Shown one piece after another: positions 1 through 64,000 of a stretch of DNA of 64,000 bases. Position 1 is the stretch's first letter. Each line of letters opens with the position of its first letter. Below the pieces are notes generated by a model. That model was not told where the DNA came from and ran no database searches. It worked only from the letters and a program-made list of their open reading frames with translations. This DNA comes from Acorus gramineus (lineage: Eukaryota > Streptophyta > Magnoliopsida > Acorales > Acoraceae): positions 9,820,690-9,884,689 of the forward strand of contig CM060854.1 in the NCBI GenBank assembly GCA_030737835.1. The letters run 5' to 3'. The translations under genes were made by a program, and so were the position numbers.

Positions 1-780
1 TAATTAGTTCAGTCCAGCTGGCCACTCTAGACAAATAAAATCATTACCGTCTATTATTAATAAATCAAATAATAACCGTCGGTTATTGAACGGACGGTGC
101 TGATTTACTGTGTGCGTGGCCCTACTTAATCAATAAGGTGGTGGCCCACAGAAATAATTATATGAGAAAAAAAATAAAGAGAGATGGAAGTCACGCCAAC
201 TCTGTGACGAGGTGGGACCTACCTATCTTTAGTAGGTGAAATTTTGTGCGTTAGATCTTGATCGGACGGTGATCTTTAACACGAGAGCATTGTTTGTCAC
301 GTGAAGTGGGTGCTACGGTGGACTAGGGGGTGCATTTAAGGGAGGAAACATAGTCGATGTAGGCCGTACGATCGGATATCTTTTATCTCGTACGGATGGC
401 TAACACGTGTCCGTATCCAGACCTTCGTTGGAGCGATCTGGGCAGCACACGTGTCAGACAATCGGTTTACGTGTCATTTTCGCCTCGGGATTCGTGCACT
501 GTGGATGGCGTTTTTTCGGGGGCGGGTACAAGAAAACGCGGTGTTTTTTTTTTTTTTTTTTTACGTGGGAGTTGGTATTTTCACTCCGTTTTTTGGAGAG
601 GGATGGAGCGAGGATAGCAATTCTTGTACTGTCGCCGGAATCCGAGGAAGTTGAGTCATCGCGTCTGGTCTCGTGGCGGGAAACCGGATCAAGTGGCGAT
701 GGGTGGGGACCAAGTGGGTCGGATCTTTATTGGTAACTCCATTTTATATGAGCCTCTCACTTTTTAAGTAACTTAATAAA
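1..780. promoter_or_regulatory. Possible promoter-like region with ACGT/G-box cluster
   Basis: No gene is seen here. The stretch is less AT-rich than what follows. It carries three CACGTG palindromes (298-303, 404-409, 448-453) and two further ACGT cores (about 469 and 563) within 270 bp. Such clusters bind bZIP or bHLH factors in plant promoters. A gene leaving the window on the left (minus strand) would fit, but no coding sequence is visible to confirm it. The short open frames around 396-736 overlap one another and show no protein family, so I do not call them genes. A T-run lies at 543-562. Confidence 0.25.
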
Positions 781-1776
781 TTAACAATAATGATTTTTTT
801 GTCTCAATTATTAGACCCCATCCTAAATCCCATGAGGTGGCAAGTTTGAATTATCCATATTACCCTCCTAACTAATCTCACAGATATTTCCATAACCGAT
901 CTAATAAATGCTGAGGCAGTTACGATTTGGGGTGATTTATTTCCATTTTTCAAGATTCTATTCAATTGCACGATCAAAAAATTAAAAATCACGATTTTTT
1001 TTTTGTACAGATTGATACGTTGTAAAAACAAACATTAATTTCAATTTTTCATTCAGATTTGATCGGCGGAGAAGAAAAGATTTCAACGTTTTTTATTTGT
1101 GTGATTTTGATTGGTGGTGCAATCTCTAAGTTAGGCTTTTTCGAACCCCAACAAAATCACGATTTACAATTTTTAAAAAATGTTACATGCATAAATAAGA
1201 TATTTTCAAAAAAAATATCTTATTTTTGTAAAAAAAAAAGTATGTATACTAAACAATTGAACAATATTTTTTTTTTATATAAAGTTAATTTTTATATATT
1301 ATTTAATAGTAAATAGGGTATGGAGAGAAGAAGATAAAAAAAAATGGTGAATTTATTAGGGGTGGTGTTGATATTTAAAAAAAAATTCATTTTTTTATAT
1401 TCATATCATAATTAATTTATTGGATTGCTTAAAAAGATAACAATAAATAGAGATTAACCAGTGTCCACACTCTGTTAACAAAACCCATAATTATAAAGGG
1501 CTTTTATTTTCACCCCATCTAGTATTCAATTGTGTGCATACAATTTTTTTTATAATATAAAATAACGTTATATATAAATCATTAAAAATTTGCTACAACA
1601 TGCATATTTAATTACAAATGGAACAATATATATTTTTTATATGTCTTATTATATGTTTACAGTTTATTAAATTTTTTTTATATTTATTAAAAATTAATTA
1701 ATGCAATTTAAAAGATAGCGATTTATATTTTTTACACATTGTTTATTACTTTTACAAAAATTAAAATATGTATCAT
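781..1776. other. AT-rich intergenic, nothing recognised
   Basis: Very AT-rich sequence with many A and T runs. No open frame with recognisable protein content, RNA gene or bounded transposon was seen. Confidence 0.5.
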
Positions 1777-1785
1777 TTAATTTTT

Positions 1786-2665
1786 GGGTTAAAGATATAT
1801 AAGTCCCTATAAACATGGGAAAAACCATATAAGTCCCTATTAAAATTGAGACAGACGTACAAGTCCCTGAAAACTCAGAAAAATCCAATTATCATCCCTG
1901 AGTTAAATTTCCATCCAAACTTAATGGAATATTCCCAGAATATTCCATCACATGTAATTGTGTTGACATTGAAGTCCTTATAAACAGTCATAAAGAAAAT
2001 TAATCCCTGTAAAAGAAAAAATTGTCTCTAAAAGACTTTTACATTTAATTGAATAGACATTACAGTATTTATAAATAATCGTAAAGACAAATTGGTCCCT
2101 GTAAAAGAAAAATACCCCTGAAGGATTTTTACATTTAATTGTGTAGACATTGCACTCTTTATAATCAATCACACTCCACCTGAAGATCATAATTTGGATG
2201 TAAAACCAATATTTTAACCGGTAGAATGCATTCTTCACGGGCATTTTGGTCTTTTATAGGGACCATTTTGTCTTTGCGATTATTTATAAGGACTGTAATG
2301 TTTATCTAATTAAATGTAAAAATCTTTTAGGGACAATTTTATCTTTTACAGGGATTAATTTGTCTTTATGATTGTTTATAGGGACTGCAATGTGTACACA
2401 ATTTAATGTAAAAGTCTTTCAGGGACAATTTTATCTTTTGCATGGACTAATTTGTCTTTATGACTGTTTATAAGAACTTCAATGTCTATACAATTATATG
2501 TGATGGAATATTCTGAGAATATTCCGTTAAGTTTGGATGGAAATTTAACTCAGGGATGATAATTGGGTTTTTCTGAATTTTCAAGGACTCGTACGTCTGT
2601 CCTAATTTTAATAGAAACTTATATGAATTTTTTCATGTTTGTAGGGACTTAGATGTCTTTAACCC
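1786..2665. mobile_element. Mutator-like MITE with ~400-bp inverted arms
   Basis: A non-autonomous DNA transposon. The left arm (from 1786) and right arm (to 2665) are imperfect inverted copies over roughly 400 bp, starting GGGTTAAAGA and ending TCTTTAACCC. The element is flanked by a perfect 9-bp direct repeat TTAATTTTT (1777-1785 and 2666-2674), the target duplication length typical of Mutator-like elements. The outer left arm carries AAGTCCCT at 1801, 1831 and 1861, an exact 30-bp spacing. The right arm mirrors this, with ACT cores at 2587, 2617 and 2647. There is no transposase; short open frames inside are not genes. Confidence 0.85.
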
Positions 2666-2739
2666 TTAATTTTTTTAACTGAAAAAATGACTTAATCCAA
2701 AATTTCCGATTGCCACAATTTACAGTTCTCTGTCTGTTT

Positions 2740-3140
2740 TTTTTTTCCTCCTCCTTCCACTGTCCCCACACACAACCACCATTATCCTCCCTTCACCTCT
2801 CCCTCCTCCTGTCACCGCACATCCTCCGTCACCCCCTCCATCTCTCAACAAAATTTTCTGAAATTTAAGTTAGAAAAAAATTTCAAAAACTTAATTTGAT
2901 GATAATGATCATGAAATTGTCATAAATTTGGCCAAGGATTCCACCAAACTGAGCACTTGTCAAGGTCAGCCCTGGTCATCGCACACCACCACCACCTCCT
3001 AGTGAAGTCACATATCATCGCCGCCACCACCACCACCTCCTCCACCTTTTCATCCTCCATCGTCACCACACATCACCGCCACCACCTCCTCCACCACCAC
3101 CACCACCACTACTTCAACTGCCTACACCACCACCTCTTTG
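2740..3140. repeat. Pyrimidine-rich and CCA/CAC simple repeats
   Basis: A CT-rich stretch leads into imperfect CCACCA triplet repeats between about 2980 and 3135. A short frame here encodes mostly His, Thr and Ser because of the triplets and is not evidence of a gene. Nothing was recognised from 3141 to 3890. Confidence 0.6.
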
Positions 3141-4340
3141 TTTTGATTGGGTTGGTGGCCGGGGATGGATTTTTATGAGTTTAATGGTTTTCAGGTCCTT
3201 TTGGATATAGGAGGTGCCAAATCCCCCTTTGTTATATGTGACGGAAGGGAAAACCAAAGCTGGCCGGGGTGCGTTAATGAAGCTTTCCATCACTGTCTAA
3301 TGGGTGTATATAAGCCTCAACAGGGCGATAATAACGAACTGATAGAGACATAGCCCACTGGTATACCAACCAGTGTTTTGATACGTTAGGATGTGATTTA
3401 CTTGTAATTAGAATGCCACACAGAATATATGAGATATGTGAGAATATATACAGTTATATATTTTTATTAATAAGACATATAATTTTTAAATATATTAAAA
3501 AAAATATTAAAGACATATATGTAAAAAAAAAAATATGTTAAAGACTTCAAGATATTTTATTTTAACAAAATTATTACAATATAAAAGATATTTTTAGATA
3601 GTTTAGATCACCAATATATACATTTAAAAACACTCAAGAGATTTATCTCAATTATATTTATTATTATAAAGACACACCCACGTGTCAATTATAATAAATA
3701 AATAAATAAACAAAAGATCACATTTGTAAAAAAAAAAAACCGAAAGAACATGTGTCAATGCATTACAATCGGATAATGCTTTAATTTGTGTGAGTGTGTG
3801 AGAGAGAGAATCATAGACTTCAGTTCAAAGAAGTGGTAGGTGAGCTGCTTGTGAGTTGGTGTACTAAACAGAGTGACTAGGACAGAGAAAACAGAGAGTG
3901 AGTGAGACAGAGAAGTGGAGGTCGGCGGTTCGGGGAGATCGCTGCGGCCTACGGTGGGCTGGAGGAGGAGAAGAAGATGATCAAAAGAGGAGCAGGCGAT
4001 CAAAGAAGCAGGGAAGGTCGCTGTGACCTGGGGTGATCGGAGGAAGAGGAGTCGATCGAAGAAGAAGGGGAGGTCGCTGCGGTGGTGGTCGGAGGAGCAG
4101 TCAATCGAAGAAGGAGACCCACCCCTTCGTTAGGGCTGACCCACCCCGTCCCGTTTAAATTTTCTGAACCTGTGCGACTGCTTATATGCGGGTTCGGTTT
4201 TTGAGCGCCTATGCGGGTAGAACCCGCATATAGGTCATTTTTGGCCTACGTGGTTTGATAGCCTTATTGAATCGCCTGTGCGGCCACATGTACTGCTTTT
4301 CCGAACACTCACACCAACAAAACCCAGTTCAAAGGCCATG
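3141..4340. other. Intergenic; purine-rich degenerate repeats 3900-4110
   Basis: No gene recognised. Between about 3900 and 4110 a purine-rich segment repeats related words such as GATCGAAGAAG and GGAGGTCGCTG at irregular spacing. 4140-4300 is GC-richer with no recognised content. Confidence 0.4.
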
Positions 4341-4344
4341 ATCA

Positions 4345-4440
4345 CATATTTTTTTTACCTGTTGAAAGCAGGACTCGAAACCACTACCTCCACCCAGTGG
4401 GGGGTGTCCTCTTACCACTGCGGCAAGCAGTGGGGATTTA
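4345..4440 (-). mobile_element. tRNA-derived SINE
   Basis: Read on the minus strand, the segment carries two pol III promoter-like boxes in tRNA order: an A-box region around GCCGCAGTGGTAAG and a B box GGTTTCGAGTCC about 40 bases downstream. An A-run tail (T-run on plus, about 4350-4357) sits at the 3' end. This is the architecture of plant tRNA-derived SINEs. No cloverleaf forms, so it is not a tRNA gene. The exact ends and target duplication were not resolved. Confidence 0.55.
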
Positions 4441-4489
4441 GGTTCATTGTGTAGTTGAGAATAGGTAACAGAGGCCAACAAAGATGGCA

Positions 4490-4790
4490 GGTTTGGACTA
4501 TAATGGATTTTATTATAGTGCGTTGATACACGTAGTCCTGTTTGTAGTCTTGTCTATAGTTCGATACACTATAATAATACAGTATATATTACATTATCAT
4601 AGTGCATGACATGATTTTTGTTTTTCATTTTTTCAACTAAAAAAAATATATGCTAATGTATCTAAGTATATATATCATTTCATATAACAGTATACACTTA
4701 AAAAAATATATATATAATAATTTTTTTTTAAAATGTGAACTGTAATTAGAGTTGTAACAGAGGGTGTATGTATCTTTTTCCTTTATTGAA
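4490..4790 (+). repeat. Dispersed repeat family E, copy 1
   Basis: One of four related AT-rich copies in this window (others at 24541-25312, 54818-55080 on minus, and 60484-60765). Shared parts are a stretch of TACACTATnATA-like words, a T-run followed by TTTTTCAA and A-rich sequence, TATATTTCATTTTATATAA, and an end near GGCTGnAnnGGG. Fuller copies end in imperfect inverted repeats near TGATAYRYYCAGYC, so this is probably a non-autonomous DNA transposon. This copy is diverged. Confidence 0.45.
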
Positions 4791-4864
4791 AGAGTCACTC
4801 ATCTCACGCACCATCTTGGACATACAACGGGCTGGGATGAGGTGATCCTTTGGGAGGAATATCT

Positions 4865-5382
4865 TGATGCAGAACGGGTGGCGGACGCGTTCCAAGAGCG
4901 ATGAACCCGAAAGGGTCCATTTGAGATTTCCAAATATTTACAGAAAAACCGGCTAGTAGAAATATGGCGCCCCGAACTCGGAATCGCTTGAAATTTTTAC
5001 TGGAGGTAGATATCGAGGAGATCTACAAAAGTTGTCGCTACGCCACAACACGCGCTTATTTTTCCATTTTTCCCATTTTTCGGCCCTCAAAATGGCCTTT
5101 TTGCTATTTTTAGTAACATTTTAGATTATGCATATCTCCTTCATAATAATCCGGATTTGACTGAAATCAAATCCGAAGATCTTCTAAGATCCTCTAGAGT
5201 TAGTTATAACAAATTTTCGTTTTTGCTATTTTTAGTAACTTTTTAGTATAAAAGGGATATTTGTAATTTAGGGTTAGCAGTTTTATAATATATTTCTGAG
5301 TTTTATTATTCTCTTTGAGAATTGTGGTTTGTTGAAGGATCTCAACGCTTGTTGGATCTTTGTTTAGTTTTTCGCTGCGTTA
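4865..5382 (+). repeat. 5' LTR of the Ty3/gypsy element
   Basis: Begins TGATGCAGAACGGG and ends TCGCTGCGTTA, directly before the primer binding site. It is nearly identical to 9882-10404. A TATAAAAGGG motif near 5247 is a likely TATA box for the element transcript. The first 39 bases correspond to the last codons and stop of the polyprotein, because in the 3' copy the coding frame runs into the LTR. Confidence 0.93.
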
Positions 5383-5384
5383 GG

Positions 5385-5396
5385 TGGTATCAGAGC
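5385..5396 (+). promoter_or_regulatory. Primer binding site (initiator Met-tRNA)
   Basis: TGGTATCAGAGC, complementary to the 3' end of plant initiator methionine tRNA, lies two bases after the 5' LTR. This is the usual minus-strand priming site of plant Ty3/gypsy elements. Confidence 0.9.
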
Positions 5397-5415
5397 GAGG
5401 ATTTGCCTTGTTGTG

Positions 5416-6525
5416 ATGGCAAATAACGGAGGGGGAGACGACCAATCTAATGACGCTGGTCGTGGATTGGAGGATCTGTGGAAGGCGGTCGAGGAACAGC
5501 GAGATCAAATGCAGGAGATCCGTACGATGATCGCTGGCCTAAACCTCAACGCCAACAACAGGCATCCTGAAGGTGATAGGAGACGCGCCGAGGGAATTGC
5601 CCAAGGCCGACCTATTGCTCAAAACACCGTTCGACGTCCCAATCGTTATCAACCTGATGATGAGGAAGACTCGGATGATGAAGGTGACGGGTTTCAAGTA
5701 TATCAGCCGAGAGGGCGGCGTATGGAACACAATGATTACCGATTGAAGGCAGATATCCCGTACTTCAATGGTAATATGCAGATCGAGGATTTTCTCGATT
5801 GGATCTCAGAGGTCGAAAGATTCTTTGAGATGATGGAGGTCCCAGAAGAAAAGATGATCAAATTGGTGGCTTTTCGATTGAAGAGCGGTGCAGCCGTTTG
5901 GTGGGATCAACTCCAGAAGACTCGGCAGCGACAAGGGAAGGCACCTATTCGTTCATGGAGGCGGATGAAGCCACTAATGTTGGAACGATTTCTTCCACCA
6001 GATTATGAACAATATCTATTCCAACTATATCAGAACTGTCGCCAAGGTAATCGATCGGTATTTGATTATACTGCTGAGTTTTTGAGGCTTCCGGATAGAA
6101 ATAACATCGCAGAAACCGATGGACAACGTGTGGCCCGATACCTTAACGGGTTAAAGCCTTGGATCCGAGATCGGATTGGCTTACACGTGGTGTGGACCAT
6201 CGAGGAAGCCAATAACATGGCGCTGAAGGCAGAACTCATGGACCAGAAACCCGGAAGTTCGTCAAACTTTCGCAGAAGCAACCCAGATTCTGTCCCTTCC
6301 TCTGACAAAGGAAAGGGTCTGGCATCTCAAACTCCGTTCAATCAGACGAGAACTCCATCCAAGGGTGCGAACAATGAATCAGGTGGTTTCAATCAAACCA
6401 CTGTTCCAGCAAATCGTACTGCACCAAGAATCCAAACCCTTATGCTAAGCCTATACCAGGCAATTGCTATCGATGTGGAAAGCCAGGACATCGTTCTAAC
6501 GTATGTCCAGAACGCAAGACCGTGA
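5416..6525 (+). CDS. gag: Gag capsid region, Ty3/gypsy
   Basis: Structural protein of the retrotransposon that forms the virus-like particle and packages RNA. The first ATG is at 5416, 20 bases after the primer site. An acidic linker ([10 protein letters not shown]) is followed by the retrotransposon gag domain at roughly residues 115-215, including the [13 protein letters not shown] and AAVWWDQL segments. The normal C-terminal zinc knuckle is not in this frame: CX2CX4HX4C ([14 protein letters not shown], 6465-6506) is read in the pol frame. The frame therefore changes just upstream, in the short A-run near 6426-6428, consistent with loss of one base. The last ~30 residues of this frame are out-of-frame sequence. 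Confidence 0.88.
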
Positions 6526-9437
6526 ATCTAGTAGAAGAAGGCGACAATGATGATGTGGGAGATGAAGAATTTGATGAAGATCTTACATATGAGGGTGCTG
6601 AGTTCGCGGAGGAGGACGGAGATCGAGTCAGCCTTGTCGTACAACGATTGTTATATTCTCCGAAACACGAGGACTCCAATCAACGACACACTATTTTCAG
6701 ATCTTGTTGTTCCATCAATAAGAAGGTCTGCGATTTGATCGTAGATAGTGGGAGCTGCGAAAACTTTGTGGCGAAAAAGCTGGTGGATCACATGAAGTTA
6801 CCAACAGAGAAGCATCATACCCCTTATTCTATAGGCTGGATCAAGAAAGGACCGACGGTGAAGGTAACAGAAATTTGTAGAATTCCTATTTCAATTGGTA
6901 AATATTATCAAGATGAAGTGCTTTGCGATGTGGTGGACATGGATGCTAGCCATGTGTTGTTAGGGAGACCCTGGCAATATGATGTTGACATCACTTATAG
7001 GGGACGAGACAACACCTACATGTTCTTTTGGAAGTCACATAAAATTGCGATGGCCCCCTCAGGACTTCAACCAGCCAACAAAGGCCATAAGGTCGATGGT
7101 CGATCACTATTGACAATCGCCGAATCCGAAGCAGAGTTCATGGCAGATGCAAGGGAAGCAAAGGGAGTCTATTGTATGGTTGTTAGATCTCTTGTGGTGG
7201 AAGAACGAGAAGAAATTCCAGCGGTGATATCCCCTAGCATTAAGTCATTACTGGAGGATTTCAGAGAACTTGTTTCTGAAGAATTACCTGATAAGCTACC
7301 ACCATTGAGAGATATTCAACATCACATAGATCTTATTCCTGGAGCAAGTTTGCCTAATCTGCCCCATTATCGGATGAGTCCGAAAGAGTGTGAGATTCTG
7401 AGAGAACAAATAGAAGGCCTGCTACAAAAGGGGTTCATCCGTGAGAGCATGAGTCCTTGTGCCGTTCCTACCTTGCTGGTACCCAAGAAAGATGGAAGTT
7501 GGCGCATGTGCGTGGACAGTAGAGCCATCAACAGAATCACCGTCAAGTACCGATTTCCTATCCCCCGTTTAGACGACATGCTGGACATGTTGGAGGGCTC
7601 GAAGCTGTTTACAAAGATCGATTTACGCAGCGGGTATCATCAGATTCGGATCCGACCTGGGGATGAATGGAAGACGGCGTTCAAAAACAAGGATGGATTG
7701 TATGAGTGGCTGGTGATGCCTTTTGGTCTGTCTAATGCACCTAGCACCTTCATGCGTGTGATGAACCAGGTATTACGACCTTTTGTGGGTAAATTTGTTG
7801 TGGTATACTTTGATGATATACTCATATACAGTCCAGCTGAGGAAGAACACCTAGATCATGTGCGTCAGGTGTTAACGGTTTTGCGAGAAAATCAATTATT
7901 TATTAACTTGAAGAAATGCAATTTTATGACTAGTAGCCTCTTATTCCTGGGATATATAGTATGTGCTGAAGGAATTCATGTAGATGAAGAGAAGGTGCGA
8001 GCAATCAGGGAGTGGCCTACACCTAAGACCGTTGGAGATGTTCGGAGTTTCCATGGTCTTGCCACTTTCTATCGACGATTTGTTCGGAACTTCAGTACCA
8101 TTATGGCGCCGATTACGGAGTGCATGAAGAAAGGAAAATTCCTATGGGGTGAAGCCGCAGAAAGGAGTTTTGCATTAATCAAGGAGAAATTATGCACCGC
8201 ACCAGTCCTTGCTCTGCCCAGCTTTGAGAAGATATTTGAGGTGGAGTGCGATGCTAGCGGCGTCGGCGTAGGTGCTGTTCTTTCACAAGAGAAGAGGCCG
8301 GTCGCGTTCTTTAGCGAAAAGTTGAGCGAGGCACGACAGAAATGGAGCACATATGATCAAGAGTTTTATGCCGTGGTGCGCGCCTTGAAACAATGGGAAC
8401 ATTATTTGATTCAGCGAGAATTCGTGCTATATTCTGATCATCAAGCCTTAAAGTTTCTGAACAACCAGAAACACGTGGACAAGATGCACATCAGGTGGTC
8501 TACTTTTCTTCAAAAATTTCCTTTTGTTATTCGTCATAAATCTGGTGCTACTAATAGAGTTGCTGATGCATTGAGTCGTCGAGCCAACGTATTGATGACG
8601 ATATCCCATGAGATCGTGGGCTTCGAGTGCTTGAAGGATTTATATGATGAAGATGATGATTTTAAAGACATTTGGACTAAGTGCGGACAGAACCAGGCCG
8701 TTAATGATTTCCACATCACTGACGGATATCTATTTCGAGGGAATCAATTGTGCATCCCAAGATCTTCTCTGAGGGAGAAATTGATTCGTGATTTACATGG
8801 TGGCGGCTTGAGCGGACATTTGGGCCGAGACAAGACCATTACCAGTTTAGAAGAGAGGTATTTCTGGCCTAAGTTGAAGAAAGATGTCGGGATCGTTGTT
8901 AAGAAGTGTTACATCTGTCAAACCTCCAAAGGTCAGTCCCAAAATACTGGTCTTTACATGCCTTTACCTATTCCTAATGGTGTTTGGGAAGACTTGTCTA
9001 TGGATTTTGTGTTGGGTCTTCCTCGTACCCAAAGAGGCGTAGATTCTGTGTTCGTAGTGGTCGACAGGTTCTCGAAGATGGCTCACTTCATCCCTTGTCA
9101 CAAGACGTCAGACGCCTCTCATATTGCGCGATTATTCTTCCGCGAGGTAGTTCGTTTACATGGAGTTCCTCAGTCCATCACTTCTGATCGTGATACGAAA
9201 TTCCTTAGTCATTTTTGGGTGACATTGTGGAAGATGTTCGATACTTCATTGAACCGTAGCAGTACTGCACATCCCCAATCTGATGGCCAGACGGAGGTAA
9301 CAAACAGAACCTTGGGTAACATGATTCGTAGCATTTGTGAGACAAACCCAAACAGTGGGATCACGCGCTACCACAAGCAGAGTTTGCATACAATAGTGCT
9401 GTTCATCGTTCGACAGAAAAGTCTCCTTTTGCACTAG
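6432..9437 (+). CDS. pol: Pol: zinc knuckle, protease, RT, RNase H, integrase core
   Basis: Enzymatic polyprotein for replication and integration of the element. In order: nucleocapsid zinc knuckle (6465-6506), aspartic protease with DSG at 6744, reverse transcriptase with the YFDD active site at 7806-7817, RNase H starting ECDASG (Asp at 8250), the integrase HHCC finger (His 8796 and 8817, Cys 8907 and 8916), and the integrase core with Asp 9003, Asp 9186 and Glu 9294, giving D-D-35-E spacing. All catalytic residues listed are present. At about 9339 the frame shifts, consistent with loss of one G from a GG pair, and the last ~30 residues of this frame are out-of-frame. There is no stop between 6432 and 9437. 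Confidence 0.92.
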
Positions 9438-9921
9438 TATATATTTCTGTCCCAAAACATGCTGTGGACTTAGTACGACTACCTAAAGGCCCGGGGTGAG
9501 TGTTGCAGCGGAGGCTATGGCAGAACAAGCTCATGCCATGCAAGAAGAAGTAAAAAAAAAGCTCGAGCAAACCAATGCGAAGTACAAAGCGGCCGCCGAC
9601 AAGCATCGACGTTCCAAATTATTCAAGGAAGGCGATTATGTCATGGTTTTCTTGCGCAAGGAGAGGTTTCCAGTGGGAAGCTACAACAAACTGAAGCCCA
9701 AGAAATATGGCCCGTACAAGGTTTTGAAGAAGATCAATGATAATGCATATGTCATTGAACTACCAACAAACATGGGCATTTCTCGAACTTTCAATGTGGC
9801 AGATTTATACGAGTATTATGAGGAAGAACCTCTCTATCCAGATCCTAACTCGAGGTCGAGTTCTTTCGAAGTGGAAGGGACTGATGCAGAACGGGTGGCG
9901 GACGCGTTCCAAGAGCGATGA
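9341..9921 (+). CDS. Integrase C-terminal part, frame-broken, ends in 3' LTR
   Basis: Continuation of pol after the frame break near 9339. 9341-9494 encodes the end of the integrase core in one frame. A further one-base loss in the G-run near 9494-9497 moves the remainder to a third frame, 9496-9921, which holds a coiled helix region and the GPY/F module ([21 protein letters not shown] begins about 9705). No chromodomain is evident. The final 12 codons and the stop (9919-9921) lie inside the 3' LTR, which starts at 9882. Coding overlap with the LTR has been reported for CRM-clade chromoviruses. Confidence 0.8.
9868..9881 (+). other. Polypurine tract
   Basis: GAAGTGGAAGGGA lies directly before the 3' LTR and fits the plus-strand primer of reverse transcription. 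It is also coding (end of pol). Confidence 0.75.
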
Positions 9922-10404
9922 ACCCGAAAGGGTCCATTTGAGATTTCCAAATATTTACAGAAAAACCGGCTACTAGAAATATGGCGTCCTGAACTCGGAA
10001 TCGCTTGAAATTTTTACTGGAGGTAGATATCGAGGAGATCTACAAAAGTTGTCGCTATGCCACAACACGCGCTTATTTTTCCATTTTTCCCATTTTTCGG
10101 CCCTCAAAATGGCCTTTTTGCTATTTTTAGTAACATTTTAGATTATGCATATCTCCTTCATAATAATCTGGATTTGACTGAAATCAAATCCGAAGATCTT
10201 CTAAGATCCTCTAGAGTTAGTTATAACAAATTTTCGTTTTTGCTATTTTTAGTAACTTTTTAGTATAAAAGGGATATTTGTAATTTAGGGTTAGCAGTTT
10301 TATAATATATTTTTCTGAGTTTTATTATTCTTTTTTAGAATTGTGGTTTGTTGAAGGATCTCTCAACGCTTGTTAGATCTTTATTTTAGTTTTTCGCTGC
10401 GTTA
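9882..10404 (+). repeat. 3' LTR of the Ty3/gypsy element
   Basis: Same ends as the 5' LTR (TGATGCAG to GCTGCGTTA). It differs mainly by C-to-T changes and small T/TC insertions, and contains the polyprotein stop at 9919-9921. Confidence 0.93.
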
Positions 10405-10409
10405 TATTT

Positions 10410-10919
10410 TCTTGACATTTTCTACTAATTTTTTTTTTTATATAAAAAAGGACATAAGTGTTGTTTAACTACCTTTTATTGGAATTTTCAGAATAATATC
10501 ATGGGTGCTACTTATCATTTATTAGTATTTTTAGCATAATGACCGGTATAATAAATGCATTCCTTGTCACAGGATGATGATGCGTCCATAATTAAATTTA
10601 TAACTACATACTAATGAGTGATTTAGATATATAAGATGTGAGATATATAAGAAATGTTTATTAAATTCAAAAATAGTTTACTGGAGCTTACATAACATAG
10701 TATCTCATTTTCATCTCAACTTTTTGTTTATGGTAAGAAGTACAAGTACACATGTGTTTGTAGAGCAACTTCAAACATAATTTTGTCCCCAGTGATCATA
10801 TCACAACAATTCAAGATTTACCTGTGTTAAGATTCTCTAGCCTTAGGAAGGGTGGAGGATTAAGTCTTTTAATCCCTTCATCACTCCATTGTATTTTTTC
10901 TGCTTTTTTGGCTCCTTGT
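10410..10919. other. Intergenic, nothing recognised
   Basis: AT-rich sequence between the retrotransposon and the next MITE. No gene or bounded element seen. Confidence 0.4.
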
Positions 10920-10927
10920 CTTGTATT

Positions 10928-11741
10928 TAGGTCTGTCAACGGGTCAGGTCAGGGTCGGGTAGGGGTGGACCCAGACCCGACCCGTGGCAAGACTCAGCGG
11001 GTCCGGGTCCAACCCAAGACCCGGCGGGTCCTTGAAAATGTGGACCCGGACCTGGACCTGTCAGTCCTGGGCCGGGTCCGGGTCCGACTCGGCCCGAATA
11101 TGATTAATAAAAGTTTAAAAGGGAGAGCTCATGAATTTGTTTGCCTTATTATTCAAAACAATAAACACTAACATATAACATTCAAAGTAAACAAAAATCT
11201 AAACAATATAACAATGAACTAAAAGTGAGAGTTAATGGTTATTTTTGTCACAAAGTAAACGTTCAAAACAATAAACACTACAAATTAATCTAAACAACAT
11301 TCAAAACAATAAACACTAACATATTAACCTAAACAATGAACATAAATCATATAACAAACCAATTAATTATACAAATTCAGAAGCTAATAAACTAATAAGG
11401 CTTGCCAACGAGTGGGTTAGGTTGGTTATAGGTTATGATTTATTGGCTTGGTTATGGACTTATGGATATAAAAATGAATTAAAAATTATACTTGTAACTT
11501 GATAAATAAGCAATAAAATTATGGGTCAACTAATACTAATAATCTTGTAATATATGAGCAAATACCAATAAAACAGTCAGGTCTCAGGTCCAATGGGTCG
11601 GGGCAGGGTGGACCCGGACCCGACCCGTTTATATGTTCTGGTCCACCGAGTCGGGTCTAAATCGGGTCGGGTATATTACACGTGTAATCAGGTGTGGGTA
11701 GGATCGGGTCTGAGTTTGGACCTGATCCGTTGACAGGCCTA
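10928..11741. mobile_element. hAT-type MITE with GGGTC subterminal repeats
   Basis: Inverted ends TAGGTCTGTCAACGGGTC and (reverse complement of the right end) TAGGCCTGTCAACGGATC. Flanks CTTGTATT (10920-10927) and CTTGTACT (11742-11749) match at 7 of 8 bases, the target duplication length of hAT elements. About 100-150 bp at each end is dense in GGGTC/GACCC words, while the middle is AT-rich. No transposase. A related element with a perfect duplication is at 45367-46396. Confidence 0.85.
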
Positions 11742-11883
11742 CTTGTACTCCTTTTCATAATAATGAAGTAGCTAGTCTACCACTTCACTTTTCAAAAAAA
11801 AAAAAAAAAATTTGATGTATATTGCGCAATTAGATTAAAGGAAAGATACATTGTATGTTAAGAAAGAGTGGTAATATAATTTT

Positions 11884-12533
11884 GTAATTTTTGCATATAT
11901 GCCCTTGTTAAAACTCAATATTATGAAAATACCCTTGTTAAATCCCACAGTGCAAACATACCCCTCGAAAGCCTTTAAATTGTGCAACCGTGCCCCTAGG
12001 TTAAAATTCCGTCAACTCTACCCGATTTTCACTGCTTGCTCAACGTTAGTGGACGGAAAGTTTACTCTTTTATCCTTTTTATAGTCGATTTTAACATCTC
12101 AAACACCCCCTCTTCAAAAACCTCTCTTCTTCTTCTTCTTCTCTACCATTTCATTCCTCTCCAAAACCTCTCAAATATATTATGTACTCATTTTTCATCA
12201 AATTCCTCATCCTCTTCCTCCCAAAAGATCCAACAATGAGCATCTCTTCACAAATCCCTCATCCTCTTCTTCCCAAAAAGTTCAAATGGGTGCTAGGGTT
12301 TGTGATGAAGTAGAGTTAGTTTTTCTTTCTTTACATTAGTTAGGGTATTTAGGTCATTTCTTATGTTAGGTTAGGGTTTCTAACTATAAGTAAACTAGGG
12401 TTCTTAACGGCATCTGTGATAGGGGCACGGTTGCACAACTTAAAAGTTTTCAAGGGGTATTTTTGTACTGCGGGATTTAACAGGGGTATTTTCACAATAT
12501 TGAGTTTTAACAGGGGTATATATACAAAATTCC
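11884..12533. mobile_element. Mutator-like MITE, 9-bp duplication
   Basis: Inverted arms of roughly 120 bp (left from GTAATTTTTGCATATATGCCC, right its approximate reverse complement ending at 12533). A perfect 9-bp direct repeat TATAATTTT flanks it (11875-11883, 12534-12542). The left arm repeats a C-block word, GCCCTTGTTAAA at 11901, ACCCTTGTTAAA at 11931 and ACCCCTCG near 11960, again about 30 bp apart. The interior is CT-rich and non-coding. Confidence 0.85.
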
Positions 12534-12542
12534 TATAATTTT

Positions 12543-13019
12543 TATAGATATTAAATTTTTAAACCCTAAATAAGAGGAAATTTTTTTTGCATAGCGTCTC
12601 TTAACACCCCCATTTCAAACTCTGCTATACATTAGAGTGTGCACAAAAAAGGCTTAAAAAATATCAATCCTGATAACATACAACTCTAAATTTTATCTAT
12701 AAATGTAAATGGCGAAGCGTCAAAATATTGGTGTTGATGTTGAAACATTGATGGGAAGCAAGACTAATTGAAAACCAAGAACTAAAAATATGTATATGGA
12801 AGCTGCAATCAAACAACAAGAAGAAAGAAATTTCTGGATGAAGCTGTAATAAACATATGCATAGAGAATGCAAATAAGATCAGAACTCAAAGTCGCGTAG
12901 GAGATGCAATACCGATCAAAGCTCAATGATGATGGAGTGTTCATTATATATATATATATATATAAAACACTTTCAAACTCATATTTGAATACAGAATAAG
13001 ACTTATTTCAATGTATACA
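12543..13019. other. Intergenic with short TA repeat
   Basis: No gene seen. A (TA)n run of about 20 bases lies near 12945-12964. Confidence 0.4.
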
Positions 13020-13935
13020 GTTATACCGTCATAAATGAGTATAGTTGTAAAATAAATGATTTTGTGTTTAATTGTATTTTAAATTATTCTATTTAGAAAA
13101 CATAATAATAAAGTTTTTTTTTTGTTTGGATAAAGTGTAGATAACGATTTATAAAATGTGAAAAAATGATGATAATTGATTTGACATATGATTTATAAGA
13201 GATATTGATAGTTGATTTGACAGTGGGCCTATATATTTTTGGGTGGAATAACCTCAAATAACGCAGCGAAAAATGGATAAAAAGATCCAACCAGCGTTGA
13301 GATCTCATAAGCTCATTGAATCCACAAGGAAGAAAGCCCCAAAATATAGAAAATTTGAAATATTATTAATAAAAAACTGTCAACCCTAGATTACAAGTCT
13401 GCTATTTATACTAATAACATAAAATTAAAAAATTACTAAAAATAGTTAAATTCAAAAACTAATATTTCTAATTCTATAAGATCCTAAATGATCATAAGAA
13501 TTGATAGAAATCAATTCCGATCTGTTATGATTGAGATATCACAAATCTAAAACTGACTAAAAATAGTAAAATCTCTAATTTAAAGACCTAAATAAATGAA
13601 TTTTTGAAAAATAAGAATTGTTAGTTGTATAACAACTAATCCAGAAGATCTCCTCGATATATTTCACCATGTAAAATTTTGATTCTGAGATCGTGACCAT
13701 TGATTTGTAATTTATTTGATGGACCTCTTTTGGTGGTCTCATCTGCATAATCTGTCATACATCATGAAATAACTTTAATTCCAAGTATTGGTTGGAATCC
13801 ATGTACCACTTTATACCAGTTTATTCTGACATAGATTGTACCAGGTTATTCCTTGCATCCAGACAACAAAAAACACATATTTTGCTTTATTCTCACTTAT
13901 TCCTTAGACTATTCCATATCCAAACGGGGGTTTAA
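13020..13935. mobile_element. Tourist-like MITE (family B) split by a solo LTR
   Basis: Related to the cleanly bounded MITE at 40973-41405. Shared segments include GATAAAGTGTAGATAACGAT, GTTGATTTGACAGTGGGCC, GGTGGAATAACCT, and TTTAATTCCAnGnnTTGGTTGGAATCC. The right end near 13930 reads CCAAACGGGGG. The left end is eroded, so the start is approximate. Position 13258 is interrupted by the solo LTR listed separately. Confidence 0.65.
13259..13764 (-). mobile_element. Solo LTR of the same Ty3/gypsy family
   Basis: Begins TAACGCAGCGAAAAA and ends TACATCA, the reverse complement of the ends of the LTRs at 4865 and 9882. It includes the inverted counterpart of GATCTCAACGCTTG and the GAAGATCTCCTCGAT segment. 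It is 506 bp against 518-523 bp, with considerable divergence. The flanks TCAAA (13254-13258) and TGAAA (13765-13769) match at 4 of 5 bases. No internal region is left, which fits LTR-LTR recombination after an older insertion into the MITE. Confidence 0.82.
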
Positions 13936-16840
13936 TAGAAAACGTTAAAAGAAACAAAATCTATCCATTATAATAAACGGAAGGAGTTTTAGTTTTCAAC
14001 TTTGCTTCTTTATAACATTTTTCATTTTCATTTTCGAAAAAAAAAAACATTTTCATTTTCAAATTTATGTTGAATTTTTTGTAATCTTTGTTTTTTGGAT
14101 TAAGGATACGAATGAAAAAAAAAAAAGTCCATATTTACTAAATTTATTTGATTGAATTCCACAAATCCTCAATTTGAAAAATAAATTAATATAACTATAT
14201 GATTTTAAATAATATCATTTACGGTATCATTATAAAATATATTACCCCAAATATCATATTTTACAAATAAGATTACAAATTAATATTATTAATAAACTAT
14301 GTAAGTATCAGCCCTTCAGTTGGTTTTCTTTTCTTTTGATTTTAGTTTTTTTTTTTTTTTTTTGGTTTGTTAGGGCTCTTTGTGTAGACACGGTTTCTAA
14401 TTAGCTCCTGGAGGCGTTGGAGGTGATCATTTAATTTGCTTTGATGAATATGTTTTAAAAGGATATATGAAGTGGGTTTTGAATTTTTTTTTTTATCTAT
14501 TTTTTATTTTATTTTTAGGATCCAATGAATGATCGTTATGTCAAGTTTTCGAGATGAGTTTCAAGGTATATATACCAATAGATGAATATATCAAATTTTT
14601 TTTTTTTTATTTACACATACATAATGTGTGGATAAAGACTAATTTTATACTAAATAATTAAAAAATTAAATTATCCTTGTAATGTCTTTTAATTGGCATC
14701 ACATTAAAAAAATTTCAAGGCAAGCATCTTGACAAACATTACATCGAATCAATCGTATTCTAAAGTCAATAATAAGATCCCAAATCTTTTTTTTTTTTTT
14801 TTTTTGAGGTGATTGGATGATAGGTATGACCTCAATAATTAAAAAAAATGAAAGCCTCAATCAACAGGTGTGACACATCACATTATCTATTGGTGATGTG
14901 AAGTGCAATAGAGACAAAGGGATGGGATCAGATGGAACAAAAACAAAGTGGTTGCTGTTCTGAGAGGCTGACCTTCATGGAAGGCAATTTGCCTTTATTT
15001 GAAGAAGTCTATGTGCATTCTTTTCAAGCTAAGAAAGTGACCCTCAATGAAAACAACACCTTTGTTTGTGGAGGATATGTAGGCGAAGAAAGTGGCATTG
15101 GCTGATACAGTTAATTCATTTTGTCATTCCATTTGCAGTTGTTATGTCATTGTTATAGTGTATGAAATCGGTTATTGCAATATGTATTCATATTTTACAC
15201 TATCTCAGGTATACTCCATTATGCAAAAACTTAAAAACATATGCATTCAATTAATAGAATATGTATATCATGTTGGAAAAACTCTAAGATTTCTAGCTAA
15301 TTTTGAAAAAACCACGATAAAGTTGGAACTAAGTAGAGTTAGAAAAATTTGACAAATATGGTGGATCAAAACACACAAAAATGCTTTTTGAAAAGAAAAT
15401 TCCGCTTCACTTTTGTGCAATGGTTCATTGGTGGTCTACTTTGAAGATACGACAATCCAGCTCAAAGTGTACTTCGACTGTTAAGGTTAGGGGAGTGGTT
15501 TAAGTGTTCAAAACCAATGGAAAATCAGAAATCCATTCCATCCATAAAAAAGAAAACCAAAACAGTGAGCACCCAAGAGAGTATTTTTAATCAATTCATA
15601 CAAATAGTCTAAGCCCAACATTGAAAATAAAAAACAGAGAAAGAGAGGTCTTCTATTCTATTCTAAAGACTTTCAAGGTATTAAATATAAAAGAGAAAAA
15701 GACGCTTAAGCACCCCTAGAAAAAAACAAACAGTTATCAACTGTTTAAACAATCAAATTCAAATTAAACTTAGAAAACCATTTTTATATTTTTAAAAACT
15801 CAAGAGGTGCACATACACCCTTATAATTAAAAACGGTTACAAACCGATGGAATGTTACAACAAATTCAAAATAACCAAAAATAAAATATTTAATTTTAAC
15901 TCCCTCACAAAATAAAATAAAATAATCTTCAATGCATCATTCTTTATAAAACAATATCATGTATTACATCAATGTATACATAAAAATAAAAAAAAAGTGT
16001 GGGCAGCAAAATAGGCTCGACGTATCAGTTTGAGAACTATTATGCAATAGATAACAATTTATGTTGAGTAAATAATATTTTGTTTGATCTTTTATTGTGG
16101 TGAATAAGTATAATAATTTTACTGTTATATTAGTTGCTCACATTTTGTGAATCCGTGTGAGAGATGTGATATATTTTGAGATGTGAATGGACTGATAAAT
16201 GAGATAATTTTTTTAAAAAAATGATATGAAAAGATATTTTAATTTAAATAGATTATTCTAGTTTTCTTTCCAATTGTTAACAGAGCTTATGCTACTTCAT
16301 AGAGATATAATTACTTGTTTTATCATGAAAAACAAACAATTTTTTTAAACTATTAATTAGTCAGGGATCATGAATTTGTGGTGCAATTTTTATCCGGGGG
16401 TTAAAGTCATACAATTTAAAACTTTTTTCATTTACTCTGACCCCATTCGAAATCAATTTAAAAAAAAAAACACTTTTTCCCATGAAAACTATTATCAACT
16501 ACTTTTTTCAAAAACCTATTATGTTCCAAAAATTAGAATTTCAAAACAACCTTTCGAAATTCGATAATCTGAACTAATTTTAATTAGAATGTCTTAACAT
16601 TATAAAACTTGCAACAAAAGGTCATGAATTCAAATCTTAAAACTTAATTACATATAAAAAAAAAGTAAAAAAAGAACAGAAGTTATTCGACAGAAAATGT
16701 GGTGGTATCTAATGACAATCATGTCACATTGTGAGACAATATCAAAGAAAATAAAGTAATTCGATCACTTGGTTGTCTCATTCTCTGGTAAATTGATTGC
16801 AAGAAATGATATAAGATGCATTTTCGGGAATAAAAAATTG
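13936..16840. other. Intergenic, no gene recognised
   Basis: AT-rich sequence with many homopolymer runs (for example T-runs near 14345-14364 and 14788-14804). A moderately GC-richer patch at 14890-15130 and another at 15360-15550 show no recognisable protein. A B-box-like GGTCATGAATTCAAATC near 16620 may be a SINE relic, but no A box was found. Confidence 0.35.
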
Positions 16841-16879
16841 GGTTTTTTAATTTGAAGTCCCTATAAACATGTCTATTTA

Positions 16880-17858
16880 GGGTGTGTTTGTGCATAATCA
16901 CAGAGGAAAAATGAGGGAAAGTGAAGGAATGTTGGTCAAAAGGAAAGTGATGGAAAAGAAAAGATTTTTCCTTTGACCGGTTTATATTGTTGTTTGTACC
17001 TGTAATGAAAAGTGATGGAAAATAAAAACTTTTGTTTGTGCTTGTAATGGAAAGTGACGGAAAATAAAAACTGTTATTTGTGCTTTTGATAGAAAATGAC
17101 AGAAAATAAAAATTATTATCCTGAATAAAAATTCGCTTTACAATGTACTTTTGAGATTTTAAACTATGAGGGTTTTAATTTTTTGAAAGCTACCACAAAC
17201 TCCAGAGTAATCTCTAGAAACCACTTTTTTAAATTGAAATTTTAAGACTTTCAAAAGATTGAGGGTTTTCATTTTTTTTTAGATGTTTTTTCCCTTTTTA
17301 ACAAAATCTGGAAATCATCTTACTCCAAAAGAAAAAAAAACTCTTATTGGGGGTAGGTAGAAAAAACATATTTTGATTGCTTTAGATCTTCAACCCAGGG
17401 ATGAATTAAAAAAGGTCTTAATCTAAGATCTCAAATAAACCACAAAAATGAATATAAGATCTCAATCTAGGTTAAGCAAAAACAAAATATCCAAAAAAAA
17501 AAAAAAAAACCTAGATCTATTCAGCAAATAAAAAAATCTAGATCCATTCAATAAATCAAATCAGATTTAATAAAAAAAAATAAGCAAGGGTAAGAGAGAG
17601 AGAGAGAGATCTTACATGCATGTTTTATCATATTGTTCTTATTGGTAAGGAGAGAAGATCACATTCTCTCACTTTCCCCCACTTTTCCTCCTCTAGGAAG
17701 GGGAAATTTTTTTCCCTCAATCCTAATAAGACAAAATAGCAAAGGGAAAGTGAGGGAAAAAATTTTCTCTGTGTTTGTGTGGCACAAACACCAGGTTTTT
17801 AAGTGGTCAAAGAAATTTTTTTTACTTTCTTCATTTTTCCTTAGGCACAAACACACCC
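16880..17858. mobile_element. Tourist/Harbinger-like MITE, TTA duplication
   Basis: A 14-bp perfect terminal inverted repeat GGGTGTGTTTGTGC (left) and its complement at the right end, flanked on both sides by TTA (16877-16879, 17859-17861), the target site of PIF/Harbinger elements. The 979-bp interior is non-coding. It holds internal repeats of GGAAAGTGAnGGAAAAtAAAAA near 16970-17110 and a (GA)n run near 17595-17610. Confidence 0.82.
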
Positions 17859-17953
17859 TTAGGGATCGATCATTTCATTTTTCATATTTCTTTTTAAGTG
17901 CCCAACTTCAATTACCTATTTTGTTCTTAGTCCCTTCGCTAAACGTCCATCCA

Positions 17954-18363
17954 TAGAGGTGGTAAACGAGTTGAACGAGCCGAGCTTTGACCTGTTTCGG
18001 CTCGGCTCGGCTCGGGACATAGCTTAATTTCATGTTCAAGCTCGGCTCGTTTGGCTTGTGAAAAGCTCGGTTGAAGCTCGGCTCGACTCGTTTGTTAAAC
18101 GAGCCAAGCTGAAACTCGAACCAAGGCTCGGCTCGGGCTCATTTAGCTAAAAAAAAAAAATTATTTAGCATTTGAGAAGTCATCTTTCACAAATCACAAC
18201 ACCTTATACATGTGAAGATGACATAAGCTCAGGCTCAGGCTTGGCTCGTTTACAAACCGAGCTTTAAAAAATGTTTAAGCTTGGCTCATTTGTCTAATCG
18301 AACAAGCCTAAACGAGTTTTAACCGAGCCGAGCCAGAGCCGCTTGGCTCGTTTACCACCCCTA
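17954..18363. mobile_element. hAT-type MITE with GGCTCG subterminal repeats
   Basis: Ends TAGAGGTGGTAAACGAG and (complement of right) TAGGGGTGGTAAACGAGC. Flanks TCCATCCA (17946-17953) and TCCATTCA (18364-18371) match at 7 of 8 bases. The subterminal regions are packed with GGCTCG/CGAGCC words. 410 bp, non-coding. Confidence 0.87.
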
Positions 18364-18399
18364 TCCATTCACATACCATTAGTTTGTAAAATATGATTT

Positions 18400-19110
18400 T
18401 TATTTTAAGTCCTTATAAACTATGTTATTTAGTGATATTTGAAATTTGTATACAAAATGTTAGGTCAAGTATTAATGATGAAAGTTAAAGATATGCTGAA
18501 CCAGAAAATCGATATATGGTTAAAAATGTTGAAAATGGTTTCACTGATGGTTTCTTTCATTCAGGGGATGAGTAATTTATGAATTTTACATATCCATTAG
18601 CAATTTAGCCCAAAATATACGAACATTTTACGTATGGAGTAATCAATCCTAATTAGATAGCTATGACCACAAGATAATGCAATTTCAGATTGGGTGGGCA
18701 TATGTAGTGTTGGATAATACTGAAATTGTCATTGAATACACTTAAGAATGCAAATGAAGTTTTAGTTTAGATATTTTACCAAACATTTTGTATAGAAATT
18801 TCAAATATTAAAATGCTTACAAAATTATACAAACATTATATCGAGGGACTGATAAGAAAAAAAATGTTTGAAGTTTAAGACTTAATTAAAATGAAATATG
18901 AAGAAGGGAGAGACTGATCACAAAATAATATAGTTTACAGAGACTTTGAAATAAAAATTACATTTCACAAATTAACAGTATATGAACGGACGTTTGACAT
19001 AGGGACTAAAAACAAAATAGACGGTTGAAGTTGGTGATTTAAAAAGAAATATGAAGAAGGGTGAAATAGATCATTAAATAGACATATTTACATGGACTTA
19101 AAACTAAAAC
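18400..19110 (+). repeat. Family D repeat copy
   Basis: Carries AAGTCCTTATAAACTATGTT, then GATTGGGTGGGCATATGTAG, and paired segments ATGAAATATGAAGAAGGGAGAGA and TATGAAGAAGGG. 18640-18810 is an approximate reverse complement of 38130-38290, so this copy and the one at 37970-39035 are inverted relative to each other. Confidence 0.55.
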
Positions 19111-20980
19111 TCTCTAAAAAAATATTACACTCATGCAATGAGAGTTTTCTTAGCATGGTTGTTCTGTATCCTATTGAGCATGTGAAGTGCATGTGCCACG
19201 GTACACTTCTACTTAGGAAAATGTTATACTCGATTCGGTACACTTCTACTTCAGAAAATGTTATACTCGATTCATTTTACAATCCCGTTTGTGAAATTGC
19301 TTGACCTAGTATATTCTCCACCATGTTAATATATACTATATTATGAAAAATATAAATACACATACATTCAATTCACAAGAGTATGTATATTTTTATATGA
19401 AAGTATGTATCAAATGATTAATTCAAAATGAAAATAGTGCAGGTGATTTGATTTCAAAATTTAAAATGAAAACTATTTTTTGATTACTTAGGTTTTCTTC
19501 ATTTCATAATTTATTTCCATTCACCAAAAATAGGGAAAGAAAAAAAATTATTATCAAATATAAGCGCAATAATTTGTCAATGTGCCTCATCCACAAGCCT
19601 ATAGCATCCAATTTTGATATCTTCATGTGCTGCGTGTGAATGAGAAAGAAAACTATATATTGCCCACCAAAAAAATAATATTTATTGTTTTTCCTATCTA
19701 ATTAGCTAGGTTGTTTAAGCTTTAAAGATGAATACAATTGCATATGTGAAATTTGTAATTGATCCATTCCTTAATTAATTATCATATATAATTTTGGATT
19801 TAATTTAATTCGATGGACAGTTGTTGGCATTGTGGAACTTTGAATAACAAATAATAGCTGTTGTAACATCACGATTTTGATGAGACAACAAGACTTTGTT
19901 CTTGCATTAAGTGTACAATGAGCCAGATATGTAATGAGATTTCTTTCGTGAAAAGAATTCTTATGTAGATCAATAAAGATGTCGTGTAGATGACACAAAA
20001 TTATTTAAGGTGAGCATACGAGTTTTCACTTAAAGCTTAAAAAAATGAAAATATTTTCATTAAATATTTTTTTGTATCATCCTTGTGCTCATTAGCTCAC
20101 ACAGAGATTTTTTCTTTGTATTTATCATAATAAATTCGAACTCTCCTTTTAGACCTAGTTTGATTCATGTTATTATTTTAAATCAATTTATCTTTTTGAA
20201 CAACATTTCTATTATGAATCATTCTACCAGAGATCCAAATTCCATCAAAATGTTTGGCTCATGAGTGAAATTTTTCTAAGGTCCACATTCCAATGTTTGG
20301 TTCCTACAATAAAAATGATATTATGATAATTTGGTTTTAAATATCCCACGTCTTTAACAGCAGTCTTGTACATATAATTGTGAAATATCTCTTTTATAAC
20401 TTAATTATGAAAATTACTGAGTAATACTGACACCAAAAATATATAATAAAACTGTTAACAAGTGATATCACTTGTTTTGATGTCCTCATTATGAGATAAT
20501 TTATTTAACACTTTTTAAAAATTAAACTAACAACCCCACTTTGGATAAATGGATTCTAATGTCATTGTTTAACCAACAATGTCATAATCAAGTGGAATAA
20601 ATTTGTGCTAATAGTATCTAGCTGTTCCCTCACTTTCCCTCTTTCCACTGCAATAATTTTTATTTTATTGTTTGATAAGAAGAGAGAAAGATCTTCATAA
20701 TTCTCATGAATATAAAGTTGAAACATATCTTCTCAGCAATTAAGTGTGACTTGCAATGCAAGTCCTCAAAAGGCATGTTTGACTGGTCACAGAGTCAAAG
20801 AATCCTTATCCAGTGTTAACATATCACAAATGCAATACAAGGATAAGCTATTTTATAAGAAAAATGTATTAATTAAGTAAAATAATAATAAAATATGCAA
20901 CTTATGAAGTTATACAGAATATTGAACACTACAAGAGTGTTTTTTATTTTTTGAAAAATGTTAGGGAGAACTTCCACATG
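19111..20980. other. Intergenic, nothing recognised
   Basis: AT-rich, no gene. An internal near-duplication of CGGTACACTTCTACTT and AAAATGTTATACTCGATTC occurs at about 19199-19275. A CACTACAAGA word at 20927 resembles a CACTA transposon end but has no partner. Confidence 0.35.
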
Positions 20981-20990
20981 GACTGTGGAG

Positions 20991-21214
20991 TTTTTTTTTT
21001 ATTTTATTATTATTTTTATGACGGAGGGCCATTCGTGGCTAACCTTACGGCTAAAATGGTAGGTTACCTTTGCCTGCTTGTTCCGGTCTTACGGATAATT
21101 CTTTCGAATTTCGCCAAACAATCAGGTTTTTTGACATAACACCAAGACTCAAACCCAAGATCTACCCTTAACACAGGTAAGCTCTGAACCTTTATGCTAT
21201 AACCACTGGGGACT
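20991..21214 (-). mobile_element. tRNA-derived SINE with target duplication
   Basis: On the minus strand the element starts with a tRNA-like head (A-box region AGTGGTTATAGCA, B box GGGTTTGAGTC) and ends in an A-rich tail (T-rich on plus, 20991-21020). Flanks GACTGTGGAG (20981-20990) and GACTATGGAG (21215-21224) match at 9 of 10 bases and continue into T-runs. About 224 bp, no coding capacity. Confidence 0.72.
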
Positions 21215-21224
21215 GACTATGGAG

Positions 21225-22970
21225 TTTTTTTTTTTTTTATGAAATGGCAGGCATACGCCCTTAATTATATTTCAAAGAAATGATGTGCTCAAGTACAAGA
21301 GCATAAATAAAAAAGACCCACTAAGGGGATAAGAGTAGAAGAGATGTCTACTCTATCTCTTGGTAAAAGGAAAAAAACCCAATACAAACTACTTTTCAAT
21401 ATGTTATTATTTTTTAAGAGAATAAAGATCCACCGTGTCTATTTTTTACTTTACTTTTGGCCTTCAAATCATATGGTTTTTTTAAGCTACACAGTGATGT
21501 ATAGACAGTTAGGTATAACAGGGTTAAAAAACAGATTGAATGTAGCCAAGCCCTTTTTTTTAAAGATGTTTGATGAACAATATATTTTTTTATGAAAAAT
21601 CAGGCATACACTTGAAGAAATTTATTTATTATATTTTTTAAAAGAATTATATATTATGATTAACCAATATATACTAGTTCATGAATTGAAACATGAGAGT
21701 TATGTTGCTTGTCATATATTGCATTTGGATCCAATTGAAATTTCTTTTAAAGACTTATTTTTCCCCAGAAGAAAGATATAGTTTCACATTATTTAAAAAA
21801 AAATTGAGATGGTAATTTGTAATTTTTAAAATAACTGCTAGTGATGGTGTGTGATAGTTGTGAAGTATTATTTGAGGACTCTCCTTCAGTGAAATTCAAA
21901 GTGACTATCTAGCCAACATGGGTTAGGATTAATCCATTATTTATATAAGTTTTAAACGATATTTTAGAGGCGTTTGGATATGAATTTTAAAATTAATTTT
22001 TTTAAAAAAAATTAGTTTACATGAAACTATCTCTTTACATATTATGAAAAAGATTACTATTGGATATTTATTTAAACATTTATTTATAAAAATATGATAG
22101 TAGCTTTTAATAATTTCTTTTGGGGACACTGACATTAGACATGCATGGTCATGGAAACCGACGAGCTTATCCTCCTGGAATTTTAAATTTAGGTTCATGA
22201 TATGACTTCGCATGGTTTGAGTCAAAAATATAATTAATGATAATAAACAAAGTTTCACGTAGCATAAACTTTGGAAGATGTGCCTTGACTAGACTTTCTA
22301 CATTGTATTCTCCGATACAATACAACGCTTTAAATAATAACAATTAGGGATTCGTAGTAAATAAAAACATTATTATTGATCATGTTTTGGATGACAATCT
22401 TATCTAGATCTTGCATGTACACGTGCAAAAATGTACTATCCACTGTTTTTTTTTTAAATTTTCTTACAACAAACGAAGTCTTGTCAGAGTTTACACGTGA
22501 AAACGAATTAAAAAAAAAAAAGTTTTCATTTATAAATTGTATTAAAAACAAGTTTTCAGAACATAATTTTTGTTAGATTTATGAAAATTTTCTTATATTG
22601 CTTTATTTGAAAGCTATAATCCAAGTGAACGTATCATAACGAATTGGAATTAAATGTGAGTTCTAAAAAACAAAAATTTTAAAAATCTTTAAATTTGTTT
22701 TTAAACGTTATCTTCAAGATAGGTGGTTTGATAACTCATATTTGCAGGAAATGAAGGATTCTAAGAGATATGAGATTCAACATCAAATTAACACATAATA
22801 CTCTTGGTTGACCGTATTAGTTTTGAATACTGAATTAATTCTAAGTTGTATATATACTGTTGATCTAAAGACATTGTTTGATAATTCCAGTTAGTCTTCA
22901 TTATCTATAGCTGATTCTACACCAAATTATTATTTCACTGAAAACACTTTATGTTTAGGAAGTAAATTTT
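21225..22970. other. Intergenic; possible reversed LINE tail at 21225
   Basis: A T-run followed by ATGAAATGGCAGGCATACGC at 21225-21330 resembles the complement of a LINE 3' end and tail. The rest is AT-rich without recognised content. Confidence 0.3.
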
Positions 22971-22976
22971 GATTGG

Positions 22977-24115
22977 GTGCCGATAGACGCACTCCATTTT
23001 ATAAGTAATCCACCCCGTTTAAAAAAATAAAAATAGTTTTCATGTATTGTTACAGTAAGAGGAAATTCATCCCAAGGTCAGCATTCTTTCTGGCGATGAA
23101 AGTGAATTATGGTCACCCAAAGGTCCGGTGAGCTAGAGTTAGAGGGATGTTCCCTATCATGTGTTCGTCTAAGGGTTTGGCTTGTGTACCAACCCAGTTC
23201 TGCAACCACTCAGACAACGGTGTTGAAGTATGATGGCCTAAAGACTCAGCGAGCTGTCAGAGAAAATAAATTCGCATAGTTACAAGCTTCAGATCAAATA
23301 TGACAAATTTTACATGTAAACACATAGAGCAGGCAGTCACAGCAGCATTAATAACACATCAAAATTCAATGTTTACATTCCATAACCAATAATTCATGTG
23401 ATTACATAACAAAATACATGTTCAAATTCCACAACTATTCATATGACCATATTGATTTTTTCTTGTATAAAAATAAATAACCTATCTAATAAAAACAATT
23501 ATTTCTTTTTCAAAAAATAAAAATAAACATAAAAACAATTACTTGACCACAAGAAAAGGCATGTTTCGTCTCCACCCCCTCCTTGCTTATGTATCAACAT
23601 ATTTTTTATTATTATTTATGGTACTCTCTTCCCTCTTCATGTATGACTTAAATTTTGAACATGTATTTTGTTGTGTAATCACATAAATGGTTGCTTATGG
23701 AATGTTAACATTGTATTTTGATATATTATAAATGCGGCAATGACAGTTTATTATATGTGTTTAAATGTGAAATTTGTCATGTTTGGTCGAAGCTTGTAAT
23801 AACGTGTATTTATTCCATCTGACTGCAGCTTACCGAGCCTTCGTGTGACCATACTTCAACACCGTCACCCGAGTGGTTGTCGACTTGGGTTGGTACACAT
23901 CCCAAACCCTCCGTCGAACACATGGCAGGGGGCATCCTTCTGACTCTAGCTCGCCGGACCTTTGGGCGACCATAATTTACCACCATCATCAGAGAATGCC
24001 GACCTCGAGGTGGGTTTCCTCTTACTACACCAGTGCATGAAAATTGTTTTTATTTGTTTTAACGGGGTGGGTTTTATGTAAAATGGGGTACATATATCAG
24101 CACCCATTCTGTTTC
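22977..24115. mobile_element. Fold-back element with ~450-bp inverted arms
   Basis: The left arm (about 22977-23432) and right arm (about 23650-24115) are imperfect inverted copies. Matching pairs include GGTCACCCAAAGGTCCGG with CCGGACCTTTGGGCGACC, TTGGCTTGTGTACCAACCCA with TGGGTTGGTACACATCCCAA, and ACATGTTCAAATTCCA with TTGAACATGT. The ends GGGTGCYGATA face outward. The spacer is about 220 bp. No transposase and no convincing target duplication. Mutator-like or another long-TIR element is possible. Confidence 0.75.
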
Positions 24116-24540
24116 TGTAATTTATTTTGCATCCCAAAAAGTACTCAAAACAAAGCTTGTAAACTAAAATTTTAACAAAACCAATCAAGGGTCATATTAA
24201 GGTTTTTGTATTTGAAATCATGATTGTTTTGAAGATGTAATAAATTCAATGGCAAAAACCAATTGTCACCTTGTTGGTATTTTTGTATTTGAAATCATCA
24301 TTATTTTGAGGGATATAATTAATATGTGAATTATTGATTAGAACTCATTATGAAGAATGCGAACCAAGCAGCCACCTTGGGATTTTTTGTATTGGAATCA
24401 TCATTGTTTTATGAAAATATTATGTGAATTATTATTTATTAAAATGGGAACAAACAACATATTTGGATTTTTGTATTTCAAATCATCATTATTTTATGGA
24501 CACAATATGTGAAATTATCATCAATACCCATTATTAAAGG

Positions 24541-25312
24541 AGTACTGATATACTCAATCGGTTATGTAGTCGTATACACTATGAATAGCGTAGTATATAG
24601 GAAAAAATCCATATAAGCCCCTGTAATCTTCCTGATATCCATATAACCCCCCGTAATCTCAATATATCCATATAACCCCCTGTAAACACTATAAATGCAA
24701 CTAACCCCCCGCGGTTAAATTTTTTTAACAGAATTGGAATATTTCGAACATATTGCGTTATCTAAACCATGGTTAATAAATATGTATTCTTTTAACCGTC
24801 TGCAAGCAGCCAATACTTCAAAAAAAAAAAAATCCTAAAAGAGTGTAAAATTAGAAATATGAGGTTTTTTTTTTTAAGTATTGACCATTTTTCAGGGATT
24901 AGAAGAATATATATTTGTTAATCATAGTTTAGATAACGCAATATGTCCGAAGTATTCTAATTCTGTTAAAAAAATTTAACCGCGGAGGTTATTTGCATTT
25001 ATGGTGTGTTTACAGGGGGTTATATAGATATATTGAGATTACTGGGGGTTATATGGATATCAGGAAGATTACAAGGGGTTATATGAATTTTTCCCTAGTA
25101 TATAATGCGCTATCATAGTGTGGTGTAGTTTTTTTTTTCATTTTTTCAACATGAAAAAATACACTAATATATCTCAGCATATATTTCATTTTATGTAACA
25201 GCGTATACTTCAATTGAAGAGTGTATGATTTTGTTTTTATAAAAAAAACAGTGTCGACTGTGATTGAGGCTGTAATGGGGCTGGACGTATCATTTTCTTG
25301 GATGAATCATTA
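24541..25312 (+). repeat. Family E copy 2, interrupted by a MITE
   Basis: 24541-24599 (GTACTGATATACTCAATCGG onward) and 25096-25312 (to GGGGCTGGACGTATCATTTTC) are the two halves of one family E copy. The TAGTATATA at the junction is the target duplication of the inserted element 24600-25095. Confidence 0.6.
24600..25095. mobile_element. Mutator-like MITE, 9-bp duplication
   Basis: Inverted arms starting GGAAAAAATCCATATAA and ending TTATATGAATTTTTCCC, with a perfect 9-bp duplication TAGTATATA (24591-24599, 25096-25104). The left arm repeats TCCATATAAsCCCC at 24608, 24638 and 24667. The right arm repeats GGGGTTATAT at 25016, 25045 and 25075. Both show 29-30 bp spacing. 496 bp, non-coding. Confidence 0.88.
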
Positions 25313-25494
25313 ATGGACTGAGTGTGATGGGCCGGACTGTGTATGGGCTTACAGTTTAGGCTTTTGTGGCTAACCATGGGCAGGGTGAGCAAATAATTTA
25401 TTGAAAGGAAAATGTTACATACTTACTCATTTTTACTAACTAAAACTCAGATCACACGTGTTTTTATTTTTTTTAAATAATAAACATTATCTAA

Positions 25495-26165
25495 TGAAAA
25501 TCCTCGAATCTCACATGGAAATCCAAAGAAAGCAGTGGGGTTGTTGTGGACGACCTCTTGAGTCTTCTCCCCATATTGGGCCGCGTAGATATCATTAAGG
25601 GTTATCAGTTATGGGCCCGGAGGAGCATAAGTTTTGTAATTAACAGAGATGTAACCTCTATTGAGTCTACTATGCAACATCTAGCAAACAGAGTGATTTT
25701 CTAGGAGAGGTGGTGGAGTCGTCTTTTGAGCTTTAATTAAAAACTCCCACAGGTCAGTCAACAGAAATTGACGAAGAGGTTCAGGAATAACAACCCCCCA
25801 AGTAGCGACCCTTAGACAGAAACAAGACGACACATTGAGAACCAATTCGTTATGGGTTCGAGGATACGGTACACACATACCATTGATTGTGATGATACAA
25901 AGAGGTGTGATGATATGGTGATGTGAATGATGAGGAAGATGAAGTAACTTATGCATTGTGTCATGGAGATGCGATCTAAAGGAATGATTGGAGGACTTTT
26001 TAGGACGTGGAGAAGAAGGTTTGTCCATACCATTTCAAGACTCAGTCTGGATGAAGTGGATAGGCTCGAACTAGCTCATCCATCATTTGGATCTAGGTTG
26101 TGATTTTTTTGTGTCACCCAATCGTGTGGACAAAGGCAGAAAATAATGCATATTTAAGATTCAAT
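25495..26165 (-). repeat. Dispersed repeat R, copy 1
   Basis: Closely similar, in the same orientation, to 57845-59170. Shared words include TGGACGACCTCTTGAGTCTTC, GTGATTTTCTAGGAGAGGTGG, GAACCAATTCGTTATGGGTT and GGAGATGCGATCTAAAGGAATG. The minus strand of both copies has a partly conserved open frame (115 codons here) with FRSHLHD and RTHNELVL segments. I do not recognise a protein family. Probably an unclassified transposon fragment. Confidence 0.55.
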
Positions 26166-26935
26166 GGATTGTGAAAATAGTCCTGTTTCTATTGGGTATT
26201 TTTAAAATTTGAATTCAATTTTTGGGTTTTAGTGGTCTCCCCATGAGAAGATGAAAGTGGTCCTATTCTTTAGTCTCACATCGGTTGTTTGTAAAAGGTT
26301 TTGAGTGTTTATAAGGAGAGTTCAATCTACTCTAGTGAAGTCCTTTTGGTGGACACCTTATGGTGGACCTTCGATGCGGGGTGGTGACGCGAGTACCACC
26401 ACGCGTGTCGCGTGTGCATGTGCGTATTGGGCGTTTTAGGGCGCACTTGGAGCTGGAGCCTTTTCTTTTTTACTAATCGGATGGTGGAGATCATGACTTA
26501 AAAAAAATAATAGATGTTATAGCCTAGTCATTAGGAGATTGGCAATCTCCTCCCTCGCTTTATTCATTTCCAGTTGATCATTCTCGGGTTGGACAATGCC
26601 ATATAGGAGCTCAATTGCACGGTCCTCACCCACAGCCCTGTCTATTGAACAAGAATTCAACTCGAGTTTCTTTTCTAATGAAATTGTGAATAGCCATTCT
26701 CAGGTTAGAAATATAGGAGCTCAGTTGCATGAAGTTCAGAAAGGAAGGAGAAACAATTCTTTTTGTTTGGAGAGATTAATTTAGTGTCTAATAAGTGAGG
26801 AGTGTAATGATTTAGAGATCAACCACCCCCCAAAAATTAAATTATGAAGTGACATGAAAATTCATTCCAAATTTCCTTGTTTCTTTTATTTGCTAATCCC
26901 TTACTAGGACTTGCACATTTATTCATTATTAATTG
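26166..26935. other. Intergenic; possible LTR fragment
   Basis: TAGTCTCACATCGG near 26272 and the following segment resemble sequence often seen in plant LTRs, but no second LTR, primer site or ends were found. No gene. Confidence 0.25.
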
Positions 26936-26943
26936 ATGTTGCA

Positions 26944-27404
26944 TAAAAAAAAGTACAATGCGTTTGGACCCCTTAAAGTTTTTGAAACATGCAGAAACAC
27001 CCCATGAAATTAAAAAACATGCACTCACACCCCTTGCCATTAGATTTTTAATTAAGATGGGAAAAAAATATAATTTTGCCCTTTTAATAAAATCATTGTC
27101 TTGTTTTCACCTTTTAATTAACTATTTTGTAAGTTAATTCTCATAAAAATTGCATTCATATGTACTTGAAGAGTTAATTATTTTATTGATTAATATTCAT
27201 AAAATATATCCAAAGTTAGTTGGTTTTTTGGGATATTTTAAAAACTAATTAAAGGGTAAAATAGTAATTTTAAAATATTTTTGTTCCATCTTAATAAAAA
27301 TTTAACGATAAGGGGTGTAAATGCATGTTTCTGAACTTCATGAGGTGTTTCTACAGGTTTCAAAAACCTCAGAGACTCCTAATGCATTTTACCCATAAAT
27401 TTTT
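26944..27404. mobile_element. Inverted-repeat MITE, C-block spaced ~30 bp
   Basis: Imperfect inverted arms. The left side has GTACAATGCGTTTGGACCCC and the right side CCTAATGCATTTTAC. ACCCC blocks lie at 26968, 26999 and 27029 (31 and 30-bp spacing). The exact ends and target duplication are uncertain. Non-coding. Confidence 0.6.
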
Positions 27405-27984
27405 TTTATCACGTACGATGTCTAGATCAAATATCACATAAAATAAAACATAAATATCAATTTATACACGTTACACCAAAAGTAAGATTACAAAAAAAGA
27501 AAAGTAAATCATGTTTCACACACTATGCATTTTTTTATAGCCCTTTTATTCATTTAAATAAAATATGATTTAAGTTAGTGTGTCATAGATCTATGCTAAG
27601 TGTTGATTGCCAATGTTAAAAGAAATAATTATATAAAAAATAAACATTCGATATACACTTCTCTAGTATAATTGTTCCATTGTTTGAAAAAAAAAGTCAA
27701 ACAAATATTACTTTCCATCACAGAAATTAATCACATTATTTCAGGAGGTTTTATCTCTATATAAAAACATCTCGAGCTTATTAAAGAAAATTTTTCGCTG
27801 GGCATTTGGAATAAACATACACTATACATGTTGTCCCTGTGTGATTTATGTCATTGGGCATATCATATCTTAAAGAGAGAAAAATCCATTTCTTGAATAA
27901 GAAACAATGAGATCTCATGCAGCAGCAGCAGCAACAACAACAATAACATGATTGGTGGCGAAGAGATCGTCCACGTTTCAAAAT

Positions 27985-28598
27985 AACAACCTCAAAGGTA
28001 GTGGAGATTTGGAGACCGAAGATCCCTCTCAAGGTTTGAATGTTCATGTGGCTTTTGTATCAGAAGAAGCTCCTCATTAGAGTGTACCGTTCCAAATGGG
28101 TGCCCGATGCCGATACTTGTTATCCTCTCTACACGATGGAGGAGGAAACGGTGACACAACTCTTTATTGGGTGTCCAATTGTTCGTCAACTTTGGAGCTG
28201 CTTGAAGGCAACGACGGGGATGGCATACCAGTTTGCTTCCTTGAACGGGAGACAGGGAGGCGTCTTCGTTCAAGTGGTGATCGAAGTGCAGTGGGAAAAA
28301 TCACTCAATCTTTCATTCCGGTTGTGGTGTGGACAATTTGGCTTGCCCGTAACCATTTGATTTTTAGGGATACAAGAGTTTACATCGAGAATTTATGGGA
28401 TTTAGTTATTAATTTTATTAGAGATTGGGGGTTGCTTGTGCGGGGGCAAGCAAAATTTTGTACATTAGGAGAATAATTGTGATCGAGGAGTAGGTTTTGT
28501 AGCTCCTCTCGGTAGATCCCTCATCTTCCTATTTTACTGTTTTGGGCATGTTTGGCTTTTGTTTGAATAAAATTAAGACGCATATCTATCATTTCATT

Positions 28599-28600
<2 letters not shown>
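27985..28600 (+). pseudogene. LINE (L1-type) 3' end, zf-RVT region, broken
   Basis: Encodes in shifting frames the zinc-binding C-terminal region of plant L1 LINE ORF2: RPKIPLK, then WVPDADTCYPL, MEEETVTQLFIGCPIVRQLW, and in another frame VWTIWLARNHLIFRD. The domain normally has Cys-X2-Cys where CYPL stands, so the finger is also damaged. An AAT/AATA-rich tail follows near 28600-28625. The same C-terminal region recurs in the LINE fragment at 53167-53521. Not expressed as a protein as it stands. Confidence 0.7.
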
Positions 28601-28629
<29 letters not shown>

Positions 28630-28852
28630 ATACAAAATGATATTAATAAAAGAAAAAATAAAATGATATTAAAGAAAAGAAAAAGCAATTATTAGTACAT
28701 CAAAAGAGGAAACCACAAGGTTGCCTGGAATAAATGGGTGATTTACACTGTCATAATGCGGCTTCATTATATCTATGGCATGTCTTATGCCATGTTGTGC
28801 TTGTACTACCCCCTCCCTCTCTTGTTTTTTTTGTAAATGATTCAAAACCAAA

Positions 28853-28873
28853 CCCCCCCCCCCCCCCCCCCCC
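28853..28873 (+). repeat. Poly(C) run, 21 bases
   Basis: Uninterrupted C homopolymer. Its length is likely uncertain in the assembly. Confidence 0.9.
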
Positions 28874-28879
28874 AAATTC

Positions 28880-29200
28880 CATAAATACGTGTGATTTTAA
28901 ACAAACAGAGAATATGAAAAAGAAAGGTGGGGGAGGCATTGGATTTTAATAACAATCATTATACTAATAAATATATTTTAATAAATGTAAAATGAAAATG
29001 AAAGAAGAGGAAGTGGAGCTATCAACAAATTGGTATGTAGGTCAAGGAAGGCGAGGAGTCACTGTGGATGGGGCATATTTTTGTGAGTTGTGTATGAAAG
29101 TTAATTTGGGATATTATATACGTAGGTGACTTTTCCATAACATAGATTATATATTAAATTTTAAAAAAATACATATTAGAGAGAGGATTTGGTTGATCAC
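28880..29200. other. Intergenic, nothing recognised
   Basis: AT-rich, no gene or bounded element. Confidence 0.35.
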
Positions 29201-29202
29201 CA

Positions 29203-29218
29203 GTGAAACCGGTTTCAC
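29203..29218. other. Perfect 16-bp palindrome
   Basis: GTGAAACCGGTTTCAC is its own reverse complement. Most of it (AAACCGGTTTCACA) recurs at 29467-29480, 264 bases downstream. The function is unknown. Confidence 0.85.
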
Positions 29219-29314
29219 ATGTATGATGGAAATTCATCTCCACCATCATATTTAAATCCACCAGATCGGACGGCGGGCATTTAATCCGCAACGCCGTTCC
29301 GTCTCACCCAATCG

Positions 29315-29320
<6 letters not shown>

Positions 29321-29368
<48 letters not shown>
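29321..29368. repeat. Compound microsatellite (TC)14(TA)10
   Basis: (TC)n runs directly into (TA)n. The same compound structure occurs in intron 1 of the receptor kinase (39519-39570). Confidence 0.95.
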
Positions 29369-29484
29369 GAGGGGCGATTACGTGTGACGAAACGACAGGT
29401 GCGGCTTCATTTTCAGCCGTTCGATCTAGTGGTCCACTATCAGGCGGTGGGGATTAAAAAGTCGACAAACCGGTTTCACAGGTT

Positions 29485-31046
29485 TAATTTTCCTCTCTCT
29501 CTTCATCCCCCTAAAACACAAAACCAAAGAATTTAATTTCCCTCTCTTCACCTCGACCTAAATTTTGGTTTCTCTCTCTTCAGCCCCCTAAAACACAAAA
29601 CCAAAGAAAAAAAGTTTTCAGCCCCCTCTTCGACCACACCCAACCGTCTTCGACCACGCCCTGCCGTCCTCCCCTGCGAACCCCTGCTATTGCCTTCATC
29701 GACCTCTACAAACCAGCGGCACCCCCTCCATCGTCTCCACCACCTGCGGTTGTACAAGCTTCTCTTTGACCACGCCCAACCGTCCTCAACCACGCCCTGC
29801 CGTCCTCCCCTGCGAACCCTTGTGATCACCTTGATCGACCCCTGCAAATCAGCAACACCCTCTCTCTCGTCTCAACCACTTGCGGCGGTACGAGCTTCTC
29901 TCTCTATGTCTCTCTCTCTCTCAAAAAATTGGTATTTCTTTGTGTAAATGATGCATTTGATGATGAATCTGGAGTTTGTTCTCTTATTCATTATTGGTAT
30001 TCAAATTTAGGGTTTGTTCTCCTTTTTTTTCTTCAGATTTGTAAATTTTTTATTCATTATTGGTATCAAATCTAGGGTTTGTTCTTCTTTTTTCTTCTTC
30101 AGATTTTTAAGACCAATTGTTTTTTTTAATTTATATAAAGTGGAGAGTCTCCATCCCTGTTGTTTGAAGAGGTTACAACAATTAATTTATTGAATCTTGA
30201 TGAAGTAATTCATCAACAGTATATCAATTTCTACATCAATTAAATCATCATTAGATCTCAAGCTTTGTATGTTTGTATGTTTATTGCATTTTTTTCCTTC
30301 AGATTTGTTGTTTTTTAGATTTGTTTTCTGTTAATTATTAACCTATATGGTCCTTCAGGGGGATTAGGTGACCAAGTTTTTGAAACATGGAGTATATATG
30401 TCCAGCCATTCCACTACAATAAGTACTGAGGGCACAAAAAAATAAATCTATAGTCAGAAACCTGTCTGGATGCACTAATTCAAGAAGAAGAAAAAGTGTG
30501 TGATGATGTTTCATTCCTGATCTTTGGATGAACCTTCTTTCAAACCTAAAATAGTACTTTATTGGGGCTTAGAGAGGATGCAACAGAGGCCTGGGGGCTT
30601 TTTCTGTTTCATTCAAGCCTTGTGGCTAAGTTTTGGATTAAGTGATGTGTTTTGTGTTTTTGTAAATGATAGCTATGTTCAGCTCCTCTTATTAATACAT
30701 GATAGATTACCTTATTTGTTATTTCAGCCATTGATGTTAATGTAATTTCTTAACCTATTGTTATTGTTAGAGCAAATTGGTTTGTTCTTTATTTTTCAGA
30801 TTTGTGAGTTTTTGGTTCAATATTGGTATTCAAATATAGGGTTTATTCTTTTTTTTTTCTTTTCAGATTTGTAGATATATGTTTTAAAATCCAGGGTGTT
30901 GTATGATTTTTTTTCTTGTTTTTATATTTGTTTCAAATTTGGGGTTTTCTCCTCTTTGTTTTAAATATTGGGTTTCCACATATTTTGTGCATTTTTTAGA
31001 ATTCAGTTTTTGATGTATGTGTATGTGTTGTCATATTTCAGCCAAA
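29485..31046 (+). promoter_or_regulatory. Leader/upstream region of the FAR1-like gene
   Basis: No coding sequence. CT-rich leader-like sequence (29485-29640) precedes a tandem duplication, then AT-rich sequence with repeated CTTCAGATTTnT and TTCATTATTGGTATnnAAAT words. TATTTCAG directly before CCAAAATGTC (about 31034-31041) looks like a splice acceptor, suggesting that a 5' UTR intron ends six bases before the start codon, as is common in plant FAR1-family genes. The donor was not identified. Confidence 0.4.
29632..29903 (+). repeat. Tandem duplication, 136-bp unit
   Basis: Two consecutive copies starting GACCACrCCCAACCGTC at 29632 and 29768. Shared interior GCCCTGCCGTCCTCCCCTGCG and end TACrAGCTTCTCT. 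The copies differ at scattered bases. It lies in the presumed leader of the FAR1-like gene. Confidence 0.85.
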
Positions 31047-33335
31047 ATGTCAAGTGCATGTGATGGTGTTGATGAAACAGTTGAGAGTGTTGAAAAGTTA
31101 AATGATGATGGTAGTGGAGATTGGATACCAGATGTTGATGATGAATATAAACCAGTCTTAGGGATGTCTTTTAATTCCATTGAGGATGCAGAGAAATTTT
31201 ATATTAGTTATGGCAAAATTGCAGGCTTTAGTGTTCGAAAATCATCCACAAAATATCATAATATTGATGGGTCAAAGGAACTTTATATGCGTGATTTTGT
31301 TTGTTCAAAAGAAGGATTTAAAAACCCATCCACTAGCAATCCAAAACACACCTGAGGACACACAAGACTAGGATGCAGGGCTAAAATATCTTTCATTAAG
31401 GATGATCAAAGGTGGAAGGTGCGCTCTCTTGTAGAAGGTCATGCCCACGTATTGTGTACTCCTAGAAAAACTCACCTCTTACGATCACATAGAGAGGTAA
31501 CAAATGTTCAAAAATCTTTGATTGACACATTCAGAGGGTCAAATGTGAGCACTGCACAAACCATGTCCATTATGGGGTCAGAGTCAGGAGGATTTGGAGA
31601 GATTGGGTGTACAGAGAGGGATGTTCGAAACTACTTAACCAAAAGTCGAGATAATTTGAGAGATTATGATGCAGAATTGTTTCTAAACCACTTTAAAGAG
31701 AAAAAAGAAATGAGTTCATCTTATTATTTCGCATACGAAGTGGATGAGGGAAACAGGGGTGATGCGAGAAAGGCATATGCTCATTTTGGTGATGTAGTTG
31801 TGTTCGACACAACTTACAGCACCAACAAATATTCTTTAATATGTGCACCTTTCACTGGAGTCAATCATCATTTTCAGTCCATTAATTTTGGTTGTGGATT
31901 GTTAAAGGATGAAAAAATTGACTCTTTCTTGTGGCTGTTTGAAAAATGGCGAGAAGCAATGGGTTGTAGTCCACCAAAAGCTTTTATCACAGATCAAGAT
32001 GCTGCTATAGGGGCTGCAATTGCACATGTGTTCCCCGATGTGTGTCACAGATTCTGCATTTTAGCACATAATGAAGAAGTTAACAGAGAAAGTCAGCCCA
32101 ATTGCTTATAGAAGTGATTTTTTAGAACCATTCAAAGAATGTGTGTATGGGTCAGAAACATCGGATGAGTTTGATGAAAAGTGGATGGGTTTGATAAATA
32201 AATTTGAGTTGGAGCATAACGAATGGTTGAGAACATTATATAATATCCGTGAAAAGTGGATTCCATTATTCTTTAAAAACACATTTATGGCAGGGATGAG
32301 GAGCAGTCAACGAAGTGAAGCTCAGAATTCTATTTTTGACAAGTACTTCAACAAAACACACAGTCTGCTCGAGTTTATTCACCTGTTTGAAAGGGCTTTG
32401 GAGCGGCAGAGGTACAATGAACTAGTGGCTGATCATGGGACACTTGATAAAACCCCAGACATAGTCACATGTTTTCCTATTGAGTTGCAAATGGCCAAAA
32501 GATACACTCATAAGCTTTTTCAAATGTTTCAGAAGGAAGTTGTTTCTTCTATGCAGTATGGTTCAATGTTGAAGCATTCAGAAGGTCAGGAGCAAATCTA
32601 TATTGTTAAAAGGGCAGGGGATTCAACCAAAGTTCGTGAGATTTTTTATAATTTTTCAAATCATGAAATTGCTTGTTCATGTTGCAAATTTGAAAATGAA
32701 GGCATCCCATGCTCACATATTCTTGTTGTGTTGAGAAACAATTTTATTGATTACCTGCCTGAAAATCTCATTCTTGAAAGATGGACCACCACAGCCAAAG
32801 CGAAGACAGTATATGATGATGATGGAGTGGAGCTTCAAGTGCACACAGCTTCAAGTAAATGGAAAGGCAAAAAGAATCGCCTGATTGCTCGTGGCTTTAC
32901 TGAATGCTTGCATGATGCTCCTGAAGAAGTGTGCAATGTGACAGAGGAGATGTTAGATGATTTACAAAAGATGAAGGCCTCATATAGTGCAAGTGGTAGT
33001 AATACTCTATTACAATCTAGAAGCACATCAGTCCCTTCAAGCATCAATGTCTATCCACCGAATGTATCAAAAACGAAAGGAAGTGGGAAAAGATTGAAGG
33101 GAGGGAAAGAAATAGCGATGGAAGACATGGGAAAGAGGAGAACTTGTAGCGTATGTGGTAAAAAGGAAAAACATAATGCGCGTACTTGTCCCAAACTAAA
33201 AGAAATGTAAGTTTTTGTGATCCGATGTATGAAAAAATAGTTTGCATTAAGTGTTTTTTTTTTTACTAATATGTGATTGTGATGCTTTATTGCAGGTCCT
33301 CACAAAATAATGAAGATGATCCACAAGTAGTTTGA
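31047..33335 (+). pseudogene. FAR1/FHY3-related protein (MULE-derived), interrupted
   Basis: FAR1-related proteins are plant regulators descended from Mutator-like transposases. The start is ATG 31047. The FAR1 DNA-binding region begins at 31047-31352 (EDAEKFYISYGKIAGFSVRKSS), then TGA at 31353-31355 interrupts the frame inside the domain. The same frame continues through the MULE transposase domain (FDTTY, ITDQD) to about 32060, where a one-base shift and loss of the usual Trp occur after CHRFCI. The frame from 32071 carries on with SQRSE (third acidic residue), a SWIM finger (ACSC, then CSHI) and a C-terminal CX2CX4HX4C knuckle. Exon 1 ends at 33206; the intron GTAAGT to TTGCAG (33207-33295) joins in frame to a short exon ending TGA at 33335. 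Two lesions argue for a recent pseudogene; sequencing error is possible. Confidence 0.85.
33207..33295 (+). other. Last intron of the FAR1-like gene
   Basis: Donor AT/GTAAGTTTTT, acceptor TTTATTGCAG/GTCC. Splicing restores an ATG codon across the junction and gives 13 more codons before TGA. Without splicing the frame stops immediately at TAA 33208-33210. Confidence 0.65.
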
Positions 33336-33852
33336 CAGTTATGGTTTCTATCTTTCCCCTTTACAGAACTCTCTTTTTACGAATAACTCTGGTTTCTATT
33401 TATACATGTTACATATGATTTCATCCAATTGCTCACATTTATTAGTGGAAATCCTCTGTTACATCTTATACTTGGGAGATTAATAATGGAATTTATTTAA
33501 TGGATGAAGTATTATGTAGTGTGTGATTCATAGATTTATAAGAGAGGTGATTGTTTGTGTCAGAGGTGTCATAATTTTTTTTTCTTAGCTACAGATCACA
33601 GTTTTGGTGTGCTATACAACATGTACTCAGGGTTTTGTGGTTTAGCAAAAGTGCATAATTTGGTACTTTGGAGATTTGGAGATCAGAAAAATATGAACAG
33701 GTGAGCATGATATAATTATCCCATTTTTAGTCAGTTGGGTTCACTAAAAAATTCACATTGATTGTTCACTATATTTCAGGTGTTCCACATGTGGTGAGGG
33801 CAAGGACTTCAACTCTTTTTTTTTTTCTGGGATGTTACAGAGAAGGCAAGGA

Positions 33853-34020
33853 CTTCAACTTGATGGATGCAGTGGTTGAAGATTGACTCTCCATTTTTAA
33901 TATGTAAAACTTGATGGATGTAATGGTTGAAGATTGACTCTGTTTTTTTAATATGTATAACTTGATGGATGTATGTGTATGATGTTGCAAGAACCGGTTT
34001 AATGTTTAACTTGATGGATA
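33853..34020 (+). repeat. Tandem repeats downstream of the FAR1-like gene
   Basis: Two and a half copies of a unit of about 55 bp: AACTTGATGGATGyArTGG, TTGAAGATTGACTCT, then T-rich and ATATGTAwAA. Probably 3' untranslated or flanking sequence. Confidence 0.75.
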
Positions 34021-36058
34021 TTTTAGAACAGGCGAGCATGATATTTGAGTTTCAGAACTGGAGAACACCACTTGAATCCGTCAATATTTCACATTGCATT
34101 ATGGTCTCCTTATTGTTGCTGCAGATGACACTTTTGATTAGCAGATTAGATAGATGAAACATTTGATTAGCAAATTAGTTAAGTAATGGCTGTTAAAATA
34201 GTGCATCCATTAAATAAATGTAGACGTTGATGGTAGCTCGTCAAGCGCTAGGAGGGATGATATATCACCCCTTGCATCTCCCTGTTTCAAGGTTTAGGAC
34301 AATTGGCTAAAGAAAACATACAAGTCCAGCTGTTCAGAAACTGCTTTGTTTGGACATCTGCTGCCCTTTGAGTTATTGGTCTTCATTTTTCCAAGAAAAA
34401 ATAACAAAGAGGAACATGAAAGAAGTAAAAAAAAAGGCATATGCATAACTGCATGTGGGTGTGGAATGAGTCATATCTTCTGTAGAGATTAGCATCAATT
34501 GGTTTGGTCAATGACTCACATGGTGAAGATTAGCATATTTTGTCTCACCAATGGAGAAAGAGTCACATGATGCATATGAGGAGGACATAGTGTCCCAAGC
34601 TGTAGAGAAGAATGGACGACCACAAAGAAATTCTTCACATGAAAAAATCTATATTTCATTACAAATCAAGATAATTATCTATATTTTCATTTTTTTTTTT
34701 TCATAAAAATTTAAACCGCACCAGGATTGCAAAAATGATCAATGGTTGGATGTGACATTTAATTACCAACATTTTCCCAAAATTTTCCCATTTGATATGA
34801 ATGTGACATTGACGACCTTGGCTACGTTGCAGATAAAGGTCAACCTGGATTCCTGGAGAAGAAGTCAATTGCAAAAATTACAAAACGACATTGTAGGTTA
34901 AATATCCAGAAGTCAATTAGAGGGTTGTTGGATACATAGAAGAATTAAACATATACATATATAACTTTTTCTTATCAACCACTTTTCAACCACATAAAAT
35001 GTTCTTAGCAAACCTTAAAAGTCAAAACATGTTTAGGTTAAACATGATTAATGCAAAAACGGCATTTTCAAATGAGTTCCAAGTATCCCCATCTTCTATA
35101 AACAATGAAAAAATAGCTCTTACGGACTCAAATTAACAAAATATTTTTCCTTTGTGATCTAGTTTTAAAAATAATTTTAAATGACAAGTTCAATTTTAAA
35201 TTTGTAAACAAGCAAAAAAAAGAAAAGGCACAAGAAACATGCTTTGAAAAATCTTAGATGCCTAGGGAAAAAAAAAAGACAAACGTATATAGATTACGAA
35301 ATCTCTACTAGAATGTGTGTGAACTGAATCTCCTTGAAAGACCTTGGTTTTCTATGGAGTTCTAGTATGAGTGTTGTACACATAGTCCCCATGATAGTTG
35401 TTTGTTTAATATAATATATATATATTATTAGAAAGGTATTATATGTGAAATTTTTCACATTTCATGCGCATGTTAGAGAAAATATACAGCCCAACGTGAT
35501 CTTCAAAAATCACTACCCATGCATATCTAGTCAGATCCTCCTAAGGTAATTTGCTGCATTGACCACAACTCATATTTATATTTATGTATTTGATGGTCAA
35601 GTAAAAAAACTAACAGAATCTCCAATCCCCCCTCCGGGCCCTCCCCCCCTAAGGCCCCAACCATCTACATCTTAGCCAGCGCATAGACAGAGACACCCAA
35701 AATCAACTGCAGTCCATAATATTTATTTTAGTCTTTATCTTAATAGAATATAACTAGATTTGTAGTTAACCATAACTATACATGATACATTACCATATAT
35801 AATACTCTTTTAACATTTATTTTCTTTCTTTGAAAAAATGAATATAAATTTCTATAAATTTATGAACATCAGAAAATGTCTCTGTAAAATTGTTAATTCT
35901 CTCATATCTTCATTTTATTGGGCAATTTTTTTTTTCCAGTTCCTATCATAGCTAGAATTAACTGTAGATGCAAACTTTTAATGTACGTTGTCAAAAACAA
36001 ATTGTTTTAGATACTATACAAATGTACTATAATTAGAATAAACTGTTTTAGGCACTAT
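34021..36058. other. Intergenic, nothing recognised
   Basis: No gene or bounded transposon seen in about 2 kb. A C-rich patch lies at 35625-35665. Confidence 0.35.
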
Positions 36059-36066
36059 GCTGAGAA

Positions 36067-36526
36067 TAGAGGTGTCAAACGGGCGGGCCGACCCGACCCG
36101 GCCCGTTAAGGGCCCGTGCCGGCACGGGCCGTGCCGTGGGCCGGCACGTTTGGGTGGCGACGCGGGCTGGGCCTGACATCCGGCCCGCGTGCCGTTTCTG
36201 GCACGGCCCGTTAGGCCCGCCGTGCCGGAACGGCACGGCCCGCTAGGCCCGCGGCACGGTTTGTGCCGCGGGCCCCACCTCCACCAACGGGTCAACGGGC
36301 CGCGTCGGCCCGTTGGCAGGCCAACGGGCCCGGCCCGTTTGGCCCGCCGGGCTAGCATGGCACGGCACGGTGGCCCGTTGGGCTGGCACGGAGGGCCGTG
36401 CTGGGCCGACCTCCTGCGGAGCGTGCCGTGCCGGCACGGCTACATGAAACGGGCCGGGCCGTTAGCCCGTTAGCCCGGTTGTTTAGCTGGCCGGGCCGAC
36501 ACGGCACGGCCCGTTTTACACCTCTA
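36067..36526. mobile_element. GC-rich hAT-type MITE, perfect 8-bp duplication
   Basis: Ends TAGAGGTGTCAAACGGGC and (complement of right) TAGAGGTGTAAAACGGGC. Flanked by GCTGAGAA on both sides (36059-36066 and 36527-36534), an exact 8-bp target duplication of hAT type. The 460-bp interior is built of CGGCCCG and CGGCACG words and is very GC-rich within AT-rich surroundings. Overlapping open frames on both strands result from the lack of AT and are not genes. Confidence 0.93.
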
Positions 36527-36534
36527 GCTGAGAA

Positions 36535-37960
36535 CATGCTTTATATTTCTATCTATTATACTAACCATGAGTGTTTTTAAACTTTCAACTCTATTCATAA
36601 TTCTTTTGTATGTTTTTACTCTTACAAATTTATTAAAATCGATTATTATTATAAATAATTATTTTTCTCCTAATTTTATCTTAAGATTTAAATAGTAATA
36701 TATTTTATAAATTTTATATAAATCAGATTCTCTAAAAATAATTAAAAAAAGAAACTACAAAATTTTCTTAGTGGAAGTGATAATGGCATTTTGGATGTTT
36801 CTAGGTTTGAAGGGTATTTCAGTCATAAATATGAATGATTTATATATTATTATTTTTTCAAGAACTTATTTGATGTTTTCAGTGATTCCGTTAACTTAAA
36901 CATAATATTTCTAGAATATGCTCATTGTACAGGCAATAATACCATTGACTAGGGAAAAAAAAGATAGGGACCCAATGGAATTATGTTGTTACACAGTTTC
37001 TTCCAACCCCAATTCTAGTCCCGTATGCATCAATAGAAATTAAAAGCATCGATACATATAGTTTTATTAACGAGGTATATGCATATTGATAGAAATTTTT
37101 CTCATTTTTTATAAATATAGTCATGCAATTTATTGGAGCATATGATTATTTTTTATAAAAGCACAGACTTCATGAAATGATGTATATTATTTTTAAAAAA
37201 TTTAAAACATTAATTGAAATTAAGGATGAAAAAAAGGACTGTACGTAACATTATCCATTGGAATTTATTGATTTTATAAGGATTTTTTTATTTATATTAA
37301 AAATTTTCCCTTTTTTTTGTTCAATTTGCAAAACTAATCCTATTGTTTTAATATTACCAAAAATGACTCTACCCAATGATTATTTGCAAAAACTAATGGC
37401 CTTTGACCCTAGCAACACTTCTGATCTGTTTACTTTTTGATATGGAGATATGGTGTATATACCACATCTCTTTATAAAAGGAAGCATTATATATATGATG
37501 CTAATTTCTGGTCTCTTGTGGTTAGATTGCGTTACATTTTAAAATTTAAATTTTAAATCCATCATATCTATTTAAATGATTCAAATTTTAAATTTTATAT
37601 CAATATTATAAAATTCAAAATAATCTTATCTATAATTTAAATATTATTACTAATTTAATTTTAAATCCAATCTATTAAATAACAAAGAATATGAAGATGT
37701 GGATATTCGGTAAAGAAAAATATGAGTGCATAAAAGAGACATGAACCGTGTAAAAAGAACTTGATCCCAAGATTTTTGTAACTTAGTGCCATGGATACGT
37801 GATACATATATCAAGCCTATCTTTAAACTAGAGACATAATACATTCTTAATATAATAAAAATAAATGTCCAATAAGTGTTGATGTGACAGCGTTGAAAGT
37901 CTATTTGTAAATATTCGATAAGCCCGGTCATTTGTGCGAATATTCAAAACTTTGGGGTTA
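36535..37960. other. Intergenic, nothing recognised
   Basis: AT-rich sequence without recognised genes or bounded elements. Confidence 0.35.
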
Positions 37961-37969
37961 GTTTTGAAA

Positions 37970-39035
37970 ATTACACCTTTTGTTTGTAATTTGTATTTTT
38001 AAATCCTTGTAAACTATCTTATTTACTGATTAATTTATCTCTTCTTCATATTTTATTTTAAATCTCCAACTTCAAACACCTTTTTTCGTTATTAGTCACT
38101 CAACAAAATATCTGTCTGATTTTTTAAGTATTTTAATATTAGAAACTTGTATACAAAATACTCCGTAAAACATTTAAAACAAAACGACATTACATTGTTA
38201 AGTGTCCAATGACAATTTTAGTATTACTTAACACTACACATGCCCACTCAATCTAGTATTGCATTCTCTAATAGCTTTATCTGTCTAATTATGATTGATT
38301 ATATAATAAGAAAAAGAATGATTACATATGCAAATTTTGAGGATTTTTTATTATTGAATTTTGATTTATAGGATTTTTCTTGGTTCAAAATTGTGAAATA
38401 TCGAATTAGACTTTTGTGTTTGTTTAGAATTTTAATTTTAAAAATTTAGATGCCATTAAAAAATTTGCATGCAGTAAATGAAAATTTTATTTTGCGTAAT
38501 GCTAAAATTTTATTTATTTAGTGAATTAGTGATTTTAAGGGAATCTAACTATTTAATTATTTAGAGATTGAGTGATTTTTTTTATGGAAAGTGATTTAGT
38601 GATTTTAAAATTTTTATTTTTAGTGATTTAGTGATTTCATTTAGAGGATAAGTAGTTTAAAATTTTCAAATATGAACATTTTAAGTCCTCAAATTCAAAT
38701 GACTTTTTTGTTATTAGCCTCAAAGAGACGAACATTTTGTGCAGGGACTAATAACAAAAAACGTGTTAAAGTTGGGGACTTAAAATGCAATATGAAGAAG
38801 GGAGAGATCGATGACTAAATAACATAGTTTATAGTGATTTAAAAAATAAAAATATCAAATGGTAGTTGAGGAATTTCAACTATCTGTAATCTTAAACAGA
38901 CGGACGTTTGGTGGTGAGACTAATAACAAAAAAGTCATTTGAATTTGAGGACTTAAAATGAAATATGAAGAAGGGAGAGATTGATCACTAATTAAATAAC
39001 ATAGTTTACATGAATTTAAAAATAAGAATCCCTTA
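37970..39035 (-). repeat. Family D repeat copy, inverted
   Basis: Contains AAATCCTTGTAAACTATCTT near the left and GAAATATGAAGAAGGGAGAGA twice on the right (about 38785-38810 and 38957-38980). 38130-38290 is an approximate reverse complement of 18640-18810. Non-coding. It lies just upstream of the receptor kinase gene. Confidence 0.55.
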
Positions 39036-39056
39036 AACTCATTACTCAAATGTGTT

Positions 39057-39201
39057 TAGGTTTGGTGGGAGATAAATCAATTTGAGGGAGATAGAGAGAA
39101 AAAATGGAGGGAATAATAGTTTAGGTTTAGTGAGTTTTGGGGGGAGATGAATTAATTTGGGAGAGATAGAGAGAAGAAATGGAAGAAGACTAATAATTTA
39201 G
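39057..39201 (+). repeat. Imperfect tandem duplication in receptor-kinase upstream region
   Basis: Two copies of about 72 bp: GGGAGATRAATYAATTTG, GAGATAGAGAGAA, AATGGA, TAATAnTTTAGG. It lies 240-380 bases before the start codon. Confidence 0.7.
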
Positions 39202-39381
39202 GTAGTAAAGTATGTGGTAGCATTGGTGAAAAAAAAAAAATAGGACAACACTGTAAAATAAAAATTTAAGAAAAGTTTAGGGGCATAGAAAAAATATGAC
39301 AGTTGATTTGGGGTATTTAGACAATTCATCCTAAAAGAGTCCCTTTTTTTTTTATTATTCCAATTGATCGATAGCACTCCT

Positions 39382-39390
39382 TTATATTTG
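39382..39390 (+). promoter_or_regulatory. Possible TATA box of the receptor kinase gene
   Basis: TTATATTT, about 50 bases before ATG 39437, is the only TATA-like motif close upstream. It would imply a leader of about 25 bases. No transcript data. Confidence 0.25.
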
Positions 39391-39436
39391 CCTACGGAAA
39401 GAAAACCATTCACTCGCGAACTCCGTTACGTTGTAG

Positions 39437-39516
39437 ATGATGACAATGGCAACACTTGTTTCTCTCTGCACTTTGATTCTCTTCACTTTTCTGCTTCCTC
39501 TTGTTCAGTCCCAGCA

Positions 39517-39518
<2 letters not shown>
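39437..39518 (+). CDS. Receptor kinase exon 1: signal peptide
   Basis: [20 protein letters not shown] followed by PLVQSQQ: a hydrophobic core with a plausible cleavage after VQS or SQ. An internal ATG at 39446 could also serve. Ends in phase 1. Confidence 0.85.
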
Positions 39519-39569
<51 letters not shown>

Positions 39570-42500
39570 ACATATCAAACCATGCATGTATCTCTCTTTG
39601 TTTTGATTGCAAACAATGTATGCATGTATATAGGGTTCATAAGCATCGACTGTGGGTGTAACGAGAGCTACGTAGACGGAACAACCACCATAGAATACAA
39701 ATCAGACTACCCATACATATCCACCGGAGAGACCCACCACGTCTCCCCGGAATATAATCAAAACTGGAGAGCTTTACAGACGCTTCGGAGCTTTCCAACC
39801 GGGGTCCGAAACTGTTATGACATCGACATCTCGAAAGGAAAAGGCGGCAAGTACTTGTTAAGGACTGTTTTCTACTACGGAAACTACGACGGCCTCAACA
39901 GCGCACCCGAGTTTGATCTCTATGTGGGAGTCAACCTCTGGGCGGTGGTCGAGACGAGCGACAACAACACGGTGTTCGAGCTCGTAATGGTGGCGCAAAC
40001 GAACACGGTGTCAGTGTGTCTGGTGAACACGGAGAAGGGGACGCCCTACATATCGACGATCGAGCTGAGGCCGCTAAGTGATGCTCTTTACCCAGCCGCG
40101 ACCGTTAACACGTCTTTGACGCTTCAGTGGCGGGAAAACTATGCGTCAGCCACTTCGGATGTTATAAGGTCAGTTTGTTTTTGCACATGATCATCTGATC
40201 ATATGATTTAGAGATACAAAATTTAATTGAATACTAAAAAAAAAATATAATTTAACTGATCATAATTTTAATTTTGAAATTTAAAAGAATATTTTGGTTA
40301 TAATTACTCTAAAAGATCAAACTGTTACAATCTTATTGAACAAACAAATTATTTAATGGGCGTTGGACCTAACCCGATCCCTCTACGTAAATGTTATACT
40401 CAGTTTTATTACAGTTTAAAACGCAAAAAACACAAGTAAACACTCTAATGAGGTATATACGTACTTTGATAAATAAAAAATATATATATCGTTCCATTCT
40501 AAATTGAATAAATCTATTTTTAGAAAGTGTATGAAAAATTTAAGTTATACACGTTGTCTAAAGAGAATATTTATACTCCACTGGAGGAGGACGAGACATA
40601 TGAGTCTACTTTAAAGACCGGAAGAAAAAAGGGAATGTAACTTGTGATAATTTCCTTAAAATCATATGCATATAAAGATCATATAGTGCCCTTGACTTTA
40701 TTTATTAGTGTTATTTATTTATTTATTTTTGGGGAAGCAAAGATGAGCAGATCGTATACTCTGTCAGCCGATGGCAACGTCGGCCACGGAGGAAGGATTG
40801 GGATTTGAGAATAAAATAATATGCGACTTTGGGACAATTATGTCAATAAAATAGCCATCAGGACACGCAAGACTAATTAGATTGACCGCGTCATTGTTTA
40901 AAAGACCGATCCGACCCAGTCAACTGGGTAAATGTTTAATCTCTCTAATTCGGTTTCTCCACAACATCCTAAGCCCCGTTAGAAACATGAATATGATTTA
41001 TTTTTATATATATATTTATTTAAGTATAAGTAAATATAAATAAAGATAAAATAATTTTGTATTTCATTATATTTTGAATTATTTTTTTTAGTAAACGTAA
41101 GAATAAATGTTTTATTGTTTAAATAAAATGTGAATAAAGTATAGATAAAGATTTATAAAAAATAAAAAAATAATGATAGTTGATTTGATAAGTGATTTAT
41201 AAGAGGTGATCACAGTTGATTTGACAGTGAGCCCACATATTCTTTGGATGGAATAACCTAGGATAAATTTAATTCCAGGAGTTGGTTGGAATCTATATAC
41301 CAGTTTATGCGAGTATACTTTATCAGGGGTTATACGGGGTTTCTAAACACCCTTTATCCCTTATCCGAGATTATCCAGAGGTTTATTCCCAAAACAAACG
41401 GGAGCTAAGTATCCAAGTGTGTGTATGTGTGTATAAAAAATAATGTTACATACAACCCATTTTCAAGCATAAATCCAATCTACAAGTGTTTTAAATTTTT
41501 AAAATAATATATCTCATCTAATGAGATACATAATTTTATAAAAAATGAAACATATGTTCCAATGAATTATATTGATCATTTATAAAAAAATATAAAAAAA
41601 TTCTATCGAAGCATATACTTCATTAATGTGAGTATATGCTCTATTAATTTTTTTTATCAAAACATATAAGATTAAAATTAAGACTGAAAAAAAAATTATA
41701 GGTATAACAACACTCATAAAAAATTTCTTAAAACACAATCAACCCATTATCTGAATCGATAGTTTTGAAAACAGCCAGTAGCGGTTGATTAAACCAACCC
41801 ATTATTAAGCCATACAAAATTAATGTCAAAATTCAGAATTCATAATTGCACTTCATTCAACATTTATATTACCCAAAAAATAAAAAAAAACGCATGCACA
41901 CTCCTATGAAAAATAGTTGCTTTCTTCCTCGGATTTCTTTTGAGGATAAGTTATCCTAAGCCTTGTTTCAAGAATAATCCCTAGAATAACTGAGAATTAG
42001 ATAGAATAGCTTTTTTTCTTGTTTGGATGCCTGGTATACCCTCCCCGTATAGCGTGGAACATAAGTCAAGAATAATGAAGAATAATTGAGAATAACTTTA
42101 AAAAGTTGTTTGTTTTAATAGAATAAACATCGATAGTTATGTCTGGATAAGCTAGGATAATACCTGATAACTATTCTAAGGAAATGTTGGAATTATTTAT
42201 CAAGATTTATCTATGCCAATGGATAAAAATACCCTTCTCTGTCATTTTAAAAAATTTATTTCACCTAACAGTTTCACACAAATTTTAAAAACTGTCACAT
42301 CTATTAAATCAATCATACATCTCTCACACTATTCCCGGGAGTATAATGGTCATTTAAAAAGTCATAAACATTTACCCCCCGTATGGCATGGAACATAAAG
42401 CAATAATAATGAAGAATAGATGAGAATAGTTAAAAAAAATTGTTTGTTTTGATAGAATAAATCCTGATAGTTATGTCTGAATAAGCTAGAATAAGGCCTG

Positions 42501-45500
42501 ATAACTATTCTTAAGAAATGATGAAATTGTTTATCAAGGCTTATCTATACCAATGGATAAAAATACCTTTCTCTGTCATTTTAAACAATTTATCTCACCT
42601 AACAATCTCACATAGATTCCAAGAACTATCACATCTATCAAATTAGTCATACATCTCTTACACTATTCTCAGGGGGTATAATTGTCATTTAAAAAATCAT
42701 AAACTTTTATTCATCCCTTATCAATCATTTATCATCACTTTATCCAAGGTGAACCAAACAACAAAAAAGTCATTTTTACGTTTCTCAATGAGAATAACAA
42801 AAAAGACAACCAAACAAAAAGTTGCTTATTCAACTTGGATTGTTATCTATCCCCGTATAGCTATCGGGAGCGAATAACCTAATGTCACACCCCATACGGG
42901 GGGTTATTCATTCCTTATCAACCATTTATCATCACTTTATCCAAGGTGAACCAAACAACAAAAAAATCATTTTTACGTTTCCCAATGAAAATAACTGAAA
43001 AGACAATCAAACACAAAGTTTCTTATTCAGCCTGAATTATTATCTATCCCAGTATAGCTACCAGAAGCGAATAACCCAATTTCACACACCATACGGGGGG
43101 ATGATATCTTATGCAAAATAAACTGGTATAAAGTGGTATATGGATTCCAACCACCCCCTGGAATTAAAGTTATTCCAGGTTATTCTACCCAAAGAATATG
43201 TGGGCTCACTATCAAATCAACTGCCATCACCTCTAATAAATCACATGTCAAATCAACTATCATTATTTTTTCATATTTTATAAATCTTTATCCACACTTT
43301 ATTCACATTTTATCTAAACAACAAAAATTTTATTCTTAAATTTTCCAACGAGAATAATTCAAAACATAACGAAACAAAAAATCACTTTATCTTTGTTTAT
43401 ACTCACTTATGCCGAAATAACTGTATACTGAAGAACAAGTGTATGTTTTGGTGTAACTAAATAGGTATTTTTATAAATTAAAATTTTTTCTCCAATTAAT
43501 TATATATATACATTGTTTAAATAAAAAATTACATGCTTAATTATTTTTTTGTCACGTGTTTGATCCGCACTCACCGTACTCTTGAATAACTTTAGCAGGG
43601 GCTTGGATATGTAACTTAAGGTTGACAACATAATATGTAACCAAGAGGTCACATATTTAAATCTCAATATATAACTATCTATTAATGCATGAATCCACTT
43701 GTAAAAAACAAAAACATTAATTTATTCCTTTGAGATAATGCTTTAAAATGAGTTTGAAAAACGATTTTCACTTAGAATAATTTTTAAATGATGAAAAGTT
43801 CTTATTTATAATTGAAATATGTTTTTAACTTTTCAAAAAGTTAGATAGAAACATTTACAAATTTTTTTGGATTAAAGTATGATTAAAATCTGGATTTCAA
43901 AAAAATCATCCCAACAATTTCCAAGCCCTTTCTGACCAAGCATATATTTCATTAGAGATGCAGAATTGTGAGCTAGATTGAAAATACGGACTGCACTTAA
44001 TGACAATGAATAATTTCCTTTGGGAGTTGTTTCAATCTGCGGTCCTTTTTTGTAGTTCATATGCATTTTTATTTTACAATGATATATATGTCAAATAAAA
44101 TATATATTTTTATAAAAATTAAATACATACATATTTTCTGACATTCTTCTTTACTATTCGAGTACATAATTTAATAAAGATTTTAAGACTAAAGGAATTA
44201 ATAACATCCAGAAGGGCTAAGGATTAGTTTAATAAGTTTGGTATAGAAAGAAAATTCTTCATTTTCATCAATAATTCAATTCTTAACAAACTTTGTAGAA
44301 AGAAGTGATGAGCACATGAGTGAGAATCAATGTTGTAAAAAGCGTTAGGCGCTAGTCGGACGGTTGAGGAGGGACTAGGGATTAATCGGCTAGGCGGGAA
44401 TTAATCGGGGATTAATCAATCACTTTTTATAATAATAAATATAATACATATAGATATTATATATACATTATATATTTGTAATGATTTTAGACTATAAAAT
44501 AATAACAAAATAATATCAAAATAAAATTAAAAATATAAGCATAATAGGGATAGCATAAAAAGCTAATTAATAGATCTATAATATATAAGGTGATTTAATA
44601 ACTTCTGGGGATTAATTGAAAAAGCGGTTAGGCACTAAGCGTTATGGGTTGGGATCTCCTAGGTCTAGGCGGGGGATTAATAGGGGCCTAGGCGGGATTT
44701 TTAGAACATTAGTGAGAATGTATAAGTCCACACAGGCTTCACCATACGGTTGGGACTTTGTTGGGCTGCTGAGATCAAAATCCTTTGGTGTCATTTGGAG
44801 AGAGACACATAAGTTATTTTAGAATTTTTGGTTATTTTAGGAATATATAAGTATATTTATGGAAAAATAATTTTCTATTTCATTGTGTTTTTAATATTTT
44901 TTTTTTGTTGAAAACCGTAATAATAAAGTTTTGTTGTATGATTTACAATGGATAAGTTGTAGATAAAATGTAAATAAGATGTAGATAAGATTTATAAAAA
45001 ATGATATGTGGAGCTTGATTTATAAGATGTAACAATAGTTGATTTAACATATGAACATCCTTATACCAGTGAAAAAATTGAATTGAATAACATAATTATA
45101 TGAGGACCTAGAATACAAATATCCACTTATTCAAATCTATTTTAGAATAGCTATACCCATATGTTCCTTCCACTCAAATAATTTTTTAAAGGGTTTTTTT
45201 TATTTTTTAGTCCCTGTAAACTATATGATTTAGTGATCGATCATTCATTTCTTCAAATTTCAGTTTAAGTTCATATATTTAAAGGGTATGTTTCTTATTA
45301 GTCCCTGGGAGGGAGCTATCCCTAAATTATTTGATTTTCATTTTAGTCCCTATGAGGGACTAAAAGTAGACATGTCAACGGGTCGGGTCCGGGCTTGGTC
45401 AGGGTGGACCTGGACCCGGACCCGTCGGACTTAGGTCGGACCCAACCCAGAGGGTTGGAAAAAAAAGGGGAGAGCTCTGAATTTATTTGTCTTATCATTC

Positions 45501-48500
45501 TATTTGAAAATTTTTGTAATAAAACATTATTATTAATGAGACTACGTTGAACATAATTTTATACAATTCAAAAAAGTAAATGAATTACTAAACAACATTC
45601 AAAACAATAATCACTAACATAAACAACATATTAACCTAAACAATAAACATAATTAATTATACAAGCATTCAAAACAATATTAACCTAGCAACATTCAAAA
45701 CAATAAACACTAATATATTAACTTAAACAATAAACATAAATCATGCAACAAACTAATTAATTATACAAATTCAAAAACTAATAAGTTAATTGTCCAAAAC
45801 AAACCAACGACAATACATTACTAAGTTTACTACATATTAAACAACCAAGTTCTTATAAGTTGCAACATCAACACAACAAAAAAAATGTTATGATTACAAC
45901 ATTCAAAACAATAAACACTAACATATTAACTTAAACAATAAACATAAATTATGCAACAAACTAATTAATTATACAAATTTAAAAATTAATAAGTTAATTG
46001 TCCAAAACAAACCAACGACAATACATTACTAAGTTTACTACATATTAAACAACCAAGTTCTTATAAGTTGCAACATCAACACAACAAAAAAAATGTTATG
46101 ATTATGATTATGATTTATGATTTATGGGCTTGTTATGATTATGATTTATGAACTTGTAGATACAAAAATAAGTTAAGTAAGAAATAAAATTATAGGTCAA
46201 CTAATACTAATAGTCTTGTAATATATGAGCATATATTAATAAAACAATCGGGTCTCAGGTCCAACTGGTCGGGGCGGGGTGAACCCGGACCCGACCCGTT
46301 TGTATGTTTGGGTCCACTGGGTCGGGTCCGGTATATTAGATGTGTAATTGGGTCCGGGTCGGGTCCAGGCCTGGACCCGACCCGTTGACAGGTCTTACTA
46401 AAAGGAACATATCCTTTAAATCTGGGGACTTAAACCAAAATATGAAGAAGTGAGGGATCGATCACTAAATTATATAGTTTACGACTTAAAAATAAAAAGC
46501 CCTTTTTTAAATTATTCTCCTCGTATTTCTTACAATTCTTTACATATTCCACTACTCAAACAACACATATTGTATACTAGTGGATCAAAATTAGTAATAT
46601 TCTTAATTTTTTTTAAAAAATAATTATATTGGTGCATCTCAAAGTATATTTTATTTTGGGTATTTTTACATAAATGCATTTCTTAAAATTTAGTTTTGTT
46701 GAATTACCCTCCTTATATCCTTGATAGCAAAAATACTAATGAATAATTTAAAAGTAGTGCAAAAATACTCTTCTATTAGTCATCATTTGAAACCCATAGT
46801 AAACTATGATCAGTTTTTTAAACTACCAGGTTAAATTACTCATTTACCCCACTCAAACTCTCAAATTTTTTTTTTTGCATATATATGCGATATTTTGTTT
46901 TTGTCAAAATACCCCTATAAAAAACCATACTCACATAAATAGCCCTCAAAATTTTATAAATTGTGCATCGGTACTCGTCTGTTACATGCTTTCCATCTCG
47001 ACTACCCAGGTGTGTATATTAACTCACTTACCCTTACCCTAAATCAGACATTTTTCATCTCTCTTTTCTCTATTTCAACCAGTTAAACATTAAACCTTAA
47101 CCGGAAATCAACTACCTATGTCTTTTACTCTAAACCACGAATCATCATTACTTTCATTTTCATTCTCCTGTATTAAAAAATCTTTCTAATCACCATTTGT
47201 GTGAAGAGAGACATTTATTGTGTAAATGCACAATATATTGTTTTGGACGTTGAAGAGGAAGAAGAAACAAAAATATTTTAGACTTTTCAACTGTTTTTAA
47301 TGGTTCAAATGAGATTTTAATGGTAACATTTAACCCAGCTCACGAAATTGATCGCAGGGGCACTAATGCACATCTTATAAAATTTTGAGGGGTATTTATC
47401 CAAGGATGGTTTTTACAGAGGTATTTTGACAAAAACAGAATATAATAGAGTGTATATGCAAGGCCTCTTGGTGGATATTTTGAATATTTTACGTGGACCT
47501 ATCGTTGACTAGCGGATTTTTCTAGCCAACCCCATGGCAATTAACCACAAGGGCATCGTTGTGCTATTTTTACATGGGTGTTTTTGCCACCAAAGGTGTG
47601 AGGAGTAATTCTGCGAAAATGAATGATCAAATGGGTATATATACAAAAAAAAAAACTCTTTTATAATAACAATATATGCACTAAGGGGACAAATATATAA
47701 TCTTCTTTTAAAAAATAACCAGGAGGGACGTTGATAAGACTACACATATACGCCTGTCAATGGATCGTGAGTCGCCCGGAACCGACTTGAATCCGACTCG
47801 ATAAAAGGTGTAAATACCGACTTGAAGGACCCGACAATCAAAATGGGTCAGGTCTAGGTCCACCCCTACCCAATCATATGGACTCGATTGACCCAATCCA
47901 ACATTTATAACTAAATATTGAATAATCATTTAAAAATTTATACATTTAAAATATTTTTACAACTTTTTTACTTCACGTAAAAGCATAATAATTCAAACCG
48001 TATTTCAAATGCTCTCTTATAAAATATTAAAAAATCAAAATAGTGAAGAATTATTTATAATACACTGAACTTCTTTTATTCAAACTCATTATGTAAAAAT
48101 AGAAATGAAAAAAAATTAAACTCAAGAAAACATGGTCTCCACTATCTCAATGTGCAGTGTCATCTCACTTAATATCAAAACCAAAACCCTCTTACATTCT
48201 TCTCCTCCTCTTCCTTCCTTTTTTCAAACCTTTTATTTTTTTCCAAACAAACAGTTGAAGTCATTGGAGACCCTTAAAAAAGATCAACCTCTCCCGGCTT
48301 CCCTTGGTTTGACCTAGGCCTATTAGCGGGTCGACCTGATTGGACCCGAAAGACCTGAAATTAGGCCTATCAACGGGTCTGGTCCTGATCGGGTCGGGGT
48401 GGACCCGGACCTGACCCGTTTGATTTTTGGGTCCTTTGGATCGGGTCCATATCGGGCCTTAGATCGGGTCTTGTCGGGTCGGGTCGGGTCGACCTATTAA

Positions 48501-51500
48501 CAAGTTTAGGCTAAACAAAGAGAGGTTGATGAACTTCTTAAAAGCTTACAATGGCTTCATTTTTTTTTAATAGAGTTTAGTGTATTATAAATAGTTCTTC
48601 ACTATTTTGATTTTTTAATGTTTTATAAGTAAACATTTGGAATACAGTTTGTATTGTTATGTTTTTACATGAAGTCAAAAGGTTTTAAAAAATATTTTAA
48701 ATGTTTAAAATTTTAAATGATTATTCAATATATAGTTATAAATGTTTGGTTGGATCATGAGTGTTGGGTTGTATCATAAATATAAAAAAATCACACAGTA
48801 TTTCGGTTGGGTCCATAGGATCGGGTCGGATGGACCCAGACCGGATCCGTTTTGATTATCGAGTCTTTTGGATCCAGTATTTTTATCTTTTATCTGATCG
48901 CGTTCAGGTCGAGTCCTGATTGATTCGCGACTCGTTGACAGACCTACTTGAGATCCGATCTAGACCGGACAATAAAAATGAGTCCACCCTAACCCCACCT
49001 GACCCGTTGACGGGCTTAGCCACGTAGCATTTCCCAATGATGAGTTCTGCATTCGGAGCCAGAGGAGGGAAAAGAAACAGAAGAATGAGCCTCCATTTCC
49101 TTTTCCCCGGAGGATTCTAACCTAGAAAGTTTTGTGTTTCAAAATGATGATCCAGGTATCCAAAAGACAAATACGACCGCAGATGGTGGCCAGTTCTAGG
49201 AAAGGCATCATTGCCCCCGCTCGATACCCGTTCAACAATAAAAGGCAACTCCGGCTACGACGTGCCGTCGGTGGTCATGGACACTGCCGACAGCGGCGAC
49301 ATGTACAACCTGTGGAACAATGTGCTCAAGAACCCCATTTTGGGGTACCATGTTTACCTTCACTTCATGGAGATCCAAATCCTCAATGCGAGTCAGTCGA
49401 GACTAATCGACATATACTTCAACAACAAGATATTCATGACAGGTTTCCAGCCCAAGTACCTGTACACCGACACCCTCTTCAACGCCGACCCCCTCTCCGA
49501 AATCCCCAATGCCTTCTACAACCTCAGCGCAAGCAACGGCTCTACTCTTCCCCCGCTCTTGAACGCCGCGGAGCTCTACGCCGCCATCAATTGGGCGATA
49601 AACGCCTCCACCTTTGGCCAAGACGGTATGCTTGAAACTCCTTCCCATTGTTTGATTCGAGAATAGGGAATAGCAAAAAAATGGGTGTTTGGAAGGCTAG
49701 AATTATTACGATTCTTAATGTTAGAATTAACTGATATAATTAGTTCTGCTACCTCTCGTAATTAAGTTATTTCATGTTATTCAACCTTTTTGAATATGTG
49801 GGCTTTAAATCAACTGTCATCACTAAATCTTATAAATCAAGGGACCCATATGTCAAATCATTTTTTTACATTTTATAAATTCTTATCCACACTTTATTCA
49901 CATTCAATTTATTTACGATCAACCAAACAACAAAAACTTCATTATAACATTTCCCAACGAGAATAAATAAAAACACAACCCAACAAAAAAATCATTTATT
50001 CCTTATCCATATTAGAATAGTTATAAACCTCAGAATAACTTAATTTTCTATCCAAAGAAGCCCTGCCTTGTGGAAAATGGTAATGGATACATATTCTGTC
50101 CTTTCTATGGTCCTAATTGAGAATATGATTTCTCTGGTCAAGTATATACTAGGGAAACTGCAAGAATATATATATTCAATTCATTCGAATATATGCTTTA
50201 TCTTTTTGTGAAGACATTTACTTCATTACGCAAATATATAATTTTTAAGAAATTCAAAATATGTTAGGACTACAAAAGTGACTGTGGAATGTTCATGGCA
50301 ATTTTCTTTCTTTCTTTCTTTCTTTCTAGGGAAGATAGGAACTTTATTACCAAATTTTTTTTATTGATTTAAAGTTTTAGGAACAAAAGGGAAAAAAAAA
50401 AGTTGTCAAAGTAGTAGATGAGCATTCTACTATGAAACTATCTGATTGATATAGTACAAGATGTGAAGACCCGCAAGAGTTGTTGGGGCAAGAAGATACG
50501 AAGAGAGCAGGTTGAGAGGGCCTGTGGAAGGCCTAAACTTCTAAGGACCATAATTATTTATATAGGTGTCGGAATAACTCATTATATATGATTTTGATGC
50601 AACTCGACTCTTATGTGGGCTGAGTGCATGTACCAAAGAAGGATAATAGATCACAGACAACAGAGCCATCGCAAGATCACTATCAAATAGTGATTCCCCA
50701 TCTCGTGGTTGGAGGATATGCTAGACATATTGTCTGGGCGCACAGATCTTCACAAAGGTTGATCTAAAGCGTAAATATCACCGGATTTGCATAGGCCTGG
50801 ACAAGAGTGAAAGGCTTCCTTCAAGAGCAATGAGGTTCTGTGTGAGTGATTGGTGATGCCTTTTGGAGGTTAATGAATTACTTATTAAAACCTTTCATTG
50901 ACAGATTTGTAGTAGTTTATTTTGATGATATTTTCATATATATAATTTAATGAAGGGGAAGCGTATACCCCATGTGAGGAAGGTACTAATAGTCTTACAG
51001 AAAAAGAAGTTGTACAATAACTTAAAGAATGCAGTTTCATGATGCTCAACTTGTCTTCTTTTTTTTCTTTTTTGATAAATACGGTAGGCGACCCCCCTTA
51101 TATTAATAAAGGCGAAAGCCCAAAGCAAAGTTGCAAAGCAATAAAAACAAATGACATAAACAAATAGAGGCCACCCGGAAGACCCCCGTAGAAAAGTCTT
51201 CTACCAGTTGGAGTTTGTTGTTAGGCTAATAGGATTCAATTTGATGAAGAGAAAGTTCAAGCTGTCCATGAATGATCTACCCCAAATACTGTCGGTGAGG
51301 TTCGTAGTGGACTGTGATGTATTACTGGAGGGTGTATGGGCCCTCCTATCTGAAGAGGGAAAGCTTGTGACCTTCTAAAGCAAGAAGCTCAACGACACAA
51401 TAAAGAAATGAACCACATACAAGCTGGAGTTTTATTCAGTAGTGCACAAACAGAGACGTGAACTGGATGCATGGTACAAAGAAACGACCCGGTTCGGGGG

Positions 51501-54500
51501 GGTGCTAACCATTTAACCGTTTAAGGCACAAATTTTAAAACATGCTTAATATTGCTTTTTTCAAAGAATAATTTTGCTGAACCATATGCCTTTTGTAGGT
51601 GTTACATGGTTAGGTTAAAAATATTTCAGATGGTCTGCCCTTTTTTTTAAGGGAAAAAATCCAAATAACCCCTCGTAAATTTCCTGAAATCCATATAACC
51701 CCCTGACTTATCCTAAAGTCCATATAAACCCCTAAAAACATCTATATAAATAAAAAAAAACCCTTGAGTTATATTTCCGTTGATAGATGAGGAATATTCT
51801 GTTTGGTTAACCTCGAGAGAAAACACAGTATACCAGAAGAACCCCCTATAATTTGCGAAAAATCCTGTGTAAATAACAGATTTACTCCTCCAAATAGATT
51901 ATAAAATCCTATCCGGGGGGGGGGGGGGGTGTAAAATCATCATTTTTTAATGATTTTTCATATTTTTTAACACATTATAAGGTTATTTTGATATATTATG
52001 TTTTCATCCAGGGTTAACGTGACAAAATATTCACAGAATAATCATAATCTGTCAACAAAAATTTAACTCACGGGGCTATTTGGATTTACATAGGGGTTTT
52101 TAGGGGGTTATATGGATTTCAGACAGTTTACAAGGCGTTATATGGATTTTTCCGTTTTTCAATGTATATATCGAGTCAACTTAAAATGTGTGTCTCTAAT
52201 TCTAAAATATTTTTCTGATAAGTCCAACTACATTTTAAACTCCAAACTGATCACTTCTAATGTGGTACAACTTAATAAAAAAAAATGAAGGAACTTGCTT
52301 TTTGCTACCTGAAGTTGTGTATTATTATTGAGATTAAAAATCTGTCAATAGGACGACTTCGTGAACCAGGTAATTTCATGGTCTACTTTCAGTAATGTAT
52401 ACTTGGTTAATTGTATCCCAGTTGATGCAATTCAACAAATCAAATGGGCATACGGCGTAAAGAGGAATTGGATGGGTGATCCATGCCTTCCTCATGCTTA
52501 CTCTTGGGAGGGATTGGCTTGCAGCAATGACAATCTGCCTAGAATAATTTCTTTGTAAGTAAGATGGAAGTGTATCTACATGAATAAAGGCAAATATTCA
52601 ACTATTGTAATACTAACTAATATATATTAACTGCATTTTTATCCTTCAGGAACTTGTCTTCCAGTGGACTTAACGGGAAGATATCTGCTTCCTTTGCTGA
52701 CCTTAAACTGATTCAGACCCTGTAAGTAATATAAGAGCATTCTAAAAAAACATTGCTTCAAGCGTATTTTTGGCAAATTCAACATCTTTGATTACTTCTA
52801 TACTCTGTTGCATGCAATCCATTGCATTGTAATTATATTTTTCAGGGATCTATCAGGCAATAATTTGGTGGGCAATATACCTGATTTTCTGGCACAACTG
52901 TCATCGTTGACGCTTCTGTAAGTTAGCTGTAATCAGTCAATCTTTATGTAATATTTCTTAAGAAAATCCTTACCATTCTTTTTGCAGTTTGGTAAGAGGA
53001 TGCACCAGATTTTACTCCTATTTGACCATTTTAAACGTGACCGATCTTCTTGTTTATCAATATGAGCAATTAAGAAAACCACCTTCCATATATCAGATGC
53101 CACACCATAAAATGATCTACGATCAAGACCCAGTTTATGCGATATACCACCTAACACATGCAATATTGGGGCGATCGTAGTCATAAATCGAAAGCTTCTC
53201 AAACGTTTGTTCCTGCGATGGTTTGGGCTATTTGGCTCACTTGAAATCAAGCGGTGTTTAATGGGTCAAAAGTATATACAGACTTTATTAAGATGTGGGG
53301 TACCATGCTCGCGGGGGCATCGAGTGTTGGTCTTGTGGGAGGGAAAATTTGCATTGAGGAATAGCTCTTAGTAGTTGTATTGTCTGGTAGGTAGAGCCCT
53401 CCTCTACTGTATCTGGGCATGCCCTCTCAGGGGCGTGATTTGTATTTTCCCTTCCGGGTTTTGTCCTAATCTTAATACAATCTTGACAATAGCCTACCAT
53501 TTATCCAAAAAAAAAAAAAAAAACACATGCAATATCAAAACCATATATATTGTTAGACAGTCAATACCAATTCATCAAAGGTACAATTATTATGTGCCCC
53601 CTTTTTTACCAATCAAGGTTCATACTACTCCATGGCCATGCAATCAGTAGTTTACTTTTACCTTTTCTGAAGTTTTTTTTTATTGTTCAAATGGTTGAGG
53701 TGTTTTCCTTTTAACTTAGAGTGGGCAGATCCTATACTTTGTTTTTTTTTTTTTCTAATATTTTCTTTGTATAACTTAATCCAAACACTGAATGTCATGG
53801 TTTGATTTGAATTTTTGAAATCTGATGACCCTATCATCTTGGAATGATGATCTGGACTTTAGGATTACATAACTTCTTCTGATTCTGGCATTAAAGCTTC
53901 ATAGTCTCATGATTGTAAGCGGTGAAAATAGAAAAGTTATCCAATCTATTAAACTAGAGCTAGAGAACATGCAGGTACCTATTTTCAGGGTTTACATACG
54001 AACTGTTGTTATATATTGAAATAATCATTTCCATTCCATATGCATTTTTCAAGCATAGATTAATAATTCAAAGATTGCCATCGTGACACAATAATGAACT
54101 GGGTACAATAAGTTAAAATCCATGTCTGATGGGGACTGCTGACTACGTGTGGCAAACGTGTCCTTTTTCATTGAACTCAAATGATCCACTATTACTAATA
54201 CAAGTGATTGTCTTAAGAAAAGTTAGAAGCAGAGGCTATAGATGAGAGGTTAACTTCTTCGAAAGAAAACACTCCACATAGATGCCTTAGAAAGGAATAT
54301 TTTTCTTAATGCATTTATTTATTATTGTCATTCATATATCCCTAGAGGATTTGTATTCATATTTCCGTAGAGGACTTGTTCTCCTATATGCTTTATAACA
54401 TTATGTTTTCCTTCCCTTTTCATTTGTTAAGTTTCTGCTGTCATAATCTTCCTCAAGTTATCTTTATAATGCATCTTGAGAAGTTAAAATTTCGCATTGA

Positions 54501-57500
54501 ATCTTGTAAGAGAAAATGCATCACTCCAGTATTCTCCTTCTTTAGAACTGCCTCTTAGAGACATTTGGTTTTTGATATACCTGCTTGTTTCTTATTTTAA
54601 ATGCTCTGTTGATTAACAGTAAGCAATTGAAGTGGAGGTTGAAATTAAATAAGAAACCAATTAGGTGGTAGATGACAATGCCATATCCAACGGCTAACAG
54701 TCACCCTTCCTTTTTCTTCTTACATCAAATTTTCATGTCATCTATAATTTCATTGATTTTGACCATGGTTTAACGTTCCTTGCTATTATAAAAAATAGAA
54801 TGGATGATGTTTTATGGGAAAATGATATGTCCAGCCCCTTGTGCAGTTCCATCCGCAGCCTACATCGGTTTTATTTTTAAATTATATGCTCTCCCATTGA
54901 AGAACATATTGTTATATGAAATGAAATATATACTAAGATACAATAGTGTATTTTTTTCGCTTTGAAAAAATAAATTTTTTTATACCGTACAATATGATAG
55001 AATCCTATACACTATGATAGCATAGTATATCATAGTGTATGAGACATAGACATGGTTGCAAAACCGACTGAGTGTATCAGCGCTCTATTTTTTGCAGGAA
55101 TTTGGACAACAACCACCTAAGCGGGTCAATACCTTTGCCTCTTCTACAGAGACAATCACTTACTCTCGGGTTTGATTTAATCATGAAAACCATACATTTC
55201 ATAAAGAGAATTCATAATATGCATCCACCCATTAGTTGACTTATGTCAGTGTCTTAGTTGGCATGGTTTCAAAATATATGACAAAATTGCCTAACCCATG
55301 ACATGATTTGCAACATCTGTTGGCCCTTAAGTAAAGCTTGCCATATTGTTAGCTTGACTTATGTACATACTTCTCTACTCTATATATCATGGTTTGAAGT
55401 GGTTTAGAGAGGTCAAAGAGAGATTGCGAGAGAAAAGAAAGAAAGAAAAGGAATGGAAAACGAGTTGGATATATGTATTTTTATTTGCTTTTATCAGCAA
55501 AAATGAATATAGATATGGATGTCAATCAAATATGTAAATCAATATCTATATTTGGTTTAACGAAGACGAATATGATTAAGATATTAATAATAATCATCTT
55601 AATTCACTATAAATTAAGATTCAATTTGATATTAATAATATCATAAACCAATACATTTAATATGTATGTTATCATAGTGTGAACAAGCATCATGTTCAAA
55701 AAAGGGGAATGGATATGGACACGAATATGTTTTATCATTTTCAGAATCTACGTCCGTATTTGTTTTCATAATCAATATGGATAAAACTTGTATAAGAAAG
55801 CGTGCTTGATTCACCTCGGGTTCCATTCCCCAACTCAAATCTTTTTTTCATAAAAAAAAAAAAAATTGCATAAGAAAATGGGTATTCGATGGATATTCCC
55901 CTAATAATTACATCAAAATTTCAGCGTCAGCTTCTACACAGTAATAGTTATTCCATTCATTGAATTTTATGTCAAATTTTTTTCAAGTATTCTAAGATAC
56001 TGGTGTTTTTTATGTCAGTGTTATTGGCAATCCAGAACTCTGTAAATCAGAATCATGCCAGAAGCACTCAAAGCATATTTGGATCATTGTGGTTGTTGCA
56101 GTAGTCATCGCCACAACACTCCTTTTGCTTGTTTTGTGGAAGTTGTTATGTTTGAGAAGAAAACAAAAAGGTTAGACTGAAAAGATTCCATGTTCATATT
56201 GTTCAATTTTTTCAAGGCATCGTTGTATGATTTAGTTGTCAATTGTTTATATGGATCAATTTGGAAAACATGATGGTTTTAATCAAATTGAGTTGAAAGA
56301 AGTTTGAATGTATTTTTAAAATCCATTTCAGTTATTATTATATTGAAACTCCTTGATCACTTGAATTAAAAAATATCATCTTCAGTTTGAATTTTCATTA
56401 TTTATTTTCTTGCGCATATGATTATTGGCCATTGATTGAAGCAAAAATTTTAACTACTAGGCTGCATCCCATGCAAATGGGTAAGGATATACAAAAGCTA
56501 ATCACGTTGGGTAGAAAATTCATATTCACAACACACACACACACACACACTTCACGGTTTGAGAATTTGCATACAAATTCACTACGGTATGCACAATTTT
56601 TATGACACCAAGCTAGCTCATATTAGTGTTTAGATGCTAAAACACTTACCTATTGACATGGTATGGAATCTAAGTATGTCAATTGTCCAATATGCAAGAT
56701 TTAAATAACGCTTGCATTCTCTCTTTACGATCTCTGAAAGTGACAAGAATCCTAAAGTCTTGATTTTAAAGTTTTTTTTTAAAATTCCATCATTTCTCAT
56801 CCCTACCATGTCACATGATCACCCCAACTTTAGTTTCTATATTTAAGCTTGTTAATTATCTTAAAAATGTTTGTATCTATTTCAAATCCCAAAATATCCA
56901 AAAATCTGATAAGTATCTTGTAACACCTCCCTTCCAGGTTTTCCCTATGTGTTGCATGTTTCTTGAGGTTCATGGAGCTCCTTCTCTCTTTTCTGTGACG
57001 GGTCCTTTGATATTTTGTTTTTTTTCATGGGTTTTCTTTGATCCTTGGAAATTATTAATTTGGTCTGATGAGAATCTATTGTCTACAATACCTGCTTTGA
57101 TGCAATGGTTGATCTGTACTTCATCCAAAGTCTGCATGAAACTCTTCTCTTCAAATAGTTTTGATATTGGGTTTCCTAAGATTGCTTTTTTCTGATTTGA
57201 ATGGTGGTGTAGGACTCACTGAAGTTAGTGGCCCCATCCATCAAGGAGAACATATGAATTGCTTCGGTGTGGGTTTCTCTACCTCTCTAAGGAAGAACAC
57301 AGATAGTGCCTTCAAATATAATTACTCAACTTCTGCTGATGGCTCAACCATAAAGGGAGAAACTAGGGATGGCTCCTTCCGCTTGGATAATTTGGAGTTT
57401 ACAGATGCTGATGTTGTCACAATGACCAACAACTTCACAAAAGAAATTGGCAAAGGAGGTTTTGGGACTGTTTACCTTGGTGAGAAATCTGATGGTACTC

Positions 57501-60500
57501 AAGTTGCTGTCAAGAGGCTTAAAGAAATGTCACAAGGGAGTAGGATGTTCTTAAATGAGGTGAGTTTTTCATTTTGACACCTGTTTACATTTTTAATTAG
57601 TTTTGAGGAAACAAATGTTGACACCCTGCACATTTCTCCATCGTGATTTGATTTTTCCTACTTCTAGTGTAGTATATATATTTGTGATGCACATCAGTTT
57701 GTTACTGTTAATGTGAAATTTTGGCATGCCTTGCTAAATTCTTTTGAGAATGGACCGACCATATCCCCTGTCCCTTTCTTTGCCATTTTGTTTTCACTTG
57801 GATGCTAGTACAAGTGCAAAGTTGCCTATGTATTCCCTAAAATCTCACATGGCATTCTAAAGAAACCAGTATTGGTGTTGTGGATGACCTCTTGAGTCTT
57901 CTCACCACATTGGGCTGCATAGAATGTAGATATCATTAAGGGTCATCAGCTATTGGCTTGGAAGCATAGTTGTCTGGGCGGCGCCTAGGCGACTAGGTGA
58001 TCCAGATGGACCTAGGCGACCGCCTGCCAAATAGCATGTTAATTAACCCGGCGCCTGGGCTTACCTACCCCCCTAAATCACGCCTAGCTCGTCTTAATCA
58101 TGCATAGCCCGTCCAATCCCTCGCCTAACCTAAAAAATAAAAGAAAAAAAAAAACATGATCGAAAGATTGAAACATCACTTACCCTGTCGGCCAACAGTG
58201 CAGCAAATTCTCCCGGTCCCAAGTGAGTCTCTCTATTGATTTTTTATCTCTCCCTCCTATCTCTGCTCAAAATTTCTAAACTCTTATCTCATTCTCCCTC
58301 AATCTCTTTCCCCTTTTCTCTTTATTTAATGCCACTAGGGTTATATTAAGTTTGTTGAAATGGACATGCACCAATAAATTACATCTATGTGTTTTTTATT
58401 TATAAATAGCATTCTTCATTTTAAGTAGTATTCCTGGAAAAATTAAAGAATGGATAAGCAGATAAATAACTTTAATATAATTATCAATTTAAATAATAAA
58501 ATCTTAATTAAGCGCCGCCTAGGCACGCCTAGATGGCTAGGCGGTTGGCCACCACTTAGGCTCGCCTAGGCGGTTGGCCACCACTTAGGCTCGCCTAGCC
58601 GCCCAGACAACTACACCCGGAAGAGATGTAATTAACAGAGATGTAACCTATGTTGAGTCTACTATGCAACTTCTAGCAAACTGAGTGATTTTCTAGGAGA
58701 GGTGGTGGAGGTGTCTTTTGAGGTTTAATTGATTTTCAAGGAGAGGTGGTGGAGGAATCTTTTGAGGCCAGACAACAGAAATTGATGAAGAGGTTCAGGA
58801 ACAAAAACAACCCAAGAAGTGACCCTTAGACAGAACCAAGAGGACCCATCAAGAACCAATTCGTTATGGGTTTGAGGATATGGTACACACTTACCATTGA
58901 TGATGGTGATATGGTTATGTGAATGACTGGGAAGATGAAGTTGACTTAAGCATTGTGCCAAATGGAGAATTGTAAAAATATGGCCTAATATTCAAGTCAT
59001 GGAGATGCGATCTAAAGGAATGATTGGAGGACCTTTTAGGACGTGGAAAAGAAGGTTCGCCCAGACAAGGTGGATAGGTTTGAAATATCTCATCAATCAT
59101 TTGGATCTAGATAGTGATTTTTTGTCTCACCCAATCATCTGGACAAAGGCAGAAAATATGCAGATTTAAGATTCTAGTATTTGTGGACAAGGTGGAATTG
59201 CGAAAATAGTCTAGTTTCTTCTTTTCATCATGAAAATAAATGTATTTGTGTATGAGACATGAGACCTTTAAATTTTGCTGCCGCCCATGGACATAAGTAT
59301 TCTTTCTTTCTTTTTGGGTGAAGAGAATTTATTAAGTACAAAAATAATTACTTTAGGATTTACAAGGAAAGCTCACTGCTCCACCCTTACTCCTTAGAAG
59401 GGAAGCTTTAACTTAATGAGATTGCATCCCTAGTGAGCTGGGGAGGGGCTACACAGAGTAGATGTAGGCAATCTTGCTGAACCATGTAAATCATTTCTTT
59501 CATGTGATTGTTGGATCGTTTGTCCTCTTTTTCTAAACCTTCAAGGCCAGATTTATAATTCATGAACGGCTTCCATGCAACAATCTTGCTTTAGATATCT
59601 CTTCTGAATACAGTGGTGGCTCTAGGAATTTTTATATGTGGGGTCATTAAAATAAATAAATTTAACAAAAGTTTTAAAAAATCTACTCTTATCATATATT
59701 TATCAAAAACATAAACTTTTCTTTTGAAAATAGAACAACTTATATTAATAAAAAATAAATCATTAAAGAAAGGAGATCAAAGATTTTCAATATATAAACT
59801 TTCACAGTTGTCCTCGACGAGATTTCATATTTTAAAATCGTTGTATGATTATTTCATTATCAACATTATCGAATATGTCTTTTTCAATGTATGTGACCAA
59901 ACAATCATTCATCCATTAATCTTTCATTCTATTACACAATCAGCTCTTGATGATTTTCATTCCAAAAAAATTTCTTTCAATGCTTGTAATTGCAACCGGT
60001 AAAATCAACGCTAACCTCATAACCAAATAGACTAATGGATATATGAGGTGTTTCTTTGTCTCCACCAACTTTCAAGGTCACAAATTCCTTTTAATTCTAA
60101 AAACTCATTGTTGGAACGCATATGAATAATATGATTCTGAAGTTGATTGTCAAGTGCCGTAAAGTTTGCTACAGAAAAATCAGATAGATAAGGCCCAACA
60201 AAATGAAACAACTTATATTTATCATAAGCAGAAAATGAGTCACATAGATCCAAGCAAGTTACACAAAAAAGTTACTCAGTATTCACCTATGTAAAACGGT
60301 TGTTAAGCTCTTAAAGTTGTATATCTATAACTGCATAGACTAGCTCAACACGTAATGATGTAATTTTGTAATTTGTAGAGCTCTACATCGTGACCTCCCA
60401 CGAACTACAGAAATATCATGTTTGGTGTCCATTATTTTTTTCTTTTTTAATGTGGGGTAGAGTTTTTAATGGGTCAATGATATGTTTAAGAGTGTTGATA

Positions 60501-63500
60501 CCCAGTTCGTTTTGCAGTCCCATACACTATGATAATGTATTATATACTACGCTTTCATAATGTATAAAATTCTATTATAATGTATGGCGAAAAAAATTGT
60601 CATTTTTTCAATGTAAAAAAAATACACTATTGTATTTCAATATATATTCCATTTTATATAACTACATGTACTTCAATGGGAGAGTGCATGATTTTTTTTT
60701 AAAAAAAAAAACCGGTGTGAAATGCAATTGGGGCTGCACAGGGGGCTAGGCATATCATTTTCCATGGTTTAATGGTTTTATAAACTCTGGACGTGATGAT
60801 TTAAAAATAAAAAATAAAAAAAATTGATGGGGTCAATTGACCGCACCCCATAAAGGCTAGCCCCTGCTTCCCATGGTTCAAGTCATCTTGTGTATGATGG
60901 AAAAAGAATGCTGCATTAAAATAGAATAATCCTATAATCTCTACTACCCTTTTTTGGTAGCTAGAAAAATTTGGACCATTTTTAAATTTTTGTCTCATCT
61001 TTGCATAACAGCCATGCCAATTTCTAACAATCAATTTTATTTACATGGTTTTTGCTGGGTCCGGTTTTCCAATTGGTAAATGCTTTTGAATCAAACATAT
61101 GCAGTTAACATCTTTTTCTTTCGATTTAGTACTTTTTATTGGGCTTTAAACAAAGAAATATGATGGCATTATTGATTGTTTGCAGGCTAAGTTGTTAATG
61201 AAAGTGAGACATAAAAACATTGTCCCTTTCCTTGGATATTGCAATGGTGTTCATAAATGCCTCATCTATAGGTACATGTCTGGTGGAAACCTAAGGGATT
61301 ACCTATCAGGTATACTTTTGTTTACATTATTGGATGTTCCAATTTTTTGTTTCTTTGTGCTTTCTTTTTACGTACTACTAACTATGCATGATGCATACTT
61401 GGCTGCTGTTTTATATATCATTCGTCCTTTCCTGAAAACCAGTACTCCAATTGTTTGAAGTAATTTGGAGAATCAATGTATTGGAAACGTTTTGTTTCAG
61501 TGATCCAAAATGCTATCTATCGTTATCACACTACTTTTGATATTTTAAAACCAATACTTTTTTTACTAAATAAATTACGCTATTTTTGATATTTTAAAAC
61601 TAATGCTTCTTTTACTACATCAAGCTGAAAGAGTTTTCATAAATGTATCAGAGATGACATCTTTGTGAAATTATGAGATTACTTTCAAAGGCATGGATAA
61701 TAGAAATCATTATATTATGAAATGGTTTCATAATTAGGTTGTTTCTGCATGTATTTTTGCTTTCATAAGAAAATTAGAATTGATTACCATAAATGTAAGT
61801 GAGCAAGTACTATTAAGATGCTTATTTCTAGAAAGAACTGCTTGACTTTATTTAAGAGGGTATCGGCTATATTGTGTGGATATATATATGGATGGGATAT
61901 GGGGACCGGCTCAATATAACCAATTCCTTAGGACACCATGATATGCTGAGTTATCTATAAAATATACTTGTGAATGTTTTAACTATTTTAACATAGTCAA
62001 ACATGCCTCACATGTGCCTTCTATCAACTTTTCCATCATATCTAGATTAATGTAATCATTTTCAACGTTATTAATTTTTATCCTTCATTGGATTATAATA
62101 TTCTAGAGGGTAAGGTACAGCAGTGTCACCTATCATCTTTCAGTTAAATATTTTTACACCGAAGGGTTCATGGTGTTATAATCTAAGTATTTAAAGATTG
62201 AATTTGTTCAACTCCTGAGGAGTGTCCTGTAATCATCCTGTGTAAGGTGTCCAAAACGTTGACTGTATGCAAATCTGGGCAGGTGACGAGCAAATACTCT
62301 AACTCAGTCATCGAGGACCTCACTATCCATCAAATAAGAGTAAACCACATATAGTGTCATACCGTCTGACAATTGTTTTTTTTATATAATTTAATGCAAA
62401 CTGATTTAAAAGATAGGCACACCGTGTGTTTACTGCTTGGATGTGTGGATGTTTGCATTCTGCCTTCAGGTTGTTGTATGATTGTAGGCTAGCTGGAAAT
62501 TTTAGGGGAAATTCAAATAAAGCAACAAGTAGACCACGAGCATTGTAAGGATGTATATGATGGCAACCCATGAAACATCATGTAAATGGATTGTGTGTGG
62601 CAGAAATAAGGATGCCAAGATGAAGGTGGAATTAGGATTGATAAGAGGATATGAAGTATTAAATGAAGCTTATATCTCAAACTTGTTTCGAAAATGTGGG
62701 GACTAAATGGTTGAACATTGTCTTAGGTGGTTTGGACATAGAGGGTTTGCCATATACCTGCTCTCAGGTGCAAAACTAGTGTGATGGTATACAACCTATT
62801 GGAAAATCGGACCGAAAATTCTTGTATGACCTGATAAACGTTCCACTAGTGTGGTCTCTGACCCTTTTTTTTCCCATTGTTGACGAGAAACCCAATGTCA
62901 GTTGGAAAAACTCCATATATGCAGAATCACCCACAAATCTAGTGCATTAAGTAAGCCCTAGATGATAAGAGCTTGAGGTCTGTGCTAGGTTTATAAAACC
63001 AATCTTGAATCATTAGAAATGGGATGATGTGCTATGACTTTTCCATACCATGATCATCCTGTCCTGATCTCCCTTTGTGTTTTATGCTCTCTTGGATTTT
63101 AATGAGTTGGCTTTAATTATGACTCATCTTATACCATAGTAAGTGAGGGTCAAAGAAAAATCATATTCTCCTTTTGACTCATAATTAAATGATGATATAT
63201 ATGTTCTGACTTGCTAACTTGTTCTAAAATTTTTGCATCTAATGAAATATACAAAAAAAAAAATGTACATTTGATGTATCACGTACACACATATAACAAC
63301 CCAATGCTCTTTCACCTGCAGATAGCAATGGAGCAAAAGATTGGCTTCTACGACTAAAAATTTCTTTGAGTGTTGCAAAAGGTTAGTTGGAAAATCTTCT
63401 GTTTGGGTCCCCTTGCCTTGCTAAACCATTATCCGTAGTGGATGAATATGGCCAAAATATATGGATTTCATCTCCGTTTGAAATCTCTTTTGAAACTCCT

Positions 63501-64000
63501 GGTAAATATCAAAGGCTTTTGTGTTGATAATTGATATTTACATTTAACTTGCAGGGTTGGAGTATATGCACAATGGATGTGAGCCTATTATTGTTCATAG
63601 GGACATCAAGCCTGAAAACATCCTTTTGAATGAAAAATTGGAGGCCAAAATTGCTGACTTCGGTTTGGGAAAGATGTTTTCTGAAGAGAATGTTACTCCA
63701 GCTGAAAGTTCAGTCAAGGGAACCCTTGGATATCTTGATCCCGAGTATGCTCTTTTTTTAACATCTTATTCTCTGAAAAGATTATTTCTTTGAAATATTA
63801 AGTTGCAGTGACAAGTATGACGGATCTGAATTCATCTTCTTTGCAGATATTTTGAATGTAGAATTTATAAGGAGGGAAGCGATGTTTATAGCTTTGGGAT
63901 TGTTCTCCTGCAATTAATCACTGGCAAACCTGTACATTTTATGGAAGCATCGAAGGTGATGCACATAACTGATTGGGTGCAAAAGAAATTGGAGATGAGT
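39437..64000 (+). CDS. Malectin-like/LRR receptor kinase (LRR-I type), 3' truncated by window
   Basis: A plasma-membrane receptor kinase expected to sense an extracellular ligand and signal through its cytosolic kinase. Thirteen exons are found: 39437-39518, 39634-40168, 49156-49625, 52422-52554, 52650-52721, 52846-52917, 55098-55169, 56019-56170, 57213-57559, 61186-61309, 63322-63381, 63555-63744 and 63847 onward. All introns are GT-AG with matching phases, and 821 codons are open. Residues: signal peptide 1-26, malectin-like domain about 28-360, GDPC 381-384, three 24-residue LRRs (about 406-478), transmembrane helix 499-524, kinase with GKGGFG 609-614, catalytic Lys 630, HRD 721-723, DFG 741-743. 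It is an RD kinase with all key residues. Family relatives include SYMRK-like and IOS1/SIRK-type kinases; which one cannot be said. The C-terminal ~70 residues lie beyond the window. Confidence 0.93.
39519..39570 (+). repeat. Compound microsatellite (CT)n(AT)n in intron 1
   Basis: Starts at the splice donor itself (AAG/GTCTCTCT) and fills nearly half of the 115-bp intron 1 (39519-39633). The donor lacks the usual GTAAGT. Confidence 0.9.
39634..40168 (+). CDS. Receptor kinase exon 2: first part of malectin-like domain
   Basis: Encodes GFISIDCGC at the start of the mature domain, then [33 protein letters not shown] and VCLVNT, all typical of LRR-I malectin-like regions. The last codon is split AG/G across intron 2. 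Confidence 0.93.
40973..41405. mobile_element. Tourist-like MITE family B, TAA duplication
   Basis: Inverted ends GCCCCGTT and (complement of right) GCTCCCGTT, flanked by TAA on both sides (40970-40972, 41406-41408), as for PIF/Harbinger MITEs. The interior has GTTGATTTGACAGTGAGCCC and AATTCCAGGAGTTGGTTGG. 433 bp, non-coding. Related copies lie at 13020-13935, 41960-43435, 44815-45185 and 49683-50072. Confidence 0.82.
42039..43100. mobile_element. Family A MITE, outer copy (split)
   Basis: Left part 42039-42374 begins CCCTCCCCGTATAGCGTGGAAC; right part 42904-43100 ends CACACACCATACGGGGGG. The two parts are contiguous with each other when the inner copy 42375-42903 is skipped, and together match its sequence in order. 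The target duplication at the outer ends is not clear. Confidence 0.78.
42375..42903. mobile_element. Family A MITE, inner copy (inserted in its own family)
   Basis: 12-bp perfect inverted ends CCCCCCGTATGG / CCATACGGGGGG, flanked by TTA on both sides (42372-42374, 42904-42906). It is inserted at a TTA within ACATTTATTCATTCC of a sister copy. PIF/Harbinger (Tourist) type, 529 bp, non-coding. Confidence 0.9.
44328..44711. mobile_element. hAT-type MITE, perfect 8-bp duplication
   Basis: Ends CAATGTTGTAAAAAGCG and (complement of right) TAATGTTCTAAAAATCCCG, flanked by GTGAGAAT on both sides (44320-44327, 44712-44719). The subterminal regions repeat TAGGCG and GGGATTAAT words around an AT-rich middle. 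384 bp. Confidence 0.85.
44815..45185. repeat. Diverged family B-like MITE remnant
   Basis: Carries GATAAGTTGTAGATAAAATG, ATTTATAAGATGTAACAATAG and TTGATTTAACATATG in the order of family B, but the ends are not preserved. Confidence 0.45.
45367..46396. mobile_element. hAT-type MITE with GGGTC subterminal repeats
   Basis: Ends TAGACATGTCAACGGGTCGG and (complement of right) AAGACCTGTCAACGGGTCGG. Perfect 8-bp duplication ACTAAAAG (45359-45366, 46397-46404). Same family as 10928-11741, with shared AT-rich interior words (CATTCAAAACAATAAACACTAACATA). It is longer here because of an internal 208-bp tandem duplication. Confidence 0.92.
45691..46102 (+). repeat. 208-bp tandem duplication inside the hAT MITE
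   Basis: Two nearly identical consecutive copies starting ACATTCAAAACAATAAACAC at 45691 and 45899, both reaching ACAACAAAAAAAATGTTATG. Only a few differences are seen, so the duplication is recent. Confidence 0.9.
46655..47650. mobile_element. Nested inverted-repeat MITEs, C-block spaced 30 bp
   Basis: The inner pair of arms (about 46875-47462) is inverted: GTTTTTGTCAAAATACCCC on the left and its complement near 47420. The left arm has ACCCCTAT at 46911 and AGCCCTCA at 46941, exactly 30 bp apart. A second, outer, weaker pair may extend to about 46655 and 47650. The ends and duplications are not resolved. Confidence 0.5.
47749..49018. mobile_element. hAT-type MITE, outer copy hosting an opposite-strand sister
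   Basis: The left end TACGCCTGTCAATGG and right end (complement) TAAGCCCGTCAACGGGTC bracket 47749-48361 plus 48955-49018. The flanks TACACATA and GCCACGTA match at 5 of 8 bases, so the duplication is eroded. Its AT-rich interior (47890-48130) is an approximate reverse complement of 48540-48760 in the inserted element. The right end lies 137 bases before exon 3. Confidence 0.65.
48362..48946. mobile_element. hAT-type MITE, inner copy in opposite orientation
   Basis: Ends TAGGCCTATCAACGGGTC and (complement of right) TAGGTCTGTCAACGAGTC. Flanks CCTGAAAT (48354-48361) and CTTGAGAT (48947-48954) match at 6 of 8 bases. Inserted in the outer element, giving a long inverted repeat between the two. 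Confidence 0.78.
49156..49625 (+). CDS. Receptor kinase exon 3: second part of malectin-like domain
   Basis: Encodes [13 protein letters not shown], then [26 protein letters not shown] and [10 protein letters not shown], in the order seen in LRR-I receptors. It is GC-richer than its surroundings. Overlapping open frames in the other reading frames here are shadows. Confidence 0.93.
49683..50072. mobile_element. Family B-like MITE in intron 3
   Basis: Ends GGGTGTTTGGAAG and (complement) GGGCTTCTTTGGATAG. The interior shares GAATATGTGGGCTTTAAATC, CTTATCCACACTTTATTCAC and TTCCCAACGAGAATAA with the copy at 43101-43435. Confidence 0.65.
50450..51480 (+). pseudogene. Decayed Ty3/gypsy pol fragment
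   Basis: Nucleotide-level resemblance to the pol of the element at 4865. The RT region includes TGATCTAAAGCG and GTGATGCCTTTTGGA, then GTAGTTTATTTTGATGATAT (the YFDD site, about 50910-50930). RNase H-like sequence GACTGTGATGT and AAGAAGCTCAACGACAC follows near 51310-51400. Every frame is interrupted and parts are missing; no LTRs were found. An old insertion in intron 3. Confidence 0.7.
51059..51197 (-). mobile_element. LINE/SINE 3' end in reverse, inside the Ty3 fragment
   Basis: A T-run followed by GATAAATACGGTAGGCGACC, resembling the complement of the 3' end of the LINE at 53167-53521 (AGCCTACCATTTATCC plus A-run). GTCTTCT occurs at both borders as a short possible target duplication. Confidence 0.5.
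51650..52155. mobile_element. Mutator-like MITE in intron 3
   Basis: The left arm begins GGGAAAAAATCCAAATAACC and the right arm ends GGATTTTTCC. C-block words lie at 51661, 51691 and 51720 (CCAAATAACC, CCATATAACC, CATATAAACC), spaced 30 and 29-30 bp. It shares this layout, and partly the sequence, with 24600-25095. A G-run of 15 lies at 51915-51929. The 9-bp duplication is imperfect. Confidence 0.7.
52422..52554 (+). CDS. Receptor kinase exon 4: linker, GDPC motif, LRR N-cap
   Basis: Encodes [20 protein letters not shown] followed by [19 protein letters not shown] marks the junction of the malectin-like domain and LRRs, a motif known from SYMRK-type receptors. Phase 1 in, phase 2 out. Confidence 0.93.
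52650..52721 (+). CDS. Receptor kinase exon 5: LRR 1
   Basis: Exactly 72 bp, one 24-residue [22 protein letters not shown]. Confidence 0.93.
52846..52917 (+). CDS. Receptor kinase exon 6: LRR 2
   Basis: Exactly 72 bp: [19 protein letters not shown], a textbook plant LRR. Confidence 0.93.
53167..53521 (+). mobile_element. 5'-truncated L1 LINE with 14-bp target duplication
   Basis: Ends in a poly(A) run (from about 53507) and is flanked by AACACATGCAATAT on both sides (53153-53166, 53522-53535), a perfect 14-bp duplication typical of target-primed reverse transcription. It encodes the end of ORF2 (AMVWAIWL, then a stop) and the LINE 3' UTR. 355 bp, inside intron 6. Confidence 0.9.
53540..54815. 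other. Middle of receptor kinase intron 6, nothing recognised
   Basis: No exon-like sequence or bounded transposon. Intron 6 as a whole is 52918-55097. Confidence 0.4.
54818..55080 (-). repeat. Family E copy 3, abutting exon 7
   Basis: Begins AATGATATGTCCAGCCCCTTG and ends ACTGAGTGTATCAGCG, the two family E ends in reverse orientation. It stops about 17 bases before exon 7, so the acceptor pyrimidine tract (TCTATTTTTTGCAG) starts at its edge. Confidence 0.65.
55098..55169 (+). CDS. Receptor kinase exon 7: LRR 3
   Basis: 72 bp: [20 protein letters not shown]. The donor GG/GTTTGA is weak, but it gives the right length and phase. Confidence 0.88.
55170..56018. other. Receptor kinase intron 7, nothing recognised
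   Basis: AT-rich, 849 bp, without a bounded element. A T-run/A-run pair lies near 55840-55865. Confidence 0.45.
56019..56170 (+). CDS. Receptor kinase exon 8: juxtamembrane and transmembrane helix
   Basis: Encodes [13 protein letters not shown] (a Cys pair typical after the LRRs), then the helix [20 protein letters not shown] and the stop-transfer LRRKQK. Confidence 0.93.
56171..57212. other. Receptor kinase intron 8 with (AC)n
   Basis: Donor AAAG/GTTAGA, acceptor GGTGTAG/GA. A (CA)n microsatellite lies at 56527-56550. No other element recognised. Confidence 0.6.
57213..57559 (+). CDS. Receptor kinase exon 9: kinase N-lobe
   Basis: Intracellular juxtamembrane region, then [17 protein letters not shown], glycine loop GKGGFGTVY and VAVKRL with the catalytic lysine (residue 630), ending SRMFLNE. 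Confidence 0.94.
57845..59170 (-). repeat. Dispersed repeat R, copy 2, split by a hAT MITE (intron 9)
   Basis: Matches 25495-26165 in the same orientation. The region from GGATGACCTCTTGAGTCTTCT to ATGGGTTTGAGG and on to GCAGAAAATATGC is recognisable, interrupted at 57965-58615. It has a local duplication of TTTTCwAGGAGAGGTGGTGGAG near 58690 and 58735. Confidence 0.55.
57965..58615. mobile_element. hAT-type MITE with CGCCTAGGCG subterminal repeats
   Basis: Ends CATAGTTGTCTGGGCGGC and (complement of right) TGTAGTTGTCTGGGCGGC. The flanks CTTGGAAG (57957-57964) and CCCGGAAG (58616-58623) match at 6 of 8 bases. Subterminal GCCTAGGCG and CGCCTAG words are dense. 651 bp. Its location is confirmed by the uninterrupted repeat R copy at 25495. 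Confidence 0.82.
59605..60872 (-). pseudogene. hAT transposase remnant (zf-TTF type), frame-broken
   Basis: Minus-strand frames encode pieces of a plant hAT transposase of the TTF zinc-finger type, in order: [52 protein letters not shown], then the hAT dimerisation region [20 protein letters not shown] and LILPVA, and [19 protein letters not shown]. Several frameshifts and stops separate them. GGTGGCTCTAGGAATTTT near 59611 and GGGGTCAATTGACC near 60835 resemble the ends of such elements. A family E copy is inserted at 60484-60765. Lies in intron 9. Confidence 0.75.
60484..60765 (+). repeat. Family E copy 4
   Basis: Runs from GTGTTGATACCCAGTTCGTT to GGGGGCTAGGCATATCATTTT, with the shared TACACTATGATAATG and TTTTTTCAATG segments. 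Confidence 0.6.
61186..61309 (+). CDS. Receptor kinase exon 10: kinase subdomains III-V
   Basis: Encodes [20 protein letters not shown] and [15 protein letters not shown]. Acceptor GTTTGCAG/GCT, donor CAG/GTATAC. Confidence 0.93.
61310..63321. other. Receptor kinase intron 10 (2,012 bp)
   Basis: Apart from the LINE relic at 62590-62775, no element or exon was recognised. Confidence 0.45.
62590..62775 (+). pseudogene. LINE reverse-transcriptase relic
   Basis: Broken frames give AEIRMPR near 62602 and [11 protein letters not shown] near 62709, matching the conserved end of plant non-LTR reverse transcriptase ORFs (LRWFGH motif). Short and decayed. Confidence 0.5.
63322..63381 (+). CDS. Receptor kinase exon 11: kinase subdomain V-VI
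   Basis: 60 bp encoding [20 protein letters not shown], matching the LDWxxRLxIAxxAA segment of the family. Confidence 0.93.
63555..63744 (+). CDS. Receptor kinase exon 12: catalytic and activation loops
   Basis: Encodes [20 protein letters not shown] with the HRD, then NILL, ADFGLGK (DFG) and GTLGYLDPE. The Glu codon is split GA/A across the GTATGC intron. Confidence 0.95.
63847..64000 (+). CDS. Receptor kinase exon 13 (partial at window end)
   Basis: [20 protein letters not shown] then LQLITGKP: kinase subdomains IX-X. Open to the last base; the kinase C-terminus and stop are beyond the window. Confidence 0.93.

Follow-up and report, generated by a model that had tools for sequence, protein, structure and literature searches.

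Ends built from repeated units are already known among Mutator-like elements (MULEs) of mosquito, nematodes and Medicago. Muta1 and other MULEs of Aedes aegypti have an 8-9 bp duplication and TIRs made of a terminal motif and tandem units; 10 of the 12 families with long TIRs carry tandem repeats, and unit number differs among derivatives (PMC5225508). Tm1 from root-knot nematodes has a 9-bp duplication and tandem TIR units whose number is unequal between the ends of one element (PMC3169594). MuTAnT of Medicago truncatula is described as MULE MITEs with TIRs of similar segments, a G tip, a 9-bp duplication and an autonomous relative (PMC4486113), and in other plant MULEs whole long TIRs are duplicated (PMC3310237).

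The 64-kb piece of the Acorus gramineus genome analyzed here (the window) holds six inverted-repeat elements, E1 to E6, that resemble these systems in part. Their ends, like those of Muta1, have a terminal motif and repeated units in variable number; like Tm1, they combine a 9-bp duplication and unit-built TIRs with unequal unit number at the two ends; and like MuTAnT, they appear to be plant MULE MITEs with segment-built TIRs, a tip of G's and a 9-bp duplication. However, Muta1 units are of 12 bp with spacers of 3-4 bp (9-15 bp in the group) and Tm1 units are contiguous, 13-15 bp long and of one sequence in one family, whereas the units here are of about 30 bp with unlike spacers, occur three or four to an end and keep one register across families; the spacing of 29-32 bp is not that of contiguous 9-15 bp tandem units. 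MuTAnT is a single family that targets TA microsatellites, and the part of its description available has no 30-bp ruler; insertion into (TA)n microsatellites is not the pattern here, where the duplications are A/T-rich and few are TA arrays (AATATATAT in L088 and ATATATATA in L101). The plant MULEs with multiple long TIRs share repetition at the ends but have no 30-bp unit. No description of a 30-bp ruler common to several families was found in the open-access literature, which is weak evidence since many plant papers and Repbase lie outside that coverage. Unit-built MULE ends are known, and it is the register shared across families that was not found described in the sources covered.

Materials and methods

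The genome searched comprises 398.6 Mb in 137 contigs and is A/T-rich. The six places were read in the letters of the window, and their arms were aligned. Copies were searched for with the left arm of each element as the query, and 40 to 49 matches were listed per query. First-look candidates numbered 2,430 (E1), 224 (E2), 1,377 (E3), 364 (E4), 62 (E5) and 2,822 (E6), and about 40 were scored per family, the copy sets being 40 or so from longer lists (62 to 2,822). From these, 8 (one of them the window copy), 10, 10, 8, 30 and 12 loci, in the same order, were fetched, and consensus arms were built from 14, 19, 14, 15, 24 and 17 arms; for counting from the tip, one leading base was removed from the consensus in E2, E3, E4 and E6. 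Duplications were evaluated at 52 loci of five families (47 fetched and 5 window copies, E5 being left out) with a finder that demanded a G within the first two tip bases. Pattern counts were controlled with the reversed pattern in the same genome (398.6 Mb). Three further families (F7, F9 and F13) were picked by spacing, with both arms among the listed matches, and their predicted tips were read. Loci of the MULE transposase (PF10551) gave 1,162 first-look candidates, of which 150 were listed and 30 of these examined with 1.5 kb on each side; three of the 30 were extended to 8.3 kb, and four further long-ORF loci of 7.3 kb (L089-L092) were added.

Results

The elements in the window

A preliminary description of this DNA had noticed C-rich words repeated about every 30 bp in the arms of six elements. 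Upon re-reading, the words sit where they had been placed, within a base or two. The elements, in window coordinates, are as follows.

1786..2665, no strand assigned: E1; left-arm blocks begin near 1805, 1835, 1865 and 1896; 9-bp duplication TTAATTTTT at 1777-1785 and 2666-2674
11884..12533, no strand assigned: E2; left blocks near 11902, 11932, 11961 and 11993; duplication TATAATTTT (9/9) at 11875-11883 and 12534-12542
24600..25095, no strand assigned: E3; left blocks near 24618, 24647, 24676 and 24705; duplication TAGTATATA (9/9) at 24591-24599 and 25096-25104
26950..27394, no strand assigned: E4, a three-unit family; left blocks near 26969, 27000 and 27030; bounds set from the family tips GGGTAAAATGC
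46875..47462, no strand assigned: inner inverted repeat of E5; left blocks near 46912 and 46943
51651..52153, no strand assigned: E6; left arm of four units with blocks near 51669, 51699, 51729 and 51761, right arm of three

The perfect 9-bp duplications claimed earlier for three elements were confirmed in E1, E2 and E3. The window copies of E4 and E6 have no duplication at 8/9; other copies of both families have them. For the E5 tips, a duplication search in 30 loci gave nothing convincing (27 of the 30 had weak candidates only), and the family consensus has a further C-block outside the inner repeat. Just outside E5, 47539-47648 on the minus strand gave a weak arm-profile match (E 7e-4), where a further nested ladder element perhaps ends.

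A de novo search of the window for TIRs and duplications recovered E1 and E3, missed E2, E4 and E6, and found at 38677-38960 an inverted-repeat element whose 9-bp duplication (AAATATGAA) is perfect but which lacks a C-ladder, a counter-example. At 47925-48721 a long inverted repeat, rich in A/T, has a duplication of 8/9. Elsewhere in the window are Ty3-type gag and pol ORFs (5413-9437, plus strand) and two plus-strand ORFs with Malectin-like matches (39501-40190 and 49211-49666), one corresponding to the first half of the profile and the other to the second.

Spacing and register of the C-blocks

The CC autocorrelation of the 12 window arms (150 bases each) peaks at lag 30 (z 12.9), a value reached by none of 500 dinucleotide-shuffled sets at any lag from 5 to 60 and, at lags 29-31, by no set of 12 background 150-mers among 2000 drawn from the same window. 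Family consensus sequences had been suggested as a check of the periodicity; the C-blocks are kept in the consensus arms, with 17 spacings ranging from 29 to 32 (mean 30.3, s.d. 1.0).

The observation is in fact stronger than first stated: the blocks also keep a constant distance to the tip and stand at about 19/49/78/110 (19/50/80 in E4). Counted from the GG(G) tip, the consensus blocks lie at 20/50/80/111 in E1, 19/49/78/110 in E2, 18/48/77/108 in E3, 19/50/80 in E4 and 18/48/77/109 in E6. The corresponding positions in the window left arms are 19/49/79/110 in E1 (where the slice starts one base inside the tip), 19/49/78/110 in E2, 19/48/77/106 in E3, 18/49/79 in E4 and 19/49/79/111 in E6. 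In the window, the right arms show wear, with CCC runs at 20, 99 and 111 only in E1, at 81 and 140 in E4, and at 47, 58, 79 and 141 in E6. Off-register C-runs are present in the consensus arms of E1 (39, 99, 149), E2 (61) and E4 (129).

The outermost block is 18-20 bases from the cut site, and the unit of about 30 bp usually occurs three or four times in an array. Within a unit, A/T-rich sequence leads into a C-block, which is ACCCC in general and TCCC in E1, and TGTAAA or TGTTAAA is often present too; a GTTAAATTTCC-like sequence follows the innermost block in E1, E2, E3 and E6, with a looser form in E4 and E5. The earlier suggestion that all blocks fall on one face of the helix holds only roughly, as 30.3 bp at 10.5 bp per turn makes 2.9 turns, so that each step shifts the face by about 40 degrees.

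Duplications and loss of whole units

Duplications of at least 8/9 with matching tips were found at 40 of the 52 loci, 27 of them perfect, although L110 (383 bp), counted among the 40, is doubtful; the remaining 12 are L008, L070, L081, L086, L087, L096, L107, L108, L109, L111 and the window copies of E4 and E6. Target site duplications of the Mutator-like length (9 bp, 8-11) are therefore present, some being A or T runs and little informative, and terminal inverted repeats are present in window elements and copies. At the loci with a duplication, E1, E2 and full-length E3 arms have the last unit at 105-113, and E4 arms have it at 76-82; these positions differ by whole units.

In two E3 copies, L079 and L082, one arm is clearly a unit shorter than the other: the left holds four units, the last at 108, and the right holds three, the last at 79. 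Both copies have perfect duplications, so such unequal arms were mobile. The right arm of a third copy, L083, is probably also one unit short, its motif match at 72 having five errors; the three copies are 467-469 bp long, versus 491-496 bp in other E3 copies. The E6 left arms agree (last unit at 108-109, or 122 in L110), and most right arms are so worn that the last unit could not be placed. Inverted arms with 9-bp duplications, blocks at a fixed distance from the tip and units lost as wholes together give good support to the assignment to Mutator-type elements with a repeated terminal unit.

Kinship between the families

The spacers of E2 and E5 are 50-69% identical, the first spacers of E3 and E6 79%, and units 1-3 of the E3 consensus are almost identical in sequence. 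Among 40 spacer comparisons between families, 7 were at ungapped p < 0.05, 4 of these in E2/E5 and E3/E6; the spacers of most family pairs are at the shuffled level, with spacing still only 29-32. Since E3 is kin to E6 and E2 to E5, the six elements represent about four lineages. As for the earlier claim of six different elements, the spacing of E5 is real (30/29/32 in the family consensus), and the two kin pairs lower the number of lineages.

The pattern in the genome

Whether ordinary genomic DNA has the same periodicity, a question raised by the preliminary description, was addressed genome-wide. ACCCC three times with gaps of 10-40 bases matched 13,911 times, versus 7,547 for the reversed pattern. 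Triples with start-to-start distances of 28-32 bp numbered 3,369 versus 213 (15.8 times), and there was no excess at 38-42 bp (242 versus 224, 1.1 times), so that about half of the whole excess falls within 25 of the 961 gap combinations. These are counts of patterns rather than of families, since large families and four-block arms are counted several times.

The first 100 triple matches listed, all on contig C1, include families absent from the window. F7 has a 9/9 duplication (TTAAAAATA), GGG tips and the first block at 19 in both arms. F9 has a 9/9 duplication (TATTAAAAA), tips GG and GGG, right-arm blocks at 19/49 and ACTCC at the first block of the left arm; this pair ranked second and was chosen over the best-scoring one because it sits at the tip. 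F13 has GGG tips, the first block at 18 in both arms and an 8/9 duplication that is not clean, owing to a longer direct repeat outside its ends. In F8, by pattern-match coordinates alone, the first block is at base 18 of a GGGT.

The pattern of GGGA and then two blocks matched 2,050 times (268 reversed), with the first block at base 16-21 in 80 of 94 among the matches listed, many of them E3/E6-like. GGGT followed by two blocks gave a weaker signal (1,172 versus 395 reversed); among 100 listed, 53 spans were at 47-54, 24 formed a second peak at 62-64 and 23 were other. On C1 the span-63 matches often come as two same-orientation matches separated by about 6 kb (e.g. 22186912/22192878 and 26884046/26890022), as LTR pairs would.

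Search for a transposase partner

No autonomous MULE with ladder ends of its own was found at the 34 transposase loci examined of the 1,162 candidates, and an arm-profile scan (E < 1) of the 30 PF10551 loci with 1.5-kb flanks gave no match. One extended FAR1-type locus has a weak match (E 0.006). In a second, an arm at 7552 (E 1e-19) was rejected as stray, its orientation ruling out the end of the transposase element. L089 and L090 (7.3 kb each) have no TIR of their own, and both arms of a separate MITE lie within L090. Long gene-like inverted repeats occur in L091 and L092, the outer ends of those in L091 being beyond the fetched span, and L091 has a weak partial arm-profile match (E 0.11). 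Outside the transposase gene, both the E 0.006 match, in L114 (G000:C6, near 24171100), and L091:860-945 have TCCCT units on the outer side at a spacing of 23 bp, with no matching left arm seen. These units could possibly be ends of autonomous elements with another spacing, distinct from the 30-bp ruler.

At L038, with L117 and L118 (G000:C7:6219071-6227355), FAR1-type MULE ORFs lie between 402-bp direct repeats that are 95.8% alike, and pieces of about 100-200 bp also occur as inverted copies. The window itself has, at 31419-33210 on the plus strand, ORFs with MULE transposase (PF10551) and SWIM domains, FAR1-like in our reading; no TIR or C-ladder arms were found in 28000-37500, and this is perhaps a domesticated gene.

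Discussion

The reading that we favor, with a probability of about 0.6, is that these are non-autonomous Mutator-like MITEs whose ends are arrays of putative transposase sites. Each end would consist of the GG(G) tip and a row of units of about 30 bp, usually three or four, each of them a candidate binding site of a MULE transposase. Several transposase molecules might load side by side along the array, the outermost one, at a fixed gauge from the tip, placing its catalytic domain on the cleavage site, and the inner units would add affinity and be dispensable one at a time. In maize, the stretch of the Mu end that MURA binds is about 32 bp long. The fixed distance to the cut site, the loss of whole units without loss of mobility and the presence of the blocks in both arms of elements without genes are all in keeping with an array of transposase sites. 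If the shared array has this role, a single transposase, or a few related ones, would mobilize families with unlike spacers. That the blocks are bound by a transposase or a host factor, as suggested earlier, is something that we infer from their arrangement.

Less probable is a reading in which a 30-bp stretch of a single ancestral arm was simply duplicated in tandem to give the units, the spacing and register being inherited and having no present binding role. The near identity of E3 units 1-3, the variable unit number in E3 and the kinship of E3/E6 and E2/E5 are what this would produce, yet most spacers look unrelated (7 of 40 at p < 0.05) while their lengths stay at 29-32 and the tip distance at 18-20. 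Duplication as the source and selection on the spacing can both hold.

It is rather improbable that the blocks bind a host factor of chromatin or transcription, or an element-borne anti-silencing protein, instead of the transposase. The VANC anti-silencing proteins of Arabidopsis VANDAL elements have arrays of short sites, a precedent for such a function, but the tie to the cut site better suits an enzyme that reaches the tip. Chance or low-complexity C-rich DNA is scarcely credible: GC-rich tandem stretches do occur among the pattern matches (e.g. C1:5279693), but with none of the 500 shuffles or 2000 background sets reaching the peak, and 3,369 triples against 213 at 28-32 bp with no excess at 38-42, it is refuted for the main signal.

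Beyond array and binding, a wider proposal is offered tentatively, at somewhat less than even odds: the cut site, about 19 bp and then C-blocks every 30 bp may form an end code that a large set of plant MULE MITE families, otherwise largely unrelated in sequence, have in common, closed in several families by the GTTAAATTTCC-like word, and reading out the geometry of the plant MULE transpososome. We know of no solved structure of this transpososome, and to our knowledge little is understood of how plant MULE transposases recognize ends so different from one another, or of what lets a MITE move. As it is readable from sequence alone, the ruler is also a rule for finding MULE ends de novo, and it placed the tips of three further families.
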